Shown one piece after another: positions 1 through 54,978 of a DNA stretch of 54,978 bases (within the stretch, counting starts at the first letter, position 1; the number at the start of each line of letters is the position of its first letter). The position numbers and the translations under genes were made by a program. The DNA lies in IMG/VR virus record IMGVR_UViG_3300012930_000006, positions 1 through 54,978 of that record. The stretch is one strand, 5' to 3'. The notes under the pieces are model-generated. The model was not told the origin of the DNA. It was given only the letters and a program-made list of their open reading frames with translations, and made no database searches. Source of the stretch: a virus.

Positions 1-123
1 GCGCCGCTTGGGAATTTCGGATGCGGCCGTGTTTCGCTGGCGCCGCCTAGGCCGCGTGCCGGCCGGCCGTGTGCTGGCCGTTGAACGGGCGACCGGCGTT
101 TCTCGCCATTGGCAGCGCCCGGA
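1..123. repeat. terminal direct repeat, left copy
   Basis: These 123 bases are identical to the last 123 bases of the window (54856-54978). The regulator reading frame continues in phase from the right end into position 2, which shows that the two ends belong together. An exact odd-length overlap is what a k-mer assembler leaves on a circular or circularly permuted genome, so this is more likely an assembly overlap than a true physical terminal repeat. Confidence 0.95.
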
Positions 124-160
124 CATCTATCCTGTGGAAAAGAGGGAAGCAGCAGAATGA
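2..160 (+). CDS. Cro/YdaS-like regulator, 3' part (continues from the right end of the window)
   Basis: This is the C-terminal part of a small DNA-binding protein whose start lies at 54782. The part here contains the recognition-helix region (LGISDAAVFRWRR), the wing-like segment GRVPAGRVLAVERATGVS and an ending RPDIYP, all typical of YdaS/Cro-type phage regulators of about 75 residues. Position 1 is the last base of a Gly codon started at 54854. The stop is TGA 158-160. It is the first gene of the rightward early operon and is followed 18 bp later by two tRNA genes. No CI partner was found. Confidence 0.88.
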   Translation, partial: RRLGISDAAVFRWRRLGRVPAGRVLAVERATGVSRHWQRPDIYPVEKREAAE

Positions 161-178
161 CCGTCATTCCCTTTCCTG

Positions 179-253
179 TGCGGCATGGAGCAGTGGCAGC
201 TCGCCGGGCCCATAACCCGGAGGTCGTCGGTTCGACTCCGACTGCCGCGACCA
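179..253 (+). tRNA. tRNA-fMet (initiator, anticodon CAT)
   Basis: A full cloverleaf can be drawn: 7-bp acceptor stem, D arm, anticodon stem CCGGG/CCCGG with loop CCCATAA (anticodon CAT), T arm GTCGG/CCGAC with loop TTCGACT, discriminator A and encoded CCA (251-253). Three initiator hallmarks are visible: three consecutive G:C pairs at 29-31/39-41, an A11:U24 pair in the D stem, and no Watson-Crick pair at 1-72 (here U1-G72 instead of the bacterial C1xA72). These traits mark it as an initiator rather than an elongator tRNA-Met. It lies 3 bp before the next tRNA gene. Confidence 0.93.
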
Positions 254-256
254 ATT

Positions 257-331
257 CAGGGCGTAGCTCAGTGGTAGAGCTCTGCGCTTGGGACGCAGAG
301 GTCGGGGGTTTGAGTCCCTCCGCCTTGACCA
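257..331 (+). tRNA. tRNA-Pro (anticodon TGG)
   Basis: Acceptor CAGGGCG pairs with CGCCTTG (one G-U), the D stem is GCTC/GAGC, and the anticodon stem CTGCG/CGCAG closes the loop CTTGGGA, giving anticodon UGG followed by G37, as usual for proline tRNAs. The T stem has one G-U pair, and the T loop reads TTTGAGT with U at position 56 instead of the near-universal C56, a mild oddity. CCA is encoded (329-331). UGG can read all proline codons by wobble. Confidence 0.9.
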
Positions 332-470
332 ATTACGCTGCGGTGCTCTATCCGCCGGTCGGTTTTATCATCTTCGCCGTCGCGTTCTGGTCGTTCGCCG
401 GCGCTTCACTCGCCATCATCCTGAAATAAGATTTTCCCGCCGTAAGGCGTTCCTCAACCCAGGAGGTATC

Positions 471-482
471 ATGACCAGCTAA
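471..482 (+). other. three-codon minigene (Met-Thr-Ser-stop)
   Basis: A perfect AGGAGG (461-466) stands four bases before ATG ACC AGC TAA. The match to an ideal ribosome-binding site in front of a three-codon frame is striking, because most real genes here have weaker sites. It may be chance, a leader-peptide-like element that loads ribosomes upstream of the hairpin at 546-581, or a minigene of the lambda bar type that causes peptidyl-tRNA drop-off. Function is inference only. Confidence 0.4.
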
Positions 483-545
483 CAAACACACGCCTCACTC
501 AAAATCCCTTGTACTGATGAAAATGAAGCATGAGATGATCGAAAG

Positions 546-581
546 CGTAATCCGGTGAGCGCAATAGCTCACTGGGTTACG
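546..581 (+). promoter_or_regulatory. 15-bp RNA hairpin in early leader
   Basis: CGTAATCCGGTGAGC (546-560) pairs along its whole length with GCTCACTGGGTTACG (567-581) around a 6-base loop GCAATA. Two of the 15 pairs are G-U, which suggests selection on RNA rather than on a DNA palindrome. No U-run follows, so it is not an ordinary terminator. It lies 38 bp before the first protein gene and could be an antitermination or processing element. Confidence 0.6.
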
Positions 582-618
582 CCGATCCAACCATAATTTC
601 TCAGAAAACGAGTAGGCC

Positions 619-861
619 ATGCATCTTCCGAAGCTCACGAAATGGCAACGCGGCCTGCTGGCTTATGCGAGTGCGATGGGCATCGACGGTGCGCATTTGG
701 AATTTGGTGGTCGACATCCTCACATCGTGGGCACCTATCGCGGCTCTCAGTTTCGTCGCGCTATCGCGAGTTCTCCGAGCGATGCTGCGCGTGCGCAGAT
801 CAAAGCGGAATGTGATCTTCGAAGGGAATGTCGACGCCTCGAATTCTGTGAGAAGCCCTGA
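619..861 (+). CDS. small hypothetical protein
   Basis: 80 residues, mixed basic and acidic, no membrane segment. The central stretch HPHIVGTYRGSQFRRAIASS followed by PSDAARAQ recalls small prophage proteins with an H-P-H/SSPSD signature, whose role I do not know. A weak site GAGTAG precedes the ATG. The stop overlaps the next ATG (TGATG), so the two are probably translated together. The opposite-strand frame here is a shadow. Confidence 0.75.
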   Translation: MHLPKLTKWQRGLLAYASAMGIDGAHLEFGGRHPHIVGTYRGSQFRRAIASSPSDAARAQIKAECDLRRECRRLEFCEKP

Positions 862-959
862 TGCCACTTTGGCTCTTCATGACGATCGCATTCGCGCTGG
901 CGCTGTGCATCTTGGTCATAGCGCTCGTCGCTGTGGTCTTCCGCCCGAGGCGCCCATGA
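861..959 (+). CDS. small single-pass membrane protein
   Basis: 32 residues beginning MPLWLFMTIAFALALCILVI, almost entirely one hydrophobic helix, then a basic end (RPRRP). It overlaps the stop of the upstream gene by one base and its own stop overlaps the next ATG by four bases (ATGA), which supports it as a real gene despite its size. Function unknown; it probably inserts in the inner membrane with the basic tail in the cytoplasm. Confidence 0.6.
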   Translation: MPLWLFMTIAFALALCILVIALVAVVFRPRRP

Positions 960-1132
960 CCGCAACCGTCGTCGTCATGCCGCTCGATCCCCATCCTCAT
1001 CCGTTGGATCCGGATTGGAAAGCTCAGGTTTCGGCGGAAAACCGCACGTTTCACATCGTCACCCGCATGGGCCATGCGCCGCCGCGCTCGCGGCCGGAAT
1101 TGGTTGTGGACAATGAGCACCCCAATCGCTGA
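956..1132 (+). CDS. small hypothetical protein
   Basis: 58 residues, rich in Pro and His near the start (DPHPHPLDPDWK). The start is chosen from the ATGA overlap with the preceding gene. Its 3' end overlaps the next gene by 20 bp. No recognisable domain. Confidence 0.6.
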   Translation: MTATVVVMPLDPHPHPLDPDWKAQVSAENRTFHIVTRMGHAPPRSRPELVVDNEHPNR

Positions 1133-1316
1133 ACAGCGCTCCTGCATCGTGCGAATCGCGCTCACGCCCGCGCGCCGACGATCGCTCGGCCGGATGGCGC
1201 GCGAGAACAGCCAGACGGCGGACGCGCTCGCATCGCAGCTTCTTTCCGAGGTGATCGACAAGGACGAGCCGGCGACTGAGAGCGTATCGCAGACCGCGAG
1301 CGAATCGCGTCCATGA
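1113..1316 (+). CDS. small hypothetical protein, possibly DNA-binding
   Basis: 67 residues. The segment IVRIALTPARRRSLGRMARE, then NSQTADALASQLLSEVI, could be a short strand followed by two helices, loosely like a ribbon-helix-helix fold, but the match is weak. The stop overlaps the next ATG by four bases. Confidence 0.6.
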   Translation: MSTPIAEQRSCIVRIALTPARRRSLGRMARENSQTADALASQLLSEVIDKDEPATESVSQTASESRP

Positions 1317-1396
1317 CCTCCCTTCTCCGCTACGACGCCGCGCGCGCCGCTCTGGCGGAGGCAAAGTCATTCGACAAAACATACGGAGATTCATAA
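1313..1396 (+). pseudogene. 27-residue remnant resembling the RYDAA region of the downstream methyltransferase
   Basis: The frame starts SLLRYDAARAALAEAKS and stops after FDKTYGDS. The protein encoded 380 bp downstream has the similar segment SLLARYDAACVALAAAVKAD at residues 59-78. This short frame therefore looks like the N-terminal stub of a related gene cut off by, or left beside, the GIY-YIG gene that begins two bases after its stop. It has an ATGA overlap with the previous gene and may still be translated. Confidence 0.5.
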
Positions 1397-1397
1397 A

Positions 1398-1775
1398 GTG
1401 GCCGTATACTTTATTCAGGATGTCGATAGCGGATATGTAAAGATTGGTCATGCCGCAGACCCGTCAGCGCGTTTTGTAGATTTGCAATGCGCCACACCTC
1501 ATTGTCTGCAGTTCATCAGAATTGTTGATGGCGGGCAAAAAGTTGAAACATGGTTTCATCGGAAGTTTGCCAAATACAGAATTCGTGGTGAGTGGTTTAA
1601 TTTTGCCGAAGACATGCTGACAATTGCGGCGCCGGATGAAATACCTAAAAGAAACGATGAGCCTATCATGCAATACAGGTCGCTCGGCGCGCGCTTGCGG
1701 GCGGCTAATGCGCTCGGGTTGCTTTCGGAGCAGATGAAGCGTGACTATGCTCCTCTGCTGAATAGCAACGCATGA
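1398..1775 (+). CDS. GIY-YIG nuclease domain protein (T5orf172/GIY-YIG-like)
   Basis: 125 residues. The N-terminal segment has the GIY-YIG layout: VYFIQ at 3-7, then YVKIG, an R (ARF) and, further on, ETWFHRKF and GEWF, as in small phage GIY-YIG nucleases. Such proteins cleave DNA and often behave as homing endonucleases. GTG start at 1398 with GGAG nine bases upstream. Base composition is clearly more AT-rich than the genes around it, a sign of recent arrival. Its stop overlaps the next gene by four bases. Catalytic activity is inferred from motif order only. Confidence 0.78.
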   Translation: MAVYFIQDVDSGYVKIGHAADPSARFVDLQCATPHCLQFIRIVDGGQKVETWFHRKFAKYRIRGEWFNFAEDMLTIAAPDEIPKRNDEPIMQYRSLGARLRAANALGLLSEQMKRDYAPLLNSNA

Positions 1776-3112
1776 CTGCACATCCTGCCAAACTCGACGA
1801 AACCCGACTGCTGATCCAGCAGGGTCATGGCGACCGTTTCATCGCCGGCCATTTCAAGATCACGCGCCACGCCGCGCGCAGCCTGATCAACGAGGCAAAG
1901 CTCGCGAATGCCGGCGCCATCGCGATCATTCCCGTTGGCCCGACCTCGCTGCTCGCCCGCTACGATGCCGCTTGTGTGGCGCTCGCCGCCGCCGTCAAGG
2001 CCGACGAGGTGATGACGATCCGCCTCGAAGCCAAGGCGATCGAAGCCGTGGCGCGCGTTGCCAAAAACTTCGATCTCGAAATCGACGCCATCAAGCTTCG
2101 TACCAAAGCTGAAACCCGCTTGGGCGCGATGCTCGAAGAAGGCGAACGTACCGGCATCGTCGCCGCGCGCGGGCGCCCCCGCAAGGTGGAAAAAGATTCC
2201 GCCTCGGAATGTTTTTCACCCGCCACCCTCAAAGAAATCGGCGTCGATCCTAAGCTCTCGGCTCATGCCCGTCGGCTCAACGGCATCGGCGCGCGCGCCG
2301 TCGACATCATGCTCACGCGATTCGGCGAGGAAAGCCGCACCCGCCGCCGTCCCGCGCTCGACGTCATCCACGACGCTACGGCCCAGCGCAGCGCAGAAAG
2401 CCGTCGCAACCTTGCCCGCGAGCTTTCGGACTGTGCCGCGCTGCATCCGACGGGCCGAAAATTCCCGATCCTCTATGCCGATCCGGCTTGGCGCCGAAAA
2501 GCCGGCATCGGCAATCGAGCCTATGAAAACACCTACACGACGATGGATTGGAACGCGATCATTGCAATGCCGGTCGCACAACGCCTCCTTCCCGACGCAT
2601 GGGGCTTTATCTGGGTTCCGCGCGCCCACATGCTCGCGCTGCACGCAGTCGAGATCGACACACCGCTTGGCCGCACGACCGTCAAGCTGCCGCTGATCTG
2701 GGCCGTCGCGCAAGCCTGGGGCTTTGACGCCTATTCGACGTGCTTCGTATGGACAAAGACGGACGAAGATCGCCCCGAAGATCACGGCACCGGTCTCCTC
2801 GTATGGGATCAAGACGAGATTTTGTGCATGTTTAAGCGTGGTCGCGGCTTGCCAAAGCCTGATACGGCCGAGAAAGCCGGATCGAATCACCGTGAACGCT
2901 CGGCTGGGCACTCGGCAAAGCCCATATATTACCGCAACATGATTAACGCCATGACCGGAGGATTGCCTGTGCTTGAACTATTTGCGCGAGAGGATGAGTC
3001 ACACCAATTGCCTCCTAACTTTTTTACTTGGGGTAATCAGTCTCGAAATAGTGCAGAGATCATCGACGCTCAAACCGGCGAAATACTCGAAAAATCCACT
3101 GAGGCCGCATGA
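1772..3112 (+). CDS. MT-A70 family DNA adenine N6-methyltransferase with N-terminal helical domain
   Basis: 446 residues. Residues 1-45 could form a helix-turn-helix (GHFKITRHAARSLINEAK); 60-125 is the RYDAA helical segment seen in phage MT-A70 proteins; 225-425 is the methyltransferase. Motif IV reads LYADPAW at 234-240, so the usual DPPW is DPAW. The late segment GHSAKPIYYRN ending LELFARE matches the family's C-terminal S-adenosylmethionine-pocket region. It probably methylates adenine in phage DNA and could protect against restriction. ATGA overlaps at both ends place it in an early operon. Effect of the P-to-A change on activity is unknown. Confidence 0.88.
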   Translation: MTAHPAKLDETRLLIQQGHGDRFIAGHFKITRHAARSLINEAKLANAGAIAIIPVGPTSLLARYDAACVALAAAVKADEVMTIRLEAKAIEAVARVAKNFDLEIDAIKLRTKAETRLGAMLEEGERTGIVAARGRPRKVEKDSASECFSPATLKEIGVDPKLSAHARRLNGIGARAVDIMLTRFGEESRTRRRPALDVIHDATAQRSAESRRNLARELSDCAALHPTGRKFPILYADPAWRRKAGIGNRAYENTYTTMDWNAIIAMPVAQRLLPDAWGFIWVPRAHMLALHAVEIDTPLGRTTVKLPLIWAVAQAWGFDAYSTCFVWTKTDEDRPEDHGTGLLVWDQDEILCMFKRGRGLPKPDTAEKAGSNHRERSAGHSAKPIYYRNMINAMTGGLPVLELFAREDESHQLPPNFFTWGNQSRNSAEIIDAQTGEILEKSTEAA

Positions 3113-3591
3113 AAGCACCAGCCCGCATCGTCACATGGCTCGCAGCTCGCATGCTCCGCTTGGAACGCGAGCGCCGTCCAGACTTCGTCATCGGAAAGCC
3201 CGGCAGCGATTACTTGCGACGCTGGTTTGTCATTCCCCGTAATAAGGTTTTCAACGTCTACCTGCATAGGTTTATCCGCTCGGACGACGATCGCGCCTTG
3301 CACGATCATCCGTGGCTGAATTGCTCGCTCCTTCTCGACGGCGAGTACACCGAGCACACCATCCCGCAGGGCGGCATCCACCAAAGAAAACGCTATGTGG
3401 CCGGCGACCTCAAGTTCCGCGGTCCGCGCTATGCGCACCGTGTTGAGCTGACCGCCGGCCCATGTCTCTCGCTATTCATCACCGGCCCGCGCGTGCGCGA
3501 CTGGGGCTTTCATTGCCCGGCCGGCTGGCGCCGATGGCAGGATTTCACGGCGCCGCACAACAGCGGCGAGATCGGGCCGGGGTGCGATTAG
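3109..3591 (+). CDS. cupin-fold protein
   Basis: 160 residues. The pattern LHDHPW near residue 68, a Gly-rich turn, then YAHRVEL near 118 gives the His placement of a one-domain cupin (RmlC-like) that could hold a metal ion. The ending RDWGFHCPAGWRRWQDF is strongly aromatic and typical of a small phage-associated cupin family of unknown substrate. The start overlaps the methyltransferase stop (ATGA). It might modify a nucleotide or sugar, but nothing here proves that. Confidence 0.7.
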   Translation: MKAPARIVTWLAARMLRLERERRPDFVIGKPGSDYLRRWFVIPRNKVFNVYLHRFIRSDDDRALHDHPWLNCSLLLDGEYTEHTIPQGGIHQRKRYVAGDLKFRGPRYAHRVELTAGPCLSLFITGPRVRDWGFHCPAGWRRWQDFTAPHNSGEIGPGCD

Positions 3592-3594
3592 CTC

Positions 3595-4005
3595 ATGACA
3601 AGTTGGCGCGAAATAGATCGCATCCGCAAGGACGCGACGGCTTTCCGCGAGATAGCCGCTCGACTTCTCGCAACAGAGAGCAGCGACCTTACTGAATGGG
3701 AAGAGGCATTCCTCGAAAATTTCAAGCGCGATACTGACAAGCGAGAATTTTCGACACGTCAAGCCGAGAAACTCTTGCAGATTCGGGACGACGCCGAGAT
3801 AGTCCGGGATTGGCGCGGGTTCAGCGTGGCCACGCTGCTTCGCAAGGCGTGGGAAATGCGATCGGACCTATCCGAGGCCGACGAGGAATGGCTTTCGACG
3901 CTTCGAACACAATGGTCCGACAGCGTCAAGCGACGTGCTCTGTGGCGTCTCGTGCGTATCGGAAAAGAACTAGACCTGATTGAGAGGGGAGACGAGACAC
4001 CGTGA
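3595..4005 (+). CDS. hypothetical helical protein
   Basis: 136 residues, highly charged and predicted all-helical. Two similar blocks are visible: LLATESSDLTEWEEAFLENF (about 23-42) and RSDLSEADEEWLSTLR (about 90-105), each an L-(T/S)-E-x-E-E-W/F unit, suggesting an internal duplication. It ends with a four-base overlap (GTGA) with the replication protein gene and may be a replication accessory protein. No family recognised. Confidence 0.7.
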   Translation: MTSWREIDRIRKDATAFREIAARLLATESSDLTEWEEAFLENFKRDTDKREFSTRQAEKLLQIRDDAEIVRDWRGFSVATLLRKAWEMRSDLSEADEEWLSTLRTQWSDSVKRRALWRLVRIGKELDLIERGDETP

Positions 4006-4784
4006 GCATTCAAGCCGTCGGGTGGGTTCTTGATCAGCGAGACCTACCACCCAAACCCAAGATGGTGCTGATCGCCATAGCCAACCATGCCGATCATACC
4101 GATGGTCACTGTTTTCCTCGACTGACCACACTGGCGCGTGAGGCATCAATCAAGGAACGGAGCCTATACCGCTATATCGGGGCGCTCATACGCAACGGCT
4201 ATCTCCGCAAGCAAGAGCGTCGCGGAGACGACGGTCGACGGCGCGCGACGGACTATTGGATTCTGTTCGAGCGCATTTCCGCGCCGTGGGATTGGGGCGC
4301 GATTGTGCCAGATGAAGATGATACCGACCCACAAGATGTGGTGTCTCCACCTGCCAAATTGGCAGGTGGTCTCGACCCCCCGACCGATCGGTCCACCTGC
4401 CATTATTTGGCAGGTGGACCACCTGACATAGTTGGCAGGTCATTAGATGAACCATCAGAGTCTAATCCATCACAGGAAGAGGAGTCCGAAGACGAACGTT
4501 TCGCCCAACCGCCAAGGACTTACACGCCACCACCCATAGAGCCTATGGGTGCGGTCATCGATCAGAAGGCGAAGCAGATTTTCGTGATCGAGGGAACTCG
4601 AGCATGGAAGGCGTGGCTGGTTTTCAAAAAACGAGAGAAGGGGCGTTCGTGGAACTTGGTCACGAGCGCGAAGATTGGGAAGGTATACAAACGCGGCTGG
4701 TATTTTCCGAGCCTGTTCCCTCCCGGCCAGCAACCCCAAGAAGGGCTGACCGACGAAGATGTCAACGCATTCGCCAATGGCTAA
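4002..4784 (+). CDS. replication initiator-like protein (winged helix, origin inside gene)
   Basis: 260 residues. Residues about 15-75 form a winged helix of the phage replication/DnaD-associated type (PKPKMVLIAIANHAD, then LTTLAREASIKERSLYRYIG). A long polar linker, about 95-175, follows, then a C-terminal domain about 178-260. The linker DNA carries three palindromes (4347-4440). This mirrors lambda O, where origin repeats lie in the O gene and bind O. The protein would open the origin and recruit the host helicase; no phage helicase, primase or polymerase is present. GTG start at 4002 with GTGA overlap. Confidence 0.78.
   Translation: MSIQAVGWVLDQRDLPPKPKMVLIAIANHADHTDGHCFPRLTTLAREASIKERSLYRYIGALIRNGYLRKQERRGDDGRRRATDYWILFERISAPWDWGAIVPDEDDTDPQDVVSPPAKLAGGLDPPTDRSTCHYLAGGPPDIVGRSLDEPSESNPSQEEESEDERFAQPPRTYTPPPIEPMGAVIDQKAKQIFVIEGTRAWKAWLVFKKREKGRSWNLVTSAKIGKVYKRGWYFPSLFPPGQQPQEGLTDEDVNAFANG
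4347..4440. promoter_or_regulatory. three iterated palindromes, likely replication origin
   Basis: Dyad 1 (4347-4369): 11-bp arms CCACCTGCCAA/TTGGCAGGTGG around one base. Dyad 2 (4390-4402 and 4408-4420): 13-bp perfect arms around TTATT. Dyad 3 (4421-4440): ACCTGACA/TTGGCAGGT with one mismatch. All share the half-site ACCTGCCA. They lie in the disordered-linker part of the replication gene, where coding constraint is weak, and a more AT-rich stretch follows from 4441. Repeated dyads in an initiator gene are the classic look of an origin; alternatively they could be an operator cluster. Confidence 0.65.
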
Positions 4785-4800
4785 TCCCCAGGAGCCCGCA

Positions 4801-5405
4801 TGACCCATCCCGGAAACATGGCCGATGTCTACGCCGCCTCCACGGCCGATTCGATGCGCCGCCGCGAACTCATCGGCCCGCTCGACGCTGACCTCGCCGC
4901 GCCCGCCGGCGCATGGCACGTCGCCGTGACCGAGCCCGCGCGCGAGCGCACCGCGGCCGCGCATCTCGTCGGCCATCGGTTCGGGATCTACCTGCCTGAG
5001 GCGGTCGAGACCACGATCAGCCGAGGCCGGAAAATCACCGCCGCGCGGCCGCTGCTGCCCGGCTATCTGTTCGTGTTCACCTGGGGCATCGCGCAGCACT
5101 GGCGCCGCATCTGGGCGACGCCAGGCATCGTCGGCATCCTCGTGAACGACGGCCGACCAGTCGTGGTTCCGGATGCCGCGATCGACGAGGTGCGCGCCGA
5201 GGAGAATCGCCAACGCCCGCTGGTGATCGACGATTGGGGCTGGCGCCGCCGCGGCCGCCGCCGGCAGTGCCGCAAGGAAAATCACCAGCTCGACGCCCAC
5301 GAAATTGTGGCTGTCCACGCCTATTCGGCATGGCGGGAGCTTTTCGTGCTTGACGAACCCAATCGGAATCAGCAATTCTTGCGGGCGATGGGACTCGCCT
5401 CGTAG
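4801..5405 (+). CDS. NusG-like transcription elongation/antitermination factor
   Basis: 201 residues. A NusG N-terminal domain is clear: AWHVAVTEPARERTAA, the central YLPE and RGRKI segments, LLPGYLFVF and PGIVGILVNDGRP. A basic stretch WRRRGRRR follows and the C-terminal part could be a degenerate KOW-type domain ending RNQQFLRAMGLAS. Such proteins ride on RNA polymerase and change its response to terminators. AGGAG (4790-4794) precedes the ATG. It is the last early gene, followed by two terminators and then the late genes, exactly where lambda has Q. I infer that it switches on late transcription. Confidence 0.85.
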
Positions 5406-5520
5406 CCGCCTGCAAGGGTGGGGCTCGGCGGTGTCGGCTAGAGCCCGCAGAACGGTTCATAAACCGGTGGGCGCGCTGGCAGCGCATACAGCAACGGATC
5501 AGTATCGCGTGAACGCTGCA

Positions 5521-5560
5521 GAGCCTCGGTGCCCCCTCACCGAGGCTCTTGCCTATTTAT
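5521..5560 (+). terminator. intrinsic terminator after early operon
   Basis: GAGCCTCGGTG (5521-5531) pairs perfectly with CACCGAGGCTC (5538-5548) around CCCCCT, followed by TTGCCTATTT. It lies about 115 bp after the NusG-like gene. Confidence 0.8.
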
Positions 5561-5627
5561 AGGAGGGCGATTCCAGGATCTCGGATCGACCTCTTGCTTT
5601 CTTGGCTACAATCCCCTCTTGATGACT

Positions 5628-5657
5628 GGGCGGCGGATCACACCCGCCGCCCCTTTT
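5628..5657 (+). terminator. second tandem intrinsic terminator
   Basis: GGGCGGCGG (5628-5636) pairs with CCGCCGCCC (5644-5652) around a 7-base loop, then CTTTT. With the terminator about 100 bp upstream it makes a double barrier between early and late genes, which an antiterminator would have to override. The stretch 5406-5692 otherwise contains no gene. Confidence 0.85.
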
Positions 5658-5692
5658 CCTCGCAATGGAAATGTGGTAGTTTGCGAGCACTA

Positions 5693-5746
5693 TGGAACTT
5701 GACGAAATCGAGTCGGATATGATTCCGAATGATTCCCATGCCTGAG
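5693..5746 (+). CDS. possible 17-residue leader peptide before terS
   Basis: The frame MELDEIESDMIPNDSHA is acidic and ends 18 bases inside the proposed small-terminase start region. Translation of it could couple to, or compete with, that gene. There is no strong ribosome-binding site, so this is tentative. Confidence 0.25.
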
Positions 5747-6337
5747 GTGGAACGCACCGCTTGCGGACGCATCCCAAATTCGCCGTTGCGAAATCCGCGG
5801 CATGAGTTGGCGGCGCACGCCTACGTGCAGGGCAAGACCGGCCGGGAAGCCGGGTTGGCGGCCGGCTACAAGGACGGGCCCGGCCTCAAGGGCAACATGG
5901 CTCGACTGCGCCAGACGGCGGAAATGTGCGAGCGAATCGGCGAGGTCGCGCAGCGGTCAGCCGGACTTGCCGAGATCCATGACGGATGGCTACTCGCCGA
6001 CGTCGCGATGTTCGCGCGCGCTTCGATCGCGCCGTTCTGCAAGCGCGATGCGGAAGGAAAAATCGAGCTTCAAAACGGCCTGCCGGTCCTCGACTTCGCG
6101 CATGCGACCGAGGAAAACTACCGGCTGATCGAGGAGCTTAGCCATACCAAGTTCGGTCCCAAGCTCAAGGTGCATAAACCGATCGAGGCGCTCGACAAGC
6201 TCATGCGCCATCGCGGCCTGATGCGAGACAAGGTGGCCCTGACAGATCCGAGCGGCGAGAGGCCGGCGCACTACGTGATTTCGGATCGGCCTTTGTCTGA
6301 CGAGGAATGGGAGCGGGATCGAACAGGTGCGGCGTGA
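5729..6337 (+). CDS. terS: terminase small subunit
   Basis: 202 residues. The opening region (PRHELAAHAYVQGKTGREAG, then LAAGYKDG) is a helix-turn-helix of the small-terminase type that selects phage DNA for packaging; the middle helices (VAQRSAGLAEIHDGWLLADV) would support ring assembly. It directly precedes the large subunit and overlaps it. The start may be ATG 5729 or ATG 5738; neither has a strong Shine-Dalgarno. It is the first gene of the late region after the tandem terminators. Confidence 0.82.
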   Translation: MIPMPEVERTACGRIPNSPLRNPRHELAAHAYVQGKTGREAGLAAGYKDGPGLKGNMARLRQTAEMCERIGEVAQRSAGLAEIHDGWLLADVAMFARASIAPFCKRDAEGKIELQNGLPVLDFAHATEENYRLIEELSHTKFGPKLKVHKPIEALDKLMRHRGLMRDKVALTDPSGERPAHYVISDRPLSDEEWERDRTGAA

Positions 6338-7830
6338 CGCCGGCGTTGAAAGTCACGCATCAACGCCTGTGGTCGCCGCAGCCTGGTCCTCAAGACGATT
6401 ATTGTTGTTGTCCGTGCCCCGAGGTCTTTCTTGGTGGCGCGCGCGGGGGCGGGAAGACTGACGGCGTTCTCGGCAAGTGGGCGATCAAGGAACGCCGCTA
6501 CGGACAGCACTTCAACGCGATCATGTTCCGACGCACCTCGGTTTCGGCCGAAGACGCGATCGAGCGGTCGAAGGAAATCTACGGGCCGTTGGGTGGAAAG
6601 TTCGATAGCTCGAGGTTGCGTTGGCGTATGCCAAACGGCGGACGCACGAGCTTTGCTTATCTTGAATCGGACGAGGACGCGAACGAATACCAGGGCCGAA
6701 ATGTCACGGACGCGTGGGTCGAAGAGGCCGGCCAATATCCGACACCGAAGCCGATCGACAAGCTATTCGGTGTGCTCCGATCTGCGCATGGTGTTCCTAT
6801 CCAGCTCACGTTGACGGCCAACCCGGGCGGCTCTGGACAGCACTGGATACGCGATCGTTACAAGTTGCATCCGTTCCCACTCAAGCCGCAGCTACTTCGC
6901 CGCACCTTGCCTGACGGCACGATCCACCACACCGCGGTCATCCCGTCGCGGATCACGAACAATCGGATCTTGCTCGAAAACGATCCTGGCTACGTGTCGC
7001 GGCTTCACCTCGTCGGGTCTGAGCAACTCGTCAAAGCCTGGCTTGAGGGCGACTGGACCGCGATCGAGGGCGCGTTCTTCTCGGAGTGGTCGGAGAGAAA
7101 GCACGTCGTTTCGCCGTTTTCCATTCCAGGTTCATGGCTTCGGTTCCGTAGTGGAGACTGGGGTTCGTATTCGCCGTTCTCGATCGGCTGGTGGTCGGTC
7201 GTCGGAGACGACATGCAGATCGTGCAGGGCGATCGTAAGATGACGCTGCCGCGTGGCGCGCTGGTTCGTTATCGCGAGTGGTACGGCGCCGTCGGCGGCA
7301 AGCTGACAGCAGAACAGGTCGGTCAAGGGATCGTCGATCGGGAGAGCGATGATCGCGCCAAGCTCACCTACGGCGTCCTCGATCCGTCGGCCTTCAAGGA
7401 AGACGGAGGCCCGTCGATCGCCGAGCGCATCAACAACGTTCTTTTGCGTGAGAAGCTTGCGGCGTTCACGGGTGCCGACAATGCCCGCGTCGCACGCGCA
7501 GCCGGAGATCCGCAGAAGGGCGGCCCGATGGGCGGTTGGGACCAGATGCGGGCTCGGCTCAGGGGCAACGGCAAGGAGCCGAACAACGTGCCGATGCTGT
7601 ATTTCTTCTCGACGTGTCGTGATTCGATCCGAACCATTCCAGTCCTGCAACACGATCCCAAGCGAGCCGAGGATCTCGACACGGACGCAGAGGACCACGC
7701 CGCCGACGATTGCCGGTATGCCTGCATGTCGCGCCCGTGGGTCAAACAACCGCCGGCCGACAAGGATCTCAAGAAAGACCCCTACCGCGAGTCCACCGAC
7801 GACCGGATGGAATCGTTCGTGACAATTTGA
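6334..7830 (+). CDS. terL: terminase large subunit
   Basis: About 498 residues from GTG 6334, which overlaps the small-subunit stop (GTGA); an ATG at 6307 is an alternative start. It is the packaging ATPase and nuclease. Walker A GGARGGGKT lies about 42 residues in, and a Walker B-like segment DAWVEEAG near 120. The nuclease domain shows acidic positions in FRSGDWGS, GVLDPSAF and DAEDHAADD. A Cys cluster, YCCCPCPEVF, stands just before Walker A and is unusual. Product is confident; exact start is not. Confidence 0.93.
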   Translation: MTPALKVTHQRLWSPQPGPQDDYCCCPCPEVFLGGARGGGKTDGVLGKWAIKERRYGQHFNAIMFRRTSVSAEDAIERSKEIYGPLGGKFDSSRLRWRMPNGGRTSFAYLESDEDANEYQGRNVTDAWVEEAGQYPTPKPIDKLFGVLRSAHGVPIQLTLTANPGGSGQHWIRDRYKLHPFPLKPQLLRRTLPDGTIHHTAVIPSRITNNRILLENDPGYVSRLHLVGSEQLVKAWLEGDWTAIEGAFFSEWSERKHVVSPFSIPGSWLRFRSGDWGSYSPFSIGWWSVVGDDMQIVQGDRKMTLPRGALVRYREWYGAVGGKLTAEQVGQGIVDRESDDRAKLTYGVLDPSAFKEDGGPSIAERINNVLLREKLAAFTGADNARVARAAGDPQKGGPMGGWDQMRARLRGNGKEPNNVPMLYFFSTCRDSIRTIPVLQHDPKRAEDLDTDAEDHAADDCRYACMSRPWVKQPPADKDLKKDPYRESTDDRMESFVTI

Positions 7831-7847
7831 ACGAGAGGAGGAAGACC

Positions 7848-8021
7848 ATGACCGACGAGACCAAGCCTGCCGCAGCAGCGGAAGCCCCGGCCGAACCTAC
7901 CCGCGCCGAGCGAATCGAGAAGGTGCTTGCGGACTATGCTCACGCCCTCGAGCATGCCGCCCCGCGCAGCACGGCCGAGCTCGCCGAGATCAAGTCGCTT
8001 CTCAGTGCCGACGCTTCGTGA
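7848..8021 (+). CDS. small hypothetical late protein
   Basis: 57 residues, Ala/Glu-rich, with an N-terminal low-complexity stretch (KPAAAAEAPAEPT) and a helical end. A strong GAGGAGGAAG site precedes the ATG. It overlaps the next gene by 17 bp. No family recognised. Confidence 0.7.
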   Translation: MTDETKPAAAAEAPAEPTRAERIEKVLADYAHALEHAAPRSTAELAEIKSLLSADAS

Positions 8022-9321
8022 TCTGCCATCGGCGGTTCTCGGCTTTGCGCTGATGGTCGCGTTCGTCCCGGGTTGGGGCGGGCTTGCGACGACGCCACGT
8101 TGGGATCTCGGCGTCATCATGGCGCTGGCGCTGTTTGTCGCGCCGGCCCGCCGGCTGACCGCGGTCGATGGTCTTGGCCTCGCGCTGATCGCATGGCTCT
8201 GCTTGTCGATCGTGTGGAGTTCGTCGCCGCTCGACGGGATCGATACGGCGCTCAAGTTGTGCTTAATCGTCGTCGCCTTCGGCCTTGGCGCCTCGATCGA
8301 CAATCCGCGTCCGCTGATCGCCGGCGCCGCGATCGGCATGGCGATCTCGAGCGTTCTGGCGGTTGCGCAGTGGTACGGTTGGGACGGCGTCATCACCATC
8401 CCGGGAGTTTCATCTGATCTTCTCGACGGATGGGACAGAGTCGTCGCAAGAAACGGCGCGCCGTCGGGCTTGTTCTTCGGCCGCGACCGTCTCGGTGAGA
8501 CTGCGGCGCTGGTGCTGGCCGGCGTGATCGGACTGCGGATGTGGTGGTCGATCGGCCTCGTGCTGCCGGCGCTGGTGCTGGCGCAGGAGCGCAACGCGTG
8601 GCTCGCGGCCGCGGTGATCGTTCTGATCGCGATATGGCAACGCGGCCGGACGTTCGAACGGTTTGTGATTGTGGCGATCATGATCCATGGCGCGTTGTTC
8701 ACCTTGATCGTCTCGACTGGTGTCGATGTGCCGTGGAAAATGGCATCTCTGGTCGAGCGCGTCGTGATCTGGAAATTTACAATCGCAAACCTGACATGGC
8801 TTGGTCATGGGCTCGGATCGTTCATCGTAGACGGTCCAGTCATGGCTTGGTCGGTCTCTCCTGGTTCCGATCTCGTTAACATGACGCGCGTGGAGCATCC
8901 GCACAATGAATGGCTCTGGCTTGCTTATGAGGGGGGAGTGGCCGCCGTCGGATTGGGCGCGGCAATTGCTCTGGCAATCGGCCGATGCGTATCACGGTGT
9001 TCCGGTCACCTTGGTCTCGTCCTTGTCGCACTCTTCGTCGTCTCGCTCTTCGCGATGCCATTTCATGATCCGGCTGCGGTCCTTCTGTCGGCTCTTGTCG
9101 CGGGGCATCTTGTTGGCGATCGTGTGCGGCTTCGCGCTGCGGCTGTCTCTGGCCGAGGTGCACTATACGCGGGGGTGGTCGCAGGACGATACGGTCGAAG
9201 CCAACCTTACGGAACTCACCCGGGCGGCGGAATTGTACCCATTCCTGCGTCGGTTTCGCGAAGGGCCGGCCGTGCGGTTGAGGTCGAGGCAGGCGGCGCC
9301 GAAGGGGCGATGACCGTCTGA
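8005..9321 (+). CDS. O-antigen ligase/polymerase-like membrane protein (Wzy_C type)
   Basis: 438 residues with about ten hydrophobic segments and a large extracytoplasmic loop holding HPHNEWLWLAYEGG, a signature-like segment of the Wzy_C/O-antigen ligase family, whose members join glycan chains to lipid carriers or lipid A. A phage copy could change the host surface and block superinfection. The last about 70 residues are polar. GTG 8005 is the likely start; ATG 8053 is possible. It sits oddly between terminase and portal genes and its stop overlaps the next ATG (TGATG). Function is inferred from topology and one motif region. Confidence 0.75.
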   Translation: MPTLRDLPSAVLGFALMVAFVPGWGGLATTPRWDLGVIMALALFVAPARRLTAVDGLGLALIAWLCLSIVWSSSPLDGIDTALKLCLIVVAFGLGASIDNPRPLIAGAAIGMAISSVLAVAQWYGWDGVITIPGVSSDLLDGWDRVVARNGAPSGLFFGRDRLGETAALVLAGVIGLRMWWSIGLVLPALVLAQERNAWLAAAVIVLIAIWQRGRTFERFVIVAIMIHGALFTLIVSTGVDVPWKMASLVERVVIWKFTIANLTWLGHGLGSFIVDGPVMAWSVSPGSDLVNMTRVEHPHNEWLWLAYEGGVAAVGLGAAIALAIGRCVSRCSGHLGLVLVALFVVSLFAMPFHDPAAVLLSALVAGHLVGDRVRLRAAAVSGRGALYAGVVAGRYGRSQPYGTHPGGGIVPIPASVSRRAGRAVEVEAGGAEGAMTV

Positions 9322-9638
9322 TGGCCTCTACCTCAACAAGCCCCAACAACGCCACGGTGAAATTCCGCGGCAATACGGAGCGCGAGATGCCGCCCTTTCC
9401 TAAGCCCGTATCGAAAACGCAGAACGCGGCCATGCACGCGGCTGCGGCAGGCAAGTCGACGATCGGGATTCCGAAGAAAGTCGGTGCCGAGTTCGCCAAA
9501 GGCGCGGCCGGCAAGACGCTCAAGGGATTGCCCGAGCACAAGCCGTCCCGGCGCGCCCGAAAGCATGCGCGCAAGATGGCGAAGCGCGGCATGATCTCTG
9601 AGAAGGCGATGAAGGATCACATGGGCGGGGATTACTGA
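9321..9638 (+). CDS. small basic late protein with shared C-terminal tail (copy 1)
   Basis: 105 residues, Ala/Lys/Arg-rich. Its end, KMAKRGMISEKAMKDH, is the first of five occurrences in neighbouring proteins of the tail K/R-R-G-x-I-S-x-K-A-x-x-x-H/M. The rest shows no known domain; the middle (GKSTIGIPKKVGAEFAKGAA) is basic. It overlaps the upstream membrane-protein gene and the downstream microgene by single TGATG junctions. It could be a capsid cargo protein or substrate of the ATP-grasp enzyme; both are hypotheses. Confidence 0.75.
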   Translation: MASTSTSPNNATVKFRGNTEREMPPFPKPVSKTQNAAMHAAAAGKSTIGIPKKVGAEFAKGAAGKTLKGLPEHKPSRRARKHARKMAKRGMISEKAMKDHMGGDY

Positions 9639-9742
9639 TGCCGATCGAAGAATGGGAAGACTACGACGACAATCCGTAAGACGATCCTGACGCGTGGCGC
9701 GACGTGTGTAACGATCCGGCGAGGGAAGATTGTTCGGCATGA
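9638..9742 (+). CDS. acidic micro-gene interrupted by in-frame TAA
   Basis: The frame begins with a TGATG overlap and reads MPIEEWEDYDDNP, then TAA (9677-9679), then continues in the same frame DDPDAWRDVCNDPAREDCSA to TGA 9740-9742, which overlaps the next ATG (ATGA). Composition stays acidic across the stop and both outer boundaries use the overlaps typical of this phage, so the 34-codon frame looks like one unit. The TAA could be a recent mutation, a sequencing error or a read-through site; only the first 13 residues may be made. Confidence 0.5.
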
Positions 9743-9960
9743 CTGTTAAATCGACTACAACTGTTCGATGCTCTTCGACGATTGCCCAAAGGATAGGCGC
9801 GACAGTTTGTGCGGAAAAAGAACTATCGGAACGTGGAAATTCTGGACTTACATTCAAGAACTTTAGAGTCGATCCATTAGATGGTCCGAATGTTTTTGTG
9901 TTTTGGAAATGGCCGGTAATACATCCGGATGATGGTAAAGAATATTGGGATCCGCATTGA
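9739..9960 (+). CDS. hypothetical protein
   Basis: 73 residues ending PDDGKEYWDPH, with an aromatic stretch NVFVFWKWPV. Base composition is more AT-rich than its neighbours. Start chosen from the ATGA overlap with the preceding frame. No family recognised; no signal peptide. Confidence 0.65.
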   Translation: MTVKSTTTVRCSSTIAQRIGATVCAEKELSERGNSGLTFKNFRVDPLDGPNVFVFWKWPVIHPDDGKEYWDPH

Positions 9961-9967
9961 GGTCGGT

Positions 9968-11296
9968 ATGAACTATCGATCCAAAACAGTATTGGTCTAC
10001 GACCACGGCCTCTTCGTCGAGATCGCGCGCACGCTGTCGAAGTCCTTCGGCCGCGTACTTTACTACTCCCCATGGGAGACGTCCGCGCCGAAGTCGAATG
10101 TCCGCTGCGTCGGTGAAGGTATCGACGAGATCGAACGGGTGGCGAGCATCTGGCCGCATGTCGACGAGGTTGACTTGTTCGTGTTTCCCGACGTGTTCGA
10201 AGGTGCACTGCAGGAATATCTCGTCAAGATCGGTAAGCGCGTATGGGGCTGCCGCATGGGCGAGGAGCTTGAGCTTGACCGCACCGCATGCAAGGAGCAC
10301 TGCGCCGGTCTCGGCATTGATATCGGTCCGTACACGACACTGAAGGGACTCGACGCGCTGCGCTCGCATCTCAAACGCCACAAAGACCAGTTTGTGAAGA
10401 TCCCGTATCTCCGCGGCGACATGGAAACCTTCAAGGCCGACAACTACGAGCTGATTGAGCCGCGGTTGAACGAACTCGCCGACAACTTTGCCAGCAAGAC
10501 CATGGAGTTCATCTGCGAAGAGGAAATTCCTGACGCGATCGAGGTCGGTTACGACGGGTACACGGTCGACGGTAGGTTTCCGAAAGAGGGTATCGTTGGT
10601 GTGGAATGCAAGGACCAAGCGTATGTGTGTGCGGCGATGCCGTACCGCGACATGCCGGCGTCGGTGCGAAGCGTCAACTCAAAGCTCGCAAGCACGCTCA
10701 AGGATTACAGCTATCGCGGCTTCATCTCGACCGAGATACGTGTTTCTCCGGACGGAAAGGCATACTTGATCGACCCGTGCGCGCGTTGCGGATCGCCGCC
10801 GTCGGAGCTCTATCAGATGATGATCGGTAATCTCGCCGATGTTCTGTGGGAGGGCGCCGAGGGAATCCTGATCGATCCGGAACTGATCAAGCCGTTCGGC
10901 GCCGAGTTGCTGCTGATCTCCGAATGGGCCGACAAGAACTGGCAGCAAGTCGACTTTCCGGCCTCGATCCGCGAGCACGTCAAGCTGCGAAACTTGATGA
11001 TGATCGACGGCGAATACTACGTGGCGCCGCAATCGAACGGAACGACGGCGATCGGCGCCGTGGTCGCGATGGGCGACACGCAAGAGGAGGCGATCGAGGA
11101 GTGCAAGCGCTTGGCCGAGATGGTCGAGGGCTACTCAATCGAGAAGCCGATCCAGGCACTCGACAAGGCGGGCGAGCAATTGACGGAAATCCTTGCCGAC
11201 CAGAAACCCAAGTCGAAGGCCGAACGCAAGGTCGAGAGCCTGTCGCGCCGCGGCATAATCTCCGACAAGGCACTTCGCAAGCATGTGACGGTCTGA
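9968..11296 (+). CDS. ATP-grasp ligase-like protein with shared C-terminal tail (copy 2)
   Basis: 442 residues. The layout is an N-terminal alpha/beta domain, then an ATP-grasp core resembling phosphoribosylamine-glycine ligase: FVKIPYLRGDMETF (ATP-binding strand and loop), a central segment FISTEIRVSPDGKAYLIDP and CARCGSPPSELYQMM, where acidic metal ligands lie. ATP-grasp enzymes join a carboxylate to an amine through an acyl phosphate. The last 30 residues form a separate basic tail with SLSRRGIISDKALRKH, shared with four neighbours. ATG 9968 has GAGG upstream; 9929 is an alternative. The substrate is unknown. Confidence 0.82.
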   Translation: MNYRSKTVLVYDHGLFVEIARTLSKSFGRVLYYSPWETSAPKSNVRCVGEGIDEIERVASIWPHVDEVDLFVFPDVFEGALQEYLVKIGKRVWGCRMGEELELDRTACKEHCAGLGIDIGPYTTLKGLDALRSHLKRHKDQFVKIPYLRGDMETFKADNYELIEPRLNELADNFASKTMEFICEEEIPDAIEVGYDGYTVDGRFPKEGIVGVECKDQAYVCAAMPYRDMPASVRSVNSKLASTLKDYSYRGFISTEIRVSPDGKAYLIDPCARCGSPPSELYQMMIGNLADVLWEGAEGILIDPELIKPFGAELLLISEWADKNWQQVDFPASIREHVKLRNLMMIDGEYYVAPQSNGTTAIGAVVAMGDTQEEAIEECKRLAEMVEGYSIEKPIQALDKAGEQLTEILADQKPKSKAERKVESLSRRGIISDKALRKHVTV

Positions 11297-11297
11297 C

Positions 11298-11513
11298 ATG
11301 AACGACGTGTCAAACGATATGCCTCCGTCGAATATGACCCGGGCAAACATCACCGGGAAGGTCACACAGACCGAGATCCATCGTGGCCGTCGCGGTAAGG
11401 TCAAGCGCGTCAAACTCGAGCAGCACCAGAAAAGCCACGTCAGGCAGTTGCAAAAGCGCGGACAGATTTCGCCGAAAGCGGCGGCCAGCCACGGACTGCA
11501 GGGGAAAAAGTGA
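11298..11513 (+). CDS. small basic late protein with shared C-terminal tail (copy 3)
   Basis: 71 residues. A short variable N-terminus precedes a basic stretch (HRGRRGKVKRVKLEQHQK) and the tail QLQKRGQISPKAAASH. The gene begins two bases after the ATP-grasp stop and its own stop overlaps the next ATG (TGATG). Strong positive charge would allow binding to nucleic acid. No known domain. Confidence 0.72.
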   Translation: MNDVSNDMPPSNMTRANITGKVTQTEIHRGRRGKVKRVKLEQHQKSHVRQLQKRGQISPKAAASHGLQGKK

Positions 11514-11674
11514 TGCCCAGCGTTGATATCGAGACCAGCACGCAAGCGCCACCAAAGAATCCGCCGCGCGGCGTCAACACGAAGAAAAACTTTGCCATGC
11601 GGAAGGCGAGGAAACTCGCCAAGCGCGGCATCATCTCGCCGAAGGCGCTGGCGAAGATGGGCACGGAGGATTGA
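11513..11674 (+). CDS. small basic late protein with shared C-terminal tail (copy 4)
   Basis: 53 residues. The N-terminal half is polar and Pro-rich (ETSTQAPPKNPPRG); the second half is basic and ends KLAKRGIISPKALAKM plus GTED. It is the simplest member of the five-protein tail family, little more than a linker plus the tail, and so a good candidate for a bare substrate or targeting peptide. TGATG overlap with the gene before; a structured RNA candidate follows six bases after the stop. Confidence 0.7.
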   Translation: MPSVDIETSTQAPPKNPPRGVNTKKNFAMRKARKLAKRGIISPKALAKMGTED

Positions 11675-11679
11675 CAGCG

Positions 11680-11793
11680 GTGCGACTGAAACAGGGCTAT
11701 CGTCTAAAGCTATAAGACGCCCGAAAGGGAAATCCGGGTAGCGACAAAACCCGGTAGTCCGACCCTCTCCGGATGGGGACAGAGCAGTCGCAC
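11680..11793 (+). ncRNA. candidate structured RNA, closed by 9-bp helix
   Basis: GTGCGACTG (11680-11688) pairs perfectly with CAGTCGCAC (11785-11793). Inside lie CGTCT/AGACG (11701-11705/11715-11719), a CCC-GAAA-GGG GNRA hairpin (11720-11729) or an alternative GGG/CCC pairing with 11694-11696, CCGGGT/ACCCGG (11734-11739/11749-11754) and GTCC/GGAC (11757-11760/11777-11780). The result is a compact multi-helix junction of about 114 nt in the only sizeable gap of this cluster. It matches no RNA class I can name; it lacks hammerhead, HDV and tRNA features. It could be a riboswitch-like leader, a packaging-associated RNA or a processing element. Confidence 0.6.
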
Positions 11794-11824
11794 GGGGCGA
11801 GTCATGTTTTTGAGGAAAACCACC

Positions 11825-12094
11825 ATGGCCTATGATTCTCCGACCGCAACAATCGGTGGCAGCAAGCGAAAGTCGAAGTCCTACAGCCATCCCGATCGGG
11901 AGTGGGAAGTCCGCGACGCAATGCACACGATGATGCGTGCAGCCGAGATCGTCGCTGACAAGAAGCTCATGGCGCAGGTCAAGAAACACGCTGCCGAACA
12001 CGCCGCCAAGATGAAAGACGTGTCGTACCAGGCTGCGATGCTCGCCAAGGCTGGGCGCATCTCGCCCAAGGCAATGGCGAAGATGAGGCACTGA
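11825..12094 (+). CDS. small late protein with shared C-terminal tail (copy 5)
   Basis: 89 residues from ATG 11825, preceded by GAGGAAAACCACC; ATG 11804 is a possible longer start. The protein is helical (EVRDAMHTMMRAAEIVADKK) and ends MLAKAGRISPKAMAKM then RH. The tail differs from the other four by A instead of R before the Gly. The gene lies between the RNA candidate and the portal gene, separated from the latter by one base. Confidence 0.75.
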   Translation: MAYDSPTATIGGSKRKSKSYSHPDREWEVRDAMHTMMRAAEIVADKKLMAQVKKHAAEHAAKMKDVSYQAAMLAKAGRISPKAMAKMRH

Positions 12095-12095
12095 T

Positions 12096-14102
12096 TTGCC
12101 GCTGACCGAAGTCACATATGACCAATTGCAGCGTGCCGATTCGGCGCGACTGACGCCGCTTGTGTCGAGCGACGAGAAGGAGCCGGGAAACAAGCGCGAG
12201 GTGCCGACTGGAGACGAAGATGCCGCGCGGTATCTTTCTGTCCGAACGCTGCGCAACCAATTCCTCGACTACCTCACCAGCAAGGTAGACGAGATCGAGG
12301 AGCAGAAGGATGCGCGGCGATACTATCACGGCGCACACCTGACCGCCGATCAGTTGAGAATCCTCCGCGCGAGGCACCAGCCTCCGATCGTATGGAACCG
12401 GACCAACCGCAAGATCAACGGCATCGTCGGTCTGGTCGAGAAGATGCGATCGGATCCGAAGGCGTTGCCGCGCACACCGAAGAGCGAGCAGGGCGCCGAG
12501 ATCGCGACGCAGTCGATCCGCTACGTGCTCGACTGCAACGAGTGGAAGACGATCGATCCGTGGTGCATCCTGCAATCTGGCATAGACGGAATCGCCGGCA
12601 CGCAGCGGGTGCTCACGCACGACAAGAAGGGCAATTACAATCTCCGGCTTGATTGGGTGATCGGCGACGAATATTTTTATCAGCCGAAATCGTATCGTAT
12701 GGACTTTGCGGATTCCCGCTACGAGGGCCTCGCGAAGTGGCTTGATCTTGATGAAGCGATCGAACTGTTTCCCGAGCAAGAGGAGTTGCTCAATGGCCTA
12801 TTCGAGGGCGACAGTGATCTCACCACGAATCCCGATCGAGACATCAAATGGCTGATGACCTCGACTCGGCATCTTCGCCTCGTCGAGCATTGGTACAAGC
12901 ATCGCGGTCGATGGTGCTGGGCGTTCTATGTCGGCGCGGTGCTGATCGACCAGGGCGAGTCGCCATTCTTTGACGACGAAGGAAACTCGATCTCGTCGTT
13001 CGACATGTTCTCGGCCGCGGTCGATCAAGACGGAGACCGCTACGGTTTTGTGCGCAACCTTAAGGGCCCGCAGGACTCGCTCAACCAGGGCAAGTCCAAG
13101 ATGCTGCACCTCGCCAACACGAAGCTCCTCAAGGGCACAAAGGGCGTGGTCGACGACGTCGAGACCGCGAGGCGTGAGGCGTCCCGCCCGGACGGATATC
13201 TCGAGGTCAATCCTGGTGGCACGCTCGAGCTCGTACAAACGACGGCGGATCTCGCAGCGTTCTCGCAATTCACCGAGGACGCCAAGGCCGAACTTGATGC
13301 CTATGCGAATTCGAACATCGCAGCGATGACCGGCGCCGGCATGGCGAACATCTCGGGACGTGCGTTGGAAATCCTGCGCCAGCCCGGCATGGCAGAGCTC
13401 GGTCCATTCATCCTTGCGGTGCGCGGCTGGAAACTTCGTCTCTATCGCAACATCTGGAATACCGTGCAGCGCTACTGGACGGCCGAGCGATGGATACGCG
13501 TCAACAACAACGAAGGTCTGGGGCAGTTCATCCAATTGAACGGGCTCGGCCTCGACCAGAGCGGGTTGCCGTCGATCATCAATGCGGTCGGAGCGCTCGA
13601 CGTCGACATCATCCTCGAGGAGGGACGCGACATCGCGAGCATGATGGCGGACACCTCCGACGCGCTCAAGGGCTATCCGCCTGGAACGTTCCCGCCGCAA
13701 GTCCTCATCGAGATGTCGGATCTTCCGCGGTCGGAAAAGAACCGCATCATGCAGATGATGTCGCCGAAGCCGCCGCCGCCCGATCCCATGGGCGACCTCG
13801 CCAAGCGGCTGTCGCTCGAAAGCCTCGCCGGCAAGAACGCCAAGACGGCGGCCGAGACGGTCAAGACCCATGCGGGCGCGGAGGAATTACGGGCGAAGGC
13901 CGAGAAGGAGCGCGCGGAGGTCGGCACCGCGGCCGCGCGGGCGGGGCATCTCGCCAGTGCCGCCCACATCGATGCGGCCGAGTTTGCGCGTGACACATTG
14001 CTCGAGGCGCACAGGATCGCCAATCCGGAGCCGCCAGCCGGCGCGCCAAATGGTTCGCCGCAGAGATCGTCGATGCCGCAGCAATATCCGTTGCCGTTCT
14101 GA
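12096..14102 (+). CDS. portal protein (P22 gp1-like)
   Basis: 668 residues, the length usual for short-tailed phage portals. The N-terminal region (YLTSKVDEIEEQKDARRYYH, later PIVWNRTNRKINGIVGLVEK) and the core (GFVRNLKGPQDSLNQGKSKM) fit the P22-type portal family. The C-terminus is a long Ala/Glu helix, like the barrel of podovirus portals. Twelve copies would form the DNA gate and terminase dock. The start appears to be TTG 12096, one base after the upstream stop, with no better ATG nearby. Position after terminase and before scaffold and coat supports the call. Confidence 0.9.
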   Translation: MPLTEVTYDQLQRADSARLTPLVSSDEKEPGNKREVPTGDEDAARYLSVRTLRNQFLDYLTSKVDEIEEQKDARRYYHGAHLTADQLRILRARHQPPIVWNRTNRKINGIVGLVEKMRSDPKALPRTPKSEQGAEIATQSIRYVLDCNEWKTIDPWCILQSGIDGIAGTQRVLTHDKKGNYNLRLDWVIGDEYFYQPKSYRMDFADSRYEGLAKWLDLDEAIELFPEQEELLNGLFEGDSDLTTNPDRDIKWLMTSTRHLRLVEHWYKHRGRWCWAFYVGAVLIDQGESPFFDDEGNSISSFDMFSAAVDQDGDRYGFVRNLKGPQDSLNQGKSKMLHLANTKLLKGTKGVVDDVETARREASRPDGYLEVNPGGTLELVQTTADLAAFSQFTEDAKAELDAYANSNIAAMTGAGMANISGRALEILRQPGMAELGPFILAVRGWKLRLYRNIWNTVQRYWTAERWIRVNNNEGLGQFIQLNGLGLDQSGLPSIINAVGALDVDIILEEGRDIASMMADTSDALKGYPPGTFPPQVLIEMSDLPRSEKNRIMQMMSPKPPPPDPMGDLAKRLSLESLAGKNAKTAAETVKTHAGAEELRAKAEKERAEVGTAAARAGHLASAAHIDAAEFARDTLLEAHRIANPEPPAGAPNGSPQRSSMPQQYPLPF

Positions 14103-14120
14103 TCATAGAGGATGGATGTC

Positions 14121-14870
14121 ATGACCCGCATGATCTGGCGTGTGGTCGCGGCGGTAGGTATGATGATTGTCTCGGTTATGCCTATTCTGGCACAAAATAG
14201 TTGGGAAACGCCCGGAGGTTCGCGTGCCCCTGGTGGCGTAATGATGTGTTTGAATTCGCAGGGACAGGCGGTTCCGGTCGATCAATCTGGTGCATGCCCA
14301 AGTGGAGGCGGTGGGGGTGGTGGTGTCACGATCGCGGACGGTGCGGATGCAACAAAGGGCGCAAAGGCTGATAGTGCATGTGCGAGCGACATCGCAACGT
14401 GTACGTTGATATCGCTCGTCAAGCGTCTCAACCAAAGCATCACGACACTGATCGCTGCAGTGACGTCGTCGATTCCCGCCGGAACGTTTCGCATCGGGTA
14501 CACCAGCGACGATCCGTGCGCCAACCTGATTAAAATCCCGATCCCGATCAGCCAGGCGACCAGCACGCAGATCATTTCCGGGACCTCGGCGCAGAAAATC
14601 TATGTCTGTTCATTCGCGCTGATCTCTAGCCCGGGTGAAAACGTAAACCTTATCGAAGGAACTGGAAGCGTGTGCGCGACGGGATCGACCGCGATGCTGG
14701 GATCGACAACTGCAGCGAACGGATTGAGTATTCCGGCAAACGGCGGTCTCACACATGGAAGCGGTGCCGGAACGGTTGCTGGCGCGGTCGCAACGCCAGC
14801 CGACAATGTGTGCCTGACGCAGAGCGGAACGGCTCGGGTGTCGGGAGTCCTCAGCTATGTCAAGCAATAA
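14121..14870 (+). CDS. exported, Gly-rich structural-type protein
   Basis: 249 residues from ATG 14121; ATG 14112 is an in-frame alternative. A Sec signal peptide is clear: basic start, hydrophobic core VVAAVGMMIVSVMPI, cleavage likely after LAQ. A Gly-rich hinge (SGGGGGGGV) and a beta-rich domain with paired Cys (CASDIATC, CANL, CSF, CAT, CLT) follow. This looks like an oxidised extracytoplasmic beta protein. Such a signal is unusual for a virion protein; it may be a receptor-binding or host-modifying factor. No family recognised. Confidence 0.7.
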   Translation: MTRMIWRVVAAVGMMIVSVMPILAQNSWETPGGSRAPGGVMMCLNSQGQAVPVDQSGACPSGGGGGGGVTIADGADATKGAKADSACASDIATCTLISLVKRLNQSITTLIAAVTSSIPAGTFRIGYTSDDPCANLIKIPIPISQATSTQIISGTSAQKIYVCSFALISSPGENVNLIEGTGSVCATGSTAMLGSTTAANGLSIPANGGLTHGSGAGTVAGAVATPADNVCLTQSGTARVSGVLSYVKQ

Positions 14871-14888
14871 CCAGTCCTCAGTGAACCC

Positions 14889-15629
14889 ATGCGCCGCTTG
14901 CTGACCATCTTTGCGCTGTTGCTGAGTGTTGTTGCGGCATATGCGCAGATCCCGCTGACCGGAGCAGGGCGGGGAACTCCGGGAGGAGGGGCAGCGGTCT
15001 TTGCCACCTATACACAGACCGACAACCCAGCGGCACAAGCGACGCCTGGAACTTCTACTGTTACATTTACAGCGGTCAATATTGGTACGGCGGTCTCCAA
15101 TCGGGTTGTCGTAATTACCTTCACGAATGCTGGTGTTATCGCGACCGCAATGACAATTGGTGGCGTGAACGCTACCAAGGCGGTCGAGGAGTCCAGTAGA
15201 GTATCATCGCTTCAAATTTGGTATGCGACGGTTCCGTCTGGGACGACGGCAAATGTCGTTATTTCATTTCCAAGCAACCCGACGAATTGCATTCTTGTTG
15301 CTGGAAATTTCAACAGCGGTGCATCGACAACACCAGCTAATACCCAAACTGGGCAGAGTGCATTATCAAATACGCAGGTATTAAATACGACTATACCAAC
15401 TAGTGGATTTGGTGTCATGGGAATCGTGACACTGAATGGAGTTGAAACACCAACATGGATTAATATGACGAATGTCGGCGGGGATACTACTACCAGCTCA
15501 AATGACGGGTCATCGCAAATTACATTATATACCGCTCATTCCATCACCGCTGGATCTCCTACTACCCTGACCGGAACATTGACAACCCCAACCCAGATTC
15601 ATTCGGTATCAGTGTCATGGGGTCCGTGA
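14889..15629 (+). CDS. exported beta-sandwich-like protein
   Basis: 246 residues. Signal peptide MRRLLTIFALLLSVVAAYAQ with probable cleavage after AYA. The mature part is Thr/Ser/Val-rich with alternating strands (TVTFTAVNIGT, RVVVITFTN), typical of an Ig-like or jelly-roll beta domain. A Gly-rich patch GTPGGGAAVF follows the signal. It overlaps the next gene by 13 bp and is less GC-rich than the portal gene. Likely a surface or adhesion-type component; no family assigned. Confidence 0.68.
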   Translation: MRRLLTIFALLLSVVAAYAQIPLTGAGRGTPGGGAAVFATYTQTDNPAAQATPGTSTVTFTAVNIGTAVSNRVVVITFTNAGVIATAMTIGGVNATKAVEESSRVSSLQIWYATVPSGTTANVVISFPSNPTNCILVAGNFNSGASTTPANTQTGQSALSNTQVLNTTIPTSGFGVMGIVTLNGVETPTWINMTNVGGDTTTSSNDGSSQITLYTAHSITAGSPTTLTGTLTTPTQIHSVSVSWGP

Positions 15630-17155
15630 TCCGCGCACTAGTTGTTGCTGCGGTCGCTCTCCTTTATTTCTCAAGCGAGCCTGCGACGACGTGGATACAT
15701 GGAGGTTTTACTTTCGATTCCACGTGGACGTGCTGGCGCACGCAGGCGTCTGGAGCCTGCCCGTTCACGGCTGGTCAATATTTTAATGCGACTGGCGACG
15801 GATCAACTAATGATGATACGGCCCTGGCCGCCATGATCGCTTATGGTGCTGCGCATAATCCGTCTCAGTTAAAGCTGTATTGGGGAAATGGTACAAACAG
15901 CGTCTTGGGCGGCACCAACATCATCAATTGGAGCCAAGCCAATAACAACGGTGTGCAGAATCTTTTGATCTGGGCGTACGGAGGAAAGGTCGACTACATA
16001 AACGTAGGGTTTCAGGCATTTCAGCAAAACAACTCCACGAGTGCGGCCATCAATACCGTGTCTGCTGGAGCGACCGCGCTTGTGGTTAATGATGGGAACG
16101 AAGGGCTATTTTCGTCCGGAGACATGATCGCCCTCACAGCCGATTGCCTGGACTTTGCGACCGGCGGATATCCGCCGACGTTTCAATTTCATCAGATCGC
16201 AAGAGTGACTAGTCGATCTAGCACAACAGTTAACATCGATGTTTCGACGATTGCCGGATACAAATCAACATATCCTGTCTGCGCCTTGGGTGGCAGCATG
16301 GGTTCAGGCGGTCCAGCGCGCATTTTCAAACTCGATCCGAGTTATGATTCAAACGTGGAAATTCGCGGCCTCACGTTACTCAATCCTGGCGCTTCTCAAT
16401 GGAACATTAATAGTCGTGTCGCGACGCTTTACGATGTAACGTTTCTCAACAGCTCGATCGGACCGAGCGCCAATCAGAACTTCACCTCATTTAATGGTAA
16501 CTTCCCTGTCGGCGCCGAGATCGACAAGGATGCTGATACGATGACGATCTCTGGCGGCACGATTGGGCAAATAGCGGTCCAAAGTGCGAGCCCTACCACG
16601 CTTAATCTGTTGAATTTGGCCATCAGTTGTTCAGTGAACGGCACGGCAATCAATACTACCATCAGAAACTCGACTGTCACCGCCGGCAGTTGCGACGGCC
16701 GAATCGCGCCAGGGCCAACGGGCTACGGTGGCGCTCAATCCTTGGTGGTCGACACTGTCACGTTTCCGGTAGCTACTGCGGACGCATGCGAGGTCGAAAC
16801 CGCAAACGTGTCATTTAGCAGTGGCGTATTTTCGATGTTGAAGTCAAAAAGCAACGCGATCAAAGACACGTTCTTTCGCTGTTTCGTTCCTGGCTTCAAA
16901 TACAAATTTGCATGGCATAATGCGGTGACGTCCAACTGCACCCCGCTGGCCGAGTTCACGGTGTCGGATATCAGCGAGGATGGCAGCAACTACAATGCGA
17001 CGATCTCAAATTGCAGTTGGGGTTCGTGCTCTGGAGCACTTCCGACACCAAGCTGCTCGGGCTCGCCGACGACCTACAGCCTCTACAACTCTCTGGCAAT
17101 CACGCAGACGAATATGGGCGGCTCGCCGAGCCTGCTTGGCTTCGCGGCGCCCTGA
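15617..17155 (+). CDS. exported beta-helix protein, tailspike-like
   Basis: 512 residues. The N-terminus has a hydrophobic segment IRALVVAAVALLYFSSEPA resembling a signal peptide. The segment FNATGDGSTNDDTALAAMIA is the motif that opens many pectate-lyase-like spike domains (GDG-x-x-DD-x-A). The body has many short Asn/Ser/Thr-rich repeats of a right-handed parallel beta-helix. It may bind or cut surface polysaccharide. A spike gene between portal and scaffold is out of the usual order and forms an exported-protein block with the two preceding genes. Confidence 0.72.
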   Translation: MGSVIRALVVAAVALLYFSSEPATTWIHGGFTFDSTWTCWRTQASGACPFTAGQYFNATGDGSTNDDTALAAMIAYGAAHNPSQLKLYWGNGTNSVLGGTNIINWSQANNNGVQNLLIWAYGGKVDYINVGFQAFQQNNSTSAAINTVSAGATALVVNDGNEGLFSSGDMIALTADCLDFATGGYPPTFQFHQIARVTSRSSTTVNIDVSTIAGYKSTYPVCALGGSMGSGGPARIFKLDPSYDSNVEIRGLTLLNPGASQWNINSRVATLYDVTFLNSSIGPSANQNFTSFNGNFPVGAEIDKDADTMTISGGTIGQIAVQSASPTTLNLLNLAISCSVNGTAINTTIRNSTVTAGSCDGRIAPGPTGYGGAQSLVVDTVTFPVATADACEVETANVSFSSGVFSMLKSKSNAIKDTFFRCFVPGFKYKFAWHNAVTSNCTPLAEFTVSDISEDGSNYNATISNCSWGSCSGALPTPSCSGSPTTYSLYNSLAITQTNMGGSPSLLGFAAP

Positions 17156-17377
17156 GCGCAATGACGGAACATGCATGGACTCGATGTCCGTGCTACACTC
17201 CGGCATGACATAGATTCGTCCGCACCACGAAACGGTGCACGGCATTTCGGACCCGCCGACCATAGGGCCCGTCGCAGGCGACCGCGATATGGCGCAGCGC
17301 TCCATCACAGACCGGGCGCATAAATGCGGTCTGCCGTCATCACGACGATACCGTGAATCTGAAAGAGGTTTTCCATC
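17156..17377 (+). other. intergenic leader before scaffold gene
   Basis: 222 bp with no convincing gene. Possible hairpins include GCACC/GGTGC (around ACGAAAC) nested within GTCCG/CGGAC near 17219-17253, and CAGACC/GGTCTG near 17309-17334. TACACT near 17201 could be a -10 element, but no good -35 stands at the right distance. It may contain a promoter or a structured 5' leader for scaffold and coat expression. Confidence 0.4.
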
Positions 17378-18481
17378 ATGGCCATTCGTGAAGTGGATGC
17401 CGAGGCGATCGGCAATGCGATCATCGCAACCGAGAAGGAAATCGCGGGAGATCCGTGGGGAATCGAAGAGGCTACTCTCGACGAGACGGGTGACCGTACC
17501 GTCGAGATGATGGGCGAGGGCCTCGAGGGCCAGCACGAGCCGGATGACGACGATGACGAAGGCGACGAGGATGACGAGTCCTCGGAGGCATCGGAATCGG
17601 AGGAAGGCGAGGGCGAAGCCGGAGAGGCTGCGGACAAGAGCGCCGATGGCGAGGCCAAGCCGGAACCCAAAGAGGGTGACGGCAAGGAAAAGCCACTGGC
17701 CGAGGTCGCGCCAGATTCGCGCGACCGTGTGCCCGCACGGCGTCTGCGCGAGCAGACCGATCGGACCAAGGCTGTGGAGGCCGAGCGTGATGCGCTCCGG
17801 CAGCAGCTCGAGGCCGAGCGGTCCGATTCAAGGAAGCAATTCGACACGCTCAACTCGCGTTTCGATGCGGTCCTGACTCAGCTCAAGCCACCCGCTCAGC
17901 AGCAGAACGGCGAAGCCAAGCCATCTGCGGTTCCGGATTTCTTCGAAGATCCCAACGCGTTCATTGCGCACCAGACCAAGCCGCTGCTCGACACCGTCTC
18001 GCAACTCCGCAACGACCTTGCGGCGCAGCGGGTCGAGACCAGCATGGCGATGGCTCACAGCAAGCATGGCGACAAGTTCGCCAAGGCTTACGAGGCTGTC
18101 ACCAAGCTTGATCCGCGCAATCCCGACGACAGGGCAACGGTGCAGCGGATTTACAGTTCCGCCAGTCCGGGCGAGGCACTTGTCTCCTGGCACGGCCGTA
18201 ACGAAACCCTGCGTCAGGTCGGAGATGATCCCGATGCGTATGCCGCGCGCTTGCGTAAGGAAGAGCGTGAGGCATTGATGAAAGACCCCGAGTTCCGCAA
18301 GCAGCTTGTCGAGTCGCTGCAAGCGGAGGCATCCACGGGCGATAATGGCAGAGCACGCACCACAGTCCGACTCCCGAAATCGTTGAACGGCGCGGCCGGC
18401 GGAAATGCCGGACGCAATGTGGCTCAGTTCGAGCACGACGATTCGGACAAGTCGGTCGCTGACTCAGCTTGGCGCACGTAA
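17378..18481 (+). CDS. capsid scaffolding protein
   Basis: 367 residues. A very acidic low-complexity region at about 50-95 (DDDDDEGDEDDESSEASESE), then a coiled coil at about 115-160 (RLREQTDRTKAVEAERDALR and onward) and a helical C-terminal half with a basic end. Length, acidity, coiled coil and position between portal and coat genes are all typical of podovirus scaffolds, which guide coat assembly and leave before packaging. GAAAGAGG precedes the ATG. Confidence 0.82.
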   Translation: MAIREVDAEAIGNAIIATEKEIAGDPWGIEEATLDETGDRTVEMMGEGLEGQHEPDDDDDEGDEDDESSEASESEEGEGEAGEAADKSADGEAKPEPKEGDGKEKPLAEVAPDSRDRVPARRLREQTDRTKAVEAERDALRQQLEAERSDSRKQFDTLNSRFDAVLTQLKPPAQQQNGEAKPSAVPDFFEDPNAFIAHQTKPLLDTVSQLRNDLAAQRVETSMAMAHSKHGDKFAKAYEAVTKLDPRNPDDRATVQRIYSSASPGEALVSWHGRNETLRQVGDDPDAYAARLRKEEREALMKDPEFRKQLVESLQAEASTGDNGRARTTVRLPKSLNGAAGGNAGRNVAQFEHDDSDKSVADSAWRT

Positions 18482-18590
18482 CCGCTTTTCGATCGATACG
18501 AAACAGGCTGCCGTGCGTCCACGGGCGCGCGTGAAAGCACAAGTTTCTCGGGAATAGCGGCAACGGCGCGGAACAGAAAGGACCGCGGCT
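18482..18590 (+). other. structured leader before coat gene
   Basis: Hairpins TTTCG/CGAAA (18487-18503), CCGTG/CACGG (18511-18524) and possible long-range CCGCT/AGCGG pairing (18482-18486/18556-18560). The stretch has GAAACAGGCT at 18500-18509 and CGGGAATAGCGGCAA at 18549-18563, which resembles GAAACAGGGCT and CGGGTAGCGACAA in the RNA candidate near 11.7 kb with nearly equal spacing. AAGGA precedes the coat ATG. A strong translation leader for the coat protein is likely. Confidence 0.4.
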
Positions 18591-19754
18591 ATGGCCGTAA
18601 CGAATACGCAAGCCAATAATGTCCTGATCAAATTCCGGAAGGACATCTATCGCGAGTATGTTCGCGAGAACCTGTTCTCGCCCTACATGGGGCAGGACCA
18701 GACGGCAATCATCCGGGTCATCACCGACCTCGACAAGGGCGGTAAGCAAGGTGGCGAACAGATCAACATTCCGTTGATCGCGCGCCTCAATGCGGCCGGC
18801 GTCGGCAAGGGCGTGTTGCGCGGAAATGAAGAGTCGATCGACAACTACGGACAGCGCATGTGGATCGACTGGTCGCGCAACGCGATCGTCATGGACAACG
18901 CCGAGGAGCAGCGTTCGTCCGTCGATCTCTTCGCCGAGGCCAAACCGATGCTTTCGGATTGGGGCAAGGAGAAGCAGCGCGACGAAATCTGTGACGGGCT
19001 CTATGCGCTGCCCTCGACCGCGGCACCGGCTGGCCTCGGTTCGCCGGCGGGGCAGCGGGTCAACGGTCTGCTGTTCGATGCTGCAACGGCGGCCCAGCGC
19101 AACACCTGGATCACCGACAACGCGGATCGCATCCTCGTCGGCAACTCCAACACCGCGAACCTCAGCGCCGGAAACTTTGCGGCGTCGATGCTCAACGTGA
19201 CGCCCGCGATGGTGATCTCGGGTGCTCTCGTCAACCGCATGAAGCGCTCGGCGAAGAAGGCCGATCCGCGCATCCGTCCCTTCAAGCTCAAGGAAAACGG
19301 AACGGAATGGTTCGTGCTCTTCCTCGGTCAGGAACAGTTCCGTGATGCGCAGAACGACGCCTCGATCCTCGCCGCCAACCAGAACTCGCGCGCCCGCGAA
19401 AATCAGGGTTATCTCAAGAACCCGATCTTCGTCGACGGCGATCTGCTCTACAACGGCGTGATCATCCGCGAGATCCCGGAACTCTCGACCAGGGCGCCGG
19501 TATTCTATACGACCGCCGGTCTCGGCGGAACGCGGATCGCGCCGGCTTTCATGTGTGGTCAGACCGCGATGGCGTGGTGCTGGGGCAAGATGCCGACGCC
19601 GACCTTCCTCAAGGAGGATGACTACCAGTTCCTCCGCGGGGCAGGCATCAAGATGGCATATGGTATCGGCAAGGTCGCGAAGCTCAGCCCCGCCAACCTG
19701 TTCAAGGAGTGGGGCGTGTTCACGGGCTTCTTCTCGGCTACCGCCGACGCGTAA
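18591..19754 (+). CDS. major capsid protein
   Basis: 387 residues. The opening (LIKFRKDIYREYVRENLFSP, then YMGQDQTAIIRVITDLDKGG) and the segment GEQINIPLIARLNAAGVGKG fit the P22/N4-type coat family (phage_capsid_3, also called DUF4043), which has the HK97 fold. It follows the scaffold gene and a structured leader. The codon choice is strongly biased to GC-ending codons, as expected for the most highly made protein. Family level is confident; the precise subfamily is not. Confidence 0.88.
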   Translation: MAVTNTQANNVLIKFRKDIYREYVRENLFSPYMGQDQTAIIRVITDLDKGGKQGGEQINIPLIARLNAAGVGKGVLRGNEESIDNYGQRMWIDWSRNAIVMDNAEEQRSSVDLFAEAKPMLSDWGKEKQRDEICDGLYALPSTAAPAGLGSPAGQRVNGLLFDAATAAQRNTWITDNADRILVGNSNTANLSAGNFAASMLNVTPAMVISGALVNRMKRSAKKADPRIRPFKLKENGTEWFVLFLGQEQFRDAQNDASILAANQNSRARENQGYLKNPIFVDGDLLYNGVIIREIPELSTRAPVFYTTAGLGGTRIAPAFMCGQTAMAWCWGKMPTPTFLKEDDYQFLRGAGIKMAYGIGKVAKLSPANLFKEWGVFTGFFSATADA

Positions 19755-19838
19755 TCCCGATCGGTCGAAACCGCGGCGCGCCGATGCTGGCGCGTCGCCT
19801 TACCTCATCATCATCTTCGGCCGAAGGAGGCCATCACA

Positions 19839-20351
19839 ATGATCCGCAACAAGTTGATCCGCGGCGCGCTGGCGTGTGCCATCGTCGCAGCCTCGGCGTG
19901 GGGCGCCATCGCGCTCAATGTCGATCAGAACCGCGTCATGCCGGCGCGGCAGAACGTGACCCAGCAGACGAACTACTATCGTCTGAAAATCAACTTCAAC
20001 GATCCGAACATCTCGCAGCCGCAAAAGTTCGGAAAGTTCCTGCAGAACACGTTCATCTCGAGCGTGTCGTGTCACGTCACCACGGCTTTCAACGCCGCGA
20101 CGACGAATATCCTCACGATCGGCACGAACCCGACGACCACGGGCGAGATCGTCGCGGTTGGCGGTGCCAACAAGACGATCAACCTCTCGTCGGCAACCTA
20201 CCAGTCGGTCACGGCCGCGGGATCTCTCGGCCTGTCGACGACAAGCGATGCCGACCATACGCTATATGCCGCTTACAGCCAGACCGGCACCGCGGCGACG
20301 GCTGGTGCGGCGACGTGCATCATCGAGTTCGTGCCGAACAACGACATGTGA
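19839..20351 (+). CDS. exported beta-rich protein after coat gene
   Basis: 170 residues with an N-terminal signal-like segment GALACAIVAASAWGAIAL. The mature part is Thr/Ala/Asn-rich and probably beta-stranded. GAAGGAGG precedes the ATG, a very strong site. Position straight after the coat gene and ahead of a terminator would suit a head decoration protein, but the signal-like N-terminus argues for membrane contact or for a processed virion protein. Unrecognised family. Confidence 0.65.
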   Translation: MIRNKLIRGALACAIVAASAWGAIALNVDQNRVMPARQNVTQQTNYYRLKINFNDPNISQPQKFGKFLQNTFISSVSCHVTTAFNAATTNILTIGTNPTTTGEIVAVGGANKTINLSSATYQSVTAAGSLGLSTTSDADHTLYAAYSQTGTAATAGAATCIIEFVPNNDM

Positions 20352-20373
20352 GATGGGTGCAAACCAGAGACGA

Positions 20374-20401
20374 CCCGGCGACTACGGCCGCCGGGGTTTT
20401 T
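20374..20401 (+). terminator. intrinsic terminator after coat operon
   Basis: CCCGGCG (20374-20380) pairs with CGCCGGG (20389-20395), loop ACTACGGC, then GTTTTT. It would lower read-through into tail genes, giving more coat and decoration protein than tail protein, unless antitermination acts. Confidence 0.8.
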
Positions 20402-20431
20402 CCCGATCTGTTTTCGATAAGAGGCTTTCAC

Positions 20432-20944
20432 ATGGCGACTGCGCCAAGAACTTCGTCTGATATCAGGAACGAACCCGCGTCATTGCTGCCGCCGGCCACG
20501 ACCGCGCCTAAAGAGGTGGGGTCGCCCGCAGCCGACAAAAAAGGGGAATCCGAACACGTCACATACCTTCCCTCGGAAGGAGACCCGATCAAGACGACGT
20601 GGATGGGCATTACGTTTCATGCGAATGTGCCGAAAGAGGTGACCAATCAAGCCTTGATCGCCAAGGCCAAGCAGAACCGGTTTTTCAAGGTCGGTGATTT
20701 CAACCCGGCGCGGGACCGCGTATCAGTCGAGAATACGCCGTTGCCAAAGACGTCGGAGCAGTACCGCGCGCACGCCGTCGCTTGGATCAAGACGGTCGAG
20801 AGCGTCGACGATCTCGACACCCGATGGCAGTCCGAAGAGACGCTGCGCATGCACTGCGGCGTCGGCACCGACGACATCGAATGGCTGCAGGATTTCCTCG
20901 GTCCGAAGCGTCACGAGCTCAAGAGACGTGGATTGCCGGGGTAA
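20432..20944 (+). CDS. hypothetical head-tail region protein
   Basis: 170 residues. A Pro/Ala-rich N-terminus (about 1-45) precedes a compact domain containing TTWMGITFHANVPKEVTNQA and KAKQNRFFKVGDFNP. The middle stretch resembles small proteins that sit between coat and connector genes in other podoviruses, but I cannot name a family. AT-rich GATAAGAGGC precedes the ATG. The gene follows the terminator at 20374-20401. Confidence 0.7.
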   Translation: MATAPRTSSDIRNEPASLLPPATTAPKEVGSPAADKKGESEHVTYLPSEGDPIKTTWMGITFHANVPKEVTNQALIAKAKQNRFFKVGDFNPARDRVSVENTPLPKTSEQYRAHAVAWIKTVESVDDLDTRWQSEETLRMHCGVGTDDIEWLQDFLGPKRHELKRRGLPG

Positions 20945-20950
20945 TCCGCG

Positions 20951-21346
20951 ATGGTCAGCGCATATCGTACGCAAAACGACCTCATCACCCAGACACTCAA
21001 GAACCTCGGGGTGATGTCGGCGGGCAATGCCGCCGACCCGGAGGATTTTGCGTATGTCAAAGAAAACGTCGACCCGACGATCCGGATGCTGGCGTCGCTC
21101 GACATCTGCTACATCGGCGACGTCGAAACCATTCCCGGAGAATTGTTCTCGGCGCTCGCCAATGTTCTCGCGGGCGAATGTGCGGACAAGTTCGGGTCGA
21201 CGACAGAGGATCGGATTTCGCTCAAGAACAACGGTCTAGGCGGCGCTGGAAACGTGCCTGTTGGTGCCGGGTCCGGCGCACAAATCCTCCGCCAGATCAA
21301 CCGCGGGCGCCCGACTTACGAGACGCTACGGACGATGTCGTTCTGA
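20951..21346 (+). CDS. head-tail connector/adaptor protein (P22 gp4-like)
   Basis: 131 residues, mainly helical, opening with YRTQNDLITQTLKNLGVMSA. Helical proteins of this size located directly before the gp10-like gene are the tail accessory factor (gp4-type) that docks on the portal ring. The call rests on position, size and helical content, with no catalytic motif. Its stop overlaps the next ATG (TGATG). Confidence 0.7.
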   Translation: MVSAYRTQNDLITQTLKNLGVMSAGNAADPEDFAYVKENVDPTIRMLASLDICYIGDVETIPGELFSALANVLAGECADKFGSTTEDRISLKNNGLGGAGNVPVGAGSGAQILRQINRGRPTYETLRTMSF

Positions 21347-23082
21347 TGGCAACCGGAAGGCCGATCGACATTCCATGGCCGCTGTCGTCGTTTCCTGGCG
21401 CTATGCCGCAGGAATCGGCCGGTCGGCTCATCAACTGCTATGCCGAGCCGCTTGGACAAACTCAGGCCGGCACCGGCGGCCGAGCGACGAAAGAACCACA
21501 AGTCGTCTGGCGCGGATGTCCCGGGTTCACGCCGTTCGCGCTCACGGGACAGACCGGTTATCGCGGCGGGCTGATCGTCAATAACCTTTCGTATGAGTGC
21601 TATAAGGACAATGCTTCTACGGTAGATGCGGCCGGCGCCATTGCATCTCTTGGCAATTTTCCTGGAACCAAAAAGGTCTCGATCGCGCGCAATCAGGCGG
21701 CATCTCCGGACGTCGTTGCGGTCGACATCGACAATGGCGCGTTCACACTGTCCGGCGGCGGTGCGCCGACGGCGTATAACGGCGGCGGAAATCTGCCACA
21801 GCCCAATGGGGTGTGCTATCACCATGGGTATTTTCACTTCTCGATCGGTGACAATCGGATCTTTGCGTCTGGCATCAATGCGCTGACGCAGAACGCCAAC
21901 ACATTCACGACATGCAATGCAGTTGCGTCCGCCGCGTTGCTGCGACCGATTGCCTATGCCGACCTGGTGCTCGCGTTCACGACGGGCTCGATCGAAATCT
22001 ACCAGGACACGGCGCAGCCGACACCGGACTATCCCTACACGCGACTGCAGGTTCTTAATGTCGGCCTGCTGGAAGCAAATGCGATTGCGGGATTCGAGGA
22101 CACCTTTGCCGATCTGCTATGGGTGGCGCAAGACTTCGGTGTCTACCGCATGCCGCCCAACTCGATCGGTTACGACAAGGTGTCGCCTCCGGATCTCGAT
22201 CGCCTGATCGAAGCGCAGCACAAGCTCGGCAACACGCTCGAGGCATATTGCTACATCGTCCAGGGTAAGAAGTTCTGGGGCCTGTCGTGTCCCGACTGGA
22301 CGTGGGAGGTAAACCTAAGCACCCTCGGGAAAGGTGTGGGGTGGCACGAGCGATCATCAATCAACGCCGCTGGAAACTTCAAACGCTGGCGCGCATCGGG
22401 TGGTCACCCGGCGTTCGGCAAGTGGCTCATGGGCGACACGATGAGCGAGTATCTCCACTTCGTCGATGACACGATGAACGATGAGAACGGCGCGGTGTTG
22501 TTGATGCGGATGGAATCCGGATCGGTGTCGGATTTCCCGAATCGTCTAAGGGTGCCGAGAGCGGATTTCAATTTTGTGACCGGTGTTGGACAGCCGACGC
22601 GCACTCTGACGATGAACGTGATCGACGCGGTATCGGGAACGGGGAATCAAATCCGCCTTATGGTGCTGAGCACCGCGCGCCTTGTGAGCGGCGACAATGC
22701 GACGATCGCGAGCATTCTTGGCACTGTCGAGGCCAACGGGACGTGGCCACTACAGGTCATCAACGGGCAGAATGTCGAGCTTGTCGGCTCCGCCTTCGTC
22801 CATGCCTACGTCTCGGGCGGGACGCTGACCGATCTCACGACGCCGCCCAACGTCAAGGCGCCGACGGTCGAACTCACCTGGTCGGATGACGACGGCGTGC
22901 TCTGGCGTAACCCGCGTCAACAGCCGCTCGGCGAGATCGCCAAGGCCAGGACGACTCGCATCTCGGTCAAGCACACCGGTATGTCCGGACCTCAGGCGCG
23001 GCGGTGGAGACTTTCGATCTCCGATCCGGTATACCGTGGATTTCTGGGAGCGACGCAGTCAACCGATCCGAAGGATTTTTGA
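21346..23082 (+). CDS. packaged-DNA stabilisation protein (P22 gp10-like)
   Basis: 578 residues. The N-terminal segment PWPLSSFPGAMPQESAGRLI then NCYAEPL is characteristic of the phage stabilisation family (P22 gp10), a tail-hub protein that plugs the portal after packaging. The rest is beta-rich (propeller-like) with repeated short strands. Length is close to the family's norm (about 470 to 600). It is followed by ejection-protein genes, as in P22-like genomes. Confidence 0.86.
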   Translation: MATGRPIDIPWPLSSFPGAMPQESAGRLINCYAEPLGQTQAGTGGRATKEPQVVWRGCPGFTPFALTGQTGYRGGLIVNNLSYECYKDNASTVDAAGAIASLGNFPGTKKVSIARNQAASPDVVAVDIDNGAFTLSGGGAPTAYNGGGNLPQPNGVCYHHGYFHFSIGDNRIFASGINALTQNANTFTTCNAVASAALLRPIAYADLVLAFTTGSIEIYQDTAQPTPDYPYTRLQVLNVGLLEANAIAGFEDTFADLLWVAQDFGVYRMPPNSIGYDKVSPPDLDRLIEAQHKLGNTLEAYCYIVQGKKFWGLSCPDWTWEVNLSTLGKGVGWHERSSINAAGNFKRWRASGGHPAFGKWLMGDTMSEYLHFVDDTMNDENGAVLLMRMESGSVSDFPNRLRVPRADFNFVTGVGQPTRTLTMNVIDAVSGTGNQIRLMVLSTARLVSGDNATIASILGTVEANGTWPLQVINGQNVELVGSAFVHAYVSGGTLTDLTTPPNVKAPTVELTWSDDDGVLWRNPRQQPLGEIAKARTTRISVKHTGMSGPQARRWRLSISDPVYRGFLGATQSTDPKDF

Positions 23083-23084
23083 GC

Positions 23085-23366
23085 ATGGCAGATCAGGGTC
23101 TAGACGGTTCGATTCAACCGTTCAATGCGGACGAGAAGTTCACCGACTACGACGAATCGAGAACGAAAGTCGTACGAATCGCGCCGGCAAAAACCGATGC
23201 AGAAAATGCGGCAAAAATTCGGGGCGAGATCACTTTCGAGCTCGAAAAGATGTGCAAGATGATCGACTCCGCAAAGGCGTCGGGATTCGATGTTGCGTTC
23301 CAATTGGCGAAGGATGGCCTTGGTCGCCAGTTCATCAACAGCCTGTTGATATCGAAGCCGTTCTGA
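23085..23366 (+). CDS. hypothetical protein
   Basis: 93 residues, mixed charge, mostly helical after residue 40 (AAKIRGEITFELEKMCKMID). Starts two bases after the upstream stop. No family recognised. Located between tail adaptor and ejection genes, so probably a minor virion component. Confidence 0.65.
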   Translation: MADQGLDGSIQPFNADEKFTDYDESRTKVVRIAPAKTDAENAAKIRGEITFELEKMCKMIDSAKASGFDVAFQLAKDGLGRQFINSLLISKPF

Positions 23367-23367
23367 C

Positions 23368-23613
23368 ATGGCGCAGACCGCAACCACAACGCTGCCGCCG
23401 CTTCCGCCTCCGGCGCTTCCGTGGTTCGATCCGCGGACCGGCCTGCCAAATGACGTGTTTCGGAATTGGTGCGCGTCGGTCGATCGGATCTTTCGCGCCG
23501 GTCAACTCGGTACGTTGGTCAATGCGGTGAACGACGCGGCGGCCGCGGCGGCTGGCGTGCCGGTAAGTGGCTTGTATCGAAATGGATCGACCGTCCTCAT
23601 CAGGGTAATTTGA
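23368..23613 (+). CDS. hypothetical small tail-region protein
   Basis: 81 residues. Pro-rich start (TLPPLPPPALPWFDPRTG) followed by a helix with VFRNWCASVDRIF and an Ala run. Short proteins with this P-W-F-D-x-x-T-G layout are common near podovirus tail genes; role unknown. It starts one base after the preceding stop. Confidence 0.65.
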   Translation: MAQTATTTLPPLPPPALPWFDPRTGLPNDVFRNWCASVDRIFRAGQLGTLVNAVNDAAAAAAGVPVSGLYRNGSTVLIRVI

Positions 23614-23623
23614 GGATCAAATT

Positions 23624-24544
23624 ATGCCTAATGGTGCGGGTTACGCGGATGCACTTCAACCGTTTGTGACGGGACGTTCTGACGTACAGGACACACCCAG
23701 ACCTTATGTTGGAGCAATACAACCATTCATTGGTTATTCTGACGGAATTACAACGCTTGGAAATGTTCAAGGAAATATTAACGAGCAACTTGGTTCCATT
23801 TGGGGTGGAATAAAAAATATAGGTAGAAATTTAGGGCAGGGTTTAGCGGATACTGGTCAAGCCCTCACAAGCCCCCCGATTCGGCCGCCGGCCGGTTCTA
23901 TCACCAACGACGCTGGGTTTATCTCTCAGGGGGGCGCGCGACCAGAGGAATGGCAGGCATTTGTGCGAGACCAAAAGTTGAGAAATGATCTAGGTCCGAG
24001 TATTGCATTGGGAATGATCGGTAGTGGAAGCCCATTTTCTGCTCGAGGTTCCCTTGGAGTGGCTGGCGGAAAGCTTACACGCTCTGAAATGGATACAATT
24101 CGAGATGCGCGTTTTGAAAACAAGATCAAAGAAGAGCCAACCCAGATATTTAAAGATTTTATGACGGGCGATACGCCGGTGAGATCGATCGAAGAGTCAG
24201 GGGCTTCGGCTGAGCGCCTGGCCGCGACTCATCGTCAATTGAACGCTGAAACTGCGGGACGTATTGATGAAATCAAGATGGATAATATCGCTAAGTCCGA
24301 TCAAATTGGTGGAATTGTCGGACGACATCTCAAGAATCTCTACGAGGCTGGAGTAAATAGAGAAAAGTTCGAGAATGTGCTTCAGGGGATACGAGAAGAT
24401 AAATCAATTTCTGCGGCAGATTTACGGACCATCTCGCAGACTTACGGGAATCATGTTTACAAAGGCTCAAAAGAAGCCATGCTAGACCAGATTGAGAAAT
24501 CGTTCATCCGAGATGCGCGTTTCATGAACAAGATAGGCCAATGA
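23624..24544 (+). CDS. hypothetical virion-region protein with internal repeat
   Basis: 306 residues. The first 100 are Gly/Asn/Thr-rich; the second part is helical and charged. The motif IRDARFENKI near residue 160 recurs as IRDARFMNKI at the very end, and the DNA copies (around 24099-24128 and 24508-24536) are also very similar, so a segment was duplicated. The gene is visibly more AT-rich than its neighbours. It may be a recent insertion into the ejection-protein block. Confidence 0.65.
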   Translation: MPNGAGYADALQPFVTGRSDVQDTPRPYVGAIQPFIGYSDGITTLGNVQGNINEQLGSIWGGIKNIGRNLGQGLADTGQALTSPPIRPPAGSITNDAGFISQGGARPEEWQAFVRDQKLRNDLGPSIALGMIGSGSPFSARGSLGVAGGKLTRSEMDTIRDARFENKIKEEPTQIFKDFMTGDTPVRSIEESGASAERLAATHRQLNAETAGRIDEIKMDNIAKSDQIGGIVGRHLKNLYEAGVNREKFENVLQGIREDKSISAADLRTISQTYGNHVYKGSKEAMLDQIEKSFIRDARFMNKIGQ

Positions 24545-24553
24545 GGTTCTAAC

Positions 24554-25435
24554 ATGGGCATCTTCGACATCTTCTCGAACAAAAACGCGCAGGATGCCGC
24601 GAACGCGCAGATCGCCGGTATCAACAAGGGATACGGCGATCTCTCGACGCAGTTCGGTCAGGGGCGCGATGCGCTCACTACCAACTACACCGCGGGACTG
24701 CAGCCCTATTTGCAGAACTATCAGACCGCAACGGCTGGCACGACCGCGCTGGGAAATGCGCTCGGTCTGAATGGCCCACAGGGAAACCAAGCCGCGACGG
24801 CCGCATTCTGGGCAAACCCGGCGATTCAATCGCAACTCGACATCGGCTCGCAAAACGTGCTGCGCAATCAGGCGGCAACGGGGCAGCTTAATTCGGGAAA
24901 GACTAATGTCGACTTGCAGAATTATGGCCAGCAAGTCGCATCGCAGGGCTGGAACAACTACATCTCGCAACTGCAGCCGTTCCTCGGTGCGGGCAATGCT
25001 GCGGCCGGCGGTATAGCGGGCGTCGACACCGGTCTTGGTGCTGGCCTCAATCAGTCGTTCATGAACCAGGGCAATGCGGCTTATGGGGCGCAGACCGGCA
25101 TCGGCAACGCGAACGCAAATGCGGACTTGGCGAAGAACGCCGCAAGCGGAAACGCCGTCAATGCCCTGATGCAGGGCGCCAATCTTGCGGCCTTCGCATT
25201 CTCGGACGAACGGCTCAAGGAGGACATCGAACCTGTCGGCGAGCTCTACGACGGCAGCAACGTCTACCGCTACCGCTATCGGGGCGATCCGACCCCGCAT
25301 ATTGGCCTGATCGCGCAAGAGGTCGAGGTGCGCACGCCTGAGGCGGTCATCGAGGTTGGTGGCTTCAAGGCGGTCGACTATCGCAGGGCCACACAATACG
25401 CGTCAAAACTGGCACAGTTCGTCGAGGCGGCTTGA
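24554..25435 (+). CDS. ejection-type protein with C-terminal S74 chaperone domain
   Basis: 293 residues. Residues 1-210 are Ala/Asn/Gln/Gly-rich and helical, like P22 gp7-class DNA-transfer proteins. From about 215 the segment FAFSDERLKEDIEPVGELYD is the start of a Peptidase_S74 intramolecular chaperone, with the Ser217-Lys222 dyad that cleaves before Ser217. GLIAQEVE and the DYRRA end also fit. S74 domains usually end tail spikes or fibres. Here one follows an ejection-like protein and is short (about 75 residues). Self-cleavage is predicted from the dyad. Confidence 0.8.
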   Translation: MGIFDIFSNKNAQDAANAQIAGINKGYGDLSTQFGQGRDALTTNYTAGLQPYLQNYQTATAGTTALGNALGLNGPQGNQAATAAFWANPAIQSQLDIGSQNVLRNQAATGQLNSGKTNVDLQNYGQQVASQGWNNYISQLQPFLGAGNAAAGGIAGVDTGLGAGLNQSFMNQGNAAYGAQTGIGNANANADLAKNAASGNAVNALMQGANLAAFAFSDERLKEDIEPVGELYDGSNVYRYRYRGDPTPHIGLIAQEVEVRTPEAVIEVGGFKAVDYRRATQYASKLAQFVEAA

Positions 25436-25438
25436 TCC

Positions 25439-27301
25439 ATGGCCGATTACTCCGTCGGTAACGCTCCCGGCGCGGTCAGCTACGCGGCGCCGCTGCTCGA
25501 CTTCTCGCCCTTGGGAAATCTGGGCGACAGCTACTATCGCGGTCAAAATGCCCAGCGGCAGGCTGCAGTCGCGGACGCCTTCAAGGGTCAGCAACTCCCG
25601 CTCGACCCGTCGACAGGGCTTCCGGACTATGGCAAAATCATGCAGGTATTGGCCTCGAAGGGCGGCATCGACGCGATCACCAAGCTCGCACCCTCGGCGG
25701 CCGAACAATCCCTGATCAGCCGCGCGGGGCAAATTAGCCCGCTTCTGTCTGGCGGCGGAGCCACCCCAGCCAGTGGAGGCGGGCCGGCGCCGACGCCCGG
25801 TTCCTTCCCCGCGATGGCTGTCGGGGGTGGGTCCGGTGTGTCGGCGCCTCAATCTCTTCCGGCCCCTCCTGGCGCACAAGCCTCACCATCCTATGTCCAA
25901 GGCGGTGATAAGCCCGGAAGCGTGGTCGATCTGGTATCTAGCCGGCTACCGCAGGATTCACCGACAACCGGTGCGGTGATCTCCAACATCGCAAAATCGG
26001 TCGGCGTCGATCCAAACTCGACTCTGACGCCAGAGCAAAGCGCGCTGGTGACGCGGCGGCTGGACGGCTATGTGGCGCGCACCGGCGCCAGAGGTGCACC
26101 AGCGGGCGGTGCGGCGTCGCCTGGGGGGCAGGCAGCAGCGCTGACGCCGGAGCGGCTAGTGGCGGCTGGCTTCACCCCGGAGCGGTTGGCAAATCTGGGC
26201 GTCCAGGATCGCGCGGTAGGCGCCACGGTTGAGGATCGGTTCGGGCCGGCTGGTCCGGCAGCGCAACCGGCCGCAGCGGCTCCGGCTGCTGCGACTGCGC
26301 CGGGGGCAGCGGCGCAGAGCATCTCCGGCGGACAGCGGATCGTGCCCGAGGTGCCGTTGCCCCCCGGATACACGGACCCGCAGAAGGCAATCATGGCTTT
26401 GCGGTCGGAAGCCGCGCGGCGATCGGCCAATCCCTACGACAAGCAGGGGCTGATGCTAACTCAGTGGGCGGACAAAATCGAGGCGTCGCTGCAGCCGATC
26501 AAGATCGGCCAGGCCGAGACGATCTACAGCCCGACGGGGCAAGTTCTCGCGCAAGGGCCACTGGCGGCGGCTTATGGCGCGCGCGGCGGCTCGCCATCTC
26601 CGACGATCGATGCGGACGCGGAACGCTATCGGCAGACTGGGACGCTACCACCCAACATGGGGCGGGGCATCCAAGGGCAGCAGGAAGCACAGGCGATCCG
26701 CATGCGTGCGACCGAGCTCGAGATTGCGTCCGGCGGAAATCCGGCCGATTTGCCGAAACGGTGGCAGGAGTTTCGGGCGCAGGGGATTGGAATGAATACT
26801 GGCGAGCGCGTGCGCGCAAGCCGTGAAGAAAACCTGAATCTCATTCTCAAGGTCACCGACGCGGCGATACCGGCGGCGCTCGAGCAGTCCGAGAAGGTGT
26901 GGAGAACCGGGTTCGTGCCGCTCAACAGGATCATCCAGGGCGGCGAGATCATGACGTCGGATCCGGAATTGCGCGCCTTCGGCATGGCCAACCTGCAATT
27001 GGCGGAAGGCTGGGCTCGTGCGATGAACCCGACCGGAGTGATGCGCAACGACGATCGCGAGAAAGCGCTGTCGTTCTTGTCGACCGCGGACAGCGCGGCG
27101 ACTTACAAGCGTCTTGTCATGCAATTGAAGACGCAGATAACGCGCGAGCGAGATTCGATTAAAAGCGGCTCTCCGATGCGACAGGGCGATAGCGCACCGG
27201 CGCCGGGCGTCAGCACAAAAGCTGAAGGGTCATCGTCCGGAGATTGGGTGCCGATCAAGACAAAATCAGGTGTGTCCGTCGAAGTCCAAGAGATCAAATA
27301 G
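25439..27301 (+). CDS. large internal/ejection-type virion protein
   Basis: 620 residues. Ala/Gly/Pro-rich, low in Cys. Residues 100-330 are poorly structured, with Pro-Ala blocks; the last 220 are helical (REENLNLILKVTDAAIPAAL). No enzymatic motif seen. Position between the S74 protein and an 834-residue partner matches the set of three ejection proteins in P22-like phages. Probably ejected with DNA to bridge the envelope. Confidence 0.7.
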   Translation: MADYSVGNAPGAVSYAAPLLDFSPLGNLGDSYYRGQNAQRQAAVADAFKGQQLPLDPSTGLPDYGKIMQVLASKGGIDAITKLAPSAAEQSLISRAGQISPLLSGGGATPASGGGPAPTPGSFPAMAVGGGSGVSAPQSLPAPPGAQASPSYVQGGDKPGSVVDLVSSRLPQDSPTTGAVISNIAKSVGVDPNSTLTPEQSALVTRRLDGYVARTGARGAPAGGAASPGGQAAALTPERLVAAGFTPERLANLGVQDRAVGATVEDRFGPAGPAAQPAAAAPAAATAPGAAAQSISGGQRIVPEVPLPPGYTDPQKAIMALRSEAARRSANPYDKQGLMLTQWADKIEASLQPIKIGQAETIYSPTGQVLAQGPLAAAYGARGGSPSPTIDADAERYRQTGTLPPNMGRGIQGQQEAQAIRMRATELEIASGGNPADLPKRWQEFRAQGIGMNTGERVRASREENLNLILKVTDAAIPAALEQSEKVWRTGFVPLNRIIQGGEIMTSDPELRAFGMANLQLAEGWARAMNPTGVMRNDDREKALSFLSTADSAATYKRLVMQLKTQITRERDSIKSGSPMRQGDSAPAPGVSTKAEGSSSGDWVPIKTKSGVSVEVQEIK

Positions 27302-29806
27302 ATGCCGACTTTCGAAATCAAACATGCGGACGGTCGTACTTTTCGGGTTAAGGCGCCCGATCAACAGGCGGCCGCGGATGCGATTGACGAGATTCCCCAT
27401 GGCCAGCCAATCTCTCAACTCGGCGCTTTCACTGAAGGCGTGAGATCCGGCGTTACGGCTGGCTTTTCCGATGAACTCGCGGGCCTCAAGGCTGCATCTG
27501 GAGTGCCGAAGGGCATCAGGGATCTCACGGATCTATCACCGATGACGTTGCCAGCATCGGCCGCAACCGCGCTCATTGGTGGCGCGAGGCTCGGCTACGA
27601 GAAATTGACCGGACAGCCCGGCGAAGCCACCAAAGGATATGAGGAAAGCCGAGATGAAGTGCGCGAGCGGCAGAATGCCGCGCGCGAGCAGTTTCCAAAA
27701 ACCAACATCGCTGGGCAGGTTTTGGGCTCGGTTGCATTGCCAGTCGGCGGCGCGGCTGGGGCTGCAACACTACCGATGCGGATCGCGCGCGGCGCTGGCG
27801 TTGGTGCGGGCGTTGGAGCTCTAAGTGGTGCCGGTGAGGGCGAGGGGGCGGCCGATACCGCATTGCGGGCTGGCATCGGAACCGTAGCGGGTGCGGCGCT
27901 CGGTGCGGCTGGTCCTCCGATTGCGGAAGGCGTCGGCCGGCTGGTATCGAAGGTCGCAACTCCGGCGGTCAATATGGCGCGTAGCATATTCTCGCCACGG
28001 GAAGAGGCCGCGCGGCAGGTTGTCACCGGGGTCGAGCGAGACATTGTGGCGGATCCCGCGGCTACGCGGCGGCTGACTCCAGAGGAATGGGCGCGCGCTC
28101 GCGAACAAGGTCAGCCCGTGACCGTCGCGGATATGGGTGGCGATCTTACCCGCCGGCTTGCCGATGTTTCGAGCATCGTCTCTCCGGAAGGTGGAACGGC
28201 GTTGCGCACAGCGATTGATCAGCGTCTCGAAAGTCAATCTCCTCGGCTTGCCGATTGGATGCGCGGTTTGGTGACACGGACGGGTACCGAAGTGGCCGAG
28301 CCGCAGCCGGCGCGCTTTGGCCAGATCATCCGGGATGTGGCGGGCGGCGCCAACGCAACGCGCGATCTTGAGCAGTTGCAGCAGGGTGCGCGTCAAGCTA
28401 ATCGTCCTGCGTATCAACGAGCCTATGAATCCGGTGATCGGGAAATCTGGTCGCCAGAGCTCGAGCGGCTCACCAGCGCCCCGTCAATTCGCCAGGCGAT
28501 GCAGGCGGCGGTCAATAAGTGGAAGGATTGGCAGGTCGTCGACGGGTTCGGCGGCGCCAATCCAGGCGCAATGGTCGAGCGTGGGATGCTCCGATTCAAC
28601 GCGGGCCGCACAGGGGTTCCGACGTTTCCGAATCTGCAATTTTGGGACTACACCGCTCGCAATATCGCGGACAAGGCGGAAGCTGCGCGACGTAGCGGTC
28701 GCACGCAACTTGCGGCACAATTGGGTGGGCTTGAACGTCAGATCAAAACCGAACTCGATCGCATCGTTCCACAATATCAGGCGGCGCGACAGGGTGCTGC
28801 AGCATTCTTCGGCGCGAACGATGCGCTTGAGGCAGGGCGGATGTTCGTCCGATCAAATTCCAATATCGGTGAGGCCCGGCAAGCGTTGGCGAGGATGTCG
28901 GCGCCGGAGCGTGAATTGTTCTCTCGCGGCTATGCCTCGGAAATGGCCGATCAGGTCGAGCGCGCTGGCGACCACGGAAACCTGCTCGGTTCGTCGATGT
29001 TTTCCAGCGAGGCGGCGCGGCAAAAGAATCAACTCGCGATGGGCGCTCAGCGCGCGGAACGATTCGAAAGAGAGATCGCACCCGACCGGATGTTTCATAC
29101 GTTTGAGGGTGCGACAAGCCCGTTTGAGGCGGGGCAAAATTTCGTCGGGGCGAGCCAGCGCTATGGTATTCCGGCGGCGCGGCGGGCGATGTCACAAATG
29201 ACTCCGGAGCAGCGCGAGGCGTTCCAAAACGGCTATGTGTTTCGGCTGGTCGAAAAACTTGGGGCGACGGGTGATCGGCGGAGTATCGTCAATCAAATTG
29301 CGCAGTCGCCAGCGGCACGCGCCGAGATCCGCATGGCGATCGGACCACAGCGTGCCGATGAATTGGAGTCTCGCTTGCGCGTCGAGGGAATCATGGATCT
29401 CCTACGTAATGCGGTCTCGGGGAATTCGTGGACTGCCAGGAGGCTCTATGACGTCGGTTTGGCGGGTGGGGCCGGCTTGGGTCTTGAGGGCGGCGTTCAC
29501 AGCGATCCGAAAGACATTGCGATCGGCGGTGTGATTGCGGCGCTTTCGAGTGGAGGAAAGCGGGTGAACGCGAATGTCATGCGCCATGTGGCCGAACTAC
29601 TCGTCTCGAATGATGCTGGCCAACTTGCGAAAGGCGTACAGATCGTCGCGCGCACGCCGCGCCTGCTCGAGGCCCTGCGGGCGACAGATCGCCGGCTCGC
29701 GGCCATTGCGGGCGAGCAAACGCCAAATCTGCCGGCGGTGCAGGCCGGCGGCATAAGCCGCGCCGAAGGCGATGAGAAACAGGTTCCACGGCCACCAGCC
29801 CAATAG
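27302..29806 (+). CDS. large ejection/channel-type virion protein
   Basis: 834 residues. It begins MPTFEIKHADGRTFRVKAPD, a small beta domain seen at the start of some phage internal proteins. Residues about 135-215 are a Gly/Ala-rich hydrophobic region (GAGVGAGVGALSGAGEGEGA) like glycine-zipper membrane segments. The rest is long charged helix. I see no lytic transglycosylase motif. It starts one base after the previous stop. Best explained as the pore-forming partner of the ejection set; family unproved. Confidence 0.72.
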   Translation: MPTFEIKHADGRTFRVKAPDQQAAADAIDEIPHGQPISQLGAFTEGVRSGVTAGFSDELAGLKAASGVPKGIRDLTDLSPMTLPASAATALIGGARLGYEKLTGQPGEATKGYEESRDEVRERQNAAREQFPKTNIAGQVLGSVALPVGGAAGAATLPMRIARGAGVGAGVGALSGAGEGEGAADTALRAGIGTVAGAALGAAGPPIAEGVGRLVSKVATPAVNMARSIFSPREEAARQVVTGVERDIVADPAATRRLTPEEWARAREQGQPVTVADMGGDLTRRLADVSSIVSPEGGTALRTAIDQRLESQSPRLADWMRGLVTRTGTEVAEPQPARFGQIIRDVAGGANATRDLEQLQQGARQANRPAYQRAYESGDREIWSPELERLTSAPSIRQAMQAAVNKWKDWQVVDGFGGANPGAMVERGMLRFNAGRTGVPTFPNLQFWDYTARNIADKAEAARRSGRTQLAAQLGGLERQIKTELDRIVPQYQAARQGAAAFFGANDALEAGRMFVRSNSNIGEARQALARMSAPERELFSRGYASEMADQVERAGDHGNLLGSSMFSSEAARQKNQLAMGAQRAERFEREIAPDRMFHTFEGATSPFEAGQNFVGASQRYGIPAARRAMSQMTPEQREAFQNGYVFRLVEKLGATGDRRSIVNQIAQSPAARAEIRMAIGPQRADELESRLRVEGIMDLLRNAVSGNSWTARRLYDVGLAGGAGLGLEGGVHSDPKDIAIGGVIAALSSGGKRVNANVMRHVAELLVSNDAGQLAKGVQIVARTPRLLEALRATDRRLAAIAGEQTPNLPAVQAGGISRAEGDEKQVPRPPAQ

Positions 29807-29834
29807 GGCAGCGGTCACCAGATAGGCGAAAAAC

Positions 29835-30875
29835 ATGCCTCTCCCTACCATATCCACCCTCCGACGGATAGTCTTGACAATTGCCATTTTACTTGCTCCG
29901 GGCGCAAGCCACGGGGCGGGCTCGCTTCCTGTTGCCCTGGCGCAACAGGTCGATGTCAACGGGCGGCCACTGGTCGGGGCATTGCTCTACCTCTACGTCG
30001 TCGGGACTGTTGCCCAACCGCAACTAGCGTTTCAGGATACGGGCCTCACCGTGCCATTGCCGTGGCCCGTGCAGGCCGATGCGAACGGCCGGCTGCCGAT
30101 GTTCTATCTGGCGGACGGGGCGATCCATGCCCGCCTGACGGACGCCAACGGGTCGGTACAATTCGACTATCCTTCGATGCTGGTAATCGGCCCTTCGGGT
30201 GGCGGTTCCGCCGGTGCCGGTGTCGATCCGACCACGATATTCTCGACCGGAGACATAAAATTCAGACCAACTGGAGAGACCCTTTCGGGATGGGTAAAGC
30301 TTAACGGACTGACGATCGGATCTTCGCTCTCGGGCGCAACTGGGCGCGCCAATGCCGACACGCAAGCGTTGTTCATTTATTTGTGGACAAACTGCCCGGA
30401 TGCGCATTGCCCAGTGCTCAGCGGGCGGGGGGCGACTGGCCTCGCGGACTTCAATGCCAACAAGCAGATCACGTTGCCTGACTGGAGAGCTCGCGTCATG
30501 GTTGGTCTCGACGACATGGGCACGAGCGCGGCAGGTCGGTTCACCGGCGTGCCATTCTCTGGTTCAGATACGGCAACGACGCCGGGTGGCACTGGGGGAG
30601 AGAACACACATACGCTCTCGGCTGCGGAAATCCCGGCGCACAATCATGGTATAACGGAGCCGAACGGAGGCTTGGGACATTTTCATTTCAACCCGGACAC
30701 GGTGACGGTTCAATCCGGTGTGGGTGCCAACGTGCTTGGAATCGCCGGAGGTGGAGTTACAAACGGAACGTCGAAATCCGTGACAGGAATTACCATCAAT
30801 AATAGCACGGGCGGTGGAGGCGCACATAACGTGATGCAGAACTTTCAACTTGGCACTTGGTATATGCGGCTCTGA
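29835..30875 (+). CDS. tail fibre/collar-type protein with signal peptide
   Basis: 346 residues. A signal-like N-terminus (RRIVLTIAILLAPGASHGAG) precedes a beta domain with QQVDVNGRPLVGALLYLYVV. The C-terminal half has collar/fibre features: TGETLSGWVKLNG, LPDWRARVMVGLDDM and a His-containing AAEIPAHNHGITEPNG segment, common in trimeric tail-fibre tips. The protein ends NFQLGTWYMRL. Probable adhesin; an export signal on it is unusual. Confidence 0.78.
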   Translation: MPLPTISTLRRIVLTIAILLAPGASHGAGSLPVALAQQVDVNGRPLVGALLYLYVVGTVAQPQLAFQDTGLTVPLPWPVQADANGRLPMFYLADGAIHARLTDANGSVQFDYPSMLVIGPSGGGSAGAGVDPTTIFSTGDIKFRPTGETLSGWVKLNGLTIGSSLSGATGRANADTQALFIYLWTNCPDAHCPVLSGRGATGLADFNANKQITLPDWRARVMVGLDDMGTSAAGRFTGVPFSGSDTATTPGGTGGENTHTLSAAEIPAHNHGITEPNGGLGHFHFNPDTVTVQSGVGANVLGIAGGGVTNGTSKSVTGITINNSTGGGGAHNVMQNFQLGTWYMRL

Positions 30876-30877
30876 CG

Positions 30878-31294
30878 ATGAACCGAAATCCGAAAACTTT
30901 GGTGCTACCGGAGTTCTCTAATCGGGAGGATCTATATCTGCCGTTCGGCGTATTCGACGACGACACGGGCGACCCGGTTGATATGACCGCGCTGGGTTGG
31001 ACATTCCAATTCGAGATTCGCCGCCTTCCGCCGCATTGGGCCGGAAATATCATCGCGGGCCCGTGGTACGACGACGATTTTCCGACGCCAATCATAATTC
31101 TTGCGCTCGGCACGGGGCCAAACTTCGTCAACGTGGTCGACGTTGGACAAGGGCTGATCTGGGTGAGCGAATCGAACATGGTCAAGCTGCGGCACCGCAC
31201 CTATTCAGCGGCGCTGGTGGGCAATGACGGGACGCGTCAGTTCCAACTGTTCAAGGCGACGCTGCCGATGCAATATGGGGGGGTTACGAACTAA
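30878..31294 (+). CDS. hypothetical tail-region protein
   Basis: 138 residues. Beta-rich (REDLYLPFGVFDDDTGDPVD, FQFEIRRLP). Such small beta proteins often attach fibres or spikes. Starts two bases after the upstream stop and overlaps the next ATG by one base. No family assigned. Confidence 0.65.
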   Translation: MNRNPKTLVLPEFSNREDLYLPFGVFDDDTGDPVDMTALGWTFQFEIRRLPPHWAGNIIAGPWYDDDFPTPIIILALGTGPNFVNVVDVGQGLIWVSESNMVKLRHRTYSAALVGNDGTRQFQLFKATLPMQYGGVTN

Positions 31295-31836
31295 TGGCTA
31301 GCCCGGTCAACCTTCGCATCTCGGCGCCAATCCCGTTTCCCGCGCTCGTTCGTGGTGCCGCGCCTATCGCGCTCACGAAGGCAAACGGGGTTTGGACGGT
31401 CTCGCTCGACGTCCAGAATCTCGGCGCGGTCGTTCCGCTGATCGCGCAATATGCCAGCGACTATGTTGTGGTTTGGGATTCGGTCGGCCTGACATTCGTC
31501 AAAGTGTCGCTAACCGGTCTAGGACTCGGCGGCGCGCGGCTGCAGCGTTCGGTGCTCGCGAGTCCGATCGTGATTGCGGCGAATGATCAAATCATAAACT
31601 TCAACATCAACGCAGGAGCTCCAACCTGCACGCTGCCATCGTCGATATCCCGAAACGGAGTTCCGTTGACGTTCCAGGATGTCGGCGGTCATGCCGCCGC
31701 GCACAATCTCACATTCGCGTTCACCGGAGGTGAACTCGCGGACGGTCTCGCCGCTCCGGCCATTACAGTGAACTACGGAAAGATGACTTTCACCCCGATG
31801 AATGATGGCGTCAATACGGGATACTCTATCTCATGA
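31294..31836 (+). CDS. hypothetical fibre-region protein
   Basis: 180 residues, beta-rich with many Thr, Val and Ala; the segment TCTLPSSISRNGVPLTFQDV resembles repeats seen in fibre or spike stalks. The stop overlaps the spike start (ATGA). Likely a fibre or spike connector. Confidence 0.65.
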   Translation: MASPVNLRISAPIPFPALVRGAAPIALTKANGVWTVSLDVQNLGAVVPLIAQYASDYVVVWDSVGLTFVKVSLTGLGLGGARLQRSVLASPIVIAANDQIINFNINAGAPTCTLPSSISRNGVPLTFQDVGGHAAAHNLTFAFTGGELADGLAAPAITVNYGKMTFTPMNDGVNTGYSIS

Positions 31837-33848
31837 AACGGATGTTTTTCGGTTTTGCAATCTCTGTTGCGATTGCTCTCTCTTCTGGTGGAGTCTACGC
31901 ACAACAGCCTGCCGCAGGAAGGATCCAGATCGGGCAAGGTGCGGCGTTGCCCGCGTGGCTGGCGATGACGGGGGACTGCTCGCTTGCAAGCACGGGCGCG
32001 ATCATATGCTTGAAATCAAACGGTACGGCGTTTGGCACCGCCGCATTCCAGAACACCGGAACGTCTGGTGCGACGATTCCATTTCTCAACGGCGCGAATA
32101 CATGGTCCGGCACCAACATCTGGAGCGCTGACGGATATTTCAAATCTGGTCGGCCATGGGCCGACGTGCGCGCTTACGGCGCGGTCGGAGATGGTGTGAC
32201 CGACGACAGTGCCGCGTTTGCAAACGCTGCCGCCGCGGTCATTGCGCTGGCTGGTCAAGGTGGTGTCGTCTACGTCCCTCCGGGAACCTATTGTCTGTTT
32301 TCCGGATTCACCGTCAATAGCGCCGTCTCAGTCAATCTGATCGGGGCTGGATGGCAGAATGAGATTCTGAGTGTTTGCGGGCATAACGTCGCGCTCGTTA
32401 CGCTCGGAGGTGGCCGTCATTCGGCGCGTGACCTGTTTCTGCTCGGCTATAATGGATCGAATGCTTCCGCCACATCGGCGACGATTCATACGACATCGAC
32501 CTGCGTCGACTGTCTCATTTATCACGACTATATTGGCCTTGGTTATTTCGGCATTTGGAATGAGGGTGTCGATACCGAGATATGGACCTCGAATGTCATC
32601 AATACCTATAACACCGCGGTCTATGATTCAGCCAACGCGATGTGGCTCGTTCGATCTAAGATCGACAATCCATGGTCGGTCAGCGTTCCTGCAATCGGTG
32701 CCAGTTTTTCATCTTGGACTAATGCGCACGCTTATGTCGTTGGGGATGTCGTATCGTCTGGCGGATTTTATTTTCAGTGTTCGCAAAGCGGTACATCCGG
32801 AGGGTCGTTTCCCGCTGGACCGTATGTTTACGGAATAACGATCGTCGACAATGGGGCGCGCTGGCTGCTCGCGACCGCGACGAATGCTCATGGTCTTGAC
32901 ATCACGACAGGCGCGTCCGAGACGCACGTCCTGCAAAGCGATTTCTCCGGTGCCTACGGCGGGTCGTCGATCAGGATCGACAACGACGGTGCGGGGACTG
33001 CGCCGTTCCTGACCGCGATAACCGACAGTGTCGTGAGCCAATCTGTCAACAACTCGCTCAACGCGGTTGCTGGCTCTGGACTCATGCTAAAAGGCAATGA
33101 GATGGCCGGCGGTCTAGCTGCTGGCGGCTCGACGCTTGCGTTCCAGCTCGCGTGGGTTGGGGATGCAACGGTCGTTGGAAATAGCTTTATCAGCGCGCCA
33201 AACTCCATATTTCTGGGGGCTGGAGTTAATACATCGATCGTCGGCAATACGCTCGGATCGACTGCCGGCATTACGGTCGCCGCTGGTGTCACGGATTTCA
33301 CGATCTCCGCGAACCAGCCGTCGGCGAAGTATGGAGGGTCGTGCAGCATTACGGTCGCGGCCGGCGCGAGTACTCGCTATTCGATCGTCAACAACAATCC
33401 GGGTTGCACGATCACGAATGCGGGCACTGGCGCCAGTCAATGCGTGTCGGCAAATGGGACTTGCACGCATCAGATCATTGCGCTGACCTCGGGGTCTGGC
33501 ACTCTAGCGCAGAACTCGACTTCATTCATGCTTGGCTTTCTCCCAGCCGGCGGCTCGGCAGAGGCCGTCGCTTCGGCGCTCTGTCCGTTGGCCGGAACCT
33601 TCAAGAACCTCTATCTTCAATCCAATGCGCCGGCGGCTGGCCAGACGCTCACCGCTACATGGCGCGTGAACGCGGGAGACACGACCATCACCTGCGCGAT
33701 CACCGGAACCGGGACGACGTGCAACGACACGACGCACACGGCTGCCTGCACGGCGGGGCAATCCTACACGTTGAAGCTTGTCACGTCGGCGACATCGGGA
33801 ACAATTACCTCCGTCAACGGTGGGATCGAGTTTGACAACAGCCCTTGA
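31833..33848 (+). CDS. tailspike, pectate-lyase-like beta-helix, with signal peptide
   Basis: 671 residues. Signal peptide MKRMFFGFAISVAIALSSGG with cleavage likely after VYA. At about 105-160 is the spike-opening segment DVRAYGAVGDGVTDDSAAFA, then VYVPPGTY, the standard start of pectate-lyase-fold depolymerases; long beta-helix coils follow (NAVYDSANAMW, LDITTGASETHV). The end is a beta domain. Probably cuts or binds host polysaccharide. It is the last rightward late gene before a convergent terminator. Confidence 0.85.
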   Translation: MKRMFFGFAISVAIALSSGGVYAQQPAAGRIQIGQGAALPAWLAMTGDCSLASTGAIICLKSNGTAFGTAAFQNTGTSGATIPFLNGANTWSGTNIWSADGYFKSGRPWADVRAYGAVGDGVTDDSAAFANAAAAVIALAGQGGVVYVPPGTYCLFSGFTVNSAVSVNLIGAGWQNEILSVCGHNVALVTLGGGRHSARDLFLLGYNGSNASATSATIHTTSTCVDCLIYHDYIGLGYFGIWNEGVDTEIWTSNVINTYNTAVYDSANAMWLVRSKIDNPWSVSVPAIGASFSSWTNAHAYVVGDVVSSGGFYFQCSQSGTSGGSFPAGPYVYGITIVDNGARWLLATATNAHGLDITTGASETHVLQSDFSGAYGGSSIRIDNDGAGTAPFLTAITDSVVSQSVNNSLNAVAGSGLMLKGNEMAGGLAAGGSTLAFQLAWVGDATVVGNSFISAPNSIFLGAGVNTSIVGNTLGSTAGITVAAGVTDFTISANQPSAKYGGSCSITVAAGASTRYSIVNNNPGCTITNAGTGASQCVSANGTCTHQIIALTSGSGTLAQNSTSFMLGFLPAGGSAEAVASALCPLAGTFKNLYLQSNAPAAGQTLTATWRVNAGDTTITCAITGTGTTCNDTTHTAACTAGQSYTLKLVTSATSGTITSVNGGIEFDNSP

Positions 33849-33884
33849 GGCATAGCTAGGCGTGACACTGAGATAAAACATAAA

Positions 33885-33913
33885 AGCGCCCGGCGGGGCA
33901 TCCGCCGGGCGCT
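33885..33913. terminator. convergent terminator between late operon and recombination operon
   Basis: AGCGCCCGGCGG (33885-33896) pairs with CCGCCGGGCGCT (33902-33913), a perfect 12-bp stem around GGCAT. Read from the minus strand it is followed by TTTATGTTTT, so it is a good terminator for the leftward genes; for rightward transcription the tail is less U-rich. The leftward genes stop at 33957 and the rightward spike at 33848. Confidence 0.85.
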
Positions 33914-33956
33914 CTCGACCGTGACAGGGAGGAGGATTAACCCTGTGCGGTCTTTG

Positions 33957-34379
33957 TCAAGAACAGAATACGTCGCGGTAGATCGAACGCAAGACCTTAG
34001 CTCGATCGCGCAAGGCGCCTTGATTGTTGTCTACCGCGCAAGCATGGATCGATGCCGCGAGGAGGGTGGTAACGAACTGGACCTCCCCGTCGGCGACCGT
34101 TTCCGATGTTGCATTCGATGCCGCGGACGGCATCGGCGCGCTCGGCTGCGTTGCCGCCGGCTCGGCCTTGATGGCGGTCCGGTAGGTCTGCCCCTCCCAT
34201 GCGCGCTCTGTATATTCGATCCGATAGCGCCGGCCGGGTTGAAACCGGCCGAGATCCTTTGGCCAGACGAAGAAAGTCTGATCATCCGTCGTGCGGATGG
34301 TGGCTTGTTTCTTACCCGGCGGTGCGGGCTTTGTCAGCTTGACGTCGATGACTGCGGTATAGATGGCCGACGCGTTCAT
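33957..34379 (-). CDS. OB-fold-like protein of recombination module
   Basis: 140 residues. The N-terminal 75 residues are strand-rich (QATIRTTDDQTFFVWPKDLG, RRYRIEYTERAWEGQTYRTA), compatible with an OB fold that binds single strands. A Pro/Ala linker (TQPSAPMPSAAS) and a helical end follow. The gene is linked by a four-base overlap to the PD-(D/E)XK nuclease, the usual arrangement of exonuclease and single-strand binder. Function is inference. Confidence 0.65.
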   Translation of the reverse strand: MNASAIYTAVIDVKLTKPAPPGKKQATIRTTDDQTFFVWPKDLGRFQPGRRYRIEYTERAWEGQTYRTAIKAEPAATQPSAPMPSAASNATSETVADGEVQFVTTLLAASIHACAVDNNQGALRDRAKVLRSIYRDVFCS

Positions 34380-35248
34380 GCCGCGACTCCTTCACGGACG
34401 TGGCCATAAGCCCGGAGCGTCTCGGCCATGGTCAGCGGTCGTTGTGGCGAGTCGGCGATAATCTTCTCGCGGGTCGTCTTGGTGCGCTTGGCCGCGACGG
34501 CGGCCTTCGGCGAGACCGTTTCCGGCTTGGCATCCGGCTTGGGCGACGGCGCGACCGCAACGCCGTTGAGTGTCGCTGGATCGGTGCAGATGGCATCGAG
34601 ATCGAACGCCTTGCGATAGAGCCAAAACTTCTGACGGTACGGGTGCAACTGCTCGTGCGTGAATTCCCGATGGATAGGCTTCGATCCATCCTTCGGCAGC
34701 AGGATCAAGTGATAGCCTTCGGTGAGCGGCTCGTCGGGGTGTGTCTCGGCCCACAAGATGCCGTAGGCGGCAAGCTGCAGCAGGAAGTCCTCGTAGACTT
34801 CGCCGGTGTTGGTCGTCTTGAAGTCGACGAGACCGAGGCCGCCGCGGATGATCGCGACGGTGTCGAGCGTGCCGCCATACTGGAGCTTCTCGGAGACGAG
34901 AGAAATCTCTTGCATGTAGGCGCGCACGTGGAATGCCTCGCGCCATTGCCGAAAGGCCGCGAAGGCGGCGCTGGCTTTGGTTTTCTGCTCGGCATCGCTG
35001 AGCGTCGCATTGAGATAAAAATCGATATCCCGCTGCGGCTGGCCCTTCATGTCGAGTTCGGCCATCGTGTGCACGGCGGTACCAATGTCGAGCGCGGCGT
35101 TGTCGTAGAGCTTGGCGTGGCCCTGCTTGCCGCGGGCAAACGCCCAGAACAATAGGCGCGAGCGGTCCATGAAGCGACCGTTGATGTCGCCGGTGCCAGG
35201 GATCGACTGACCGGCATGGTTTTTGTATCCGTCCTTTGGGCGAGGCAT
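34376..35248 (-). CDS. PD-(D/E)XK nuclease (RecB/Cas4-like)
   Basis: 290 residues. The segment GGTLDTVAIIRGGLGLVDFK carries the Asp and the (D/E)-x-K core, followed by a Q-x-x-Y helix segment LLQLAAYGILWAETH. The upstream DIGTAVHTMAELDMKG is a conserved helix of this group. Such enzymes are phage 5' exonucleases for recombination. The start ATG 35248 is chosen because the longer frame upstream runs through the next gene. The last 50 residues are basic and Ala/Lys-rich. A partner OB-fold-like gene overlaps its end. Confidence 0.82.
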   Translation of the reverse strand: MPRPKDGYKNHAGQSIPGTGDINGRFMDRSRLLFWAFARGKQGHAKLYDNAALDIGTAVHTMAELDMKGQPQRDIDFYLNATLSDAEQKTKASAAFAAFRQWREAFHVRAYMQEISLVSEKLQYGGTLDTVAIIRGGLGLVDFKTTNTGEVYEDFLLQLAAYGILWAETHPDEPLTEGYHLILLPKDGSKPIHREFTHEQLHPYRQKFWLYRKAFDLDAICTDPATLNGVAVAPSPKPDAKPETVSPKAAVAAKRTKTTREKIIADSPQRPLTMAETLRAYGHVREGVAA

Positions 35249-35282
35249 GTGCGTGGTTTCCTGTGGATGAAAGGATGAATGA

Positions 35283-35663
35283 TCATGCGGCGCGGTCGCG
35301 GCGATAGCCGAGATCGTCGGCAATCTCTTCCTCGCGAGCATCGGCGGCGGCGCAGATCGTGTGTGTCGCATTGCCCTCGAGCGCGCCGAGAAGCTGATCG
35401 GCGAATAGCGTGAGATCGACATCCGAGCCGAAATGCATCCGCGCCTCGTGACCGATCGCCAGCAGCGCGTCATCGATGATTTTGGCGATGTCGAGAAGGT
35501 CGCGGGTGAGCGATTGCGCATCGCTCTTGGTACATTCGCCGAACAGCCGGGTCATCTGCAGCGCGCAAAGCTTGCGGCCGGCGGCGTGAATGGCGGTGTC
35601 GAGCGGATTGAAGCTTTCCGCGCGGGGTGGAATCGTGGTAACGACGGAATTGATCTGAGCCAT
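35283..35663 (-). CDS. hypothetical recombination-operon protein
   Basis: 126 residues, mostly helical, with an opening PPRAESFNPLDTAIHAAGRK and Cys/His scattered late (HTICAAADAREEEIADDLGY). It is the first gene of the leftward recombination operon; a strong site GGAGGGACCT precedes its ATG. Not recognised. Could be a regulatory or annealing partner of the nuclease. Confidence 0.7.
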   Translation of the reverse strand: MAQINSVVTTIPPRAESFNPLDTAIHAAGRKLCALQMTRLFGECTKSDAQSLTRDLLDIAKIIDDALLAIGHEARMHFGSDVDLTLFADQLLGALEGNATHTICAAADAREEEIADDLGYRRDRAA

Positions 35664-35700
35664 AGGTCCCTCCTTGGCTTGGGTTGAGAGCCGGGCGGGT

Positions 35701-35739
35701 GTGTCAGCACTTGCTCGGCTCGTGATTTTGTGTTAGCAC
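35701..35739. promoter_or_regulatory. twin operator-like repeats in divergent promoter region
   Basis: GTGTCAGCAC (35701-35710) and GTGTTAGCAC (35730-35739) differ at one base, are 29 bp apart and are each near-palindromic (GTG-N4-CAC). They lie between the leftward recombination operon and a rightward RHH-protein gene, a natural place for autoregulation by that protein. Confidence 0.6.
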
Positions 35740-35745
35740 GCGATT

Positions 35746-35943
35746 ATGAAACCGTCAACCCACGAAATCACGAAATCAGAGAAAAAGAGCAGGGCGGCCG
35801 AAACCGGCACCCCGGTCATGGTTCGGCTGCAGTCTGAATTATTGGCACTTGTCGATGGCTATAGGCGTCGACAGGTCGATTTGCCGAACCGGCCGGAGGC
35901 TATCCGACGGATGGTCGAGATCGCGGCGCGGGGTGGCAGATGA
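35746..35943 (+). CDS. ribbon-helix-helix regulator
   Basis: 65 residues. A polar, basic N-terminus precedes TPVMVRLQSELLALVDGYRR (strand and first helix) and LPNRPEAIRRMVEIAARG (second helix), the pattern of Arc/CopG-type RHH DNA-binding proteins. They bind as dimers of dimers to repeated sites, which fits the twin repeats just upstream. The stop overlaps the next gene by four bases (ATGA). Confidence 0.8.
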   Translation: MKPSTHEITKSEKKSRAAETGTPVMVRLQSELLALVDGYRRRQVDLPNRPEAIRRMVEIAARGGR

Positions 35944-36320
35944 CCCTAAAATACGCACTGATTTTTGCGATGATGACCGGACCTGCCCTTGCCGAAGAAA
36001 CCCGGACATGGACGCTGTTTACTCAGTCTGTCGGCGGTACCGTATCGATGAGTCACGGCCTGACTAAACGCGAATGTGACTTCGCATTGGCGCGTGCAAC
36101 TGGACAACCAACGACTCAAGAAGGCAGAGAGCAGAAACGCGCCGCGATCGAAGGAATTGTCGAGCGTGGGAAAAACTGGTGCCGAAAGCATCCTGACGGG
36201 GCTATCTCCGAAGGCTCCGAGTCCTACAACTGCAACAAAGACGGCACTCTCAACAATGTTGGGTGGCCCGGCCCGCCCGTCATGAGTGGGGATATGAAGC
36301 ACGCGGAGTGCTTCCAGTGA
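35940..36320 (+). CDS. small periplasmic protein with signal peptide
   Basis: 126 residues. MTLKYALIFAMMTGPALAEE is a short signal peptide with probable cleavage after ALA. The mature part holds four Cys (ECDF, WCRK, YNCNKD, AECF) that could form two disulphides. Function unknown; no lipobox. Overlaps both neighbours by four bases. Confidence 0.68.
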   Translation: MTLKYALIFAMMTGPALAEETRTWTLFTQSVGGTVSMSHGLTKRECDFALARATGQPTTQEGREQKRAAIEGIVERGKNWCRKHPDGAISEGSESYNCNKDGTLNNVGWPGPPVMSGDMKHAECFQ

Positions 36321-36655
36321 CCGACAAACCCCGCTTCACCCTGACCCTCACACTTCGCGACGGCGTGGGCTTCGAACAACCAATCTCGTGGGCAATAGGC
36401 GTAGACCACGCTTTGCGGATTTCTAGCCGCGCGGTCGATGAGTTGAAGATGGGCGCCGATCTCGGCGTGATGTCGGTGCCAATGGATGCCGTCGTCGAAA
36501 TCGTGCGAACGAAGGAAATTCGCCGGGATATTTTTAAGAATGTGGCCATCCAACTTGCGGAGCAGATGGCCGATCGCATGGAAGATGGCGAAGGATGGCA
36601 CGATCCAGATCGGATCGAACCGGCGCGCAAGCAGCTTGGAGGGCGATGGAAATGA
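36317..36655 (+). CDS. hypothetical protein
   Basis: 112 residues from GTG 36317 (GTGA overlap). Strand-rich start (RFTLTLTLRDGVGFEQPISW) then helical end rich in charged residues (NVAIQLAEQMADRMEDGEGW). Not recognised. The small set 35.7-37.2 kb reads as one translationally coupled operon. Confidence 0.7.
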   Translation: MTDKPRFTLTLTLRDGVGFEQPISWAIGVDHALRISSRAVDELKMGADLGVMSVPMDAVVEIVRTKEIRRDIFKNVAIQLAEQMADRMEDGEGWHDPDRIEPARKQLGGRWK

Positions 36656-36882
36656 CCGAATGGGTTGTCATCGGGGCATGTCTGATCGAGGGGCTCTGCA
36701 CCCTGACCGACAACAGTGCCTTTACTTCGAAGCGCGCATGTGAGGTTCACCGCGCTCAATACGAGTCGGAGCGGCCCGGCAACATCTACGACTGCGAGCA
36801 GCAAGGGCGCGTCACTTCTGACCGTCTCCGCGAGTTGCTGTATCGAGGATGTCGCGAGCGCGGCTGCAACACGGCGTGGTAG
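36652..36882 (+). CDS. Cys-rich small protein
   Basis: 76 residues with six Cys (GACLIEGLC, RACEV, YDCEQ, RGCRERGC). The N-terminus is weakly hydrophobic but not a clear signal peptide. ATGA overlap with the preceding gene. No family assigned. Confidence 0.65.
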   Translation: MTEWVVIGACLIEGLCTLTDNSAFTSKRACEVHRAQYESERPGNIYDCEQQGRVTSDRLRELLYRGCRERGCNTAW

Positions 36883-36889
36883 TGGGAAA

Positions 36890-37246
36890 GTGACCGATCA
36901 ACAAATCCTCGACGTCCTCTATGTCGCCGGCCCTCAATGGGGTGATCGGTCGCCGGAAGATATCGTCGCGGCATTGGACGCGGCAGGCTTTATGATCGTG
37001 GCGAAGCCCAAGCCGGATCCAGCAAGCGACCTTCGCACCGATGCTCGCAAACGCTGGCTCGAATCCCTCATGAGTCGCTTGCGCTCATGCGGCGTTGGAA
37101 AAACCTATCCGCTGGATCCGGTCGAGCGCGATCTTGTGCTCGAAGAAAGCGACCGATTGACCAGACTCGCTCCGCGACAACTCACCGTGACCGGGGCTCC
37201 TTTCACTTGCTCCGCTCCAGCTCACCGTGAGAGCCCATCGGCTTGA
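36890..37246 (+). CDS. hypothetical protein
   Basis: 118 residues from GTG 36890. Helical, charged, with GPQWGDRSPEDIVAALDAAG near the start and KRWLESLMSRLRSCGVG in the middle; the end is low-complexity (TGAPFTCSAPAHRESPSA). No family recognised. Followed by about 120 bp of AT-rich non-coding sequence. Confidence 0.65.
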   Translation: MTDQQILDVLYVAGPQWGDRSPEDIVAALDAAGFMIVAKPKPDPASDLRTDARKRWLESLMSRLRSCGVGKTYPLDPVERDLVLEESDRLTRLAPRQLTVTGAPFTCSAPAHRESPSA

Positions 37247-37365
37247 ATCTCCGCTGCTAGTCCACAGAAATTAATTATCCATTCCAAATTCTTATGTCTA
37301 AAACGGTAAATTCAGCGTAGCCAGAATCACGCCGATGTGCATAGGTTCCATACACAGGAGATTGG
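37247..37365 (+). other. AT-rich intergenic region before lysis module
   Basis: About 120 bp, unusually AT-rich from 37265 to 37320 (TTAATTATCC, CAAATTCTTATG, TAAATTCAG). It probably holds the promoter of the lysis genes, but no clean -35/-10 pair at 16-18 bp spacing is visible. ACAGGAGA stands just before ATG 37366. Confidence 0.4.
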
Positions 37366-37785
37366 ATGAACGTCTGCGCCATCGCCTTGGTCAAGCTCGC
37401 GGCCGCGGCAAGCTGCCTGATATCCGGCGACAGTATTGCGCTCGGGCTCGCCCAGGCGATGCCAGAATGCGCGGTCGATGCGCAGAACTGCATCCCGTCC
37501 GGCGCCGTTGTGGCCCGCGTTCACGCTTCGCCCATCCTGATCGTCTCCGCCGGATCCAATGATCCGCACTCGGCGAATCTCGCCGCCAACCTGCGGGCGA
37601 TCCGGGCCCGCGCGACCGGCCGCGTGATCTGGATCGAGCCGACCGACTGGCACGCTGCCGCCGTGATGCGCGGCATTGCGGCCAGCGCGGGCGATTCGAC
37701 CGTCGCATTCAAGGCTGGCCCGGACCATATTCACCCGAGCAGCAACCGCGCGCTGGCGGCCGCCGTCCGTCGCGCCATGAGATGA
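37366..37785 (+). CDS. SGNH/GDSL-type hydrolase
   Basis: 139 residues. Block I reads ISGDSIALGLAQ with catalytic Ser23; SAGSNDP (Asn65) fits block III; GPDHIHPSS supplies the Asp120-x-x-His123 pair. This is a compact SGNH esterase of lipase, acyl-esterase or deacetylase type. A Cys-containing hydrophobic N-terminus (VKLAAAASCLISG) could be a signal or a buried strand. It lies seven bases before the endolysin, so it probably helps break the envelope. The substrate is unknown. Confidence 0.78.
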   Translation: MNVCAIALVKLAAAASCLISGDSIALGLAQAMPECAVDAQNCIPSGAVVARVHASPILIVSAGSNDPHSANLAANLRAIRARATGRVIWIEPTDWHAAAVMRGIAASAGDSTVAFKAGPDHIHPSSNRALAAAVRRAMR

Positions 37786-37792
37786 GGACCGC

Positions 37793-38440
37793 ATGCCCAA
37801 TGTCGAGCTCCTGAAAGCCAACAACGCGCATCGCTGGGCGGTGATGCATCTGCGTGCCGCGCGCCTGGGCGACTTCACGGCGACCGCCAAGCGGCTGAGC
37901 GCGCCGGATGCGCGGGCACGCTACGAGGGTGTGACCGAACGTCTCATGGTTGCCGGCTATCAGCCGGTTCCGTGGTGGTTCATCGCGATCATCAGCGAGC
38001 GCGAGTATGGCGGCCCGCCGTGCTGGGACCGCCAGCTCGGCCAAGGCGACCCGCTCGCGCATGTCTCGATTCACGATCCGGCCGGCCGCGGGCCATTCCT
38101 TGATCATGAAGGCGACACCACGCCGGGCAACGACGCATGGACCCGCTGCTGCCTCGATGCGCTGGTCGACTGTGCGCCGCATGCCGCCAAATGGCTGGAC
38201 TGGACCGCCGGCGGCACGCTCACGCTATTCGAGGAATACAACGGCCTCGGCTACGCTGCGCGCGGCGTGCCTTCCGCCTACGTTTGGAGCGGAACCGATC
38301 AATACGTCAGCGGCAAGTATGTCGCCGATCATGTCTACCGGGACAATGTGATCGACGTTCAAGAAGGCTGTGCGCCGATTTTGTCCTGTATGATGGCGCT
38401 CGACCCGTCGATCCAGTTCGCACCGGCGCTCGTCGCATGA
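37793..38440 (+). CDS. endolysin, lysozyme-like
   Basis: 215 residues. WWFIAIISEREYGGPPCWDR carries the likely catalytic Glu (E in SERE), and QGDPLAHVSIHDPAGRGPF plus EEYNGLGYAARGVPSAYVW are conserved in a phage muramidase-like family acting on peptidoglycan. No signal peptide, so release through a holin is expected. The stop overlaps the lipase start (ATGA). Confidence 0.82.
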   Translation: MPNVELLKANNAHRWAVMHLRAARLGDFTATAKRLSAPDARARYEGVTERLMVAGYQPVPWWFIAIISEREYGGPPCWDRQLGQGDPLAHVSIHDPAGRGPFLDHEGDTTPGNDAWTRCCLDALVDCAPHAAKWLDWTAGGTLTLFEEYNGLGYAARGVPSAYVWSGTDQYVSGKYVADHVYRDNVIDVQEGCAPILSCMMALDPSIQFAPALVA

Positions 38441-39153
38441 CCCTCACACACCACCATCTCGCAAAACTCGTCGCATGGCTCTACGGTGCGACCTCGAATG
38501 AGCCCGAGAAGGTCGTCGAAGCTGCCGCAGTCATGACGGCGCTTCGCGGCGAGTTTCCGACGCTGGAGGTTCTCTATACCAGCAACCCGGATGCGGTCGC
38601 GGTCTTTTCCCTCATTCGGATCGATGGGTATTTGATCGTCATCTATCGCGGCTCTTACACAGGTCGCGATTGGCTGCTGGATATCTTGGTCAAGGAAATG
38701 GACCCAGCCGGACGGCCTTCGATCAAGCAGGTTCACAGCGGATTCTACAGCGGCACCGTCGAAGCGTCCGACATCATCATGATGTTCTATCGCGATGACG
38801 ACAAAATCATCATCGCGGCACATTCTCTCGGCGCCGCGCGTGGCGAGATCGAGTGTGAGCACCTTGAAGCAATCGGAATCACGCCGCATCTTCTCGTCAC
38901 ATGGGGCCATCCGGCACCGTTCAAACCATCGACGATGCCTGCGCCAAAATATCCGATCGTCAAATACCGCAACGACGCGGAAAACGGCGAGGAAGATCCG
39001 GTCACCTATTCGACCGACATAGCCGGCTATCGACACCGGACACCTTTCATCGACGTGAGCGCAGTGCCCGTTGACCTGCATTGGTTTGATCCCTTCGCTT
39101 TGCATCACTTCGCACTCTACGAGAGCGTCACACCCGCGACGGAGGTTCCATGA
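38437..39153 (+). CDS. class 3 lipase-like hydrolase
   Basis: 238 residues. The pattern YRGSYTGRDWLLDI, HSGFY, then IIIAAHSLGAA with nucleophile Ser130 is that of lipase class 3 (usual G-H-S-L-G is A-H-S-L-G). An Asp in RNDAENGEEDP and a His in FALHHFALYE could complete the triad. No signal peptide is visible. Placed between endolysin and holin-like genes and overlapping both, it likely attacks membrane lipid during lysis. Confidence 0.78.
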   Translation: MTLTHHHLAKLVAWLYGATSNEPEKVVEAAAVMTALRGEFPTLEVLYTSNPDAVAVFSLIRIDGYLIVIYRGSYTGRDWLLDILVKEMDPAGRPSIKQVHSGFYSGTVEASDIIMMFYRDDDKIIIAAHSLGAARGEIECEHLEAIGITPHLLVTWGHPAPFKPSTMPAPKYPIVKYRNDAENGEEDPVTYSTDIAGYRHRTPFIDVSAVPVDLHWFDPFALHHFALYESVTPATEVP

Positions 39154-39353
39154 GAGTCGGTCAGATCCTGCTGCTCACCGGTGCGTTCTGCAGCCTCGCG
39201 TTGTTCGCCTCGCTTGAGGTGTTCGCGCCCGCCGAAGTGTGGCACCTCAATGGGCCCGTTGCGTATCTCGGTCGCGGTTTCATCGCCATGGCCGTGCTCG
39301 GTGTGTTTGTCATGGCGTCCGCGCGCCTGGTGCGCGGTTTCGATTTTTCCTGA
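39150..39353 (+). CDS. small membrane protein, holin-like
   Basis: 67 residues with two hydrophobic helices (QILLLTGAFCSLALFASLEV and AYLGRGFIAMAVLGVFVMAS) and a basic end. Size, topology and lysis-module position fit a class II holin. ATGA overlap with the lipase gene. Another holin candidate follows. Confidence 0.65.
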   Translation: MRVGQILLLTGAFCSLALFASLEVFAPAEVWHLNGPVAYLGRGFIAMAVLGVFVMASARLVRGFDFS

Positions 39354-39375
39354 CTGGGCTTAAAGGAGCCAAATA

Positions 39376-39783
39376 ATGGATATGCCAACTCCATCGCAGG
39401 TCAAGGCAGCCGGCCGCCATGCTCTCACGGCGGGGGCGGCGATCGTCGGAACTCTGGCGGCTATGCATCTCATCACGGCGGACGAGGCCGGAAAAATCAC
39501 CGACGCGTTCTCTCAGATCGGCTCAGGTCTCGCCAGCCTTGCGACCGGCTTGAGCACGATCGCAATCGTTCTTTCCGGCTTTTATGCGAGCTGGACCGCA
39601 AGCAAGAAATCGCAAATCGCTGCCGTTGGTGCTCTTGCGCAGGTCCCGGGATCCGGTGTTGCCGGCGTCATCACAACGCCGACGCCCGAAGGTCGCGAGC
39701 TCGCGACGTCTATTCCGGTACCAACTGTCGTCACTGCCGGGACCCAGGATGCGAAGGTGATAGCGAAGGCGGTGACACCATGA
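39376..39783 (+). CDS. membrane protein, holin-like
   Basis: 135 residues. Two hydrophobic segments, about 15-35 (HALTAGAAIVGTLAAMHLIT) and about 50-72 (LASLATGLSTIAIVLSGFYA), then a soluble Val/Thr/Pro-rich tail. This fits a holin seen in phages of related hosts. AAAGGAG precedes the ATG. Overlaps the next gene by four bases. Which of the two candidates is the lethal holin cannot be told. Confidence 0.65.
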   Translation: MDMPTPSQVKAAGRHALTAGAAIVGTLAAMHLITADEAGKITDAFSQIGSGLASLATGLSTIAIVLSGFYASWTASKKSQIAAVGALAQVPGSGVAGVITTPTPEGRELATSIPVPTVVTAGTQDAKVIAKAVTP

Positions 39784-40445
39784 AACGCAACAGCATCATG
39801 ACCGGTGTGCTCGTGCTATCGGCCGCTGTCGCCGTGGCTATCATCATGTTTGCGATGCCTGCGCATGCACAGGCGCCCCAGCCACGTCCGCGTCCGCCGT
39901 TGACCGGCGACGCTGTGAAAGACATCAAGAACGCGATCGGTGGCCAAAATCAGGGCAGCGACGATGCTGCGCAAACCTCAAGCGGCGGGACACGGGCCAG
40001 CGACAAGCTCGCCTCGATCCTCGCGAAGCCGTTCAACGACTTGGCCGACTTCATCAATACGGACGCCGCCGACGCGGCTACCCTGGCAACCGCGATCCCT
40101 GGTCTGCAGGACGGCCATGGGCAGCAATGCTGGATGGCGATGGGGCAGTTCACCGCGGTCCTCAAGGCCCACCCGATCCCAATAACGCTACACGCCGCGA
40201 CCGACCTCGAGGCGTTTCGGCTCGCCAACATGGCGGCTAACAATCTGTGCTCCAACGTGCACTGTACGCAGGTTTTTTCCGACCTCTCGAATGCGGTTCA
40301 GCAGGTTGCCGGCCAGATTGGCGGCGCCATCGTGAGCGGCGGGCTGCAGATCCCGAGCCTCAATAGCCTGTGTTCCAAGGTTCCCCAGGTCATCGTCGCA
40401 GCCCCGGTCGATGTGCCGGCACCTGCCATTCCCACCAAGCCGTAG
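39780..40445 (+). CDS. exported protein in lysis region
   Basis: 221 residues. Signal peptide (TGVLVLSAAVAVAIIMFAMP, cleavage after AHA), a Pro-rich stretch QAPQPRPRPPLTGD, then an Ala-rich helical domain with several Cys (QCWM, NLCSNVHCTQ, SLCSK). No lipobox. It could span the periplasm as an outer-membrane-facing lysis factor, but resemblance to spanins is only loose. Confidence 0.6.
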   Translation: MKRNSIMTGVLVLSAAVAVAIIMFAMPAHAQAPQPRPRPPLTGDAVKDIKNAIGGQNQGSDDAAQTSSGGTRASDKLASILAKPFNDLADFINTDAADAATLATAIPGLQDGHGQQCWMAMGQFTAVLKAHPIPITLHAATDLEAFRLANMAANNLCSNVHCTQVFSDLSNAVQQVAGQIGGAIVSGGLQIPSLNSLCSKVPQVIVAAPVDVPAPAIPTKP

Positions 40446-40457
40446 AGGAGATCCTCA

Positions 40458-40631
40458 ATGTCAGACCGATACACGATCGCGGCCGACGCCGCAGAGAAGG
40501 TCGTCAAGGCCGACATCGCCGCTCATGTGCCGGCCATGTTCCAGGGTCGCATCCCGGCCGACGCGGTGCGCAAGATGGCCGAGGAAATCGCCAAGGCTGT
40601 TGTCGACGCGCTGGACGCTCCGAAATCCTGA
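40458..40631 (+). CDS. small hypothetical protein
   Basis: 57 residues, Ala/Lys/Asp-rich amphipathic helix (AAEKVVKADIAAHVPAMF). AGAGGAGATCCTCA precedes the ATG. No family recognised. It is followed by an 18-bp perfect palindrome. Confidence 0.65.
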   Translation: MSDRYTIAADAAEKVVKADIAAHVPAMFQGRIPADAVRKMAEEIAKAVVDALDAPKS

Positions 40632-40639
40632 TAGGCCGT

Positions 40640-40657
40640 GTGTGAAGTACTTCACAC
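40640..40657. promoter_or_regulatory. perfect 18-bp palindrome, operator-like
   Basis: GTGTGAAGT joins ACTTCACAC with no spacer, so both strands read the same. It lies nine bases after a stop codon and about 60 bp before the next ATG. A DNA-binding dimer is the natural reading; a zero-loop RNA hairpin would be unstable. It resembles the GTGT...ACAC outline of the repeat at 54661-54678. Confidence 0.6.
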
Positions 40658-40720
40658 CTAGGTATCGCGAGGCGGGGTGACGGACCGGCCTCGATTCTGA
40701 TCTAAAGGAACCCGGAAACC

Positions 40721-40945
40721 ATGGAAGTGATTTCCTGGGTATGGACCCAAGCAGAGCACGCCAGCCCACTCTTCGCGGTCTGCGCCATTATCGTCTGTGT
40801 GTCCCAGTGGAAAGACAACAAGGACCTCCGAAAAACAATCATCGGAATGGGCCAGGCCCAAAATCGGGCAAACATGATGCTCGCAAAAAATCTGGGAAAG
40901 CTGACGGCCACGATCGGCGGCAGCCGGGGACGAGGGGCAGCATGA
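40721..40945 (+). CDS. single-pass membrane protein
   Basis: 74 residues. A transmembrane helix (PLFAVCAIIVCVSQ) near 15-30, then a basic, helical cytoplasmic or periplasmic part (NKDLRKTIIGMGQAQNRANM). An inner-membrane spanin component would look like this, though without an obvious outer partner. ATCTAAAGGAACC precedes ATG. Confidence 0.6.
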   Translation: MEVISWVWTQAEHASPLFAVCAIIVCVSQWKDNKDLRKTIIGMGQAQNRANMMLAKNLGKLTATIGGSRGRGAA

Positions 40946-41142
40946 TGCAGGCCATCGTCGCATTCTTCCGAGAGGCGCTAGTTGCTCATCCCCACCCGAT
41001 CGTGCTCGAGGCGGAGCGCTCGGCCGAGCTCGTGGCCGAGCAAAGCGAGAAGCTCGGCCGGCGCGGTACTGAGTTCGGAAATATGGTAAGGGGTATGCGA
41101 GGAGAATCGCCAGCGCGGCGAGGCCAAAAGAAACCGAAATGA
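40942..41142 (+). CDS. small basic hypothetical protein
   Basis: 66 residues. Starts with a weakly hydrophobic stretch (MMQAIVAFFREALVAHPHP) and ends very basic (RRGQKKPK). ATGA overlaps at both ends tie it to the neighbouring membrane-protein genes. Function unknown. Confidence 0.6.
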   Translation: MMQAIVAFFREALVAHPHPIVLEAERSAELVAEQSEKLGRRGTEFGNMVRGMRGESPARRGQKKPK

Positions 41143-41591
41143 GATCGCTACCCCAACCGCTCCTGCTCGCGCTCAATGGAATATTGCTGATCCTGCTGGC
41201 GGCATGTCTCTACTCAGCCGCGCAATATTTTGTTCAACAACTTCGCTACGCGAGTGCTGACGACGTCGAGGATGTGAACCTCCCTGCAAGGCTGCGCCGC
41301 GTCTACGTCGAGAGCAAGGCCTCGTTTGCCGCAGCGATTCTGTTCTTCGGTCTGTTTCTTCGTATCGGATCAATCTGGGGATTGGAATGGTGCGATCTGC
41401 ATCGCCCGCGCGATCACTGGCTTATTCCGGTGCTCGCGGGCGTGCTCGTGTTCTCGGAAATCCCGACGATCTGGGGTGCGGTTTGTTGGATGCGCGCGGT
41501 GTTGCCGCTCCGATGCGGCATCTGGGCGTGGCCGCTGATGGTTGCCGGCGCGCTGGTCTTCGGTGTCGGGATGGCGCTCTGGCCGAGCTGA
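41139..41591 (+). CDS. four-helix membrane protein
   Basis: 150 residues with about four hydrophobic helices: LLLALNGILLILLAACLYSA, SFAAAILFFGLFLRIG, WLIPVLAGVLVFSEIPTIWG and IWAWPLMVAGALVFGVGMAL. No known family. It is the last gene of the rightward lysis-region operon and converges on the methyltransferase gene with eight bases between stops; a small hairpin GAAGTC/GACTTC (41595-41610) lies there. Confidence 0.65.
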   Translation: MRSLPQPLLLALNGILLILLAACLYSAAQYFVQQLRYASADDVEDVNLPARLRRVYVESKASFAAAILFFGLFLRIGSIWGLEWCDLHRPRDHWLIPVLAGVLVFSEIPTIWGAVCWMRAVLPLRCGIWAWPLMVAGALVFGVGMALWPS

Positions 41592-41598
41592 GGGGAAG

Positions 41599-42678
41599 TC
41601 ACTGGACTTCTGCAAACATGCCGGCATCGCCGCGGATGCGACGCTCGGCCATTGCCGCATATTCGGGATTGAGCTCGATCAGGATGGCGTTGCGGCCGAG
41701 ACGATCCGCCACCAGGCCAGTGGTGCCGGCGCCGCCGAAGGGGTCGAGGACGGTCCCGCCGACTGGGCAGCCAGCCTTGATGCAAGGCTCGATCAGAGCG
41801 GGCGGGAAGGTGGCGAAGTGGGCTTCGGAGAAAGGCTGTGTTGCGACTTCCCAAACAGTGCGACGGTTTCGCAGCGCCCATTCCTTGTCCGCTACCGCCA
41901 AAATTCCATGTTTGGTTTCGTGGCCCGGTAAGCCATCATATTTATAGGTTTTATTTCCGCATGATCTTCCCGATGCTTCTTCCGCAATCGCATCCGCATC
42001 GTAATGATACCGCTCATTCTTGCTCAGCAGAAACAAATACTCATGTGCCTTGGTGCAGCGGTCGCGCACGCTCTCCGGCATCGGATTGGGCTTTGACCAG
42101 ATGATGTCTTGGCGGAGATACCAGCCGTCGGCCTGTAGCGCGAAGGCGACGCGCCATGGCATGCCAATCAAGTCTTTCTGTTTGAAACCCGCCGCCGGAG
42201 GCACCCATGCGCGGCCGATCGCGCCTTCCTGCCGCGCAACTTCATGGAAGCCGGCCGGCAATTGGCTGCCCCTTGTGGCTTGACGCCCAAGATTGGTCAC
42301 GGCCGCATCGCGTGCAGTGGCGCCGATCTCCTCGCGTCCGCGCGTGCGGCGAATCATCGATGCTTCCTGGCTCGCGAGCGAGCCTTGCAGTGTCGAACTA
42401 TCGGCCGTCGGATTGCCGCCGCGGCCGGAACCGGCATAACTGTCACCGAGATTGAGCCACAGCGTTCCGTCTGGCCGCAGCGCACGCCAGACCTCGCGGA
42501 ACACGACGACCATTTCATCGACATAGGCAAAGGGCGATTTCTCCAGGCCGATCTGCCCTGCATGGCCGTAGTCCCGCAGACCCCAATACGGCGGACTCGT
42601 CACCACACAATGCACGCTCTCCGCCGGCAGGGTGCGAAGGATCTCGCGGCAGTCGCCTCTGAGAATTTGGACGGTCAT
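41599..42678 (-). CDS. DNA methyltransferase, amino-type (N4-cytosine or N6-adenine)
   Basis: 359 residues. Motif IV TSPPYWGLRDYG is near residue 28 and motif I DPFGGAGTTGLVADRLGRN comes near 320, the order of the beta class. S-P-P-Y-W is most often seen in N4-cytosine methylases and some N6-adenine enzymes. A long insertion in the middle likely reads the target site. The start follows GAGGGGAA. Together with the MT-A70 enzyme it gives this phage two methylases. It is the last leftward gene. Confidence 0.88.
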   Translation of the reverse strand: MTVQILRGDCREILRTLPAESVHCVVTSPPYWGLRDYGHAGQIGLEKSPFAYVDEMVVVFREVWRALRPDGTLWLNLGDSYAGSGRGGNPTADSSTLQGSLASQEASMIRRTRGREEIGATARDAAVTNLGRQATRGSQLPAGFHEVARQEGAIGRAWVPPAAGFKQKDLIGMPWRVAFALQADGWYLRQDIIWSKPNPMPESVRDRCTKAHEYLFLLSKNERYHYDADAIAEEASGRSCGNKTYKYDGLPGHETKHGILAVADKEWALRNRRTVWEVATQPFSEAHFATFPPALIEPCIKAGCPVGGTVLDPFGGAGTTGLVADRLGRNAILIELNPEYAAMAERRIRGDAGMFAEVQ

Positions 42679-42698
42679 TTCCCCTCGCAAATAAGACA

Positions 42699-42740
42699 GC
42701 CCCGCGCCGTCACGTGTAGTCAAGACGCGCAGCGCGGGGC
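42699..42740 (-). terminator. hairpin between coiled-coil membrane gene and methyltransferase
   Basis: GCCCCGCGC (42699-42707) pairs with GCGCGGGGC (42732-42740) across a 24-base loop that itself contains CACGTG. On the minus strand TGTCTTATTTG follows, a moderately U-rich tail. A second stem TTCGGGCT/AGCCCGAA (42744-42751/42764-42771) overlaps the stop of the upstream gene. The pair could attenuate methylase expression. Confidence 0.55.
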
Positions 42741-42761
42741 CGATTCGGGCTGGCGGTGATC

Positions 42762-43619
42762 TCAGCCCGAATTAGTTGCATTGGTGCGCAAGTCGCCTTC
42801 CCGGCTGATCCTGGCCAACCTCGCCAAGGCATGCCGAGTGTCGCGCGGATCAACATCGATTTCCCGAGGTTCGTGCAAGAATGCCGGGCTCGGCTCGCCA
42901 TCGTCGGGCGGAAACATCGGGATCCTGGTGCTGGAGGCGAGTCGTGCGGCGGTGCCTTGCCGAGGCGAGGATCGGACGATGATCGGTGCCTCGACCTCAA
43001 GATGTTCCATGGTGATGATCGGCTCCGCCAGTGGCTCAGCCGTGACCGCTGCTGCGGGTTCCGGCGCCGGGGCCTGAGGGGCCGGCGCAAAGGCGTAGCG
43101 CCTGTGGATGTCCTCGATCTCGTGGATATGGCCTTCGGCGCGGGCCGCTCGAGCTTGGGCTTCGGCGAGCTTGGCTTGGAGTTCCGAGACATAGAGGTTG
43201 ACCCCGGAGAGACTGCGCCGTACGGCCGCATTGTGCTCAAGTGCGGCATGGAAGAATCGCTTGCCCTCTTCGATATCCGCCGCCATCGCTTCCATGTCGT
43301 CGGCGAGCTCGGACGGCAGGACCGACATGATTCGTTCCGGCGCGGGAGCTTGGCGCCAACCCTTCACGATCATCTCGTGCTTGGCGGCCGCATAGCCCTT
43401 GTTGACGAGATCGGCCGCAGCCTCACGGCCAAGCACCTTCTCGCGCAGCGCCAGCGCGCCGGCGCCTGCTGCTCCGGCCGCAATGGCGCCGACGACCAGC
43501 CAGGCGCTCGCCTCGCCAGCCTTGAACATGATCCCGCACAGGATCCCGAACAGCGCCAGCGCGACAATCGTCGCGAGCTGGTAGAGAGAGCTGAGATTTT
43601 TGTCAGAAAGCACGATCAT
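42762..43619 (-). CDS. membrane-anchored coiled-coil protein
   Basis: 285 residues. Two hydrophobic helices near the start (LATIVALALFGILCGIMF and AWLVVGAIAAGAAGAGALAL), then a long helical, charged region about 90-175 (LSELQAKLAEAQARAARAEG-like heptads), then an unstructured Pro/Ala/Glu tail with a conserved-looking end (EIDVDPRDTRHALARL). AAAAGGAGA precedes the ATG; four-base overlap with the HNH gene. Unknown role; may tether phage processes to the membrane. Confidence 0.7.
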   Translation of the reverse strand: MIVLSDKNLSSLYQLATIVALALFGILCGIMFKAGEASAWLVVGAIAAGAAGAGALALREKVLGREAAADLVNKGYAAAKHEMIVKGWRQAPAPERIMSVLPSELADDMEAMAADIEEGKRFFHAALEHNAAVRRSLSGVNLYVSELQAKLAEAQARAARAEGHIHEIEDIHRRYAFAPAPQAPAPEPAAAVTAEPLAEPIITMEHLEVEAPIIVRSSPRQGTAARLASSTRIPMFPPDDGEPSPAFLHEPREIDVDPRDTRHALARLARISREGDLRTNATNSG

Positions 43620-44134
43620 TCTCCTTTTGGGTTTGTGGATCCAGCATCGTTGGATTCGCGCAGCATCCATTCCCGGCCTTTGTAGGCTTTGGCAAAGCCG
43701 TTCTGGATTCGCGGATCATCCGAGATTTTCGGAATCGTGTTTATTGGTCGCGGCTTCGGCTGATCTATTCGAACGCCATTTAGGCGAAAGTTGAAATACC
43801 TCATCTTGATCCACCAGCCAGGATTGGCCAGCATGAATGCCTGCCAAACTTCTGGCATCATGTCGCCCTTGAGATTGTTGCATAGCCAGCAGCACCACAC
43901 GGTTCTGCGACCACCTTTCGAGCGCGGAACGATGTGATCCCGCGTCGGGTGGGAGGAGGTCCACGCAAGAAGTTCACGGCAGCAATAGGCGCAGTATTCT
44001 CCATCGCCTTTCGGAAGGGGTCGAATCGGGGAACGACGCATTCTCTTTCTCATAATAATAGGTACGATAGTCGGTCGTTTATCAAATGCGCCCGCGCGCA
44101 GCAACTCGACCCATTGGCGACTCCCGAGAATCAT
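43616..44134 (-). CDS. HNH endonuclease
   Basis: 172 residues. CAYC, then RDHIVPRSKGG (the HNH His, here D-H), then CCWLCNNLKGD give the zinc-binding Cys pairs and the N-x-x-K core of an HNH nuclease. It may act in packaging or as a mobile nuclease; it is far from the terminase. The start 44134 rests on the ATGA overlap; ATG 44053 is possible. Confidence 0.8.
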   Translation of the reverse strand: MILGSRQWVELLRAGAFDKRPTIVPIIMRKRMRRSPIRPLPKGDGEYCAYCCRELLAWTSSHPTRDHIVPRSKGGRRTVWCCWLCNNLKGDMMPEVWQAFMLANPGWWIKMRYFNFRLNGVRIDQPKPRPINTIPKISDDPRIQNGFAKAYKGREWMLRESNDAGSTNPKGE

Positions 44135-44361
44135 TTGTCTGCCGACCTCTTGAAATTAGACTTGACAAATTTGTAACCGGCACATCGCCGATCCGAGAAT
44201 TCCATACGCGCCCACGTCTCACCTGCGAAGGTCACGATCTCTCCCTGTGACCGAATCCACATCGGGCTGCGGCCTAGCCGCATCGACAAGCCAACTTGAG
44301 ACATGGTCTCACCTGGCTTTGAAGCGAGGTATGGACTATTTGGGAGAGGTTCAGACATCAT
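44131..44361 (-). CDS. small hypothetical protein
   Basis: 76 residues (or 75 from the second ATG). Contains SQVGLSMRLGRSPMWIRSQG, perhaps a short helix-turn-helix, and ends basic. Overlap at its 3' end with the HNH gene. No family assigned. Confidence 0.6.
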   Translation of the reverse strand: MMSEPLPNSPYLASKPGETMSQVGLSMRLGRSPMWIRSQGEIVTFAGETWARMEFSDRRCAGYKFVKSNFKRSADK

Positions 44362-44658
44362 CTATCCGTGGCCTATTTGCCCTGCGGTTTGGTACTCGAT
44401 CCGCAACTTCAAAAGGCGAAGCTGGGTGTCACGAAGCTTAGGCAGAAATATCTCGGGGAAGTGCTGACAGAGCCTTCGCTGTCCGAGTGCGAGATTCAGC
44501 CGCCTGCGCCGTATAAACTCGTAATGTTGTCGCCGTGTCATGCGGGCGATCATCTCGTTATGCTGGTTGCACAGCGATTCCCAAAGCCTATCGACCTCGG
44601 CATCCGACATTTCGAGGTAGTCCTCGAACAGCATGAAGTTGTCTTCGTCATCATCCAT
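44362..44658 (-). CDS. hypothetical protein
   Basis: 98 residues from ATG 44658, which gives an eight-base overlap (ATGGATGA) with the gene before; ATG 44676 is an alternative. Acidic start (MDDDEDNFMLFEDYLEMSDA), very basic middle (RRQHYEFIRRRRLNLALGQR). Not recognised. Confidence 0.6.
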   Translation of the reverse strand: MDDDEDNFMLFEDYLEMSDAEVDRLWESLCNQHNEMIARMTRRQHYEFIRRRRLNLALGQRRLCQHFPEIFLPKLRDTQLRLLKLRIEYQTAGQIGHG

Positions 44659-44857
44659 CTGACGATTGCCCATCATTGCGACGCTTAAGAACCTCGCCGG
44701 CCCATTTGAGAGCATCACTTGTTGGCGGCGTGATCACACCTAATCCGGATGCGGCATAGAAGAACGTCAGTCCGGCTGCGGCCTCTGGATATCGCCGCAT
44801 GGCCTCTACCAGAGCGCAGGAAACTAAGTCCTGTTCGACCAAGATTGATTTGCTCAT
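44651..44857 (-). CDS. small hypothetical protein
   Basis: 68 residues, neutral, with a mildly hydrophobic middle (AAAGLTFFYAASGLGVITPP). Start ATG 44857 overlaps the TGA of the frame upstream. No family recognised. Confidence 0.6.
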   Translation of the reverse strand: MSKSILVEQDLVSCALVEAMRRYPEAAAGLTFFYAASGLGVITPPTSDALKWAGEVLKRRNDGQSSDG

Positions 44858-45012
44858 AGCTTTGATTCGCCAAGCTTTTGCAGAATGAGATTGCCGAGCC
44901 GTTTCCAGAATCCATGTGGCTTCGGCTCCCATAGAGCCCCATTCTGACATTCTCCATTGCGTGCGTGATCAGCATATCTCCCGGTCGCACCGCAGCCACT
45001 AAGGACCTCAAT
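44854..45012 (-). pseudogene. possible small gene lacking a standard start
   Basis: A 52-codon frame ends with an ATGA overlap with the next gene and has a protein-like composition (GRYADHARNGECQNGALWEP, KPHGFWKRLGNLILQKLG). Upstream it runs into TAA at 45013-45015 before any ATG, GTG or TTG; the first codon is ATT. Either it uses ATT, or its 5' end was lost. Confidence 0.4.
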
Positions 45013-45095
45013 TTAATAGTCGCGCCTATAAAAGCGGCATGTTGCGCATCCTCGGATAGGACGTCGCTCTTGTGAAAATGCGAGGCTAATGACGT

Positions 45096-45461
45096 TCATT
45101 TGTCTGCCGTTGGTTTATCGTCGCCGCTATCACGGTTAACTCGATCGCCATCATCCTCGTCAGGAGGCAATGACTGCTCAACCGTGGACAGCAATTCACG
45201 TGCGCGCCGAAAATCCGCAACGGACAATGCTGGCGCCGGCTTGTTGTCATCATAGGCCAGGAGTTGCACGTTCAGATCGGCCGTGTCGTGATCCCACGCC
45301 TCAGCACATTCGGCAAACGGCTTGAGCGCCGACCGCAGCCGCTCGATCTCGTTAGCGGCTTCATCGTATCGGCAGCCAGCCAAGCCAGGCTCTCCGAAAG
45401 CCGCCCTACGCATTGTCGTTTTATGACGCAGCCAGTCTATAAGGTCCATTTGCTTGCTCAT
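45096..45461 (-). CDS. hypothetical protein
   Basis: 121 residues. A helical start (MDLIDWLRHKTTMRRAAFGE, then CRYDEAANEIERLRSALKPF) is common in small phage proteins of the AEIERLR type. The end is acidic. TGATG overlap with the upstream gene. Function unknown. Confidence 0.68.
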   Translation of the reverse strand: MSKQMDLIDWLRHKTTMRRAAFGEPGLAGCRYDEAANEIERLRSALKPFAECAEAWDHDTADLNVQLLAYDDNKPAPALSVADFRRARELLSTVEQSLPPDEDDGDRVNRDSGDDKPTADK

Positions 45462-45670
45462 CAGGTATCGGTGACCGCAGTTTGTTCGCCGGCAGCGTCC
45501 AACATCGACGACCAATATTCATCGTAGGTTCGCACTGGCCCATCCGCGATGTACACCATTCGCTCGCGCATGGCGTCAGTGAGTTTGGCCGGAACGACCG
45601 CGTATCCTTCAAAAATCAATTGCAGGAGCGCGTCATTCCCGATGATCTGCGCCGGCGTTCTCCGAATCAT
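45461..45670 (-). CDS. small hypothetical protein
   Basis: 69 residues. Hydrophobic core ALLQLIFEGYAVVPAKLTDA followed by RMVYIADGPVRTYDEYWSSM. ATGA overlap with the gene before and TGATG with the gene after. Not recognised. Confidence 0.65.
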   Translation of the reverse strand: MIRRTPAQIIGNDALLQLIFEGYAVVPAKLTDAMRERMVYIADGPVRTYDEYWSSMLDAAGEQTAVTDT

Positions 45671-45855
45671 GGCTTGTCCACACCCTCACCGTCGTTGCAT
45701 CTTGGCAAGAGACTTTCGATGGCGATAAGTTTTGCCTCCTGTTCTTCGGTCAAGCCAATCTGGGCGTCTTGCCGTAACCCAGCCATGTATTCTCGATAGA
45801 GAGCATCAGGACTACATTGCTCGATCGGAACGCCATTGATTGTGTGCCGAGTCAT
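45667..45855 (-). CDS. small hypothetical protein
   Basis: 62 residues, acidic. Begins TRHTINGVPIEQCSPDALYR. GACGATGACTCG surrounds the ATG with weak site. Coupled to the following gene by ATGA. No family assigned. Confidence 0.6.
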   Translation of the reverse strand: MTRHTINGVPIEQCSPDALYREYMAGLRQDAQIGLTEEQEAKLIAIESLLPRCNDGEGVDKP

Positions 45856-45857
45856 CG

Positions 45858-45995
45858 TCAACAAACCTCTGTTATTTTGTAGGTCTTGCCATCGTTGCCG
45901 CGCCATCCGCCGTGTTTCGATGCCACCACCATATAGGCACCGCCACAGAACGCCCCTAAACAAAAGCAGGAAATTGCCAGCAAGAATTCAGCCAC
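45858..45995 (-). CDS. small membrane protein
   Basis: 45 residues from GTG 45995 (TTG 46001 is also possible). One hydrophobic helix (AEFLLAISCFCLGAFCGGAY) with three Cys, then a short polar end. AAAGAGG stands upstream, within the preceding gene. Unknown role. Confidence 0.55.
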   Translation of the reverse strand: MAEFLLAISCFCLGAFCGGAYMVVASKHGGWRGNDGKTYKITEVC

Positions 45996-46185
45996 GGTCA
46001 ACCTCTTTGATATCGTTGGCCACGCGCATCTCGCGCCAGTCGCTTTCGGGGAAAACGATGGGCTCGCGAACACCGGCCCTGGCCATCATCCATCCCTCAG
46101 AGCTGGCGAGGTAGCGATAGACTCTGCCACCGAAAGAGACGCGGGTTGCGCAGAGGTCGTATACGTCGCGAAGAATGTCGGTCAT
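45988..46185 (-). CDS. small hypothetical protein
   Basis: 65 residues with strand-rich SFGGRVYRYLASSEGWMMAR and an acidic end. Overlaps the next gene by eight bases. No family recognised. Confidence 0.62.
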   Translation of the reverse strand: MTDILRDVYDLCATRVSFGGRVYRYLASSEGWMMARAGVREPIVFPESDWREMRVANDIKEVDRG

Positions 46186-46213
46186 TGATCAGCCTATGTG
46201 ATGACGTTGAACT

Positions 46214-46408
46214 TTATGGCAGAGAATTGATGACACGCTGTCGAAAATCGCATCTCTCTATTTGCGCCGCCGCCTGCGCCATCTTGATAGCTTCCTCTGC
46301 ATCCGCTCTTGTAGAAAATATAAAACGGCCAAAGCCGGCAACATACCAAGGCCGATCACTAAACACCGCACCATCGAACTCGGCTTTGAGAAGATTGAGA
46401 GCAGCCAT
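46214..46408 (-). CDS. small hypothetical protein
   Basis: 64 residues. Contains GRFIFSTRADAEEAIKMAQA, a helix-rich layout of a type common in phage early genes. Start ATG 46408, preceded by GAGGGACTGAAC. Function unknown. Confidence 0.62.
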   Translation of the reverse strand: MAALNLLKAEFDGAVFSDRPWYVAGFGRFIFSTRADAEEAIKMAQAAAQIERCDFRQRVINSLP

Positions 46409-46424
46409 GTTCAGTCCCTCAATG

Positions 46425-46649
46425 TTAGCGGATCGCTTCCACGCCGCCCTCAGTAAGATGCAGGGTCCAATCTTCAAGATTTCTGGTATAGCGGACACCC
46501 TTTGGTGATTCCCAAAAGACAAGCCCGTCACTCTGCATACGCGATGCCAGGGAGCGATCCGGCAGTGTGAGACGATGGCCCGGCAGCTTGCCGCCCGCCA
46601 GGCTGAGGTATTGTAAAAGTTTCTTCCGTGGCTCTGTAAGTGTTCGCAT
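46425..46649 (-). CDS. small hypothetical protein, possible winged helix
   Basis: 74 residues. PRKKLLQYLSLAGGKLPGHR and SLASRMQSDGLVFWESPKG read like a compact winged-helix with its wing (GVRYTRN) and C-terminal helix. It may bind DNA. Weak assignment. Confidence 0.6.
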   Translation of the reverse strand: MRTLTEPRKKLLQYLSLAGGKLPGHRLTLPDRSLASRMQSDGLVFWESPKGVRYTRNLEDWTLHLTEGGVEAIR

Positions 46650-46672
46650 CTCAGTGTCTCGCCATCGTTGGA

Positions 46673-46900
46673 TCAGTCGTAAGAAAGGTCTTCGTCAAAA
46701 GCTTGGCTAGGCGAATATCCATCCTCGAAAAACCCAAGCCAACATTCCGCACCCGTCGTTTGCCAAAGCGATCCGCTACCATACGGATAACCTCGGCTTG
46801 CGCTCTCGGTATCCAGGGCGTCCATGTATTTCTCGAATTCCGCTTTTGTCTCTGGCTCCATCTTGCTCAGAGCCTTGGCATCTGATAGGTACATGATCAT
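46673..46900 (-). CDS. small acidic hypothetical protein
   Basis: 75 residues from ATG 46900 (ATG 46894 is an alternative). Acidic helix (MEPETKAEFEKYMDALDTES) and an aromatic, acidic end (GFFEDGYSPSQAFDEDLSYD). No family recognised. Confidence 0.6.
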   Translation of the reverse strand: MIMYLSDAKALSKMEPETKAEFEKYMDALDTESASRGYPYGSGSLWQTTGAECWLGFFEDGYSPSQAFDEDLSYD

Positions 46901-46916
46901 GTCTGCGGACCTGAGA

Positions 46917-47135
46917 TTATTGGGCGTACTCGCCGCCGAGATCCTCACGGAAGGTGAGCGGCTTTGGTCCGGTGAACGTTCCATCCGGCCTGACGATGGT
47001 CACCTCGTCGACCGGCACCATGCGAAACACTGGTCGCCCCTGGCTCGTGACCAGGAACGATTCGCCGTGCTTATAGACCAAATGCGCGTACTCGCCCGGC
47101 GAGGCGCGAAGCTGCATCATCGTGATCGTCTTCAT
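46917..47135 (-). CDS. Phd/YefM-type antitoxin, orphan
   Basis: 72 residues from ATG 47135 (ATGA overlap). MKTITMMQLRASPGEYAHLV then GESFLVTSQGRPVFRMVPVD is the Phd/YefM fold: strand, helix, and the G-(R/K)-P-V strand. Family members bind DNA and neutralise Doc or YoeB/RelE-type toxins. No toxin gene lies beside it, so it may act against a host toxin or as a plain repressor. Confidence 0.78.
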   Translation of the reverse strand: MKTITMMQLRASPGEYAHLVYKHGESFLVTSQGRPVFRMVPVDEVTIVRPDGTFTGPKPLTFREDLGGEYAQ

Positions 47136-47419
47136 GGTCCGCACCTCATGTCATGATACATCGCCACGTCGCCGCAGCGCGAGCACGTGGTGCTTGATCC
47201 GCAACCGTCGTCGCTCGTCCATTCCGGCCCGTTCCATACGTGCTGGCATGGGCCATCCGGGCAAGCGCAGTAGCATGGGCCAGAGTGCGAGGCGTGGGCA
47301 CCTACTTTAGCTGGGTCCCATCCCATCTTCTTGCACGTGGCCTCGACGACCGCGCGCAGCCCTTCATCGCGCTTGCGTTTGAGTTCGTCGAACTCGGCGT
47401 CAGTAGGGCGCGATTTCAT
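47132..47419 (-). CDS. Cys-rich zinc-binding-like protein
   Basis: 95 residues from ATG 47419 (ATGA overlap). N-terminal coil-like helix (AEFDELKRKRDEGLRAVVEA), then a Cys-rich half: CYCACPDGPCQHVW, CGSSTTCSRCGD, MRCGP. Several C-x-x-C pairs could hold zinc. Function unknown. Confidence 0.65.
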   Translation of the reverse strand: MKSRPTDAEFDELKRKRDEGLRAVVEATCKKMGWDPAKVGAHASHSGPCYCACPDGPCQHVWNGPEWTSDDGCGSSTTCSRCGDVAMYHDMRCGP

Positions 47420-47778
47420 TTTTTGTTCCATGGTTTGAATGCTTTGAGCATGTAGATCTCCGGCCACGTTCCATCGAACGTCAAGGCGCGATCGTCGATC
47501 GTGATCATTGCCGCCGGCTTTGCATCAGGCCAGCCGATCGCCTGGACGAGCTTGGCGTCGTCGCTGTGGGTCAGAAGCCAGTCCTGCATGGCATTGATGC
47601 CGCCGGCCTGTCCTGAGCGTGATGAGTAAATCTGGACGTCGAAGTGATCGAGTGCGCGCCGTAGGAAGTCGATTGCGCCCGGCACTGGCGGATCGGGGAT
47701 GATCTCGGCGCCTTTCCACCTGCTCGCGTAGCTGTGGATCACACCGTCAAAATCCATGCAGAGGATAGGCTTGCTCAT
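47416..47778 (-). CDS. HAD-type phosphatase
   Basis: 120 residues. Motif I CMDFDGVIHSY (D-x-D), motif II IYSSRS, and motif III/IV KPAAMITIDDRALTF with the paired Asp make this a small HAD-superfamily hydrolase. The substrate could be a nucleotide or a nucleic-acid end. Overlaps the genes on both sides by four bases. No cap domain is seen. Confidence 0.82.
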   Translation of the reverse strand: MSKPILCMDFDGVIHSYASRWKGAEIIPDPPVPGAIDFLRRALDHFDVQIYSSRSGQAGGINAMQDWLLTHSDDAKLVQAIGWPDAKPAAMITIDDRALTFDGTWPEIYMLKAFKPWNKK

Positions 47779-47951
47779 TTCGCATTTCTCGCCTTGCGGG
47801 TCTGCGCCTTCGCCTGGCGGAGCTGAGCACGTAGTGGGTTGATGTGAGGTGGCACACGCTTCGCCCTCCGTGCCGGCTTCACCGGCTTGAGCTTGCGGCG
47901 CACGTAGGGCAGGCGTGGGCCGATGAAGTCGGGGCCGTAGATGAGGTTCAT
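47775..47951 (-). CDS. very basic small protein
   Basis: 58 residues. Begins MNLIYGPDFIGPRLPYVRRK and continues with a Lys/Arg-rich region (KPVKPARRAKRV, QAKAQTRKARNAK). ATGA overlap with the phosphatase and a four-base overlap with the preceding gene support it. It may bind nucleic acid. Not in a known family. Confidence 0.65.
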   Translation of the reverse strand: MNLIYGPDFIGPRLPYVRRKLKPVKPARRAKRVPPHINPLRAQLRQAKAQTRKARNAK

Positions 47952-48301
47952 GGTATATTTCCTTCGGCTTTGGCGATGACGCTATTGGCTGCATCAAGTT
48001 TGTCGAGCATCACCTGATAGTTTGTATTGCTGATGCTCGCGCGAATTTCGTGCGCAAAAGCGCCCCAAACGCCAGTGATCTCGTTTCTCAGCGAACGGAG
48101 CGCAGCAAGCATATCAGGTGCGGCGGCAATCAGATGGCAGTTGGCGTCCCAAATATCGGAATCCTTAAATCCAATGCTAACATTGCATATAATTCCCTCG
48201 CGCTGGTTTAGACCTTCCGCGAAGATGCGTCCCAGATCGCCCTTGTCGGCTCTATGCCAGGGGCCTGGTGTATGTTCAATGTTGTTCACAGAGTGCCTCA
48301 C
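47948..48301 (-). CDS. phage protein of TPGPW type
   Basis: 117 residues from GTG 48301 (GTGA overlap). Opening HTPGPWHRADKGDL and the middle ANCHLIAAAPDMLAALRSL are marks of a widespread small phage protein whose role is unknown. The helical end follows. The family likeness is my recall of the pattern. Confidence 0.72.
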   Translation of the reverse strand: MRHSVNNIEHTPGPWHRADKGDLGRIFAEGLNQREGIICNVSIGFKDSDIWDANCHLIAAAPDMLAALRSLRNEITGVWGAFAHEIRASISNTNYQVMLDKLDAANSVIAKAEGNIP

Positions 48302-48423
48302 CAGAATTTGAGTGCGAAGTGCACTACGGTAAATCCGATTGTTCCCCAAAAGATGAGGACAGCGATGCTTGCGACTACTATCACGACGATAAACCCGGCC
48401 GGTAATTTGTCTACTGTGCTCAC
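48298..48423 (-). CDS. small membrane protein
   Basis: 41 residues from GTG 48423. One long hydrophobic stretch (AGFIVVIVVASIAVLIFWGT). Overlaps both neighbours by four bases. Function unknown. Confidence 0.58.
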   Translation of the reverse strand: MSTVDKLPAGFIVVIVVASIAVLIFWGTIGFTVVHFALKFW

Positions 48424-48620
48424 TGTGTGGGACCTCGCGAAAGTGGATTTAATCCGATGACCAAAGCCACGGTCCACAGGAGCACAGCGCACCCAATGCA
48501 GGCAGCCAATTGCCATGCTTCAGGCGGCGGACCAACAAAGAAGGCGATTGCGGCGGCGATGGCATAGCCGCTCGCCGCACCAACGATGAAGTTGATCCGA
48601 CCGTTGTGTAGTGAGTTCAT
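48420..48620 (-). CDS. small membrane protein
   Basis: 66 residues, two helices (INFIVGAASGYAIAAAIAFF and AACIGCAVLLWTVALVIGLN). No family recognised. GTGA overlap with the following small membrane gene suggests they work together. Confidence 0.62.
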   Translation of the reverse strand: MNSLHNGRINFIVGAASGYAIAAAIAFFVGPPPEAWQLAACIGCAVLLWTVALVIGLNPLSRGPTQ

Positions 48621-48624
48621 GTGA

Positions 48625-48891
48625 TTAAACCTCCGCCGGTCGCTTGAATGCCTCGTCCACGCGTTTGCTCCATTCCTCTTTTGGGAACGATCGCGCGTAG
48701 AGGAACGCGATCAGTTCACCAACGCCGAACCCTCCACGGCAATCCCGGCCGGCAAGATCGACCATCGCAGGCTGCGGCGCGTACACGTGGCAATAGACCT
48801 CGTAGGCCCGCAAGGTGACTTCAGATGGCATCACGGCGCGCGGTCGAACTCGCGTCAGCTCGTGGACCTGGATTGGATGGAACTCGGTCAT
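48625..48891 (-). CDS. hypothetical protein
   Basis: 88 residues from ATG 48891 with GGGAGATACT just upstream. The middle (YEVYCHVYAPQPAMVDLAGR) and a DCRGGFGVGELIAFLYARSF segment are well formed. Not recognised. Confidence 0.65.
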   Translation of the reverse strand: MTEFHPIQVHELTRVRPRAVMPSEVTLRAYEVYCHVYAPQPAMVDLAGRDCRGGFGVGELIAFLYARSFPKEEWSKRVDEAFKRPAEV

Positions 48892-48910
48892 AGTATCTCC
48901 CGATGTCACG

Positions 48911-49294
48911 TCAGCGGACGTCGATGCTTGGAATGATCGTCGCCGGATTGAACGTCACTTTGTAGTGGTAGACGCTGACCTTGGCCGGTTCGAGTTGCTC
49001 GGAAAAGAAGGTGACATTGTCGCTCAAGCCGAGGAAGTGCTTCTTGTAGTCGCTCGGCGCCGTCTTGCAGGTGACGGTAATCTCCTTCGGCACCGACTCG
49101 CCGCGACCGATCGAGCAAAGACCCTCGATCTCCAACATGTATTTGTCGGTGATGCCGTTGTAGAACACGATCCGGCGATTGATGCCGAAATTGTCGGCGG
49201 CTTGAGAAATGTTCTGAGAAGCCACGTCGGCCTCTTTAGCGCAGGCGCCGAGCGTTGCAGCTAAAGCGATGATCGAAAGAATTTGCGGTTTCAT
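48911..49294 (-). CDS. phage beta-sandwich lipoprotein
   Basis: 127 residues. Signal with lipobox LGAC at about 15-18, so Cys18 is the likely lipidated residue. The mature part (NFGINRRIVFYNGITDKYML, then FLGLSDNVTFFSEQLEPAKV) closely fits a beta-sandwich lipoprotein found in many tailed phages of Gram-negative hosts. Probably in the envelope after infection; a role in superinfection exclusion is plausible but unproved. Confidence 0.82.
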   Translation of the reverse strand: MKPQILSIIALAATLGACAKEADVASQNISQAADNFGINRRIVFYNGITDKYMLEIEGLCSIGRGESVPKEITVTCKTAPSDYKKHFLGLSDNVTFFSEQLEPAKVSVYHYKVTFNPATIIPSIDVR

Positions 49295-49300
49295 TTCTTG

Positions 49301-49326
49301 TCCTCGGTTGTCGTGTCACTGCGCTT
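49301..49326. repeat. 26-bp imperfect direct repeat, copy A
   Basis: Matches 49530-49555 at 23 of 26 positions. Each copy holds the last codons and stop of a gene (ending A-Q) plus the CGAGGA ribosome-binding site of the next, so it marks a cassette boundary. Confidence 0.7.
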
Positions 49327-49522
49327 CGTTGTAGGCGGCGATGGCAGCGGTCTTGTCACCGCCGAAATAGATCACCTCGTCATGATCGGTCACGCGGTAG
49401 GCTTCGCCATCTGTCTCAAACTTCTTTGCCGAGTCTCCGCCAAAACTTGCCGCAAATTGACGCCACGATTTATCGACAAGCCAGTAGTTCAGGGCGTCTT
49501 CCGTGAAGGTGTGACGTGCCAT
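49316..49522 (-). CDS. small hypothetical protein
   Basis: 68 residues from ATG 49522. ARHTFTEDALNYWLVDKSWR then DSAKKFETDGEAYRVTDHDE; compact, acidic. A 26-bp direct repeat (49301-49326 and 49530-49555, three mismatches) spans its stop/RBS junction and that of the gene before. Unknown function. Confidence 0.65.
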   Translation of the reverse strand: MARHTFTEDALNYWLVDKSWRQFAASFGGDSAKKFETDGEAYRVTDHDEVIYFGGDKTAAIAAYNEAQ

Positions 49523-49529
49523 CTTCGTT

Positions 49530-49555
49530 TCCTCGGTTACCGTGTTACTGCGCTT
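49530..49555. repeat. 26-bp imperfect direct repeat, copy B
   Basis: Second copy of the stop-plus-ribosome-site cassette boundary at 49301-49326. Recombination between the two would remove or duplicate exactly one gene. Confidence 0.7.
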
Positions 49556-49838
49556 GGAGTTCGCTGAAAGCATTCCGAACGATGTCCCATGCTTCGTTGA
49601 AACCGACGATTGAGTCGTCGTATCCTTTCTTCATCTCGCAAAGGACATTGTTGAGTCGATGGTCGGCGGTGCTTTTGACGTGGGCGAGCGCTTCACACCA
49701 GCCCTCGACATACTCACGAGCGCAGAGCATCTTTGCGCGCCTCTCGTCATCGCTCTTGTAGGACCATCCGCGGATCTCGTGGCCGTTGAGGCTCACGCTG
49801 ATCTCGCCTTGGTCATTATCAATCACGCGCGGTTGCAT
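49545..49838 (-). CDS. hypothetical protein
   Basis: 97 residues. Strand-rich start (EISVSLNGHEIRGWSYKSDD) then helices (MLCAREYVEGWCEALAHVKS). Ends Q-A-Q before the repeat boundary. Possibly DNA- or protein-binding; no family recognised. Confidence 0.66.
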   Translation of the reverse strand: MQPRVIDNDQGEISVSLNGHEIRGWSYKSDDERRAKMLCAREYVEGWCEALAHVKSTADHRLNNVLCEMKKGYDDSIVGFNEAWDIVRNAFSELQAQ

Positions 49839-49868
49839 GGGTCTGCTCCTACTGTATATGCGGATCGG

Positions 49869-50069
49869 TTAGCCGGTGTGAGCCGGCTGCTTAAGAGCTT
49901 CCTCAATCGCTCTCAGGCATCCCTCCAGAGTGTCGCACGCTTGCGCTTTGGTGCGTCCAGTCTGAAGGTCGATTTTTGCGTTCATCACGCGCCCGCCCGC
50001 CGCCTTTAGCGCCTCCTTGAGGCGACCGTTTTCGGCCATGATGGTCGCAACTTCATCGTGATGGCTCAT
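49869..50069 (-). CDS. small hypothetical protein
   Basis: 66 residues, helical. HDEVATIMAENGRLKEALKA then GRVMNAKIDLQTGRTKAQAC; resembles many small phage early proteins of unknown role. ATGA overlap with the gene before. Confidence 0.62.
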   Translation of the reverse strand: MSHHDEVATIMAENGRLKEALKAAGGRVMNAKIDLQTGRTKAQACDTLEGCLRAIEEALKQPAHTG

Positions 50070-50275
50070 ATTTTCCTCGTCCGTTTGTACGTCGTCGTTG
50101 CACCTTCGCTCTCAAGCCCGAGAGCTTCTAGGATCAGCGGTCCCGGCTTGCGGCGATCGTTGATGACGTCGCCGACGTAGCCGGGGGTCAGATCGTGCTT
50201 ACGAGCAAATGCCCGCTGACCCCCGGCCTTGGTGACGGCCGCCGTTAGCATAAGGCGGACTTCCAGCTCGGTCAT
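50066..50275 (-). CDS. helix-turn-helix regulator
   Basis: 69 residues. AGGQRAFARKHDLTPGYVGD and VINDRRKPGPLILEALGLES form a Cro/C1-type HTH with an L-x-P-x-Y-V turn. It could regulate early genes. It follows the small gene 50277-50441 and a possible internal promoter. Confidence 0.75.
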   Translation of the reverse strand: MTELEVRLMLTAAVTKAGGQRAFARKHDLTPGYVGDVINDRRKPGPLILEALGLESEGATTTYKRTRKI

Positions 50276-50276
50276 G

Positions 50277-50441
50277 TCAGGCCACGATGATCTCGTAGCC
50301 GACCTTCGGCAGGTTCGCCTTGAACCACTCGCGGTCCTCGGACGTGAGTGCCTTCATCTCGTGCATGAAGCCGGTCGGCGTCTGCTCTGGCCGGAGGCCG
50401 AAGTAATCCTTCATGGCCTGGACGAAAGTCATGCGCTTCAT
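50277..50441 (-). CDS. small phage protein (MTFVQAMKDYFGL type)
   Basis: 54 residues. KRMTFVQAMKDYFGLRPEQT then ALTSEDREWFKANLPKVGYE is a common short phage protein of unknown role. GGAGATCGAAG precedes its ATG at 50441. A longer overlapping frame on the same strand (to 50541) is its shadow. Confidence 0.72.
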   Translation of the reverse strand: MKRMTFVQAMKDYFGLRPEQTPTGFMHEMKALTSEDREWFKANLPKVGYEIIVA

Positions 50442-50506
50442 CTTCGATCTCCTGGTTGCCTTGTTTCAGTGACCGCACTGTACGCGGACAACGCGGGCAA
50501 TGTACA

Positions 50507-50522
50507 ATCACGTTCTCGTGAT
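50507..50522. promoter_or_regulatory. operator-like inverted repeat at possible leftward promoter
   Basis: ATCACG (50507-50512) and CGTGAT (50517-50522) flank TTCT. On the minus strand TTGATC and TACATT, 15 bp apart, overlap or flank this dyad and could be -35 and -10 elements for the two small genes downstream, one of which is an HTH regulator. Confidence 0.4.
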
Positions 50523-50551
50523 CAATTGTTACAAGATCCAACCATAGGAAG

Positions 50552-50701
50552 TCACTGGCCGCGGCGCGTCCCGACGCCTTGCGGAGAGCCTAGATAGTAC
50601 ACCAGGGCCTTTCGGTGTTCCCAGTGTGCGCCGCTTTCTATCGCCGCGTAGTAACCGGGCCGGTTATCTCCCCAGAGCGACCGCGAGCGGGAACGGTCCA
50701 T
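50552..50701 (-). CDS. small hypothetical protein
   Basis: 49 residues from ATG 50701, or 60 from 50734. Basic and aromatic (DNRPGYYAAIESGAHWEHRK). Begins just after the HicB-like gene stops. Modest coding support. Confidence 0.5.
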   Translation of the reverse strand: MDRSRSRSLWGDNRPGYYAAIESGAHWEHRKALVYYLGSPQGVGTRRGQ

Positions 50702-50706
50702 GGCTC

Positions 50707-50889
50707 TCACCGCGATTCGTGATTTTCCTCCCATGCCTTGAGGGCATTAAGGGCATCAAGAATTGTTCCCATGACCCGATCCGGGTGTCTGCCGCTCAAA
50801 ATCAGGCCAGGGACATCATCGGAATATATCCGCAGACCTCCATCATCGCGGCGTTCAAGGGTGATTTCTATTTTCTGTTTATATTTCAT
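50707..50889 (-). CDS. HicB-like small protein
   Basis: 60 residues. YKQKIEITLERRDDGGLRIY, then DDVPGLILSGRHPDRVMGTI: the pattern D-G-G-L-x-x-x-S-x-D-x-P-G-L resembles HicB antitoxin-like folds, but the DNA-binding end is missing. No HicA gene is adjacent. Confidence 0.65.
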   Translation of the reverse strand: MKYKQKIEITLERRDDGGLRIYSDDVPGLILSGRHPDRVMGTILDALNALKAWEENHESR

Positions 50890-50913
50890 GTTTGGTCATC
50901 CAGTGACGAGTTC

Positions 50914-51285
50914 TCAATGCACTGATCGACCACCATCGATGATAGTCGGCGTGAATGGAGAGCGCGGAGGCGGTCCCTCCTGGCTGGAATGTTCGATGGC
51001 TTGTTCAAGGTGATCGAACTGATCGCGCTTGCGCTGATAAAGGTCGCGATACCACATTGGCCGCTGTTGGTGCCAACGCACACCAATTCTGGCGATCTGA
51101 AATCCCCATTGCAGACAGCGGTCATTGTTGCGGTATCTATAGGCGTGAAGCCAGCGCCCTTCGCCGGATCGCGGAAGGCTGACTGACAAGATCCATGACC
51201 ACGTCATGGAGTGAGGCGAGTGCCAAGAAATGATATTCCACGTTCCGCGGCCACTAGTCCGGCCGATAAGTGCGAGACCTTTCAT
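50914..51285 (-). CDS. hypothetical protein
   Basis: 123 residues, unusually rich in Trp, Arg and His (NIISWHSPHSMTWSWILSVS, RIGVRWHQQRPMWYRDLYQR). Linked to the gene before by ATGA. No family recognised; frames in other phases here are shadows. Confidence 0.62.
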   Translation of the reverse strand: MKGLALIGRTSGRGTWNIISWHSPHSMTWSWILSVSLPRSGEGRWLHAYRYRNNDRCLQWGFQIARIGVRWHQQRPMWYRDLYQRKRDQFDHLEQAIEHSSQEGPPPRSPFTPTIIDGGRSVH

Positions 51286-51509
51286 GGTGTTTCCTTATCC
51301 GTTGACGGGCCATGTGCAGATGCCGCTGCCTTGAGCGCGGCGAGCGCTCGCTCGATATAGGGCTCGCGGCTAAGCGGTTCGCAATCGTAGACCATCTCAT
51401 CCCACGAGATCGGTTCGCCAATTCCAGGCCACCAGTTTTTCTTTATAGGACGAACTTCGTAGATTGCCCGCGCCGCCGCCATCACTTGGGTTTCCGTTGG
51501 TTCGCTCAT
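51282..51509 (-). CDS. hypothetical protein
   Basis: 75 residues. AAARAIYEVRPIKKNWWPGI and YDCEPLSREPYIERALAALK are a layout common in small phage proteins (AA-R-A-I-x-E). ATGA overlaps at both ends. Function unknown. Confidence 0.68.
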   Translation of the reverse strand: MSEPTETQVMAAARAIYEVRPIKKNWWPGIGEPISWDEMVYDCEPLSREPYIERALAALKAAASAHGPSTDKETP

Positions 51510-51730
51510 CGCTGATCCACTGACGCGCCCTTATTGCCGTCGAGTTCGTCGCAACGTTTCCAAAATCGCTCCATCGCGCGCTTGACCATGGGGCTGCATT
51601 GATCGCCAAGCCGGATTGAGTTTCGATGATCCTGGCACGGGCACGGGAGCTCGACCTTGGAGCCGCGGAAGTAGCTGCCCTCGATTGTGGTGACGCCCGA
51701 GCCGCCGCAAATCGTGCAGGTATCTGTCAT
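51506..51730 (-). CDS. zinc-ribbon-like small protein
   Basis: 74 residues. CTICGGSGVTT and CPCQDH give a C-x-x-C-x-G-x-G knuckle as in DnaJ-type zinc fingers. Helical C-terminus. Possible nucleic-acid or protein binder. Confidence 0.68.
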   Translation of the reverse strand: MTDTCTICGGSGVTTIEGSYFRGSKVELPCPCQDHRNSIRLGDQCSPMVKRAMERFWKRCDELDGNKGASVDQR

Positions 51731-51819
51731 CAGGAAATCACCTTTTTCTCAGGTTGTAGTAACGAATACGCAATAAGGGTCGGCAGACTTTCTACATTGT
51801 TGTCGATAGCTGCTTCCAT
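51730..51819 (-). CDS. possible 29-residue peptide
   Basis: Frame of 29 codons ending in a TGATG overlap with the zinc-ribbon gene. The overlap is the only strong support. No similarity seen. Confidence 0.35.
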   Translation of the reverse strand: MEAAIDNNVESLPTLIAYSLLQPEKKVIS

Positions 51820-51822
51820 AAG

Positions 51823-51897
51823 TTATCGGATCTGGCGCGCACATGCTTTGCTGCATGTGATCTGCACCTCGATGTGCCATTTAACCTGCTTAGTCAT
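51823..51897 (-). CDS. possible 24-residue peptide
   Basis: 24 residues (TKQVKWHIEVQITCSKACAR) with a TAA stop; starts 15 bp after the stop of the small membrane protein. Two Cys. Weak support. Confidence 0.3.
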   Translation of the reverse strand: MTKQVKWHIEVQITCSKACARQIR

Positions 51898-51911
51898 GAT
51901 CCAATCATCCC

Positions 51912-52067
51912 CTATGGTTGGCTTGTGTAAATCATTACACCGGCCGCAATAAGCATTTCTCCGGCATAAAACTTCCAAGAAAGTGTTTTTGTCGGCCACA
52001 CCTTGTCAAGCAGACGCAGCGCTGCCATACAGCAAACTCCAAATGCCAGTATATGAATTGATTGCAT
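51912..52067 (-). CDS. small membrane protein
   Basis: 51 residues with two hydrophobic parts (MQSIHILAFGVCCMAALRLL and EMLIAAGVMIYTS). GAGGAGAACAGCAGAC precedes the ATG, a good ribosome site. No family assigned. Confidence 0.6.
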   Translation of the reverse strand: MQSIHILAFGVCCMAALRLLDKVWPTKTLSWKFYAGEMLIAAGVMIYTSQP

Positions 52068-52082
52068 GTCTGCTGTTCTCCT

Positions 52083-52607
52083 CTATGCCAACACGATGCC
52101 GGTTGCGGCGTCAATCTTGAGCAGATGAAGCGGGCATGTGATCACGCCGTCGATCGGCTGAATACTACCGAGAGATGCCTTGCGATGCGGACAAATCCAT
52201 CCGGCTTTGCCGCGGACGCATTGATGACCAATATAATGTTTGTGCATCTCGGTAAGTGGTCGCGGGTCGGCGCGCTCCGGAACCCAAATTTCACTTTCGA
52301 CGGAAATGCATTTACGACGGCGCAGCGTTGGATCCGTTAGTGGGACAGCCGGACTTCCCCATCTTTCCAGATGAGCATGTAAGGGATGAGAAAGTGTTTC
52401 GCCTCTGTATTTCGCTTTGAGCGGCAGAAAACGAGAATCAACGTGATAGTGTTCCCGTTTGAAATTGAAAAACTCTTTATCATCGTGCTTTGGACCGATC
52501 ACCGGCCATGCACGGATGAGATTATTCCACTTCGCTGTCACCGTCCAAACAAGGTAGTGTTGTCCGGCGACAAGTGGCTCTGTCAATTTGTCGACGCGCT
52601 CGATCAT
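52083..52607 (-). CDS. Rieske-type iron-sulphur protein
   Basis: 174 residues from ATG 52607 (a GTG at 52646 would lengthen it). The C-terminal half has WICPHRKASLGSI, then GVITCPLHLLKID: the C-x-H and C-x-x-H pairs, 17 residues apart, match a Rieske [2Fe-2S] site. The N-terminal half is aromatic (YLVWTVTAKWNNLIRAWPVI). Rieske domains transfer electrons to oxygenases or respiratory partners. No oxygenase domain is seen. It could support a host or phage redox step; that is open. Confidence 0.78.
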   Translation of the reverse strand: MIERVDKLTEPLVAGQHYLVWTVTAKWNNLIRAWPVIGPKHDDKEFFNFKREHYHVDSRFLPLKAKYRGETLSHPLHAHLERWGSPAVPLTDPTLRRRKCISVESEIWVPERADPRPLTEMHKHYIGHQCVRGKAGWICPHRKASLGSIQPIDGVITCPLHLLKIDAATGIVLA

Positions 52608-52633
52608 CGGTCTACTGTTTCCGTATGGTTGGC

Positions 52634-52777
52634 TTAAAGCCCCCACCAGTGATTAAGCGTTCCGACAAACCATGCGGTGTCCATCGTGAACCACGCGAGC
52701 GCGAAGCCGCCGGCAAATCGAAGTTCGTTCGGTGTGATCGGGGCGCCAATCACGATGCGGTGGATGAAGTCTATCAT
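52634..52777 (-). CDS. small membrane-associated protein
   Basis: 47 residues. ELRFAGGFALAWFTMDTAWF is a single aromatic hydrophobic stretch. ATGA overlap with the preceding gene. Unknown. Confidence 0.55.
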   Translation of the reverse strand: MIDFIHRIVIGAPITPNELRFAGGFALAWFTMDTAWFVGTLNHWWGL

Positions 52778-53025
52778 GACGCTACCGCCCGCATCCTGTC
52801 GAGAGCCGATCGGCCGTGGAGCGGATCCCCGCAGAACTCCTGGGTGGTTGAGCGGGGCGCCGCGAGGGCAAACGCGAGCTCCATCATGGTTTCCGGCTCC
52901 GGCTCTTCGGCCTTCATGGTGTGGCCGTGGGCTTGGCCCTTGTAGTTTTCGGCATAGCGGGCCTGCTTTACTCGCCTGGCGACCCGGCGCTGCTCGAGCG
53001 TGAAGTACTTCTTTGGAGTCGCCAT
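52774..53025 (-). CDS. hypothetical basic protein
   Basis: 83 residues. Basic N-terminal helix (YFTLEQRRVARRVKQARYAE) and acidic middle (KAEEPEPETMMELAFALAAP). No family assigned; coupled by ATGA to the next gene. Confidence 0.62.
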   Translation of the reverse strand: MATPKKYFTLEQRRVARRVKQARYAENYKGQAHGHTMKAEEPEPETMMELAFALAAPRSTTQEFCGDPLHGRSALDRMRAVAS

Positions 53026-53028
53026 ACC

Positions 53029-53301
53029 TTATCCCTCCATCATCAACCAGGAAAGAGACACGGCGTGCACCGGCAAGGTGAAGTCGGCGCGCGCCAGCAG
53101 GTCGGCCAGCACGATTTGCCGGAGAGCCGAGGAAAGGTTTTGCGGCTGATAGCTGGCGACCTGGGCGATCAACGCACCGACTCCCAGATCCCGCTCGTCC
53201 GCGATACGCTTGATCTGGCCCCAATAGCATTTTTCGACGCTGATTGAGGTCTTGTGGCCGTCGACGACGACGGATCGCTTGTCGATCGATTGGAAAGTCA
53301 T
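53029..53301 (-). CDS. ribbon-helix-helix domain protein (RHH_4-like)
   Basis: 90 residues. RSVVVDGHKTSISVEKCYWG, then QIKRIADERDLGVGALIAQV and NLSSALRQIVLADL: strand and two helices of the RHH_4-like family of Alphaproteobacteria and their phages. Probably a DNA-binding regulator. Overlaps the HNH-like gene by four bases. Confidence 0.78.
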   Translation of the reverse strand: MTFQSIDKRSVVVDGHKTSISVEKCYWGQIKRIADERDLGVGALIAQVASYQPQNLSSALRQIVLADLLARADFTLPVHAVSLSWLMMEG

Positions 53302-53723
53302 TTTGGTGTCCTTGTTCCGTAGCGTTCGCCGGTGCGGCGGTCGACCACCTGGCCGCTCATGGTGCGCTTGCGTGTGTCTTGCCGACCGCCCGGAAGCGGG
53401 CAGCGTGACGAGACAACGATCCCCCGATCGGCATCGCCCAGGCGTTTGGCCTTGGCGATGGCTGGGATGTCGTAGAGGCTGGTCTTGAGCTTCCAGCAGG
53501 TGCGGGTAAGCACCGCGCCGTTATCCGGCGTGTCATCGCCGTCGAGCTCCTTGCAAACGATGTGTTCGTAGAAGATATTGCCGACGGGTCCGAGGCGGGT
53601 GTTGCAGGGATTGCCGTGTAGGATCGCCATGAGTTGGGGCACCCGGTGGCATTCGCAGATGCGGCCAGATCGGTCCCACATCTCGCGCTTGGCGCTCGCG
53701 CTGAATTCGCCTTGGCGGGACAT
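53298..53723 (-). CDS. HNH nuclease-like protein
   Basis: 141 residues. SASAKREMWDRSGRICECHR (Cys pair), then YEHIVCKELDGDDTPDNGAV and LTRTCWKLKTSLYDIPAIAK: Cys pairs, the E-H and the N-x-x-x-L-x-x-x-C-x-x-x-K pattern resemble small phage HNH enzymes. A helical end rich in Arg/Lys follows. Nuclease activity is not certain. Confidence 0.72.
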   Translation of the reverse strand: MSRQGEFSASAKREMWDRSGRICECHRVPQLMAILHGNPCNTRLGPVGNIFYEHIVCKELDGDDTPDNGAVLTRTCWKLKTSLYDIPAIAKAKRLGDADRGIVVSSRCPLPGGRQDTRKRTMSGQVVDRRTGERYGTRTPK

Positions 53724-53983
53724 CAGTTCCTCCCGTGCAGAGCTGCGTTGCGCCGCGCGATCACAGTCTCGATTTCGTCCAAGGCATTCGAATAAATGCG
53801 ATTATGGATTGGCTTGGTATCTTCGTAAGCGCGTATGAATGCCGCCATGAGATCGATCGCTCGCCACATTGTATCGTGATCGACCTCGTCGCCATCGTGG
53901 AGGTGGAGTTCCGCCATCACCTCCTCGAATACCCAGATTTTGCCGCCGCCGCGGCATTTCAGCGTGCAAACCCCGCCGCTCAT
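53723..53983 (-). CDS. hypothetical protein
   Basis: 86 residues from ATG 53983. Cys near the start (GGVCTLKCRGGGKIWVFEEV) and an acidic helical body (AELHLHDGDEVDHDTMWRAI). ATGA overlap with the gene before. No family assigned. Confidence 0.6.
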   Translation of the reverse strand: MSGGVCTLKCRGGGKIWVFEEVMAELHLHDGDEVDHDTMWRAIDLMAAFIRAYEDTKPIHNRIYSNALDEIETVIARRNAALHGRN

Positions 53984-54129
53984 GTGCGCGCTCCCTTTCG
54001 TTTGGCGCGCCGCGCCGGACGGCGTGACGTCTTGGCCTTGCTCGGCCGCCGCTGCGCGGGTCGGGATGGCGCTACGACTTTCGGGCGCGCTGGGTAGGTC
54101 AGAAACGGGTTGGGGAGGTGCTCGGTCAT
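53980..54129 (-). CDS. small basic protein
   Basis: 49 residues. LPNPFLTYPARPKVVAPSRP then RRPSKAKTSRRPARRAKRKG; extremely basic. Might bind DNA or RNA. Overlap with the next gene supports it. No family. Confidence 0.58.
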   Translation of the reverse strand: MTEHLPNPFLTYPARPKVVAPSRPAQRRPSKAKTSRRPARRAKRKGART

Positions 54130-54332
54130 GTCGCTTTCTCTGTTGCTTGGCGCTCGCGGCGCGTGATTTCGGCGCGGCATTGGTCTCGGTATGCCATGAT
54201 GGTTGTGTGATGATCCCAACGCTCGCCATTAGCAGCGTCGAGCAGCCAATTCCATCTGCCGAGCTCCTGCCGGAGTGCGGCGAGCGGCGTACGCTCATAG
54301 GGCTGTAAAGGCGGATAGACGATGACGGACAT
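54126..54332 (-). CDS. small hypothetical protein
   Basis: 68 residues from ATG 54332. YPPLQPYERTPLAALRQELG then WLLDAANGERWDHHTTIMAY; aromatic. Coupled to the following basic-protein gene by ATGA. Not recognised. Confidence 0.62.
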   Translation of the reverse strand: MSVIVYPPLQPYERTPLAALRQELGRWNWLLDAANGERWDHHTTIMAYRDQCRAEITRRERQATEKAT

Positions 54333-54333
54333 A

Positions 54334-54642
54334 TCAGCCCTCCACCTTGGCGATGGTAGCAACGTTTGCACGCCGAGCGATTTCAGTCGCCTCGTCGCGA
54401 GCATATTGCTCGGCGACACGCTCAAATGTGGTTTCGGAATGCGGCCAGAATTTCATGCCGCCGATACGGGGCGACATTCCGGCGCTGAGTTTGGTCAACC
54501 AATCGATGCGCTCAATCTGCTGTACCGAGGCAAATCCGGCCCGATGCTGCGAGAAAGTAAAGGTACCGATTTTCTGGATTTCCCCGGTTGAGCGGAGCGT
54601 GCGGAGCGCTTTCGCGAAGTCTTGAGTGTTGGGTGTCGTCAC
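54334..54642 (-). CDS. hypothetical first gene of leftward operon
   Basis: 102 residues. FAKALRTLRSTGEIQKIGTF then HRAGFASVQQIERIDWLTKL; ends in an Ala/Arg-rich helix. First gene downstream of the leftward operator region. GTG start with GGGGGATACC upstream. No family recognised; not a CI-type repressor. Confidence 0.65.
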   Translation of the reverse strand: MTTPNTQDFAKALRTLRSTGEIQKIGTFTFSQHRAGFASVQQIERIDWLTKLSAGMSPRIGGMKFWPHSETTFERVAEQYARDEATEIARRANVATIAKVEG

Positions 54643-54781
54643 GGTATCCCCCTCAGGATTTGGTGTTTCATGTGAAACACATCCTAATCTTGGGTTATGC
54701 CGAATTCAAACCACAAGTTAGCATATCAGGTATGCAAAAATAGATGTTTGGAAAGAACGAACCTTAGATTAGTGTTTTGTG
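54643..54781. promoter_or_regulatory. divergent control region
   Basis: On the minus strand TTGAAT, then 17 bp, then TAGGAT can be a promoter for the leftward operon. On the plus strand TTGGAA, then 16 bp, then TAGTGT can be a promoter for the Cro-like gene, only six bases before its ATG, which lacks a Shine-Dalgarno site: a leaderless transcript is plausible. Inverted repeats GCATA/TATGC (near 54721-54735) and the dyad at 54661-54678 lie in the same 139 bp. Confidence 0.5.
54661..54678. promoter_or_regulatory. operator-like inverted repeat
   Basis: GTGTTTC and GAAACAC flank ATGT, a 7-bp dyad located just downstream of the proposed leftward -10. A natural binding site for the Cro-like dimer. 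Confidence 0.6.
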
Positions 54782-54978
54782 ATGGAATTGAGACAGCCCA
54801 CCCCCGAGGAGGCGCTCGAGCAGGCCATCGCCATGCATGGCGGGACCGAGCTCGGGCGCCGCTTGGGAATTTCGGATGCGGCCGTGTTTCGCTGGCGCCG
54901 CCTAGGCCGCGTGCCGGCCGGCCGTGTGCTGGCCGTTGAACGGGCGACCGGCGTTTCTCGCCATTGGCAGCGCCCGGA
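54782..54978 (+). CDS. Cro/YdaS-like regulator, 5' part (continues at the left end of the window)
   Basis: Starts MELRQPTPEEALEQAIAMHG and runs through the HTH (GTELGRRLGISDAAVFRWRR) to the window end, in phase with the frame that continues at position 2. Full length is 76 residues with the join restored. No Shine-Dalgarno precedes the ATG. It is the only classic immunity-region regulator visible. Confidence 0.88.
   Translation, partial: MELRQPTPEEALEQAIAMHGGTELGRRLGISDAAVFRWRRLGRVPAGRVLAVERATGVSRHWQRP
54856..54978. repeat. terminal direct repeat, right copy
   Basis: Identical to bases 1-123. Removing one copy gives a 54,855-bp circle with all genes intact across the join. Confidence 0.95.

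Follow-up and report, generated by a model that had tools for sequence, protein, structure and literature searches.

What switches on the late genes of this phage? The window, by which we mean the whole stretch of DNA that was analysed, is a linear IMG/VR virus record of 54,978 bases that may be incomplete. An initial annotation had placed a NusG-type factor at the end of its early genes, ahead of two strong terminators and the terminase, and had suggested that this factor turns on the late genes in the manner of RfaH, instead of a Q protein or a phage sigma factor.

A NusG paralog in the position of lambda Q

The ORF at 4800-5405 (+ strand) encodes 201 amino acids, has an AGGAG ribosome-binding site and starts 15 nt past the stop codon of the preceding gene. 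That gene (4002-4784, + strand) encodes an HTH_36, lambda-O-like replication initiator (PF13730, E=5.1e-13; phrog_270, phrog_8540 and phrog_391); an MT-A70 methyltransferase gene also lies upstream, and the NusG-like gene closes this replication operon. On the other side, the first gene past the terminators is that of the terminase small subunit (TerS; 5729-6337, + strand; phrog_51), followed by those of the large subunit (TerL; 6307-7830, + strand; PF04466; phrog_979 and phrog_2), the portal (at 12096) and head closure (at 20782), in agreement with the initial annotation. The NusG-like gene occupies a position like that of lambda Q, between the early genes and a terminated leader and before all late genes. 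The record, possibly incomplete, gave no match to the lambda Q families PF03589 and PF06530 or to sigma-70 region 2, consistent with the proposal that neither a Q protein nor a phage sigma factor is used. Elsewhere in the early operon (1772-3591), the methyltransferase gene is followed by that of a phrog_4786 protein annotated as cysteine dioxygenase, and two tRNA genes, Met(CAT) and Pro(TGG), lie at the left end of the record (179-331).

Pfam assigned residues 38-131 of the product to the NusG family (PF02357; E=1.4e-12, 48.4 bits against a cut-off of 22.2), the sole PF02357 match in the whole 54,978-base record, and the nearest PHROGs family is phrog_6386, 'transcription antiterminator'. The AlphaFold2 model has an NGN fold at residues about 34-138, with a pLDDT of about 90, while residues 144-187 are disordered and the tail carries a short terminal helix. 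When the model was compared with the PDB using Foldseek, the top folds were RfaH and NusG NGN domains, RfaH being the best match. The protein is thus laid out as an NGN domain (38-131), a basic linker and a C-terminal tail without KOW. Its NGN domain makes it a member of the NusG/Spt5 superfamily; Pfam detected no KOW domain in it, and in this it departs from canonical bacterial NusG/Spt5.

The scores of the protein were far below the cut-offs for RfaH (equivalog TIGR01955; 45.9 bits against 144.5), housekeeping NusG (TIGR00922; 25.7 against 135.7), LoaP (15.9 against 125) and UpxY (36.4 against 100), and we therefore regard it as a NusG paralog of its own kind. An alignment (A10) places it in a subfamily without KOW (30-43% identity); apart from L018, the other members come from phages bearing the suhB element described below. 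Tyr54 of RfaH aligns with Tyr89 of the window protein, which is invariant in 14/14 members of the subfamily; Tyr54 is reported to be required in RfaH, the Y54F variant showing activity not above background (PMC2871177). The same report describes K10 and R73 as needed for ops (PMC2871177). In our alignment these two ops-contact residues are replaced by E45 and P108, so that loading must differ from that of RfaH. The initial annotation had also advised looking for a recruiting sequence near the late promoter, and none could be demonstrated: ops-like sites with up to 2 mismatches number 64 in the window against 50.5 expected, near chance, and none stands out. One such 12-mer, TGTGGTAGTTTG, with 2 mismatches, lies at 5672-5683, 3' of the second terminator hairpin, and sites of this kind occur at near chance frequency in the window. 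We reject an RfaH ortholog acting at an ops site on the basis of the cut-offs, the residues and the site counts together.

Terminators and promoter search in the leader

The noncoding leader between the NusG-like gene and TerS (5406-5728) contains two terminator hairpins on the + strand. Hairpin A (5519-5549) has a 12-bp stem (-25.4 kcal/mol, z -5.7) and the tail TTGCCTATTT; hairpin B (5628-5652) has a 9-bp GC stem (-21.6 kcal/mol, z -3.9) and the tail CTTTTCC. As none of 200 shuffles folded equally well for either hairpin, the two strong terminators announced before the terminase are borne out, with the limit that the T-run of A is weak; a simple terminator scan listed B alone and not A. Both stand in the same places as the terminators (T1 and T2) found in relatives, and the spacer between them (5550-5627, + strand), which has TATAGG soon after hairpin A, is where relatives carry a suhB/MmgR-like RNA.

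Taking fold and position together, we consider it probable that the gene at 4800-5405 encodes a specialised phage NusG paralog acting as the Q-equivalent, late-gene antiterminator. The factor would be the last product of the early/replication operon, and its NGN domain would bind host RNA polymerase as the latter transcribes the 5406-5728 leader. The polymerase would then ignore terminators A and B, and possibly Rho too, and read into the terminase and structural genes. We infer the binding to RNA polymerase, the antitermination and the place of loading from the arrangement of the locus. In this form the antiterminator of the initial annotation stands as the leading hypothesis, supported by a conserved slot, a conserved cassette and isolated phages, while its likeness to RfaH does not extend to orthology.

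An opposite action at the same hairpins can be imagined, with the NGN protein favouring termination or pausing at A and B and keeping the late genes off, since the NusG proteins of some bacteria are reported to be able to stimulate pausing or termination (PMC8060035). We consider this very improbable, because the closest characterised folds are those of RfaH, an antiterminator, and because a late-gene repressor produced at the close of the early operon would be less economical.

We also searched the 323-nt leader for promoters with a sigma70 matrix of the E. coli type, which other types of promoter would escape. No sigma70-type promoter above chance was found; the best score was 6.7 (p=0.58, 58% of shuffles being as good). 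A strong promoter past both terminators, which would have spoken against the proposal of the initial annotation, was therefore not seen at the sequence level, although a promoter of another kind could be missed. This result bears on a second explanation, that the late genes have their own promoter, that the terminators insulate early from late genes, and that the NGN protein does no more than aid RNA polymerase, by raising processivity or countering Rho, over the long late (or early) operon. RfaH-type factors are reported to serve long operons (PMC7593976), and in L003, a close terminase relative without PF02357, we noticed by eye a hairpin and then a promoter-like TTGACG/TAGCTT ahead of TerS. 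The window leader itself argues against a promoter of this type, as do the positional tie of the NGN gene to the terminator cassette and the promoter scores of the relatives, both described below, and we regard this explanation as unlikely.

The NGN gene before the terminase of other phages

Using the terminase of the window we collected the best 80 viral loci, and PF02357 was found in 12/80 of these records (12/50 in the first batch and 0/30 in the second). In 12/12 the gene lies upstream of TerL on the same strand, its stop codon 0.8-3.5 kb before TerL, and the proteins encoded are just 16-44% identical to that of the window. The other 68/80 lack an NGN gene, many of these records being fragments. 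The case of L002 is instructive: TerS and TerL are 79% and 81% identical to those of the window, and the same slot is taken by a very different NGN protein with a KOW-like end, its gene followed on the 3' side by a terminator-like hairpin. It seems, from this comparison, that the NGN gene of L002 is a module exchanged in place; Q genes in lambdoid phages are likewise swapped in place. The slot is not universal, since neither L003 (TerS 75%) nor L010 (TerS 69%) gave a PF02357 match and L003 has an apparent promoter of its own.

By eye, many relatives with an NGN gene in the same slot retain KOW-like domains. This weighs on a further explanation, that the NGN protein competes with host NusG, for host takeover or to relieve NusG/Rho silencing of phage DNA, and that it precedes the late genes just because it happens to end the replication operon. 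The KOW domain of NusG is reported to contact Rho and the ribosome (PMC7819879), and the window protein, in which KOW is absent, could be an anti-Rho decoy. However, the KOW-like domains of the relatives, and a slot kept across very divergent phages, argue against competition as the common function, and we judge it improbable.

A search with the window protein alone returned no phage match and no relative among viral contigs, and the three genome-contig matches have ORFs that do not resemble phage loci. Further loci were gathered by searching with NGN groups rather than with the terminase. In 21/25 of the loci found in this way (20 of the A5 set and 5 of the A3 set) TerL is downstream on the same strand, while 4 have no TerL hit; the downstream proteins tested were terminase large subunits in 10/10 cases, belonging to several PHROG families. 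The arrangement seen in the window is therefore kept in many phages. Just 3' of NGN in the A5 group there are matches to our model of the cassette described below that remain under threshold, with 9.5-14.3 bits (L114 6776-6878, L119 6709-6807 and L128 7648-7750); the spacers of this group look partly alike and may hold another conserved RNA.

The same order is found in isolated phages. In 5/5 isolates (Bradyrhizobium phages ppBdUSDA122-1, ppBjS10J-1 and ppBeUSDA76-1, Labrenzia phage vB_LagS-V1 and Microcystis phage vB_MweS-yong2) NGN is the final gene of the early cluster and is followed by the late genes. The order in ppBeUSDA76-1, whose NGN gene carries the annotation of an ABC transporter protein, is integrase, repressor, early genes, NGN, a gap, terminase and structure, and in the temperate Bradyrhizobium phages the NGN gene sits in the lambda-Q slot. 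In ppBjS10J-1 the interval from NGN to the capsid gene is annotated with hypothetical genes, with no named terminase there. The public annotation of one NGN gene (OP596613.1, 15032-15709; L280) is ABC transporter substrate-binding protein.

A suhB/MmgR-type RNA in relatives, and known late switches

Comparison of the DNA 3' of the NGN genes revealed a conserved noncoding stretch that is common to phages with unlike terminases. A pattern built from it matched 92 stretches in viral contigs, and PF02357 was present in 57/91 of the records (31/50, 20/29 and 6/12), the ninety-second, L005, being already positive. The corresponding figure is 12/80 in the terminase set, a few records being in both. 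A home-made profile found NGN upstream in 8/34 of the PF02357-negative pattern records, and some of the pattern matches without NGN look like chance hits. A covariance model of the element gave a match in each of the 47 NGN-centred loci (L228-L274). In 57/57 loci compared, some of them near-identical, the element shares the strand of NGN and lies downstream of it, at a distance of 35-890 nt (median 157), and TerL follows it on the same strand in 51/51 loci with an identifiable TerL; most of the 11 NGN loci of this set that have no TerL hit have less than 1.5 kb of sequence left. L006 has a tRNA-Thr gene (2931-3007) in the interval that separates NGN from the suhB-like element.

Pairing is kept in 96.2% of the cells of the alignment, which was fitted to the model, with 19 double changes against 5.1 in shuffles. 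Rfam identified the element as suhB/MmgR (RF00519), an sRNA family of alphaproteobacteria, over the gathering threshold in 10/10 loci submitted (46.9-70.6 bits), 6 from NGN phages (L132, L265, L269, L230, L261 and L007) and 4 without NGN (L152, L220, L221 and L208). MmgR is reported as an Hfq-dependent rhizobial sRNA tied to polyhydroxybutyrate storage (PMC7143759). The family is not detected everywhere in our loci: no suhB at gathering was found in L002, L018, L011, L013, L131, L133, L134, L044, L113 and L128. A cos or attP site was rejected as the nature of the element, because it is near-identical across unrelated terminases, inside the phage and far from the integrase, and it proved to be suhB. 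Its GCGGTAG was considered as ops-like and dropped, since its positions vary with their pairing partners.

Inspection by eye of the NGN phages showed a hairpin terminator (T1) 5' of the element and a second hairpin (T2) 3' of it, with a tail that is usually T-rich. Loci without NGN usually have the same core with no terminator upstream of it, its place being taken in several by a promoter-like sequence. Among loci with at least 1200 nt upstream, 41 have both NGN and T1, 11 NGN only, 1 T1 only and 17 neither, as counted with a detector that misses imperfect stems; the association gives a Fisher p=3.9e-8, a value that is too small since the loci are related and non-independent. There are no strong promoters around T1 in the suhB-bearing relatives, where the best scores with the E. 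coli-type sigma70 matrix are -1.4 to 9.0. Both results argue against late genes with a promoter of their own, and favour the NGN protein as late antiterminator.

The window shares with these relatives the order of the cassette, a similar spacing of the terminators and TATAGG after the first terminator. Homology of its spacer to the suhB element is plausible by eye and is not significant with Rfam, where RF00519 gives 15.1 bits at 5589-5667 (E=1.2, gathering 41) and no match at gathering in the window, or with our two covariance models of the element (7.3 bits with the first, 6.4 with the second). We therefore limit our claim to a shared architecture. A weak match to the Bradyrhizobiaceae sRNA BjrC80 spans both terminators (5512-5658; 19.6 bits against a gathering threshold of 80, E=0.1) and we make no claim from it.

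In the relatives, the suhB/MmgR-type RNA could act as the loading signal, could arise as a by-product sRNA when the leader is terminated, or could do both. A wider proposal, which we offer as tentative, is that these phages form a new class of late switch in which a NusG-paralog antiterminator, a 'Q by NusG', is joined to a leader cassette of terminator, suhB/MmgR-like RNA and terminator. A host core sRNA family would have been recruited either as a loading signal in RNA or DNA or as an sRNA freed on termination, like StxS, and the window would be a diverged version in which KOW was lost and the spacer drifted past recognition.

The locus resembles those of lambda Q, Q21 and Q82 in that the last early gene is followed by a terminated leader and then by all late genes, and in the exchange of the antiterminator gene between phages with common neighbours. 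Unlike them, it has a NusG-type NGN factor and no PF03589 or PF06530, no late promoter or Q-binding-like element was identified in it, and it has two terminators where lambda has one, tR'. With RfaH of E. coli and with NusG-SP, LoaP and UpxY it shares the NGN domain and, as proposed here, processive antitermination of one long operon; it differs from RfaH and the plasmid or operon NusG paralogs in that it is phage-encoded, adjoins the terminase and has not kept the ops-contact residues. Since the window protein is without KOW, it would have no RfaH-type fold switch of that domain. StxS is reported to arise from a transcript terminated at tR' in the lambdoid PR'-tR' leader (PMC7873438). Like StxS and neighbouring phage sRNAs, the RNA predicted in the relatives lies downstream of the gene for the late antiterminator, here a putative one, and ahead of the late genes, but it belongs to a host core family, suhB/MmgR, and is placed between two terminators beside a NusG paralog.

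The role itself is not new, since GafZ of the Caulobacter GTA, Pseudomonas AlpA and Xp10 p7 are described as proteins other than Q that act in a Q-like way on phage-type clusters (PMC7969949, PMC11150451 and PMC4513864); GafZ is reported to act with host NusG, NusA and NusE and, unlike the window protein, is not itself a NusG paralog. What appears to be new is the use of this type of protein for the role, together with the sRNA cassette: in the literature searched, which leaves most subscription journals outside, we found no account of a NusG paralog serving a phage as late antiterminator, nor of suhB beside one, and rfaH-like genes on prophages are mentioned in passing (PMC7593976). To our knowledge, a late-gene regulator is known in few phages of alphaproteobacteria. 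If our reading is true, a NusG-type factor stands in for Q across a wide range of phages from soil and rhizobia, and phage late control has evolved repeatedly out of different elongation factors. Its link to a host sRNA family is an unexpected viral side of MmgR/suhB, and both this link and the NGN switch can be tested in the cultured Bradyrhizobium phages ppBdUSDA122-1 and ppBeUSDA76-1.

Several further features of the late region were noted. The closest terminase from an isolate to the TerL of the window (6307-7830) is that of Pseudanabaena phage Pam5, with 60% identity, and the NGN relatives point to alphaproteobacterial hosts. At the start of TerS (5718-5745) there is a direct repeat, ATGATTCC, found also at TerS of L002 and partly of L010, with a variant in L003; in the window and in L002 the first ATG there opens a tiny overlapping frame (MIPNDS..). 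Between TerL and the portal (9321-12094), five consecutive ORFs have a common terminal motif, RGxISxKAxxK, with the instances MAKRGMISEKAMKDH, RRGIISDKALRKH, KRGQISPKAAA, KRGIISPKALAKM and KAGRISPKAMAKM. Similar motifs occur in small ORFs 5' of TerL in L011 and L018, and the motif could be a tag for head entry.

Follow-up and report, generated by a model that had tools for sequence, protein, structure and literature searches.

In phage T4, the targeting sequence of the prohead (CTS) is N-terminal and cleaved by the prohead protease, and an enzyme, Alt, is also among its cargo; in particles of phage P22, the hairpin of the scaffold has served as a tag for loading cargo. The internal proteins of T4 are small and basic, with unrelated bodies, and only a short prohead-targeting terminal sequence is common to them (PMC3012670). 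The P22 scaffold docks on the inner surface of the procapsid by a basic C-terminal helix-turn-helix (PMC9965877). Another module, SHOCT, made of two amphipathic helices around a conserved Gly, is attached to many unrelated proteins, mostly at their C-terminus; it has no proven function, an oligomerisation test of one SHOCT domain was negative, and its authors left three options open, i.e. nucleic-acid binding, protein binding or localisation (PMC3581485). Lastly, phage homologues of SpeD that decarboxylate ornithine or arginine are already known (PMC9992855, PMC10407285), the catalytic residues of the SpeD of T. maritima being Ser63, His68 and Cys83 (PMC10407285).

The locus described here can be compared with each of these systems. 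It lies in a viral DNA of 54,978 nucleotides (IMG/VR record IMGVR_UViG_3300012930_000006), the whole of which is called the window. A sequence-only reading of this DNA had claimed that five adjacent proteins, one of them an ATP-grasp enzyme, share one C-terminal tail that is transferable between differing bodies, and had proposed that the tail either targets its carriers to the procapsid or serves as the recognition element of a peptide-modification system. Related loci are designated below by L and a number; the phages whose proteins carry the tail form a family of uncultured soil phages.

Five tails between terminase and portal

A tail profile of 24 columns was built from 18 tails of other phages, the window sequences being excluded. 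Searched against the 1067 six-frame ORFs of the window, it matched exactly five proteins, with E-values of 4.9e-11, 1.1e-9, 1e-8, 8.2e-8 and 1.1e-5; the next-best ORF had an E-value of 2.5, and no E-value below 0.005 was obtained with 106,700 shuffled ORFs. As a profile made from other phages recovers only these five carriers, the shared tail is, at the level of sequence, real, specific and conserved outside the window. The carriers and the head genes around them are the following.

6307..7830, plus strand: terminase large subunit, upstream border of the tail cluster
9321..9638, plus strand: tail carrier class 1, 105 aa, pI 10.8; tail at 9561-9620, reading KHARKMAKRGMISEKAMKDH
9929..11296, plus strand: PurD/GAR-synthetase-like ATP-grasp enzyme, 455 aa, pI 5.1; tail at 11225-11284, reading RKVESLSRRGIISDKALRKH
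11298..11513, plus strand: tail carrier class 3, 71 aa, pI 11.7; tail at 11433-11492, reading SHVRQLQKRGQISPKAAASH
11510..11674, plus strand: tail carrier class 4, 54 aa, pI 10.7; tail at 11600-11659, reading RKARKLAKRGIISPKALAKM
11804..12094, plus strand: tail carrier class 5, 96 aa (89 aa if translation begins with the ATG at 11825); tail at 12026-12085, reading YQAAMLAKAGRISPKAMAKM
12096..14102, plus strand: P22-like portal protein (PF16510, E 3e-81; phrog_156)
17378..18481, plus strand: probable scaffolding protein, from its position before the coat gene; acidic, pI 4.6, no tail
18591..19754, plus strand: major coat protein (Phage_capsid_3, PF13252, E 2.4e-37)

The five tails are thus found where they had been claimed, and well beyond chance when compared with the shuffled ORFs. 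The adjacency of their genes holds more loosely: the initial bases of the class 4 gene overlap the class 3 stop, but untailed gaps occur at 9638-9929 and 11674-11804. The true start of the enzyme is probably near codon 14 (MNYRSK...), as in its relatives.

A conserved hairpin resembling SHOCT

The tail is a predicted helical hairpin of about 20 residues, with the pattern A......G.IS.K...K. In relatives, where it is conserved beside the portal, it is kept in 46 distinct enzymes, whose consensus is approximately [RK].A......G[KR]IS.[KR]Q[FYL][DE][KR][MLI]; G, I and S are invariant in all of them, the G sitting 14 to 24 residues from the end. Compared with the strongly conserved Glu of SHOCT, enzyme tails have D or E at position +8 in 43 cases out of 46, and mostly E at -6; in many small carriers position +8 is A or K, and the tails of the small proteins are more basic than those of the enzymes (KRGMISEKAMKKH). 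The G.IS core is invariant though the enzymes are otherwise only about 62% identical on average, and it is kept on dissimilar bodies. AlphaFold2 models of two unrelated carriers predict a helix, a turn at G.IS and a second helix (residues 430-440/446-454 in the enzyme, 53-82/88-95 in class 5). The tail is C-terminal in most carriers, as initially proposed, with two exceptions: in L064 a small neighbouring protein has the module close to its N-terminus, and in L070 about 30 residues follow it.

Among Pfam families, SHOCT (PF09851) is the one matched by most tails, though weakly (3 of 34, best E 0.0054), while SHOCT_2 (PF20612) is matched by 2 of 34 (best E 0.059). The Pfam search gave no SHOCT match in the whole proteins of the window, nor for the window's first tail alone. 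The tail sequence resembles SHOCT below threshold. In its predicted form the likeness extends to a short two-helix module, C-terminal, with a conserved Gly; like SHOCT, the tail is attached to unrelated proteins. Unlike SHOCT, it is restricted to a single gene cluster of phages and shows in the enzymes an invariant G-x-I-S core. Compared with the PDB, the tail profile found no credible match, and the P22 scaffold entries 1gp8 and 2gp8 were not listed. A kinship with the P22 scaffold hairpin, which had been suggested by eye, was rejected: its peptide obtains 0 bits, a score also reached by 1704 of 4795 shuffles.

The 81 distinct non-enzyme carriers of the loci up to L110 display at least six unrelated kinds of body, in good agreement with the idea of one transferable tail. 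Body 1 joins an N-terminal box, NNxxVxFRGxxEREMP, to a common small phage protein, phrog_16759-like; in class 1 of the window the box reads NNATVKFRGNTEREMP and the middle body QNAAMHAAAAGKSTIGIPKKVGAEF. Body 2 is Cys-rich and resembles, below cut-off, high-potential iron proteins. Body 3 has the motif NMTRANITGKV...RGRKGK (NMTRANITGKV...RGRRGK in class 3 of the window) and body 4 is of a short MPxxxIESST type (class 4 starts with MPSVDIETST). Body 5, helical and located beside the portal, is that of class 5 (WEVRDAMHTMMRAAEIVADKKLM), a protein for which no match was found among described phages, nor in the PDB for its predicted fold. Body 6 is DUF6496-like (phrog_2423). Since body 1 occurs untailed in 76 other loci and body 5 in L130-L133, the tail is an add-on. 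With a median pI of 10.3 (89% above 9), most of the small carriers are basic; almost all of them sit in the interval from terminase to portal, where the number of small genes varies from 1 to 4 among phages. On sequence grounds, it is nearly certain that the tail is a conserved hairpin that has been transferred.

A PurD-like enzyme with a SpeD-like neighbour

The enzyme is not recognised by Pfam, in which no GARS match rises above threshold, nor by PHROGs. A family profile, made from a 15-sequence alignment, finds GAR synthetases in the PDB: 1vkz (E 0.0019) and 2yw2 (E 0.0037). The family-search alignment contained one row with a few mistyped start letters, and the Python profiles exclude this row. 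The model of the enzyme (pLDDT 82, pTM 0.83) matches GAR synthetases along its length by Foldseek (E 1.8e-17), and by VIA-align GAR synthetases rank 1 to 13 (Z 27-31, 361-380 residues); the tail falls outside the matched part. The carrier taken for an ATP-grasp protein in the sequence-only reading is indeed one, of modelled PurD-like fold. The likeness to PurD covers the whole length of the fold, with an identity of only 13-17%; unlike PurD, the enzyme is found in phages beside a SpeD-like gene. From the alignment, Asp282 is a likely metal ligand, a nearby Asn not being conserved.

A search of 50,697 described phage records gave no relative of the enzyme, in line with the initial statement that no described system of this layout is known; besides, no earlier description of the tail, the tagged set or the SpeD/ATP-grasp pair was found in the searchable papers and phage records. 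At least 234 IMG/VR contigs encode the enzyme, which is also present in bacterial genomes, those of a Rhizobiales MAG, an Acidobacteria MAG and Bradyrhizobium sp. YR681, whose contig NZ_AKIY01000059.1 (L111) bears a related prophage. The tailed enzymes form one clade (100/99) within a wider tail-less family, which indicates, from the sequences compared, that the enzyme received its tail a single time, when it entered this phage lineage.

In most relatives a SpeD-like pyruvoyl-decarboxylase gene is found directly upstream of the enzyme gene, often overlapping it: of the testable loci, 35 of 43 with a tailed enzyme and 15 of 28 with a tail-less one have it, and it is absent from the window, L002 and L004. 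Like the known phage SpeD-derived ODC/ADC, this neighbour belongs to PF02675, with matches above cut-off in L005 (5e-17), L007 (6e-14), L067 (7e-9), L006 (4e-7) and L073 (5e-6); the genes of L061 and L084 remain below cut-off. Among 53 distinct sequences the Ser is retained in most and the Cys is kept, while the position of T. maritima His68 is occupied by Asp in at least 37 and by His in 5. The main type of neighbour thus differs from T. maritima SpeD by an Asp in place of His68, with the pyruvoyl Ser and the catalytic Cys maintained. More than 200 viral contigs encode the enzyme, and many of them contain the SpeD-like/ATP-grasp pair, among virion genes and with several head types; our literature search found no paper linking ATP-grasp, AdoMetDC/SpeD and phage. 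The steady partner of the ATP-grasp enzyme is this decarboxylase gene, not the tailed proteins.

The tail follows a head lineage

A P22-like portal of the window type is found downstream, at 0-1.6 kb, in all 41 testable loci with a tailed enzyme versus none of the 25 testable loci with a tail-less one. Twelve whole records with tailed enzymes hold 2 to 4 tails each, twelve with tail-less enzymes hold none, and the 30 distinct tail-less enzymes, from other phages, have no tailed neighbours. As the enzyme gained its tail once, these tailed and tail-less counts stand for one event and not for many; for the same reason we rejected the comparison of 30 tail-less with 46 tailed enzymes as independent evidence.

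Tailed small proteins were also found where no enzyme was detected: in L013, with a complete terminase-to-portal interval, in L134, a 59-kb record, and in L123 and L129. An empty search result is weak evidence unless a positive control accompanies it; here the same profile, or its parent protein, finds the enzyme in the window and in relatives. In the portal tree, tail-bearing phages all fall within one group of 50 rows. Its deepest branch (L134 and L129) has tails and no enzyme found, so that the tag may be older than the arrival of the enzyme; L013 and L012, the latter a short contig, are nested among enzyme carriers, as after loss. Together, the portal counts, the tails found without enzyme and the tail-less enzymes without carriers indicate, from gene content and phylogeny, that the tail belongs to one head lineage rather than to the enzyme. 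The association with the portal may, for its part, simply reflect the joint inheritance of tail and portal in a single phage lineage.

Tails from the same genome do not resemble one another more than tails from different genomes do: enzyme and class 5 tails share 7.00 identities of 20 within genomes versus 7.01 across them (p 0.22), and the same comparison gives p 0.90 for enzyme and class 1 and p 0.38 for class 1 and class 5. No covariation of tails within a genome was thus detected (p 0.22-0.90), which fits a conserved partner common to all of them.

Possible role of the tail

We propose that the tail, a short and transferable SHOCT-like hairpin, acts as a lineage-specific docking tag. Added to small phage proteins and to the PurD-like ATP-grasp enzyme, it would make all of them bind one partner, most likely located in the nascent head—the portal, the inner surface of the coat or the scaffold—so that the small basic proteins and the enzyme would be recruited to the procapsid and perhaps packaged. 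We consider the chances of this proposal to be evenly balanced. It is favoured by basic carriers lying between terminase and portal, by a terminal address as their only common feature and by the precedent of the P22 scaffold, with which no sequence kinship was detected; of the two initial explanations, head targeting appears to fit best. The tail recalls the CTS of T4 in being one short terminal sequence common to otherwise unrelated proteins of one phage, and its carriers are likewise mostly small and basic. It differs from the N-terminal CTS by its C-terminal position in almost all carriers and by its predicted hairpin, and the packaging of its carriers is here a prediction. A further difference from the P22 system is that the window phage's own probable scaffold has no tail. 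Tail-less relatives of the enzyme also sit among virion genes, showing that the tail is not needed for that genome location.

The strongest rival is binding to nucleic acid, in which the tailed carriers would either coat the packaged DNA or work on DNA close to the packaging motor. The tails and the small bodies are basic, and the SHOCT authors had proposed such binding as one option (PMC3581485). However, the 46 enzyme tails have conserved acids (+8, -6) and fixed A, G, I and S, which suggests a folded interface more than a charged extension; the body of the enzyme is moreover acidic. We hold this explanation for unlikely. Less likely again is a homotypic oligomerisation, by which the tail would join enzyme and small proteins in one complex without involving the head: all the members do bear the same module, and a hairpin is predicted, but the tails of one genome are not matched and the one SHOCT domain tested did not oligomerise (PMC3581485).

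The peptide-modification system of the sequence-only reading, where the enzyme would recognise the tail and modify the small tailed proteins, fits the data poorly and is in our opinion improbable. Certainly enzyme and small proteins bear the same tail in one operon, ATP-grasp enzymes generally make amide bonds, and an ATP-grasp enzyme beside small proteins evokes the graspetides (microviridin-type RiPPs). However, the enzyme is itself tailed, its fold is PurD-like, its tail does not covary with those of the putative substrates and its steady partner gene is SpeD-like. Nor does every ATP-grasp gene have a dedicated precursor at its side: no tailed neighbour accompanies the 30 distinct tail-less enzymes and, conversely, L013 and L134 have tailed small proteins where no enzyme was found. 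Unlike in graspetides, the small proteins are thus not required, and no conserved core peptide was seen. The least probable explanation, to which we give hardly any credit, is that the tails are relics of duplication or recombination in a hot spot, devoid of common function. The variable number of small genes in the interval (1-4 among phages) would agree with it; on the other hand, the G.IS core is invariant in enzymes only about 62% identical and kept on bodies without similarity, and homologues of these bodies are found elsewhere without a tail.

Returning to the docking tag, the enzyme might use ATP to join a carboxylate and an amine, the latter being supplied either by the host or by the SpeD-like decarboxylase encoded next to it in relatives. 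A bolder version, which we regard as a long shot, is a head-targeted enzyme system: the tail would carry both the small basic proteins and the ligase of the SpeD/ATP-grasp pair into the procapsid. There, the ligase would attach amines, either produced by SpeD or polyamines of the host, to carboxylates on head proteins or internal proteins, altering the charge balance or the condensation of DNA. If so, an enzyme would be packaged and would work inside a phage head by virtue of a C-terminal address tag.

In kind, terminal targeting tags of phages and SHOCT-like modules are already known, and the tail is a variation on both. If it is a head-targeting tag, a group of soil phages unrelated to T4 would possess a C-terminal counterpart of the T4 targeting sequence, internal or assembly-associated cargo would become predictable from sequence, and proteins could be loaded into phage heads by means of a compact tag. 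The function of SHOCT-like tails becomes testable in a small system, and the SpeD-like/ATP-grasp gene pair points to an undescribed amide-forming pathway in phages.

Genes beside the tail cluster

Most relatives, tailed or tail-less (with or without the mostly C-terminal tail), have a SpeD-like gene, of the AdoMet decarboxylase family, directly or closely upstream of their ATP-grasp gene; the examples named here (L numbers are loci from related phages, with coordinates within each locus) are joined by other loci.

SpeD-like gene upstream of the ATP-grasp gene
L005:5567-5992
L006:4543-4932
L067:7574-7993

In the main type of SpeD-like protein an Asp occupies the place of the usual catalytic His. 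No earlier description of this conserved gene pair was found in the literature and phage records searched. ATP-grasp homologues without the tail (L077, L095, L109 and L067) have neighbouring genes from other head types: those for the portal, the terminase, internal virion proteins and minor head proteins.

Between the terminase and the tail cluster, the window encodes a Wzy_C/O-antigen-ligase-like membrane protein (7927-9321; PF04932, E 3e-8), and ORFs judged similar by eye occupy the equivalent position in L002, L003, L004, L005 and L007. The gap separating the class 1 carrier, a tailed small protein, from the enzyme gene holds a short, interrupted reading frame (MPIEEWEDYDDNP*; window 9638-9760), possibly a decayed gene.

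Other modules and carrier bodies

The coat protein's N-terminal arm is duplicated in two small proteins, L003:7335-7586 and L049:2582-2887 (arm-profile E 1e-9 and 5e-5 respectively), which read NDLYREYVRENLFAPYIG against KDIYREYVRENLFSPYMG in the coat; both have a twin-arginine-like N-terminus and a portal gene downstream.

A Cys-rich tailed protein resembles high-potential iron-sulfur proteins, below the cut-off (PF01355, E 0.016-0.018), and an N-terminal box forms a second shared module on differing bodies, phrog_16759-like and DUF6496-like.

Cys-rich tailed protein
L002:2711-3031
L004:5532-5894
L006:4242-4541

Box NNxxVxFRGxxEREMP
window 9321-9400
L064:4685
L071:6673

A further, weak match (E 0.024) links the DUF6496-like carrier body at L071:6673-6993 (phrog_2423) to the N-terminal part of phrog_3778, a family of head maturation proteases, a similarity that hints at a possible head-related role for this body.

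Follow-up and report, generated by a model that had tools for sequence, protein, structure and literature searches.

Predicted Sec signal peptides on outer virion proteins of a P22/Pam1-type phage contig and its Rhizobiales relatives

Virion genes of the window

The window, that is, the whole 54,978-base stretch analysed here, is a viral contig with its virion genes in the order of short-tailed phages of the P22/Pam1 type (genes are named by their start coordinates, Table 1). TerL (6334) is followed by portal 12096, a protein in the scaffold position (17378), coat protein 18591, Hc3 21346, the ejection-type genes 24554-29806, fibre 29835 and spike 31833. With portal, coat, Hc3 and ejection genes in standard order and a head-binding domain on the fibre (residues 24-116), the window is a P22/Pam1-type podophage contig. 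The phage is a variant rather than a typical member of this group, since the outer proteins of Pam1, Pan3, Pam5 and RHph_Y1_10 are without export signals, whereas signals were found here on 19839, 29835 and 31833.

The coat protein matches those of the Pseudanabaena phages Pam1, Pan3 and Pam5. Coat relatives were detected in at least 80 viral contigs (from three of the eight viral-contig scans), in Bradyrhizobium sp. YR681 (coat gene on contig NZ_AKIY01000059.1, with a signal-bearing fibre as well) and in one Rhizobiales MAG, and 18 of 296 genomes sampled from the Bradyrhizobium/Rhizobiales host family contained a fibre relative at E<=1e-30. The relatives of the window phage occur in Bradyrhizobium/Rhizobiales; they are soil viruses of Bradyrhizobium-type bacteria, known here as contigs or prophages from sequence alone.

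Table 1. Features of the window. Signals are predicted; a slash marks the cut site.
Feature	Position	Strand	Basis
Portal protein, no signal	12096..14102	+	phrog_156 E 4e-78; signal in 0/16 relatives
Variable-slot protein, Sec signal (cut ...PILA/QNSWETPGG), motif TPGGS...MCLN..QAVP, 8 Cys	14121..14870	+	heuristic; shared post-signal motif
Variable-slot protein, Sec signal (cut ...AAYA/QIPLTG)	14889..15629	+	heuristic; no clear ribosome site, low codon score
Variable-slot protein, signal-like hydrophobic N-terminus, no good cleavage site, 12 Cys	15617..17155	+	heuristic
Scaffold by position, no signal, no Cys	17378..18481	+	between portal and coat as in Pam5; signal in 0/16 relatives
Major coat protein, no signal	18591..19754	+	phrog_334 E 2e-68; PDB 7eel (Pam1) E 2e-43
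Cement Sec signal peptide, 25 aa, MIRNKLIRGALACAIVAASAWGAIA/L	19839..19913	+	heuristic; boundary from relatives
Mature capsid cement protein (putative), jelly roll, 2 Cys	19914..20351	+	fold match; homologue in Rhizobium phage RHph_Y1_10
Head closure Hc3, no signal	21346..23082	+	phrog_578
Three ejection-type proteins (24554, 25439, 27302), no signal, no Cys	24554..29806	+	24554 by profile match; 25439, 27302 by position
Fibre Sec signal peptide, 27 aa, ...GASHG/AGSLP	29835..29915	+	heuristic, relatives; no in-frame ATG/GTG before codon 50
Tailspike-type head-binding domain of fibre	29916..30182	+	structure matches; phmmer E 3e-7
Collar-type C-terminal part of fibre	30183..30875	+	phrog_8763 E 1e-48; Gp10_C weak, below cut-off
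Small tail protein, no signal, Pam5_17 relative	30878..31294	+	profile E 1.5e-9, two-sequence comparison
Stand-alone spike anchor, no signal	31294..31836	+	profile match to Pam5_18 residues 18-168, E 7e-17, two-sequence comparison
Spike body with Sec signal (cut ...GGVYA/QQPAAG), pectate-lyase-type domain, 15 Cys	31833..33848	+	PF12708 E 9e-12; phrog_14558; heuristic
Small signal-bearing protein, 4 Cys, no assigned role	35940..36320	+	heuristic
Signal-bearing protein after holin-like gene	39780..40445	+	heuristic

Directly downstream of the coat gene, in the place of the cement genes Pam1_06 and Pam5_06, lies 19839. Its mature part was modelled with 40 homologues (pLDDT 85), and the four top structures matched by the model are phage capsid cement proteins or capsids that hold them: GP4 (8h89_J, Z 9.7), Pam1 (7eel_H, Z 9.2; Foldseek E 8e-5), KHP30 (7dn2_1, Z 9.2) and KHP40 (7dou_4, Z 8.0). 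The next row stands at Z 6.6. Comparison by hhalign found no sequence link of 19839 to the Pam5 cement or to KLEP18-1 gp12, and the link came from the fold together with a weak profile match to 26de_W (E 0.055). By its predicted jelly-roll fold and its gene position, the assignment of 19839 as a capsid cement protein is well supported, with a putative place on the capsid.

Fibre residues 24-116 match the head-binding domains of the tailspikes of Pan3 (9vyg, Z 12.6, rmsd 1.5), Pam1 (7eeq, Z 10.7), P22 (1lkt, Z 9.6) and Sf6 (7sg7, Z 9.5), in a model (mean pLDDT 69) of good confidence in the head-binding domain and parts of the rest only. The earlier note on this DNA had not seen that 19839 is a putative cement protein or that the fibre is a head-binding protein. 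The start of spike 31833 overlaps the stop of anchor gene 31294. Genes 14121, 14889 and 15617 occupy a variable slot between portal and scaffold; several slot proteins, 14121 among them, have the common motif Q..[FW].TPGGS...MCLN..QAVPC immediately after the signal.

Signals in the window and among its relatives

Signals were scored with a home-made heuristic that looks for a positively charged n-region, a hydrophobic core and suitable cleavage residues at -3/-1. It accepts all ten known E. coli signal peptides presented to it, and its false positives in 18 phage genomes amount to 0.14% of internal Met codons (3/2,109) and 1.2% of shuffled N-termini (11/947). The earlier note had listed signals or signal-like starts at 14121, 14889, 15617, 19839, 29835, 31833, 35940 and 39780. 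This holds: the N-terminus is hydrophobic at all eight, and seven pass the heuristic. The exception, 15617, has the hydrophobic stretch without the -3/-1 cleavage motif and is signal-like only. By their charged n-region, hydrophobic core and AxA-type cleavage site, the seven accepted starts are predicted standard signals of the Sec/signal-peptidase-I type. Homology corrected three of the cut sites (cement WGAIA/LNVDQ, fibre GASHG/AGSLP, spike GGVYA/QQPAA). A further weak signal-like start, absent from the earlier list, was found at 37366. None of the portal, scaffold, coat, Hc3 and ejection-type proteins of the window passes the heuristic.

Other export routes fit poorly. The Tat motif S/T-RR-x-F-L-K occurs in 0 of 81 signals, and RR in five. 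Lipoproteins, cut by signal peptidase II, would have the lipobox cysteine at +1, but the first mature residue is A, Q, S or P in fibres and usually L, I, Y, T or A in cements.

The earlier note regarded the signal carriers as putative virion proteins. That description is well supported for 19839 (cement fold), 29835 (head-binding domain) and 31833 (pectate-lyase-type spike) and plausible for 14121, 14889 and 15617, while 35940 and 39780 have no virion link; no support was found for 35940, 37366 or 39780 as virion proteins.

Genes were predicted in the window and in 17 contigs related to it, and 16 of these genomes have both a portal and a coat gene. In these 16, signals were present on 61 of the 111 genes in outer-protein slots versus 1 of the 136 inner virion and packaging genes (p=1e-25); among other genes, 36 of 513 had one. 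The single inner hit, in TerL, was judged to be a spurious alternative start, and portal, scaffold, coat, adaptor, Hc3 and ejection proteins had no signals. Signals are concentrated on the outer-protein classes in these 16 genomes. The cement carries a signal in 14 of the 16 genomes and the fibre in 12, or 13 with G007, whose signal was missed by the heuristic and is clear by eye. The first gene after the 31294 homologue has a signal in 14 of 16 (the starts in G029 and G006 are signal-like by eye), and the spikes found there are signal-bearing though mostly unrelated in sequence. Between portal and scaffold, 21 of 63 genes have signals.

Signals might be artefacts, arising from misassigned start codons or from hydrophobic stretches that occur by chance, given that start codons are predicted and some starts, such as 14889, have no clear ribosome site. 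However, the heuristic has a false-positive rate of 0.1-1%, and 41 fibres and 36 cements have retained their signals despite diverging widely. The reading frame of fibre 29835 offers no alternative ATG or GTG up to codon 50, the only TTG codons being 14 and 50, and therefore its signal is very probably translated. We consider an artefact hardly credible.

Signal-bearing and signal-less forms of the same protein

The fibre family matched 281 contigs, of which 80 were fetched; together with further contigs from other searches, 75 distinct sequences were compared. They fall into two forms, 41 signal-bearing and 34 signal-less. Signal-bearing fibres have A at -1 in 32 of 41 and A at -3 in 32 of 41, whereas in signal-less fibres a Met stands immediately before the same mature start in 30 of 34, and an L (TTG-type start) in three more. 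That is, M-AGT in the one form corresponds to AxA/AGT or AxA/QGT in the other. Related upstream DNA with terminator and ribosome site precedes ATG-signal and ATG-AGT alike (for example L211 versus L183 and L195). Since there is one fibre gene per genome in 18 genomes, the signal-bearing fibre replaces the signal-less form. Five signal switches are needed on the fibre tree, and for three of these well-supported branches leave no alternative.

Corresponding forms exist for the cement. Beside 36 rows with a signal, there are signal-less cements in L017, L018, L019, L026, L034, L081 and Rhizobium phage RHph_Y1_10, and those of the L contigs start within one or two residues of the mature start of signal-bearing forms. 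The four signal-less cements included in the cement tree form one clade; RHph_Y1_10 sits on a long, uncertain branch. In G008 and G040 the cement is unsignalled and the fibre signalled, and about ten records have the reverse. One coordinated switch for the signals of all outer proteins was rejected, as cement and fibre signals vary separately. Their independence indicates that export is decided gene by gene, each protein's route being a separate trait.

The shared boundary bears on whether the signals are cleaved. Virions could be completed at the inner membrane if uncleaved N-termini anchored the outer parts there, and 15617, with its hydrophobic N-terminus and no cleavage motif, would suit such a role. 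For cement and fibre, however, AxA-type sites lie at the family boundaries, and the mature start coincides with the start of the signal-less forms. Anchoring, the second option of the earlier note, is therefore disfavoured for these two proteins, whose relatives have signals ending in AxA where the signal-less orthologue begins; as an account of the whole set we rate it very unlikely.

Exported proteins of disulfide-forming bacteria tend toward even cysteine numbers. Counted over proteins with any cysteine, in related sequences that are not phylogenetically independent, the number was even in 31 of 34 signal-bearing fibres, 30 of 32 signal-bearing cements and 14 of 16 signal-bearing spikes. 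Counted likewise, signal-less fibres were even in 18 of 32 and inner proteins together in 33 of 77 (portal 6/16, MCP 7/16, Hc3 8/16, adaptor 7/15, g20432 5/14); scaffold and ejection proteins are nearly cysteine-free. A fibre cysteine pair, at two alternative positions, occurs in 30 of 41 signal-bearing versus 0 of 34 signal-less sequences (p=5e-12), and a single cysteine within the first 90 residues in 0 of 41 versus 11 of 34. L195 and L210, signal-less inside a signal-bearing clade, each retain a different one of the two cysteines. A paired phylogenetic test of signal against cysteine pair was never contrary, with too few pairs for significance.

The even number expected of Sec/signal-peptidase-I substrates is thus found at family level. 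Within the window, the mature cement has 2 cysteines, the fibre 2 and 14121 8; the exceptions are the spike with 15 and 14889 with 1. As the window fibre is without the conserved pair and the spike has 15, the argument rests on families and not on every window protein. Taken at that level, cysteine parity appears to be an independent sign of export.

Parity also bears on a dual fate, in which export is inefficient or saturated and unprocessed cytoplasmic copies are built into the virion, the exported share being waste or serving a second role. Signals vary freely among homologues and the window fibre's cleavage site, SHG, is less usual, both of which would fit. But a hydrophobic extension of 20-30 residues would then sit at the head-binding N-terminus, and both cysteine parity and the precise position of the mature boundary suggest that it is the processed form that functions. 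We hold a dual fate to be quite improbable. Sequence evidence supports the view that the Sec signals of the outer parts work and are cleavable, and that these proteins function in their mature form.

Proposed assembly model and known systems

Export of the outer parts, the option of the earlier note that we favour, is strongly supported by sequence, and we infer actual export and cleavage, disulfide formation and joining at lysis. Our main reading, to which we give a probability of roughly two in three, is export of the outer parts, their cleavage and, in most cases, disulfide bonding in the periplasm, followed by addition to the heads when the cell lyses. The cement, the head-binding fibre, the spike and, probably, the proteins of the portal-scaffold slot would be made with cleavable Sec signals, reach the periplasm late in infection and be trimmed there to the N-terminus of their signal-less relatives, most of them being stabilised by periplasmic disulfide bonds. 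Meanwhile, the cytoplasm would be the site of head assembly and packing, the heads comprising coat, portal, tail hub and ejection proteins together with anchor 31294, which has no signal. With the envelope opened by holin and endolysin, the two pools would meet, and the exported parts could bind heads from outside through head-binding domain, cement fold and anchor. The P22 tailspike, a last-added part, binds finished heads in vitro, and late addition is therefore feasible. We think it somewhat better than an even bet that the full picture applies: a two-compartment virion whose heads are packed in the cytoplasm, while its outer coat of cement, fibres and spikes is exported by Sec, matures with disulfide bonds in the periplasm and is fitted at lysis, the trait being gained and lost per gene at the initiator codon.

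Several points count against this model. A cement kept outside until lysis would mean a delay for a protein that usually stabilises packed heads. The evidence is that of sequences, with signals scored by a home-made predictor. Cement and fibre signals are not linked, and the cysteines of the window fibre (no pair) and spike (15) do not conform.

The proteins might also be exported and act mainly in the envelope or outside the cell, by masking receptors against superinfection, as decoys or in polysaccharide trimming, without being stable virion parts. Secreted proteins of tailspike-like, related fold do exist: WceF of Pantoea stewartii has a Tat signal, is encoded in a bacterial exopolysaccharide gene cluster and is not a virion part (PMC7949094). 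The signal-bearing 35940 and 39780 lie nearby with no virion evidence. On the other hand, each genome has a single fibre gene and a single cement gene, both in standard virion positions; the signal-less orthologues are the virion candidates of other genomes, and head-binding and cement folds are kept. A mainly extracellular role is in our view unlikely.

If periplasmic maturation with addition at lysis is right, decoration and spike addition must come at or after lysis, host Sec and disulfide systems would be part of phage morphogenesis, and the phage exterior would be hardened by disulfides, possibly an advantage in soil. Natural pairs exist in which one protein occurs both as a signal-bearing and as a signal-less form, so that the question is directly testable. 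For phage annotation, a signal peptide would be no argument against virion membership.

Tailed phages are taught as cytoplasmic assemblies. In open-licence PMC text we found no description of Sec-exported virion proteins of tailed phages; as a precedent for combining a tailspike-like fold with an export signal, only the bacterial enzyme WceF came up, whose fold match to the window fibre was seen here. The cements of GP4, KHP30 and KHP40, which together with Pam1 are the only rows above Z 6.6 for 19839, have the jelly-roll fold in common with it (Z 8.0-9.7); 19839 is made with a predicted Sec signal. RHph_Y1_10 has a related coat and, directly after it, a cement homologue (hhalign 98.5%, E 3e-15), but neither this homologue nor any further head or tail protein examined in that phage has a signal. 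The tailspikes of P22 and Sf6 share the N-terminal head-binding fold of the window fibre (Z 9.5-9.6), and they fold in the cytoplasm and have no signal. Closest in gene order are the Pseudanabaena cyanopodophages Pam1, Pan3 and Pam5, with a related coat protein, the same cement fold (Pam1) and the same tailspike head-binding domain (Pam1, Pan3), which begins directly after Met. In contrast to the window, their cement, fibre and spike are without signals. In Pam5, anchor and spike body form one unsignalled protein, whereas the window has two genes, with the signal on the body alone.

Portal-scaffold slot and distal signal-bearing genes

The slot between portal and scaffold forms a hot spot of variable outer proteins. 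In two related viral contigs, G008 (L141/L142) and G040 (L124/L125), very large Cys-rich genes of up to 1594 aa occupy it, and Sec signal peptides were predicted on several of these. Beyond the spike region, signals were also found on proteins of three further relatives (L135/L136 in G030, L137/L138 in G032 and L128/L129 in G021), whose N-termini (ADLPTKAP...) resemble, by eye, outer-membrane barrels of the Omp25/RopB type. These proteins are possible lysogenic-conversion genes. A lipoprotein-like N-terminus (LGAC) was seen in the Phage_VG64 family protein of the window.

Other genes of the window

The O-antigen ligase-like membrane protein encoded within the packaging module possibly alters host surface polysaccharide. 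The gene of cluster c12 is kept 5' of the portal in most relatives; its product appears ATP-grasp-like when the sequence is inspected by eye. Searches of Pfam and PHROG returned no matches for it. Late genes are perhaps controlled by the NusG/RfaH-type protein. The two methyltransferase-type genes are of the MT-A70 and N6_N4_Mtase types, and two tRNA genes adjoin at the left end.

Additional features of the window
Positions	Strand	Feature	Match
179-331	+	tRNA-Met and tRNA-Pro	
1772-3112	+	methyltransferase-type gene	
4800-5405	+	NusG/RfaH-type antiterminator domain	PF02357 (E 1e-12)
8005-9321	+	O-antigen ligase-like protein	Wzy_C (E 2e-8)
9929-11296	+	455-aa protein, c12	
41599-42678	-	methyltransferase-type gene	
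48911-49294	-	Phage_VG64 family protein	PF25682 (E 2e-52)

Fibre L243

In the fibre L243, the AGT domain is preceded by a long N-terminal stretch that ends in AFA, in place of a plain signal or Met.
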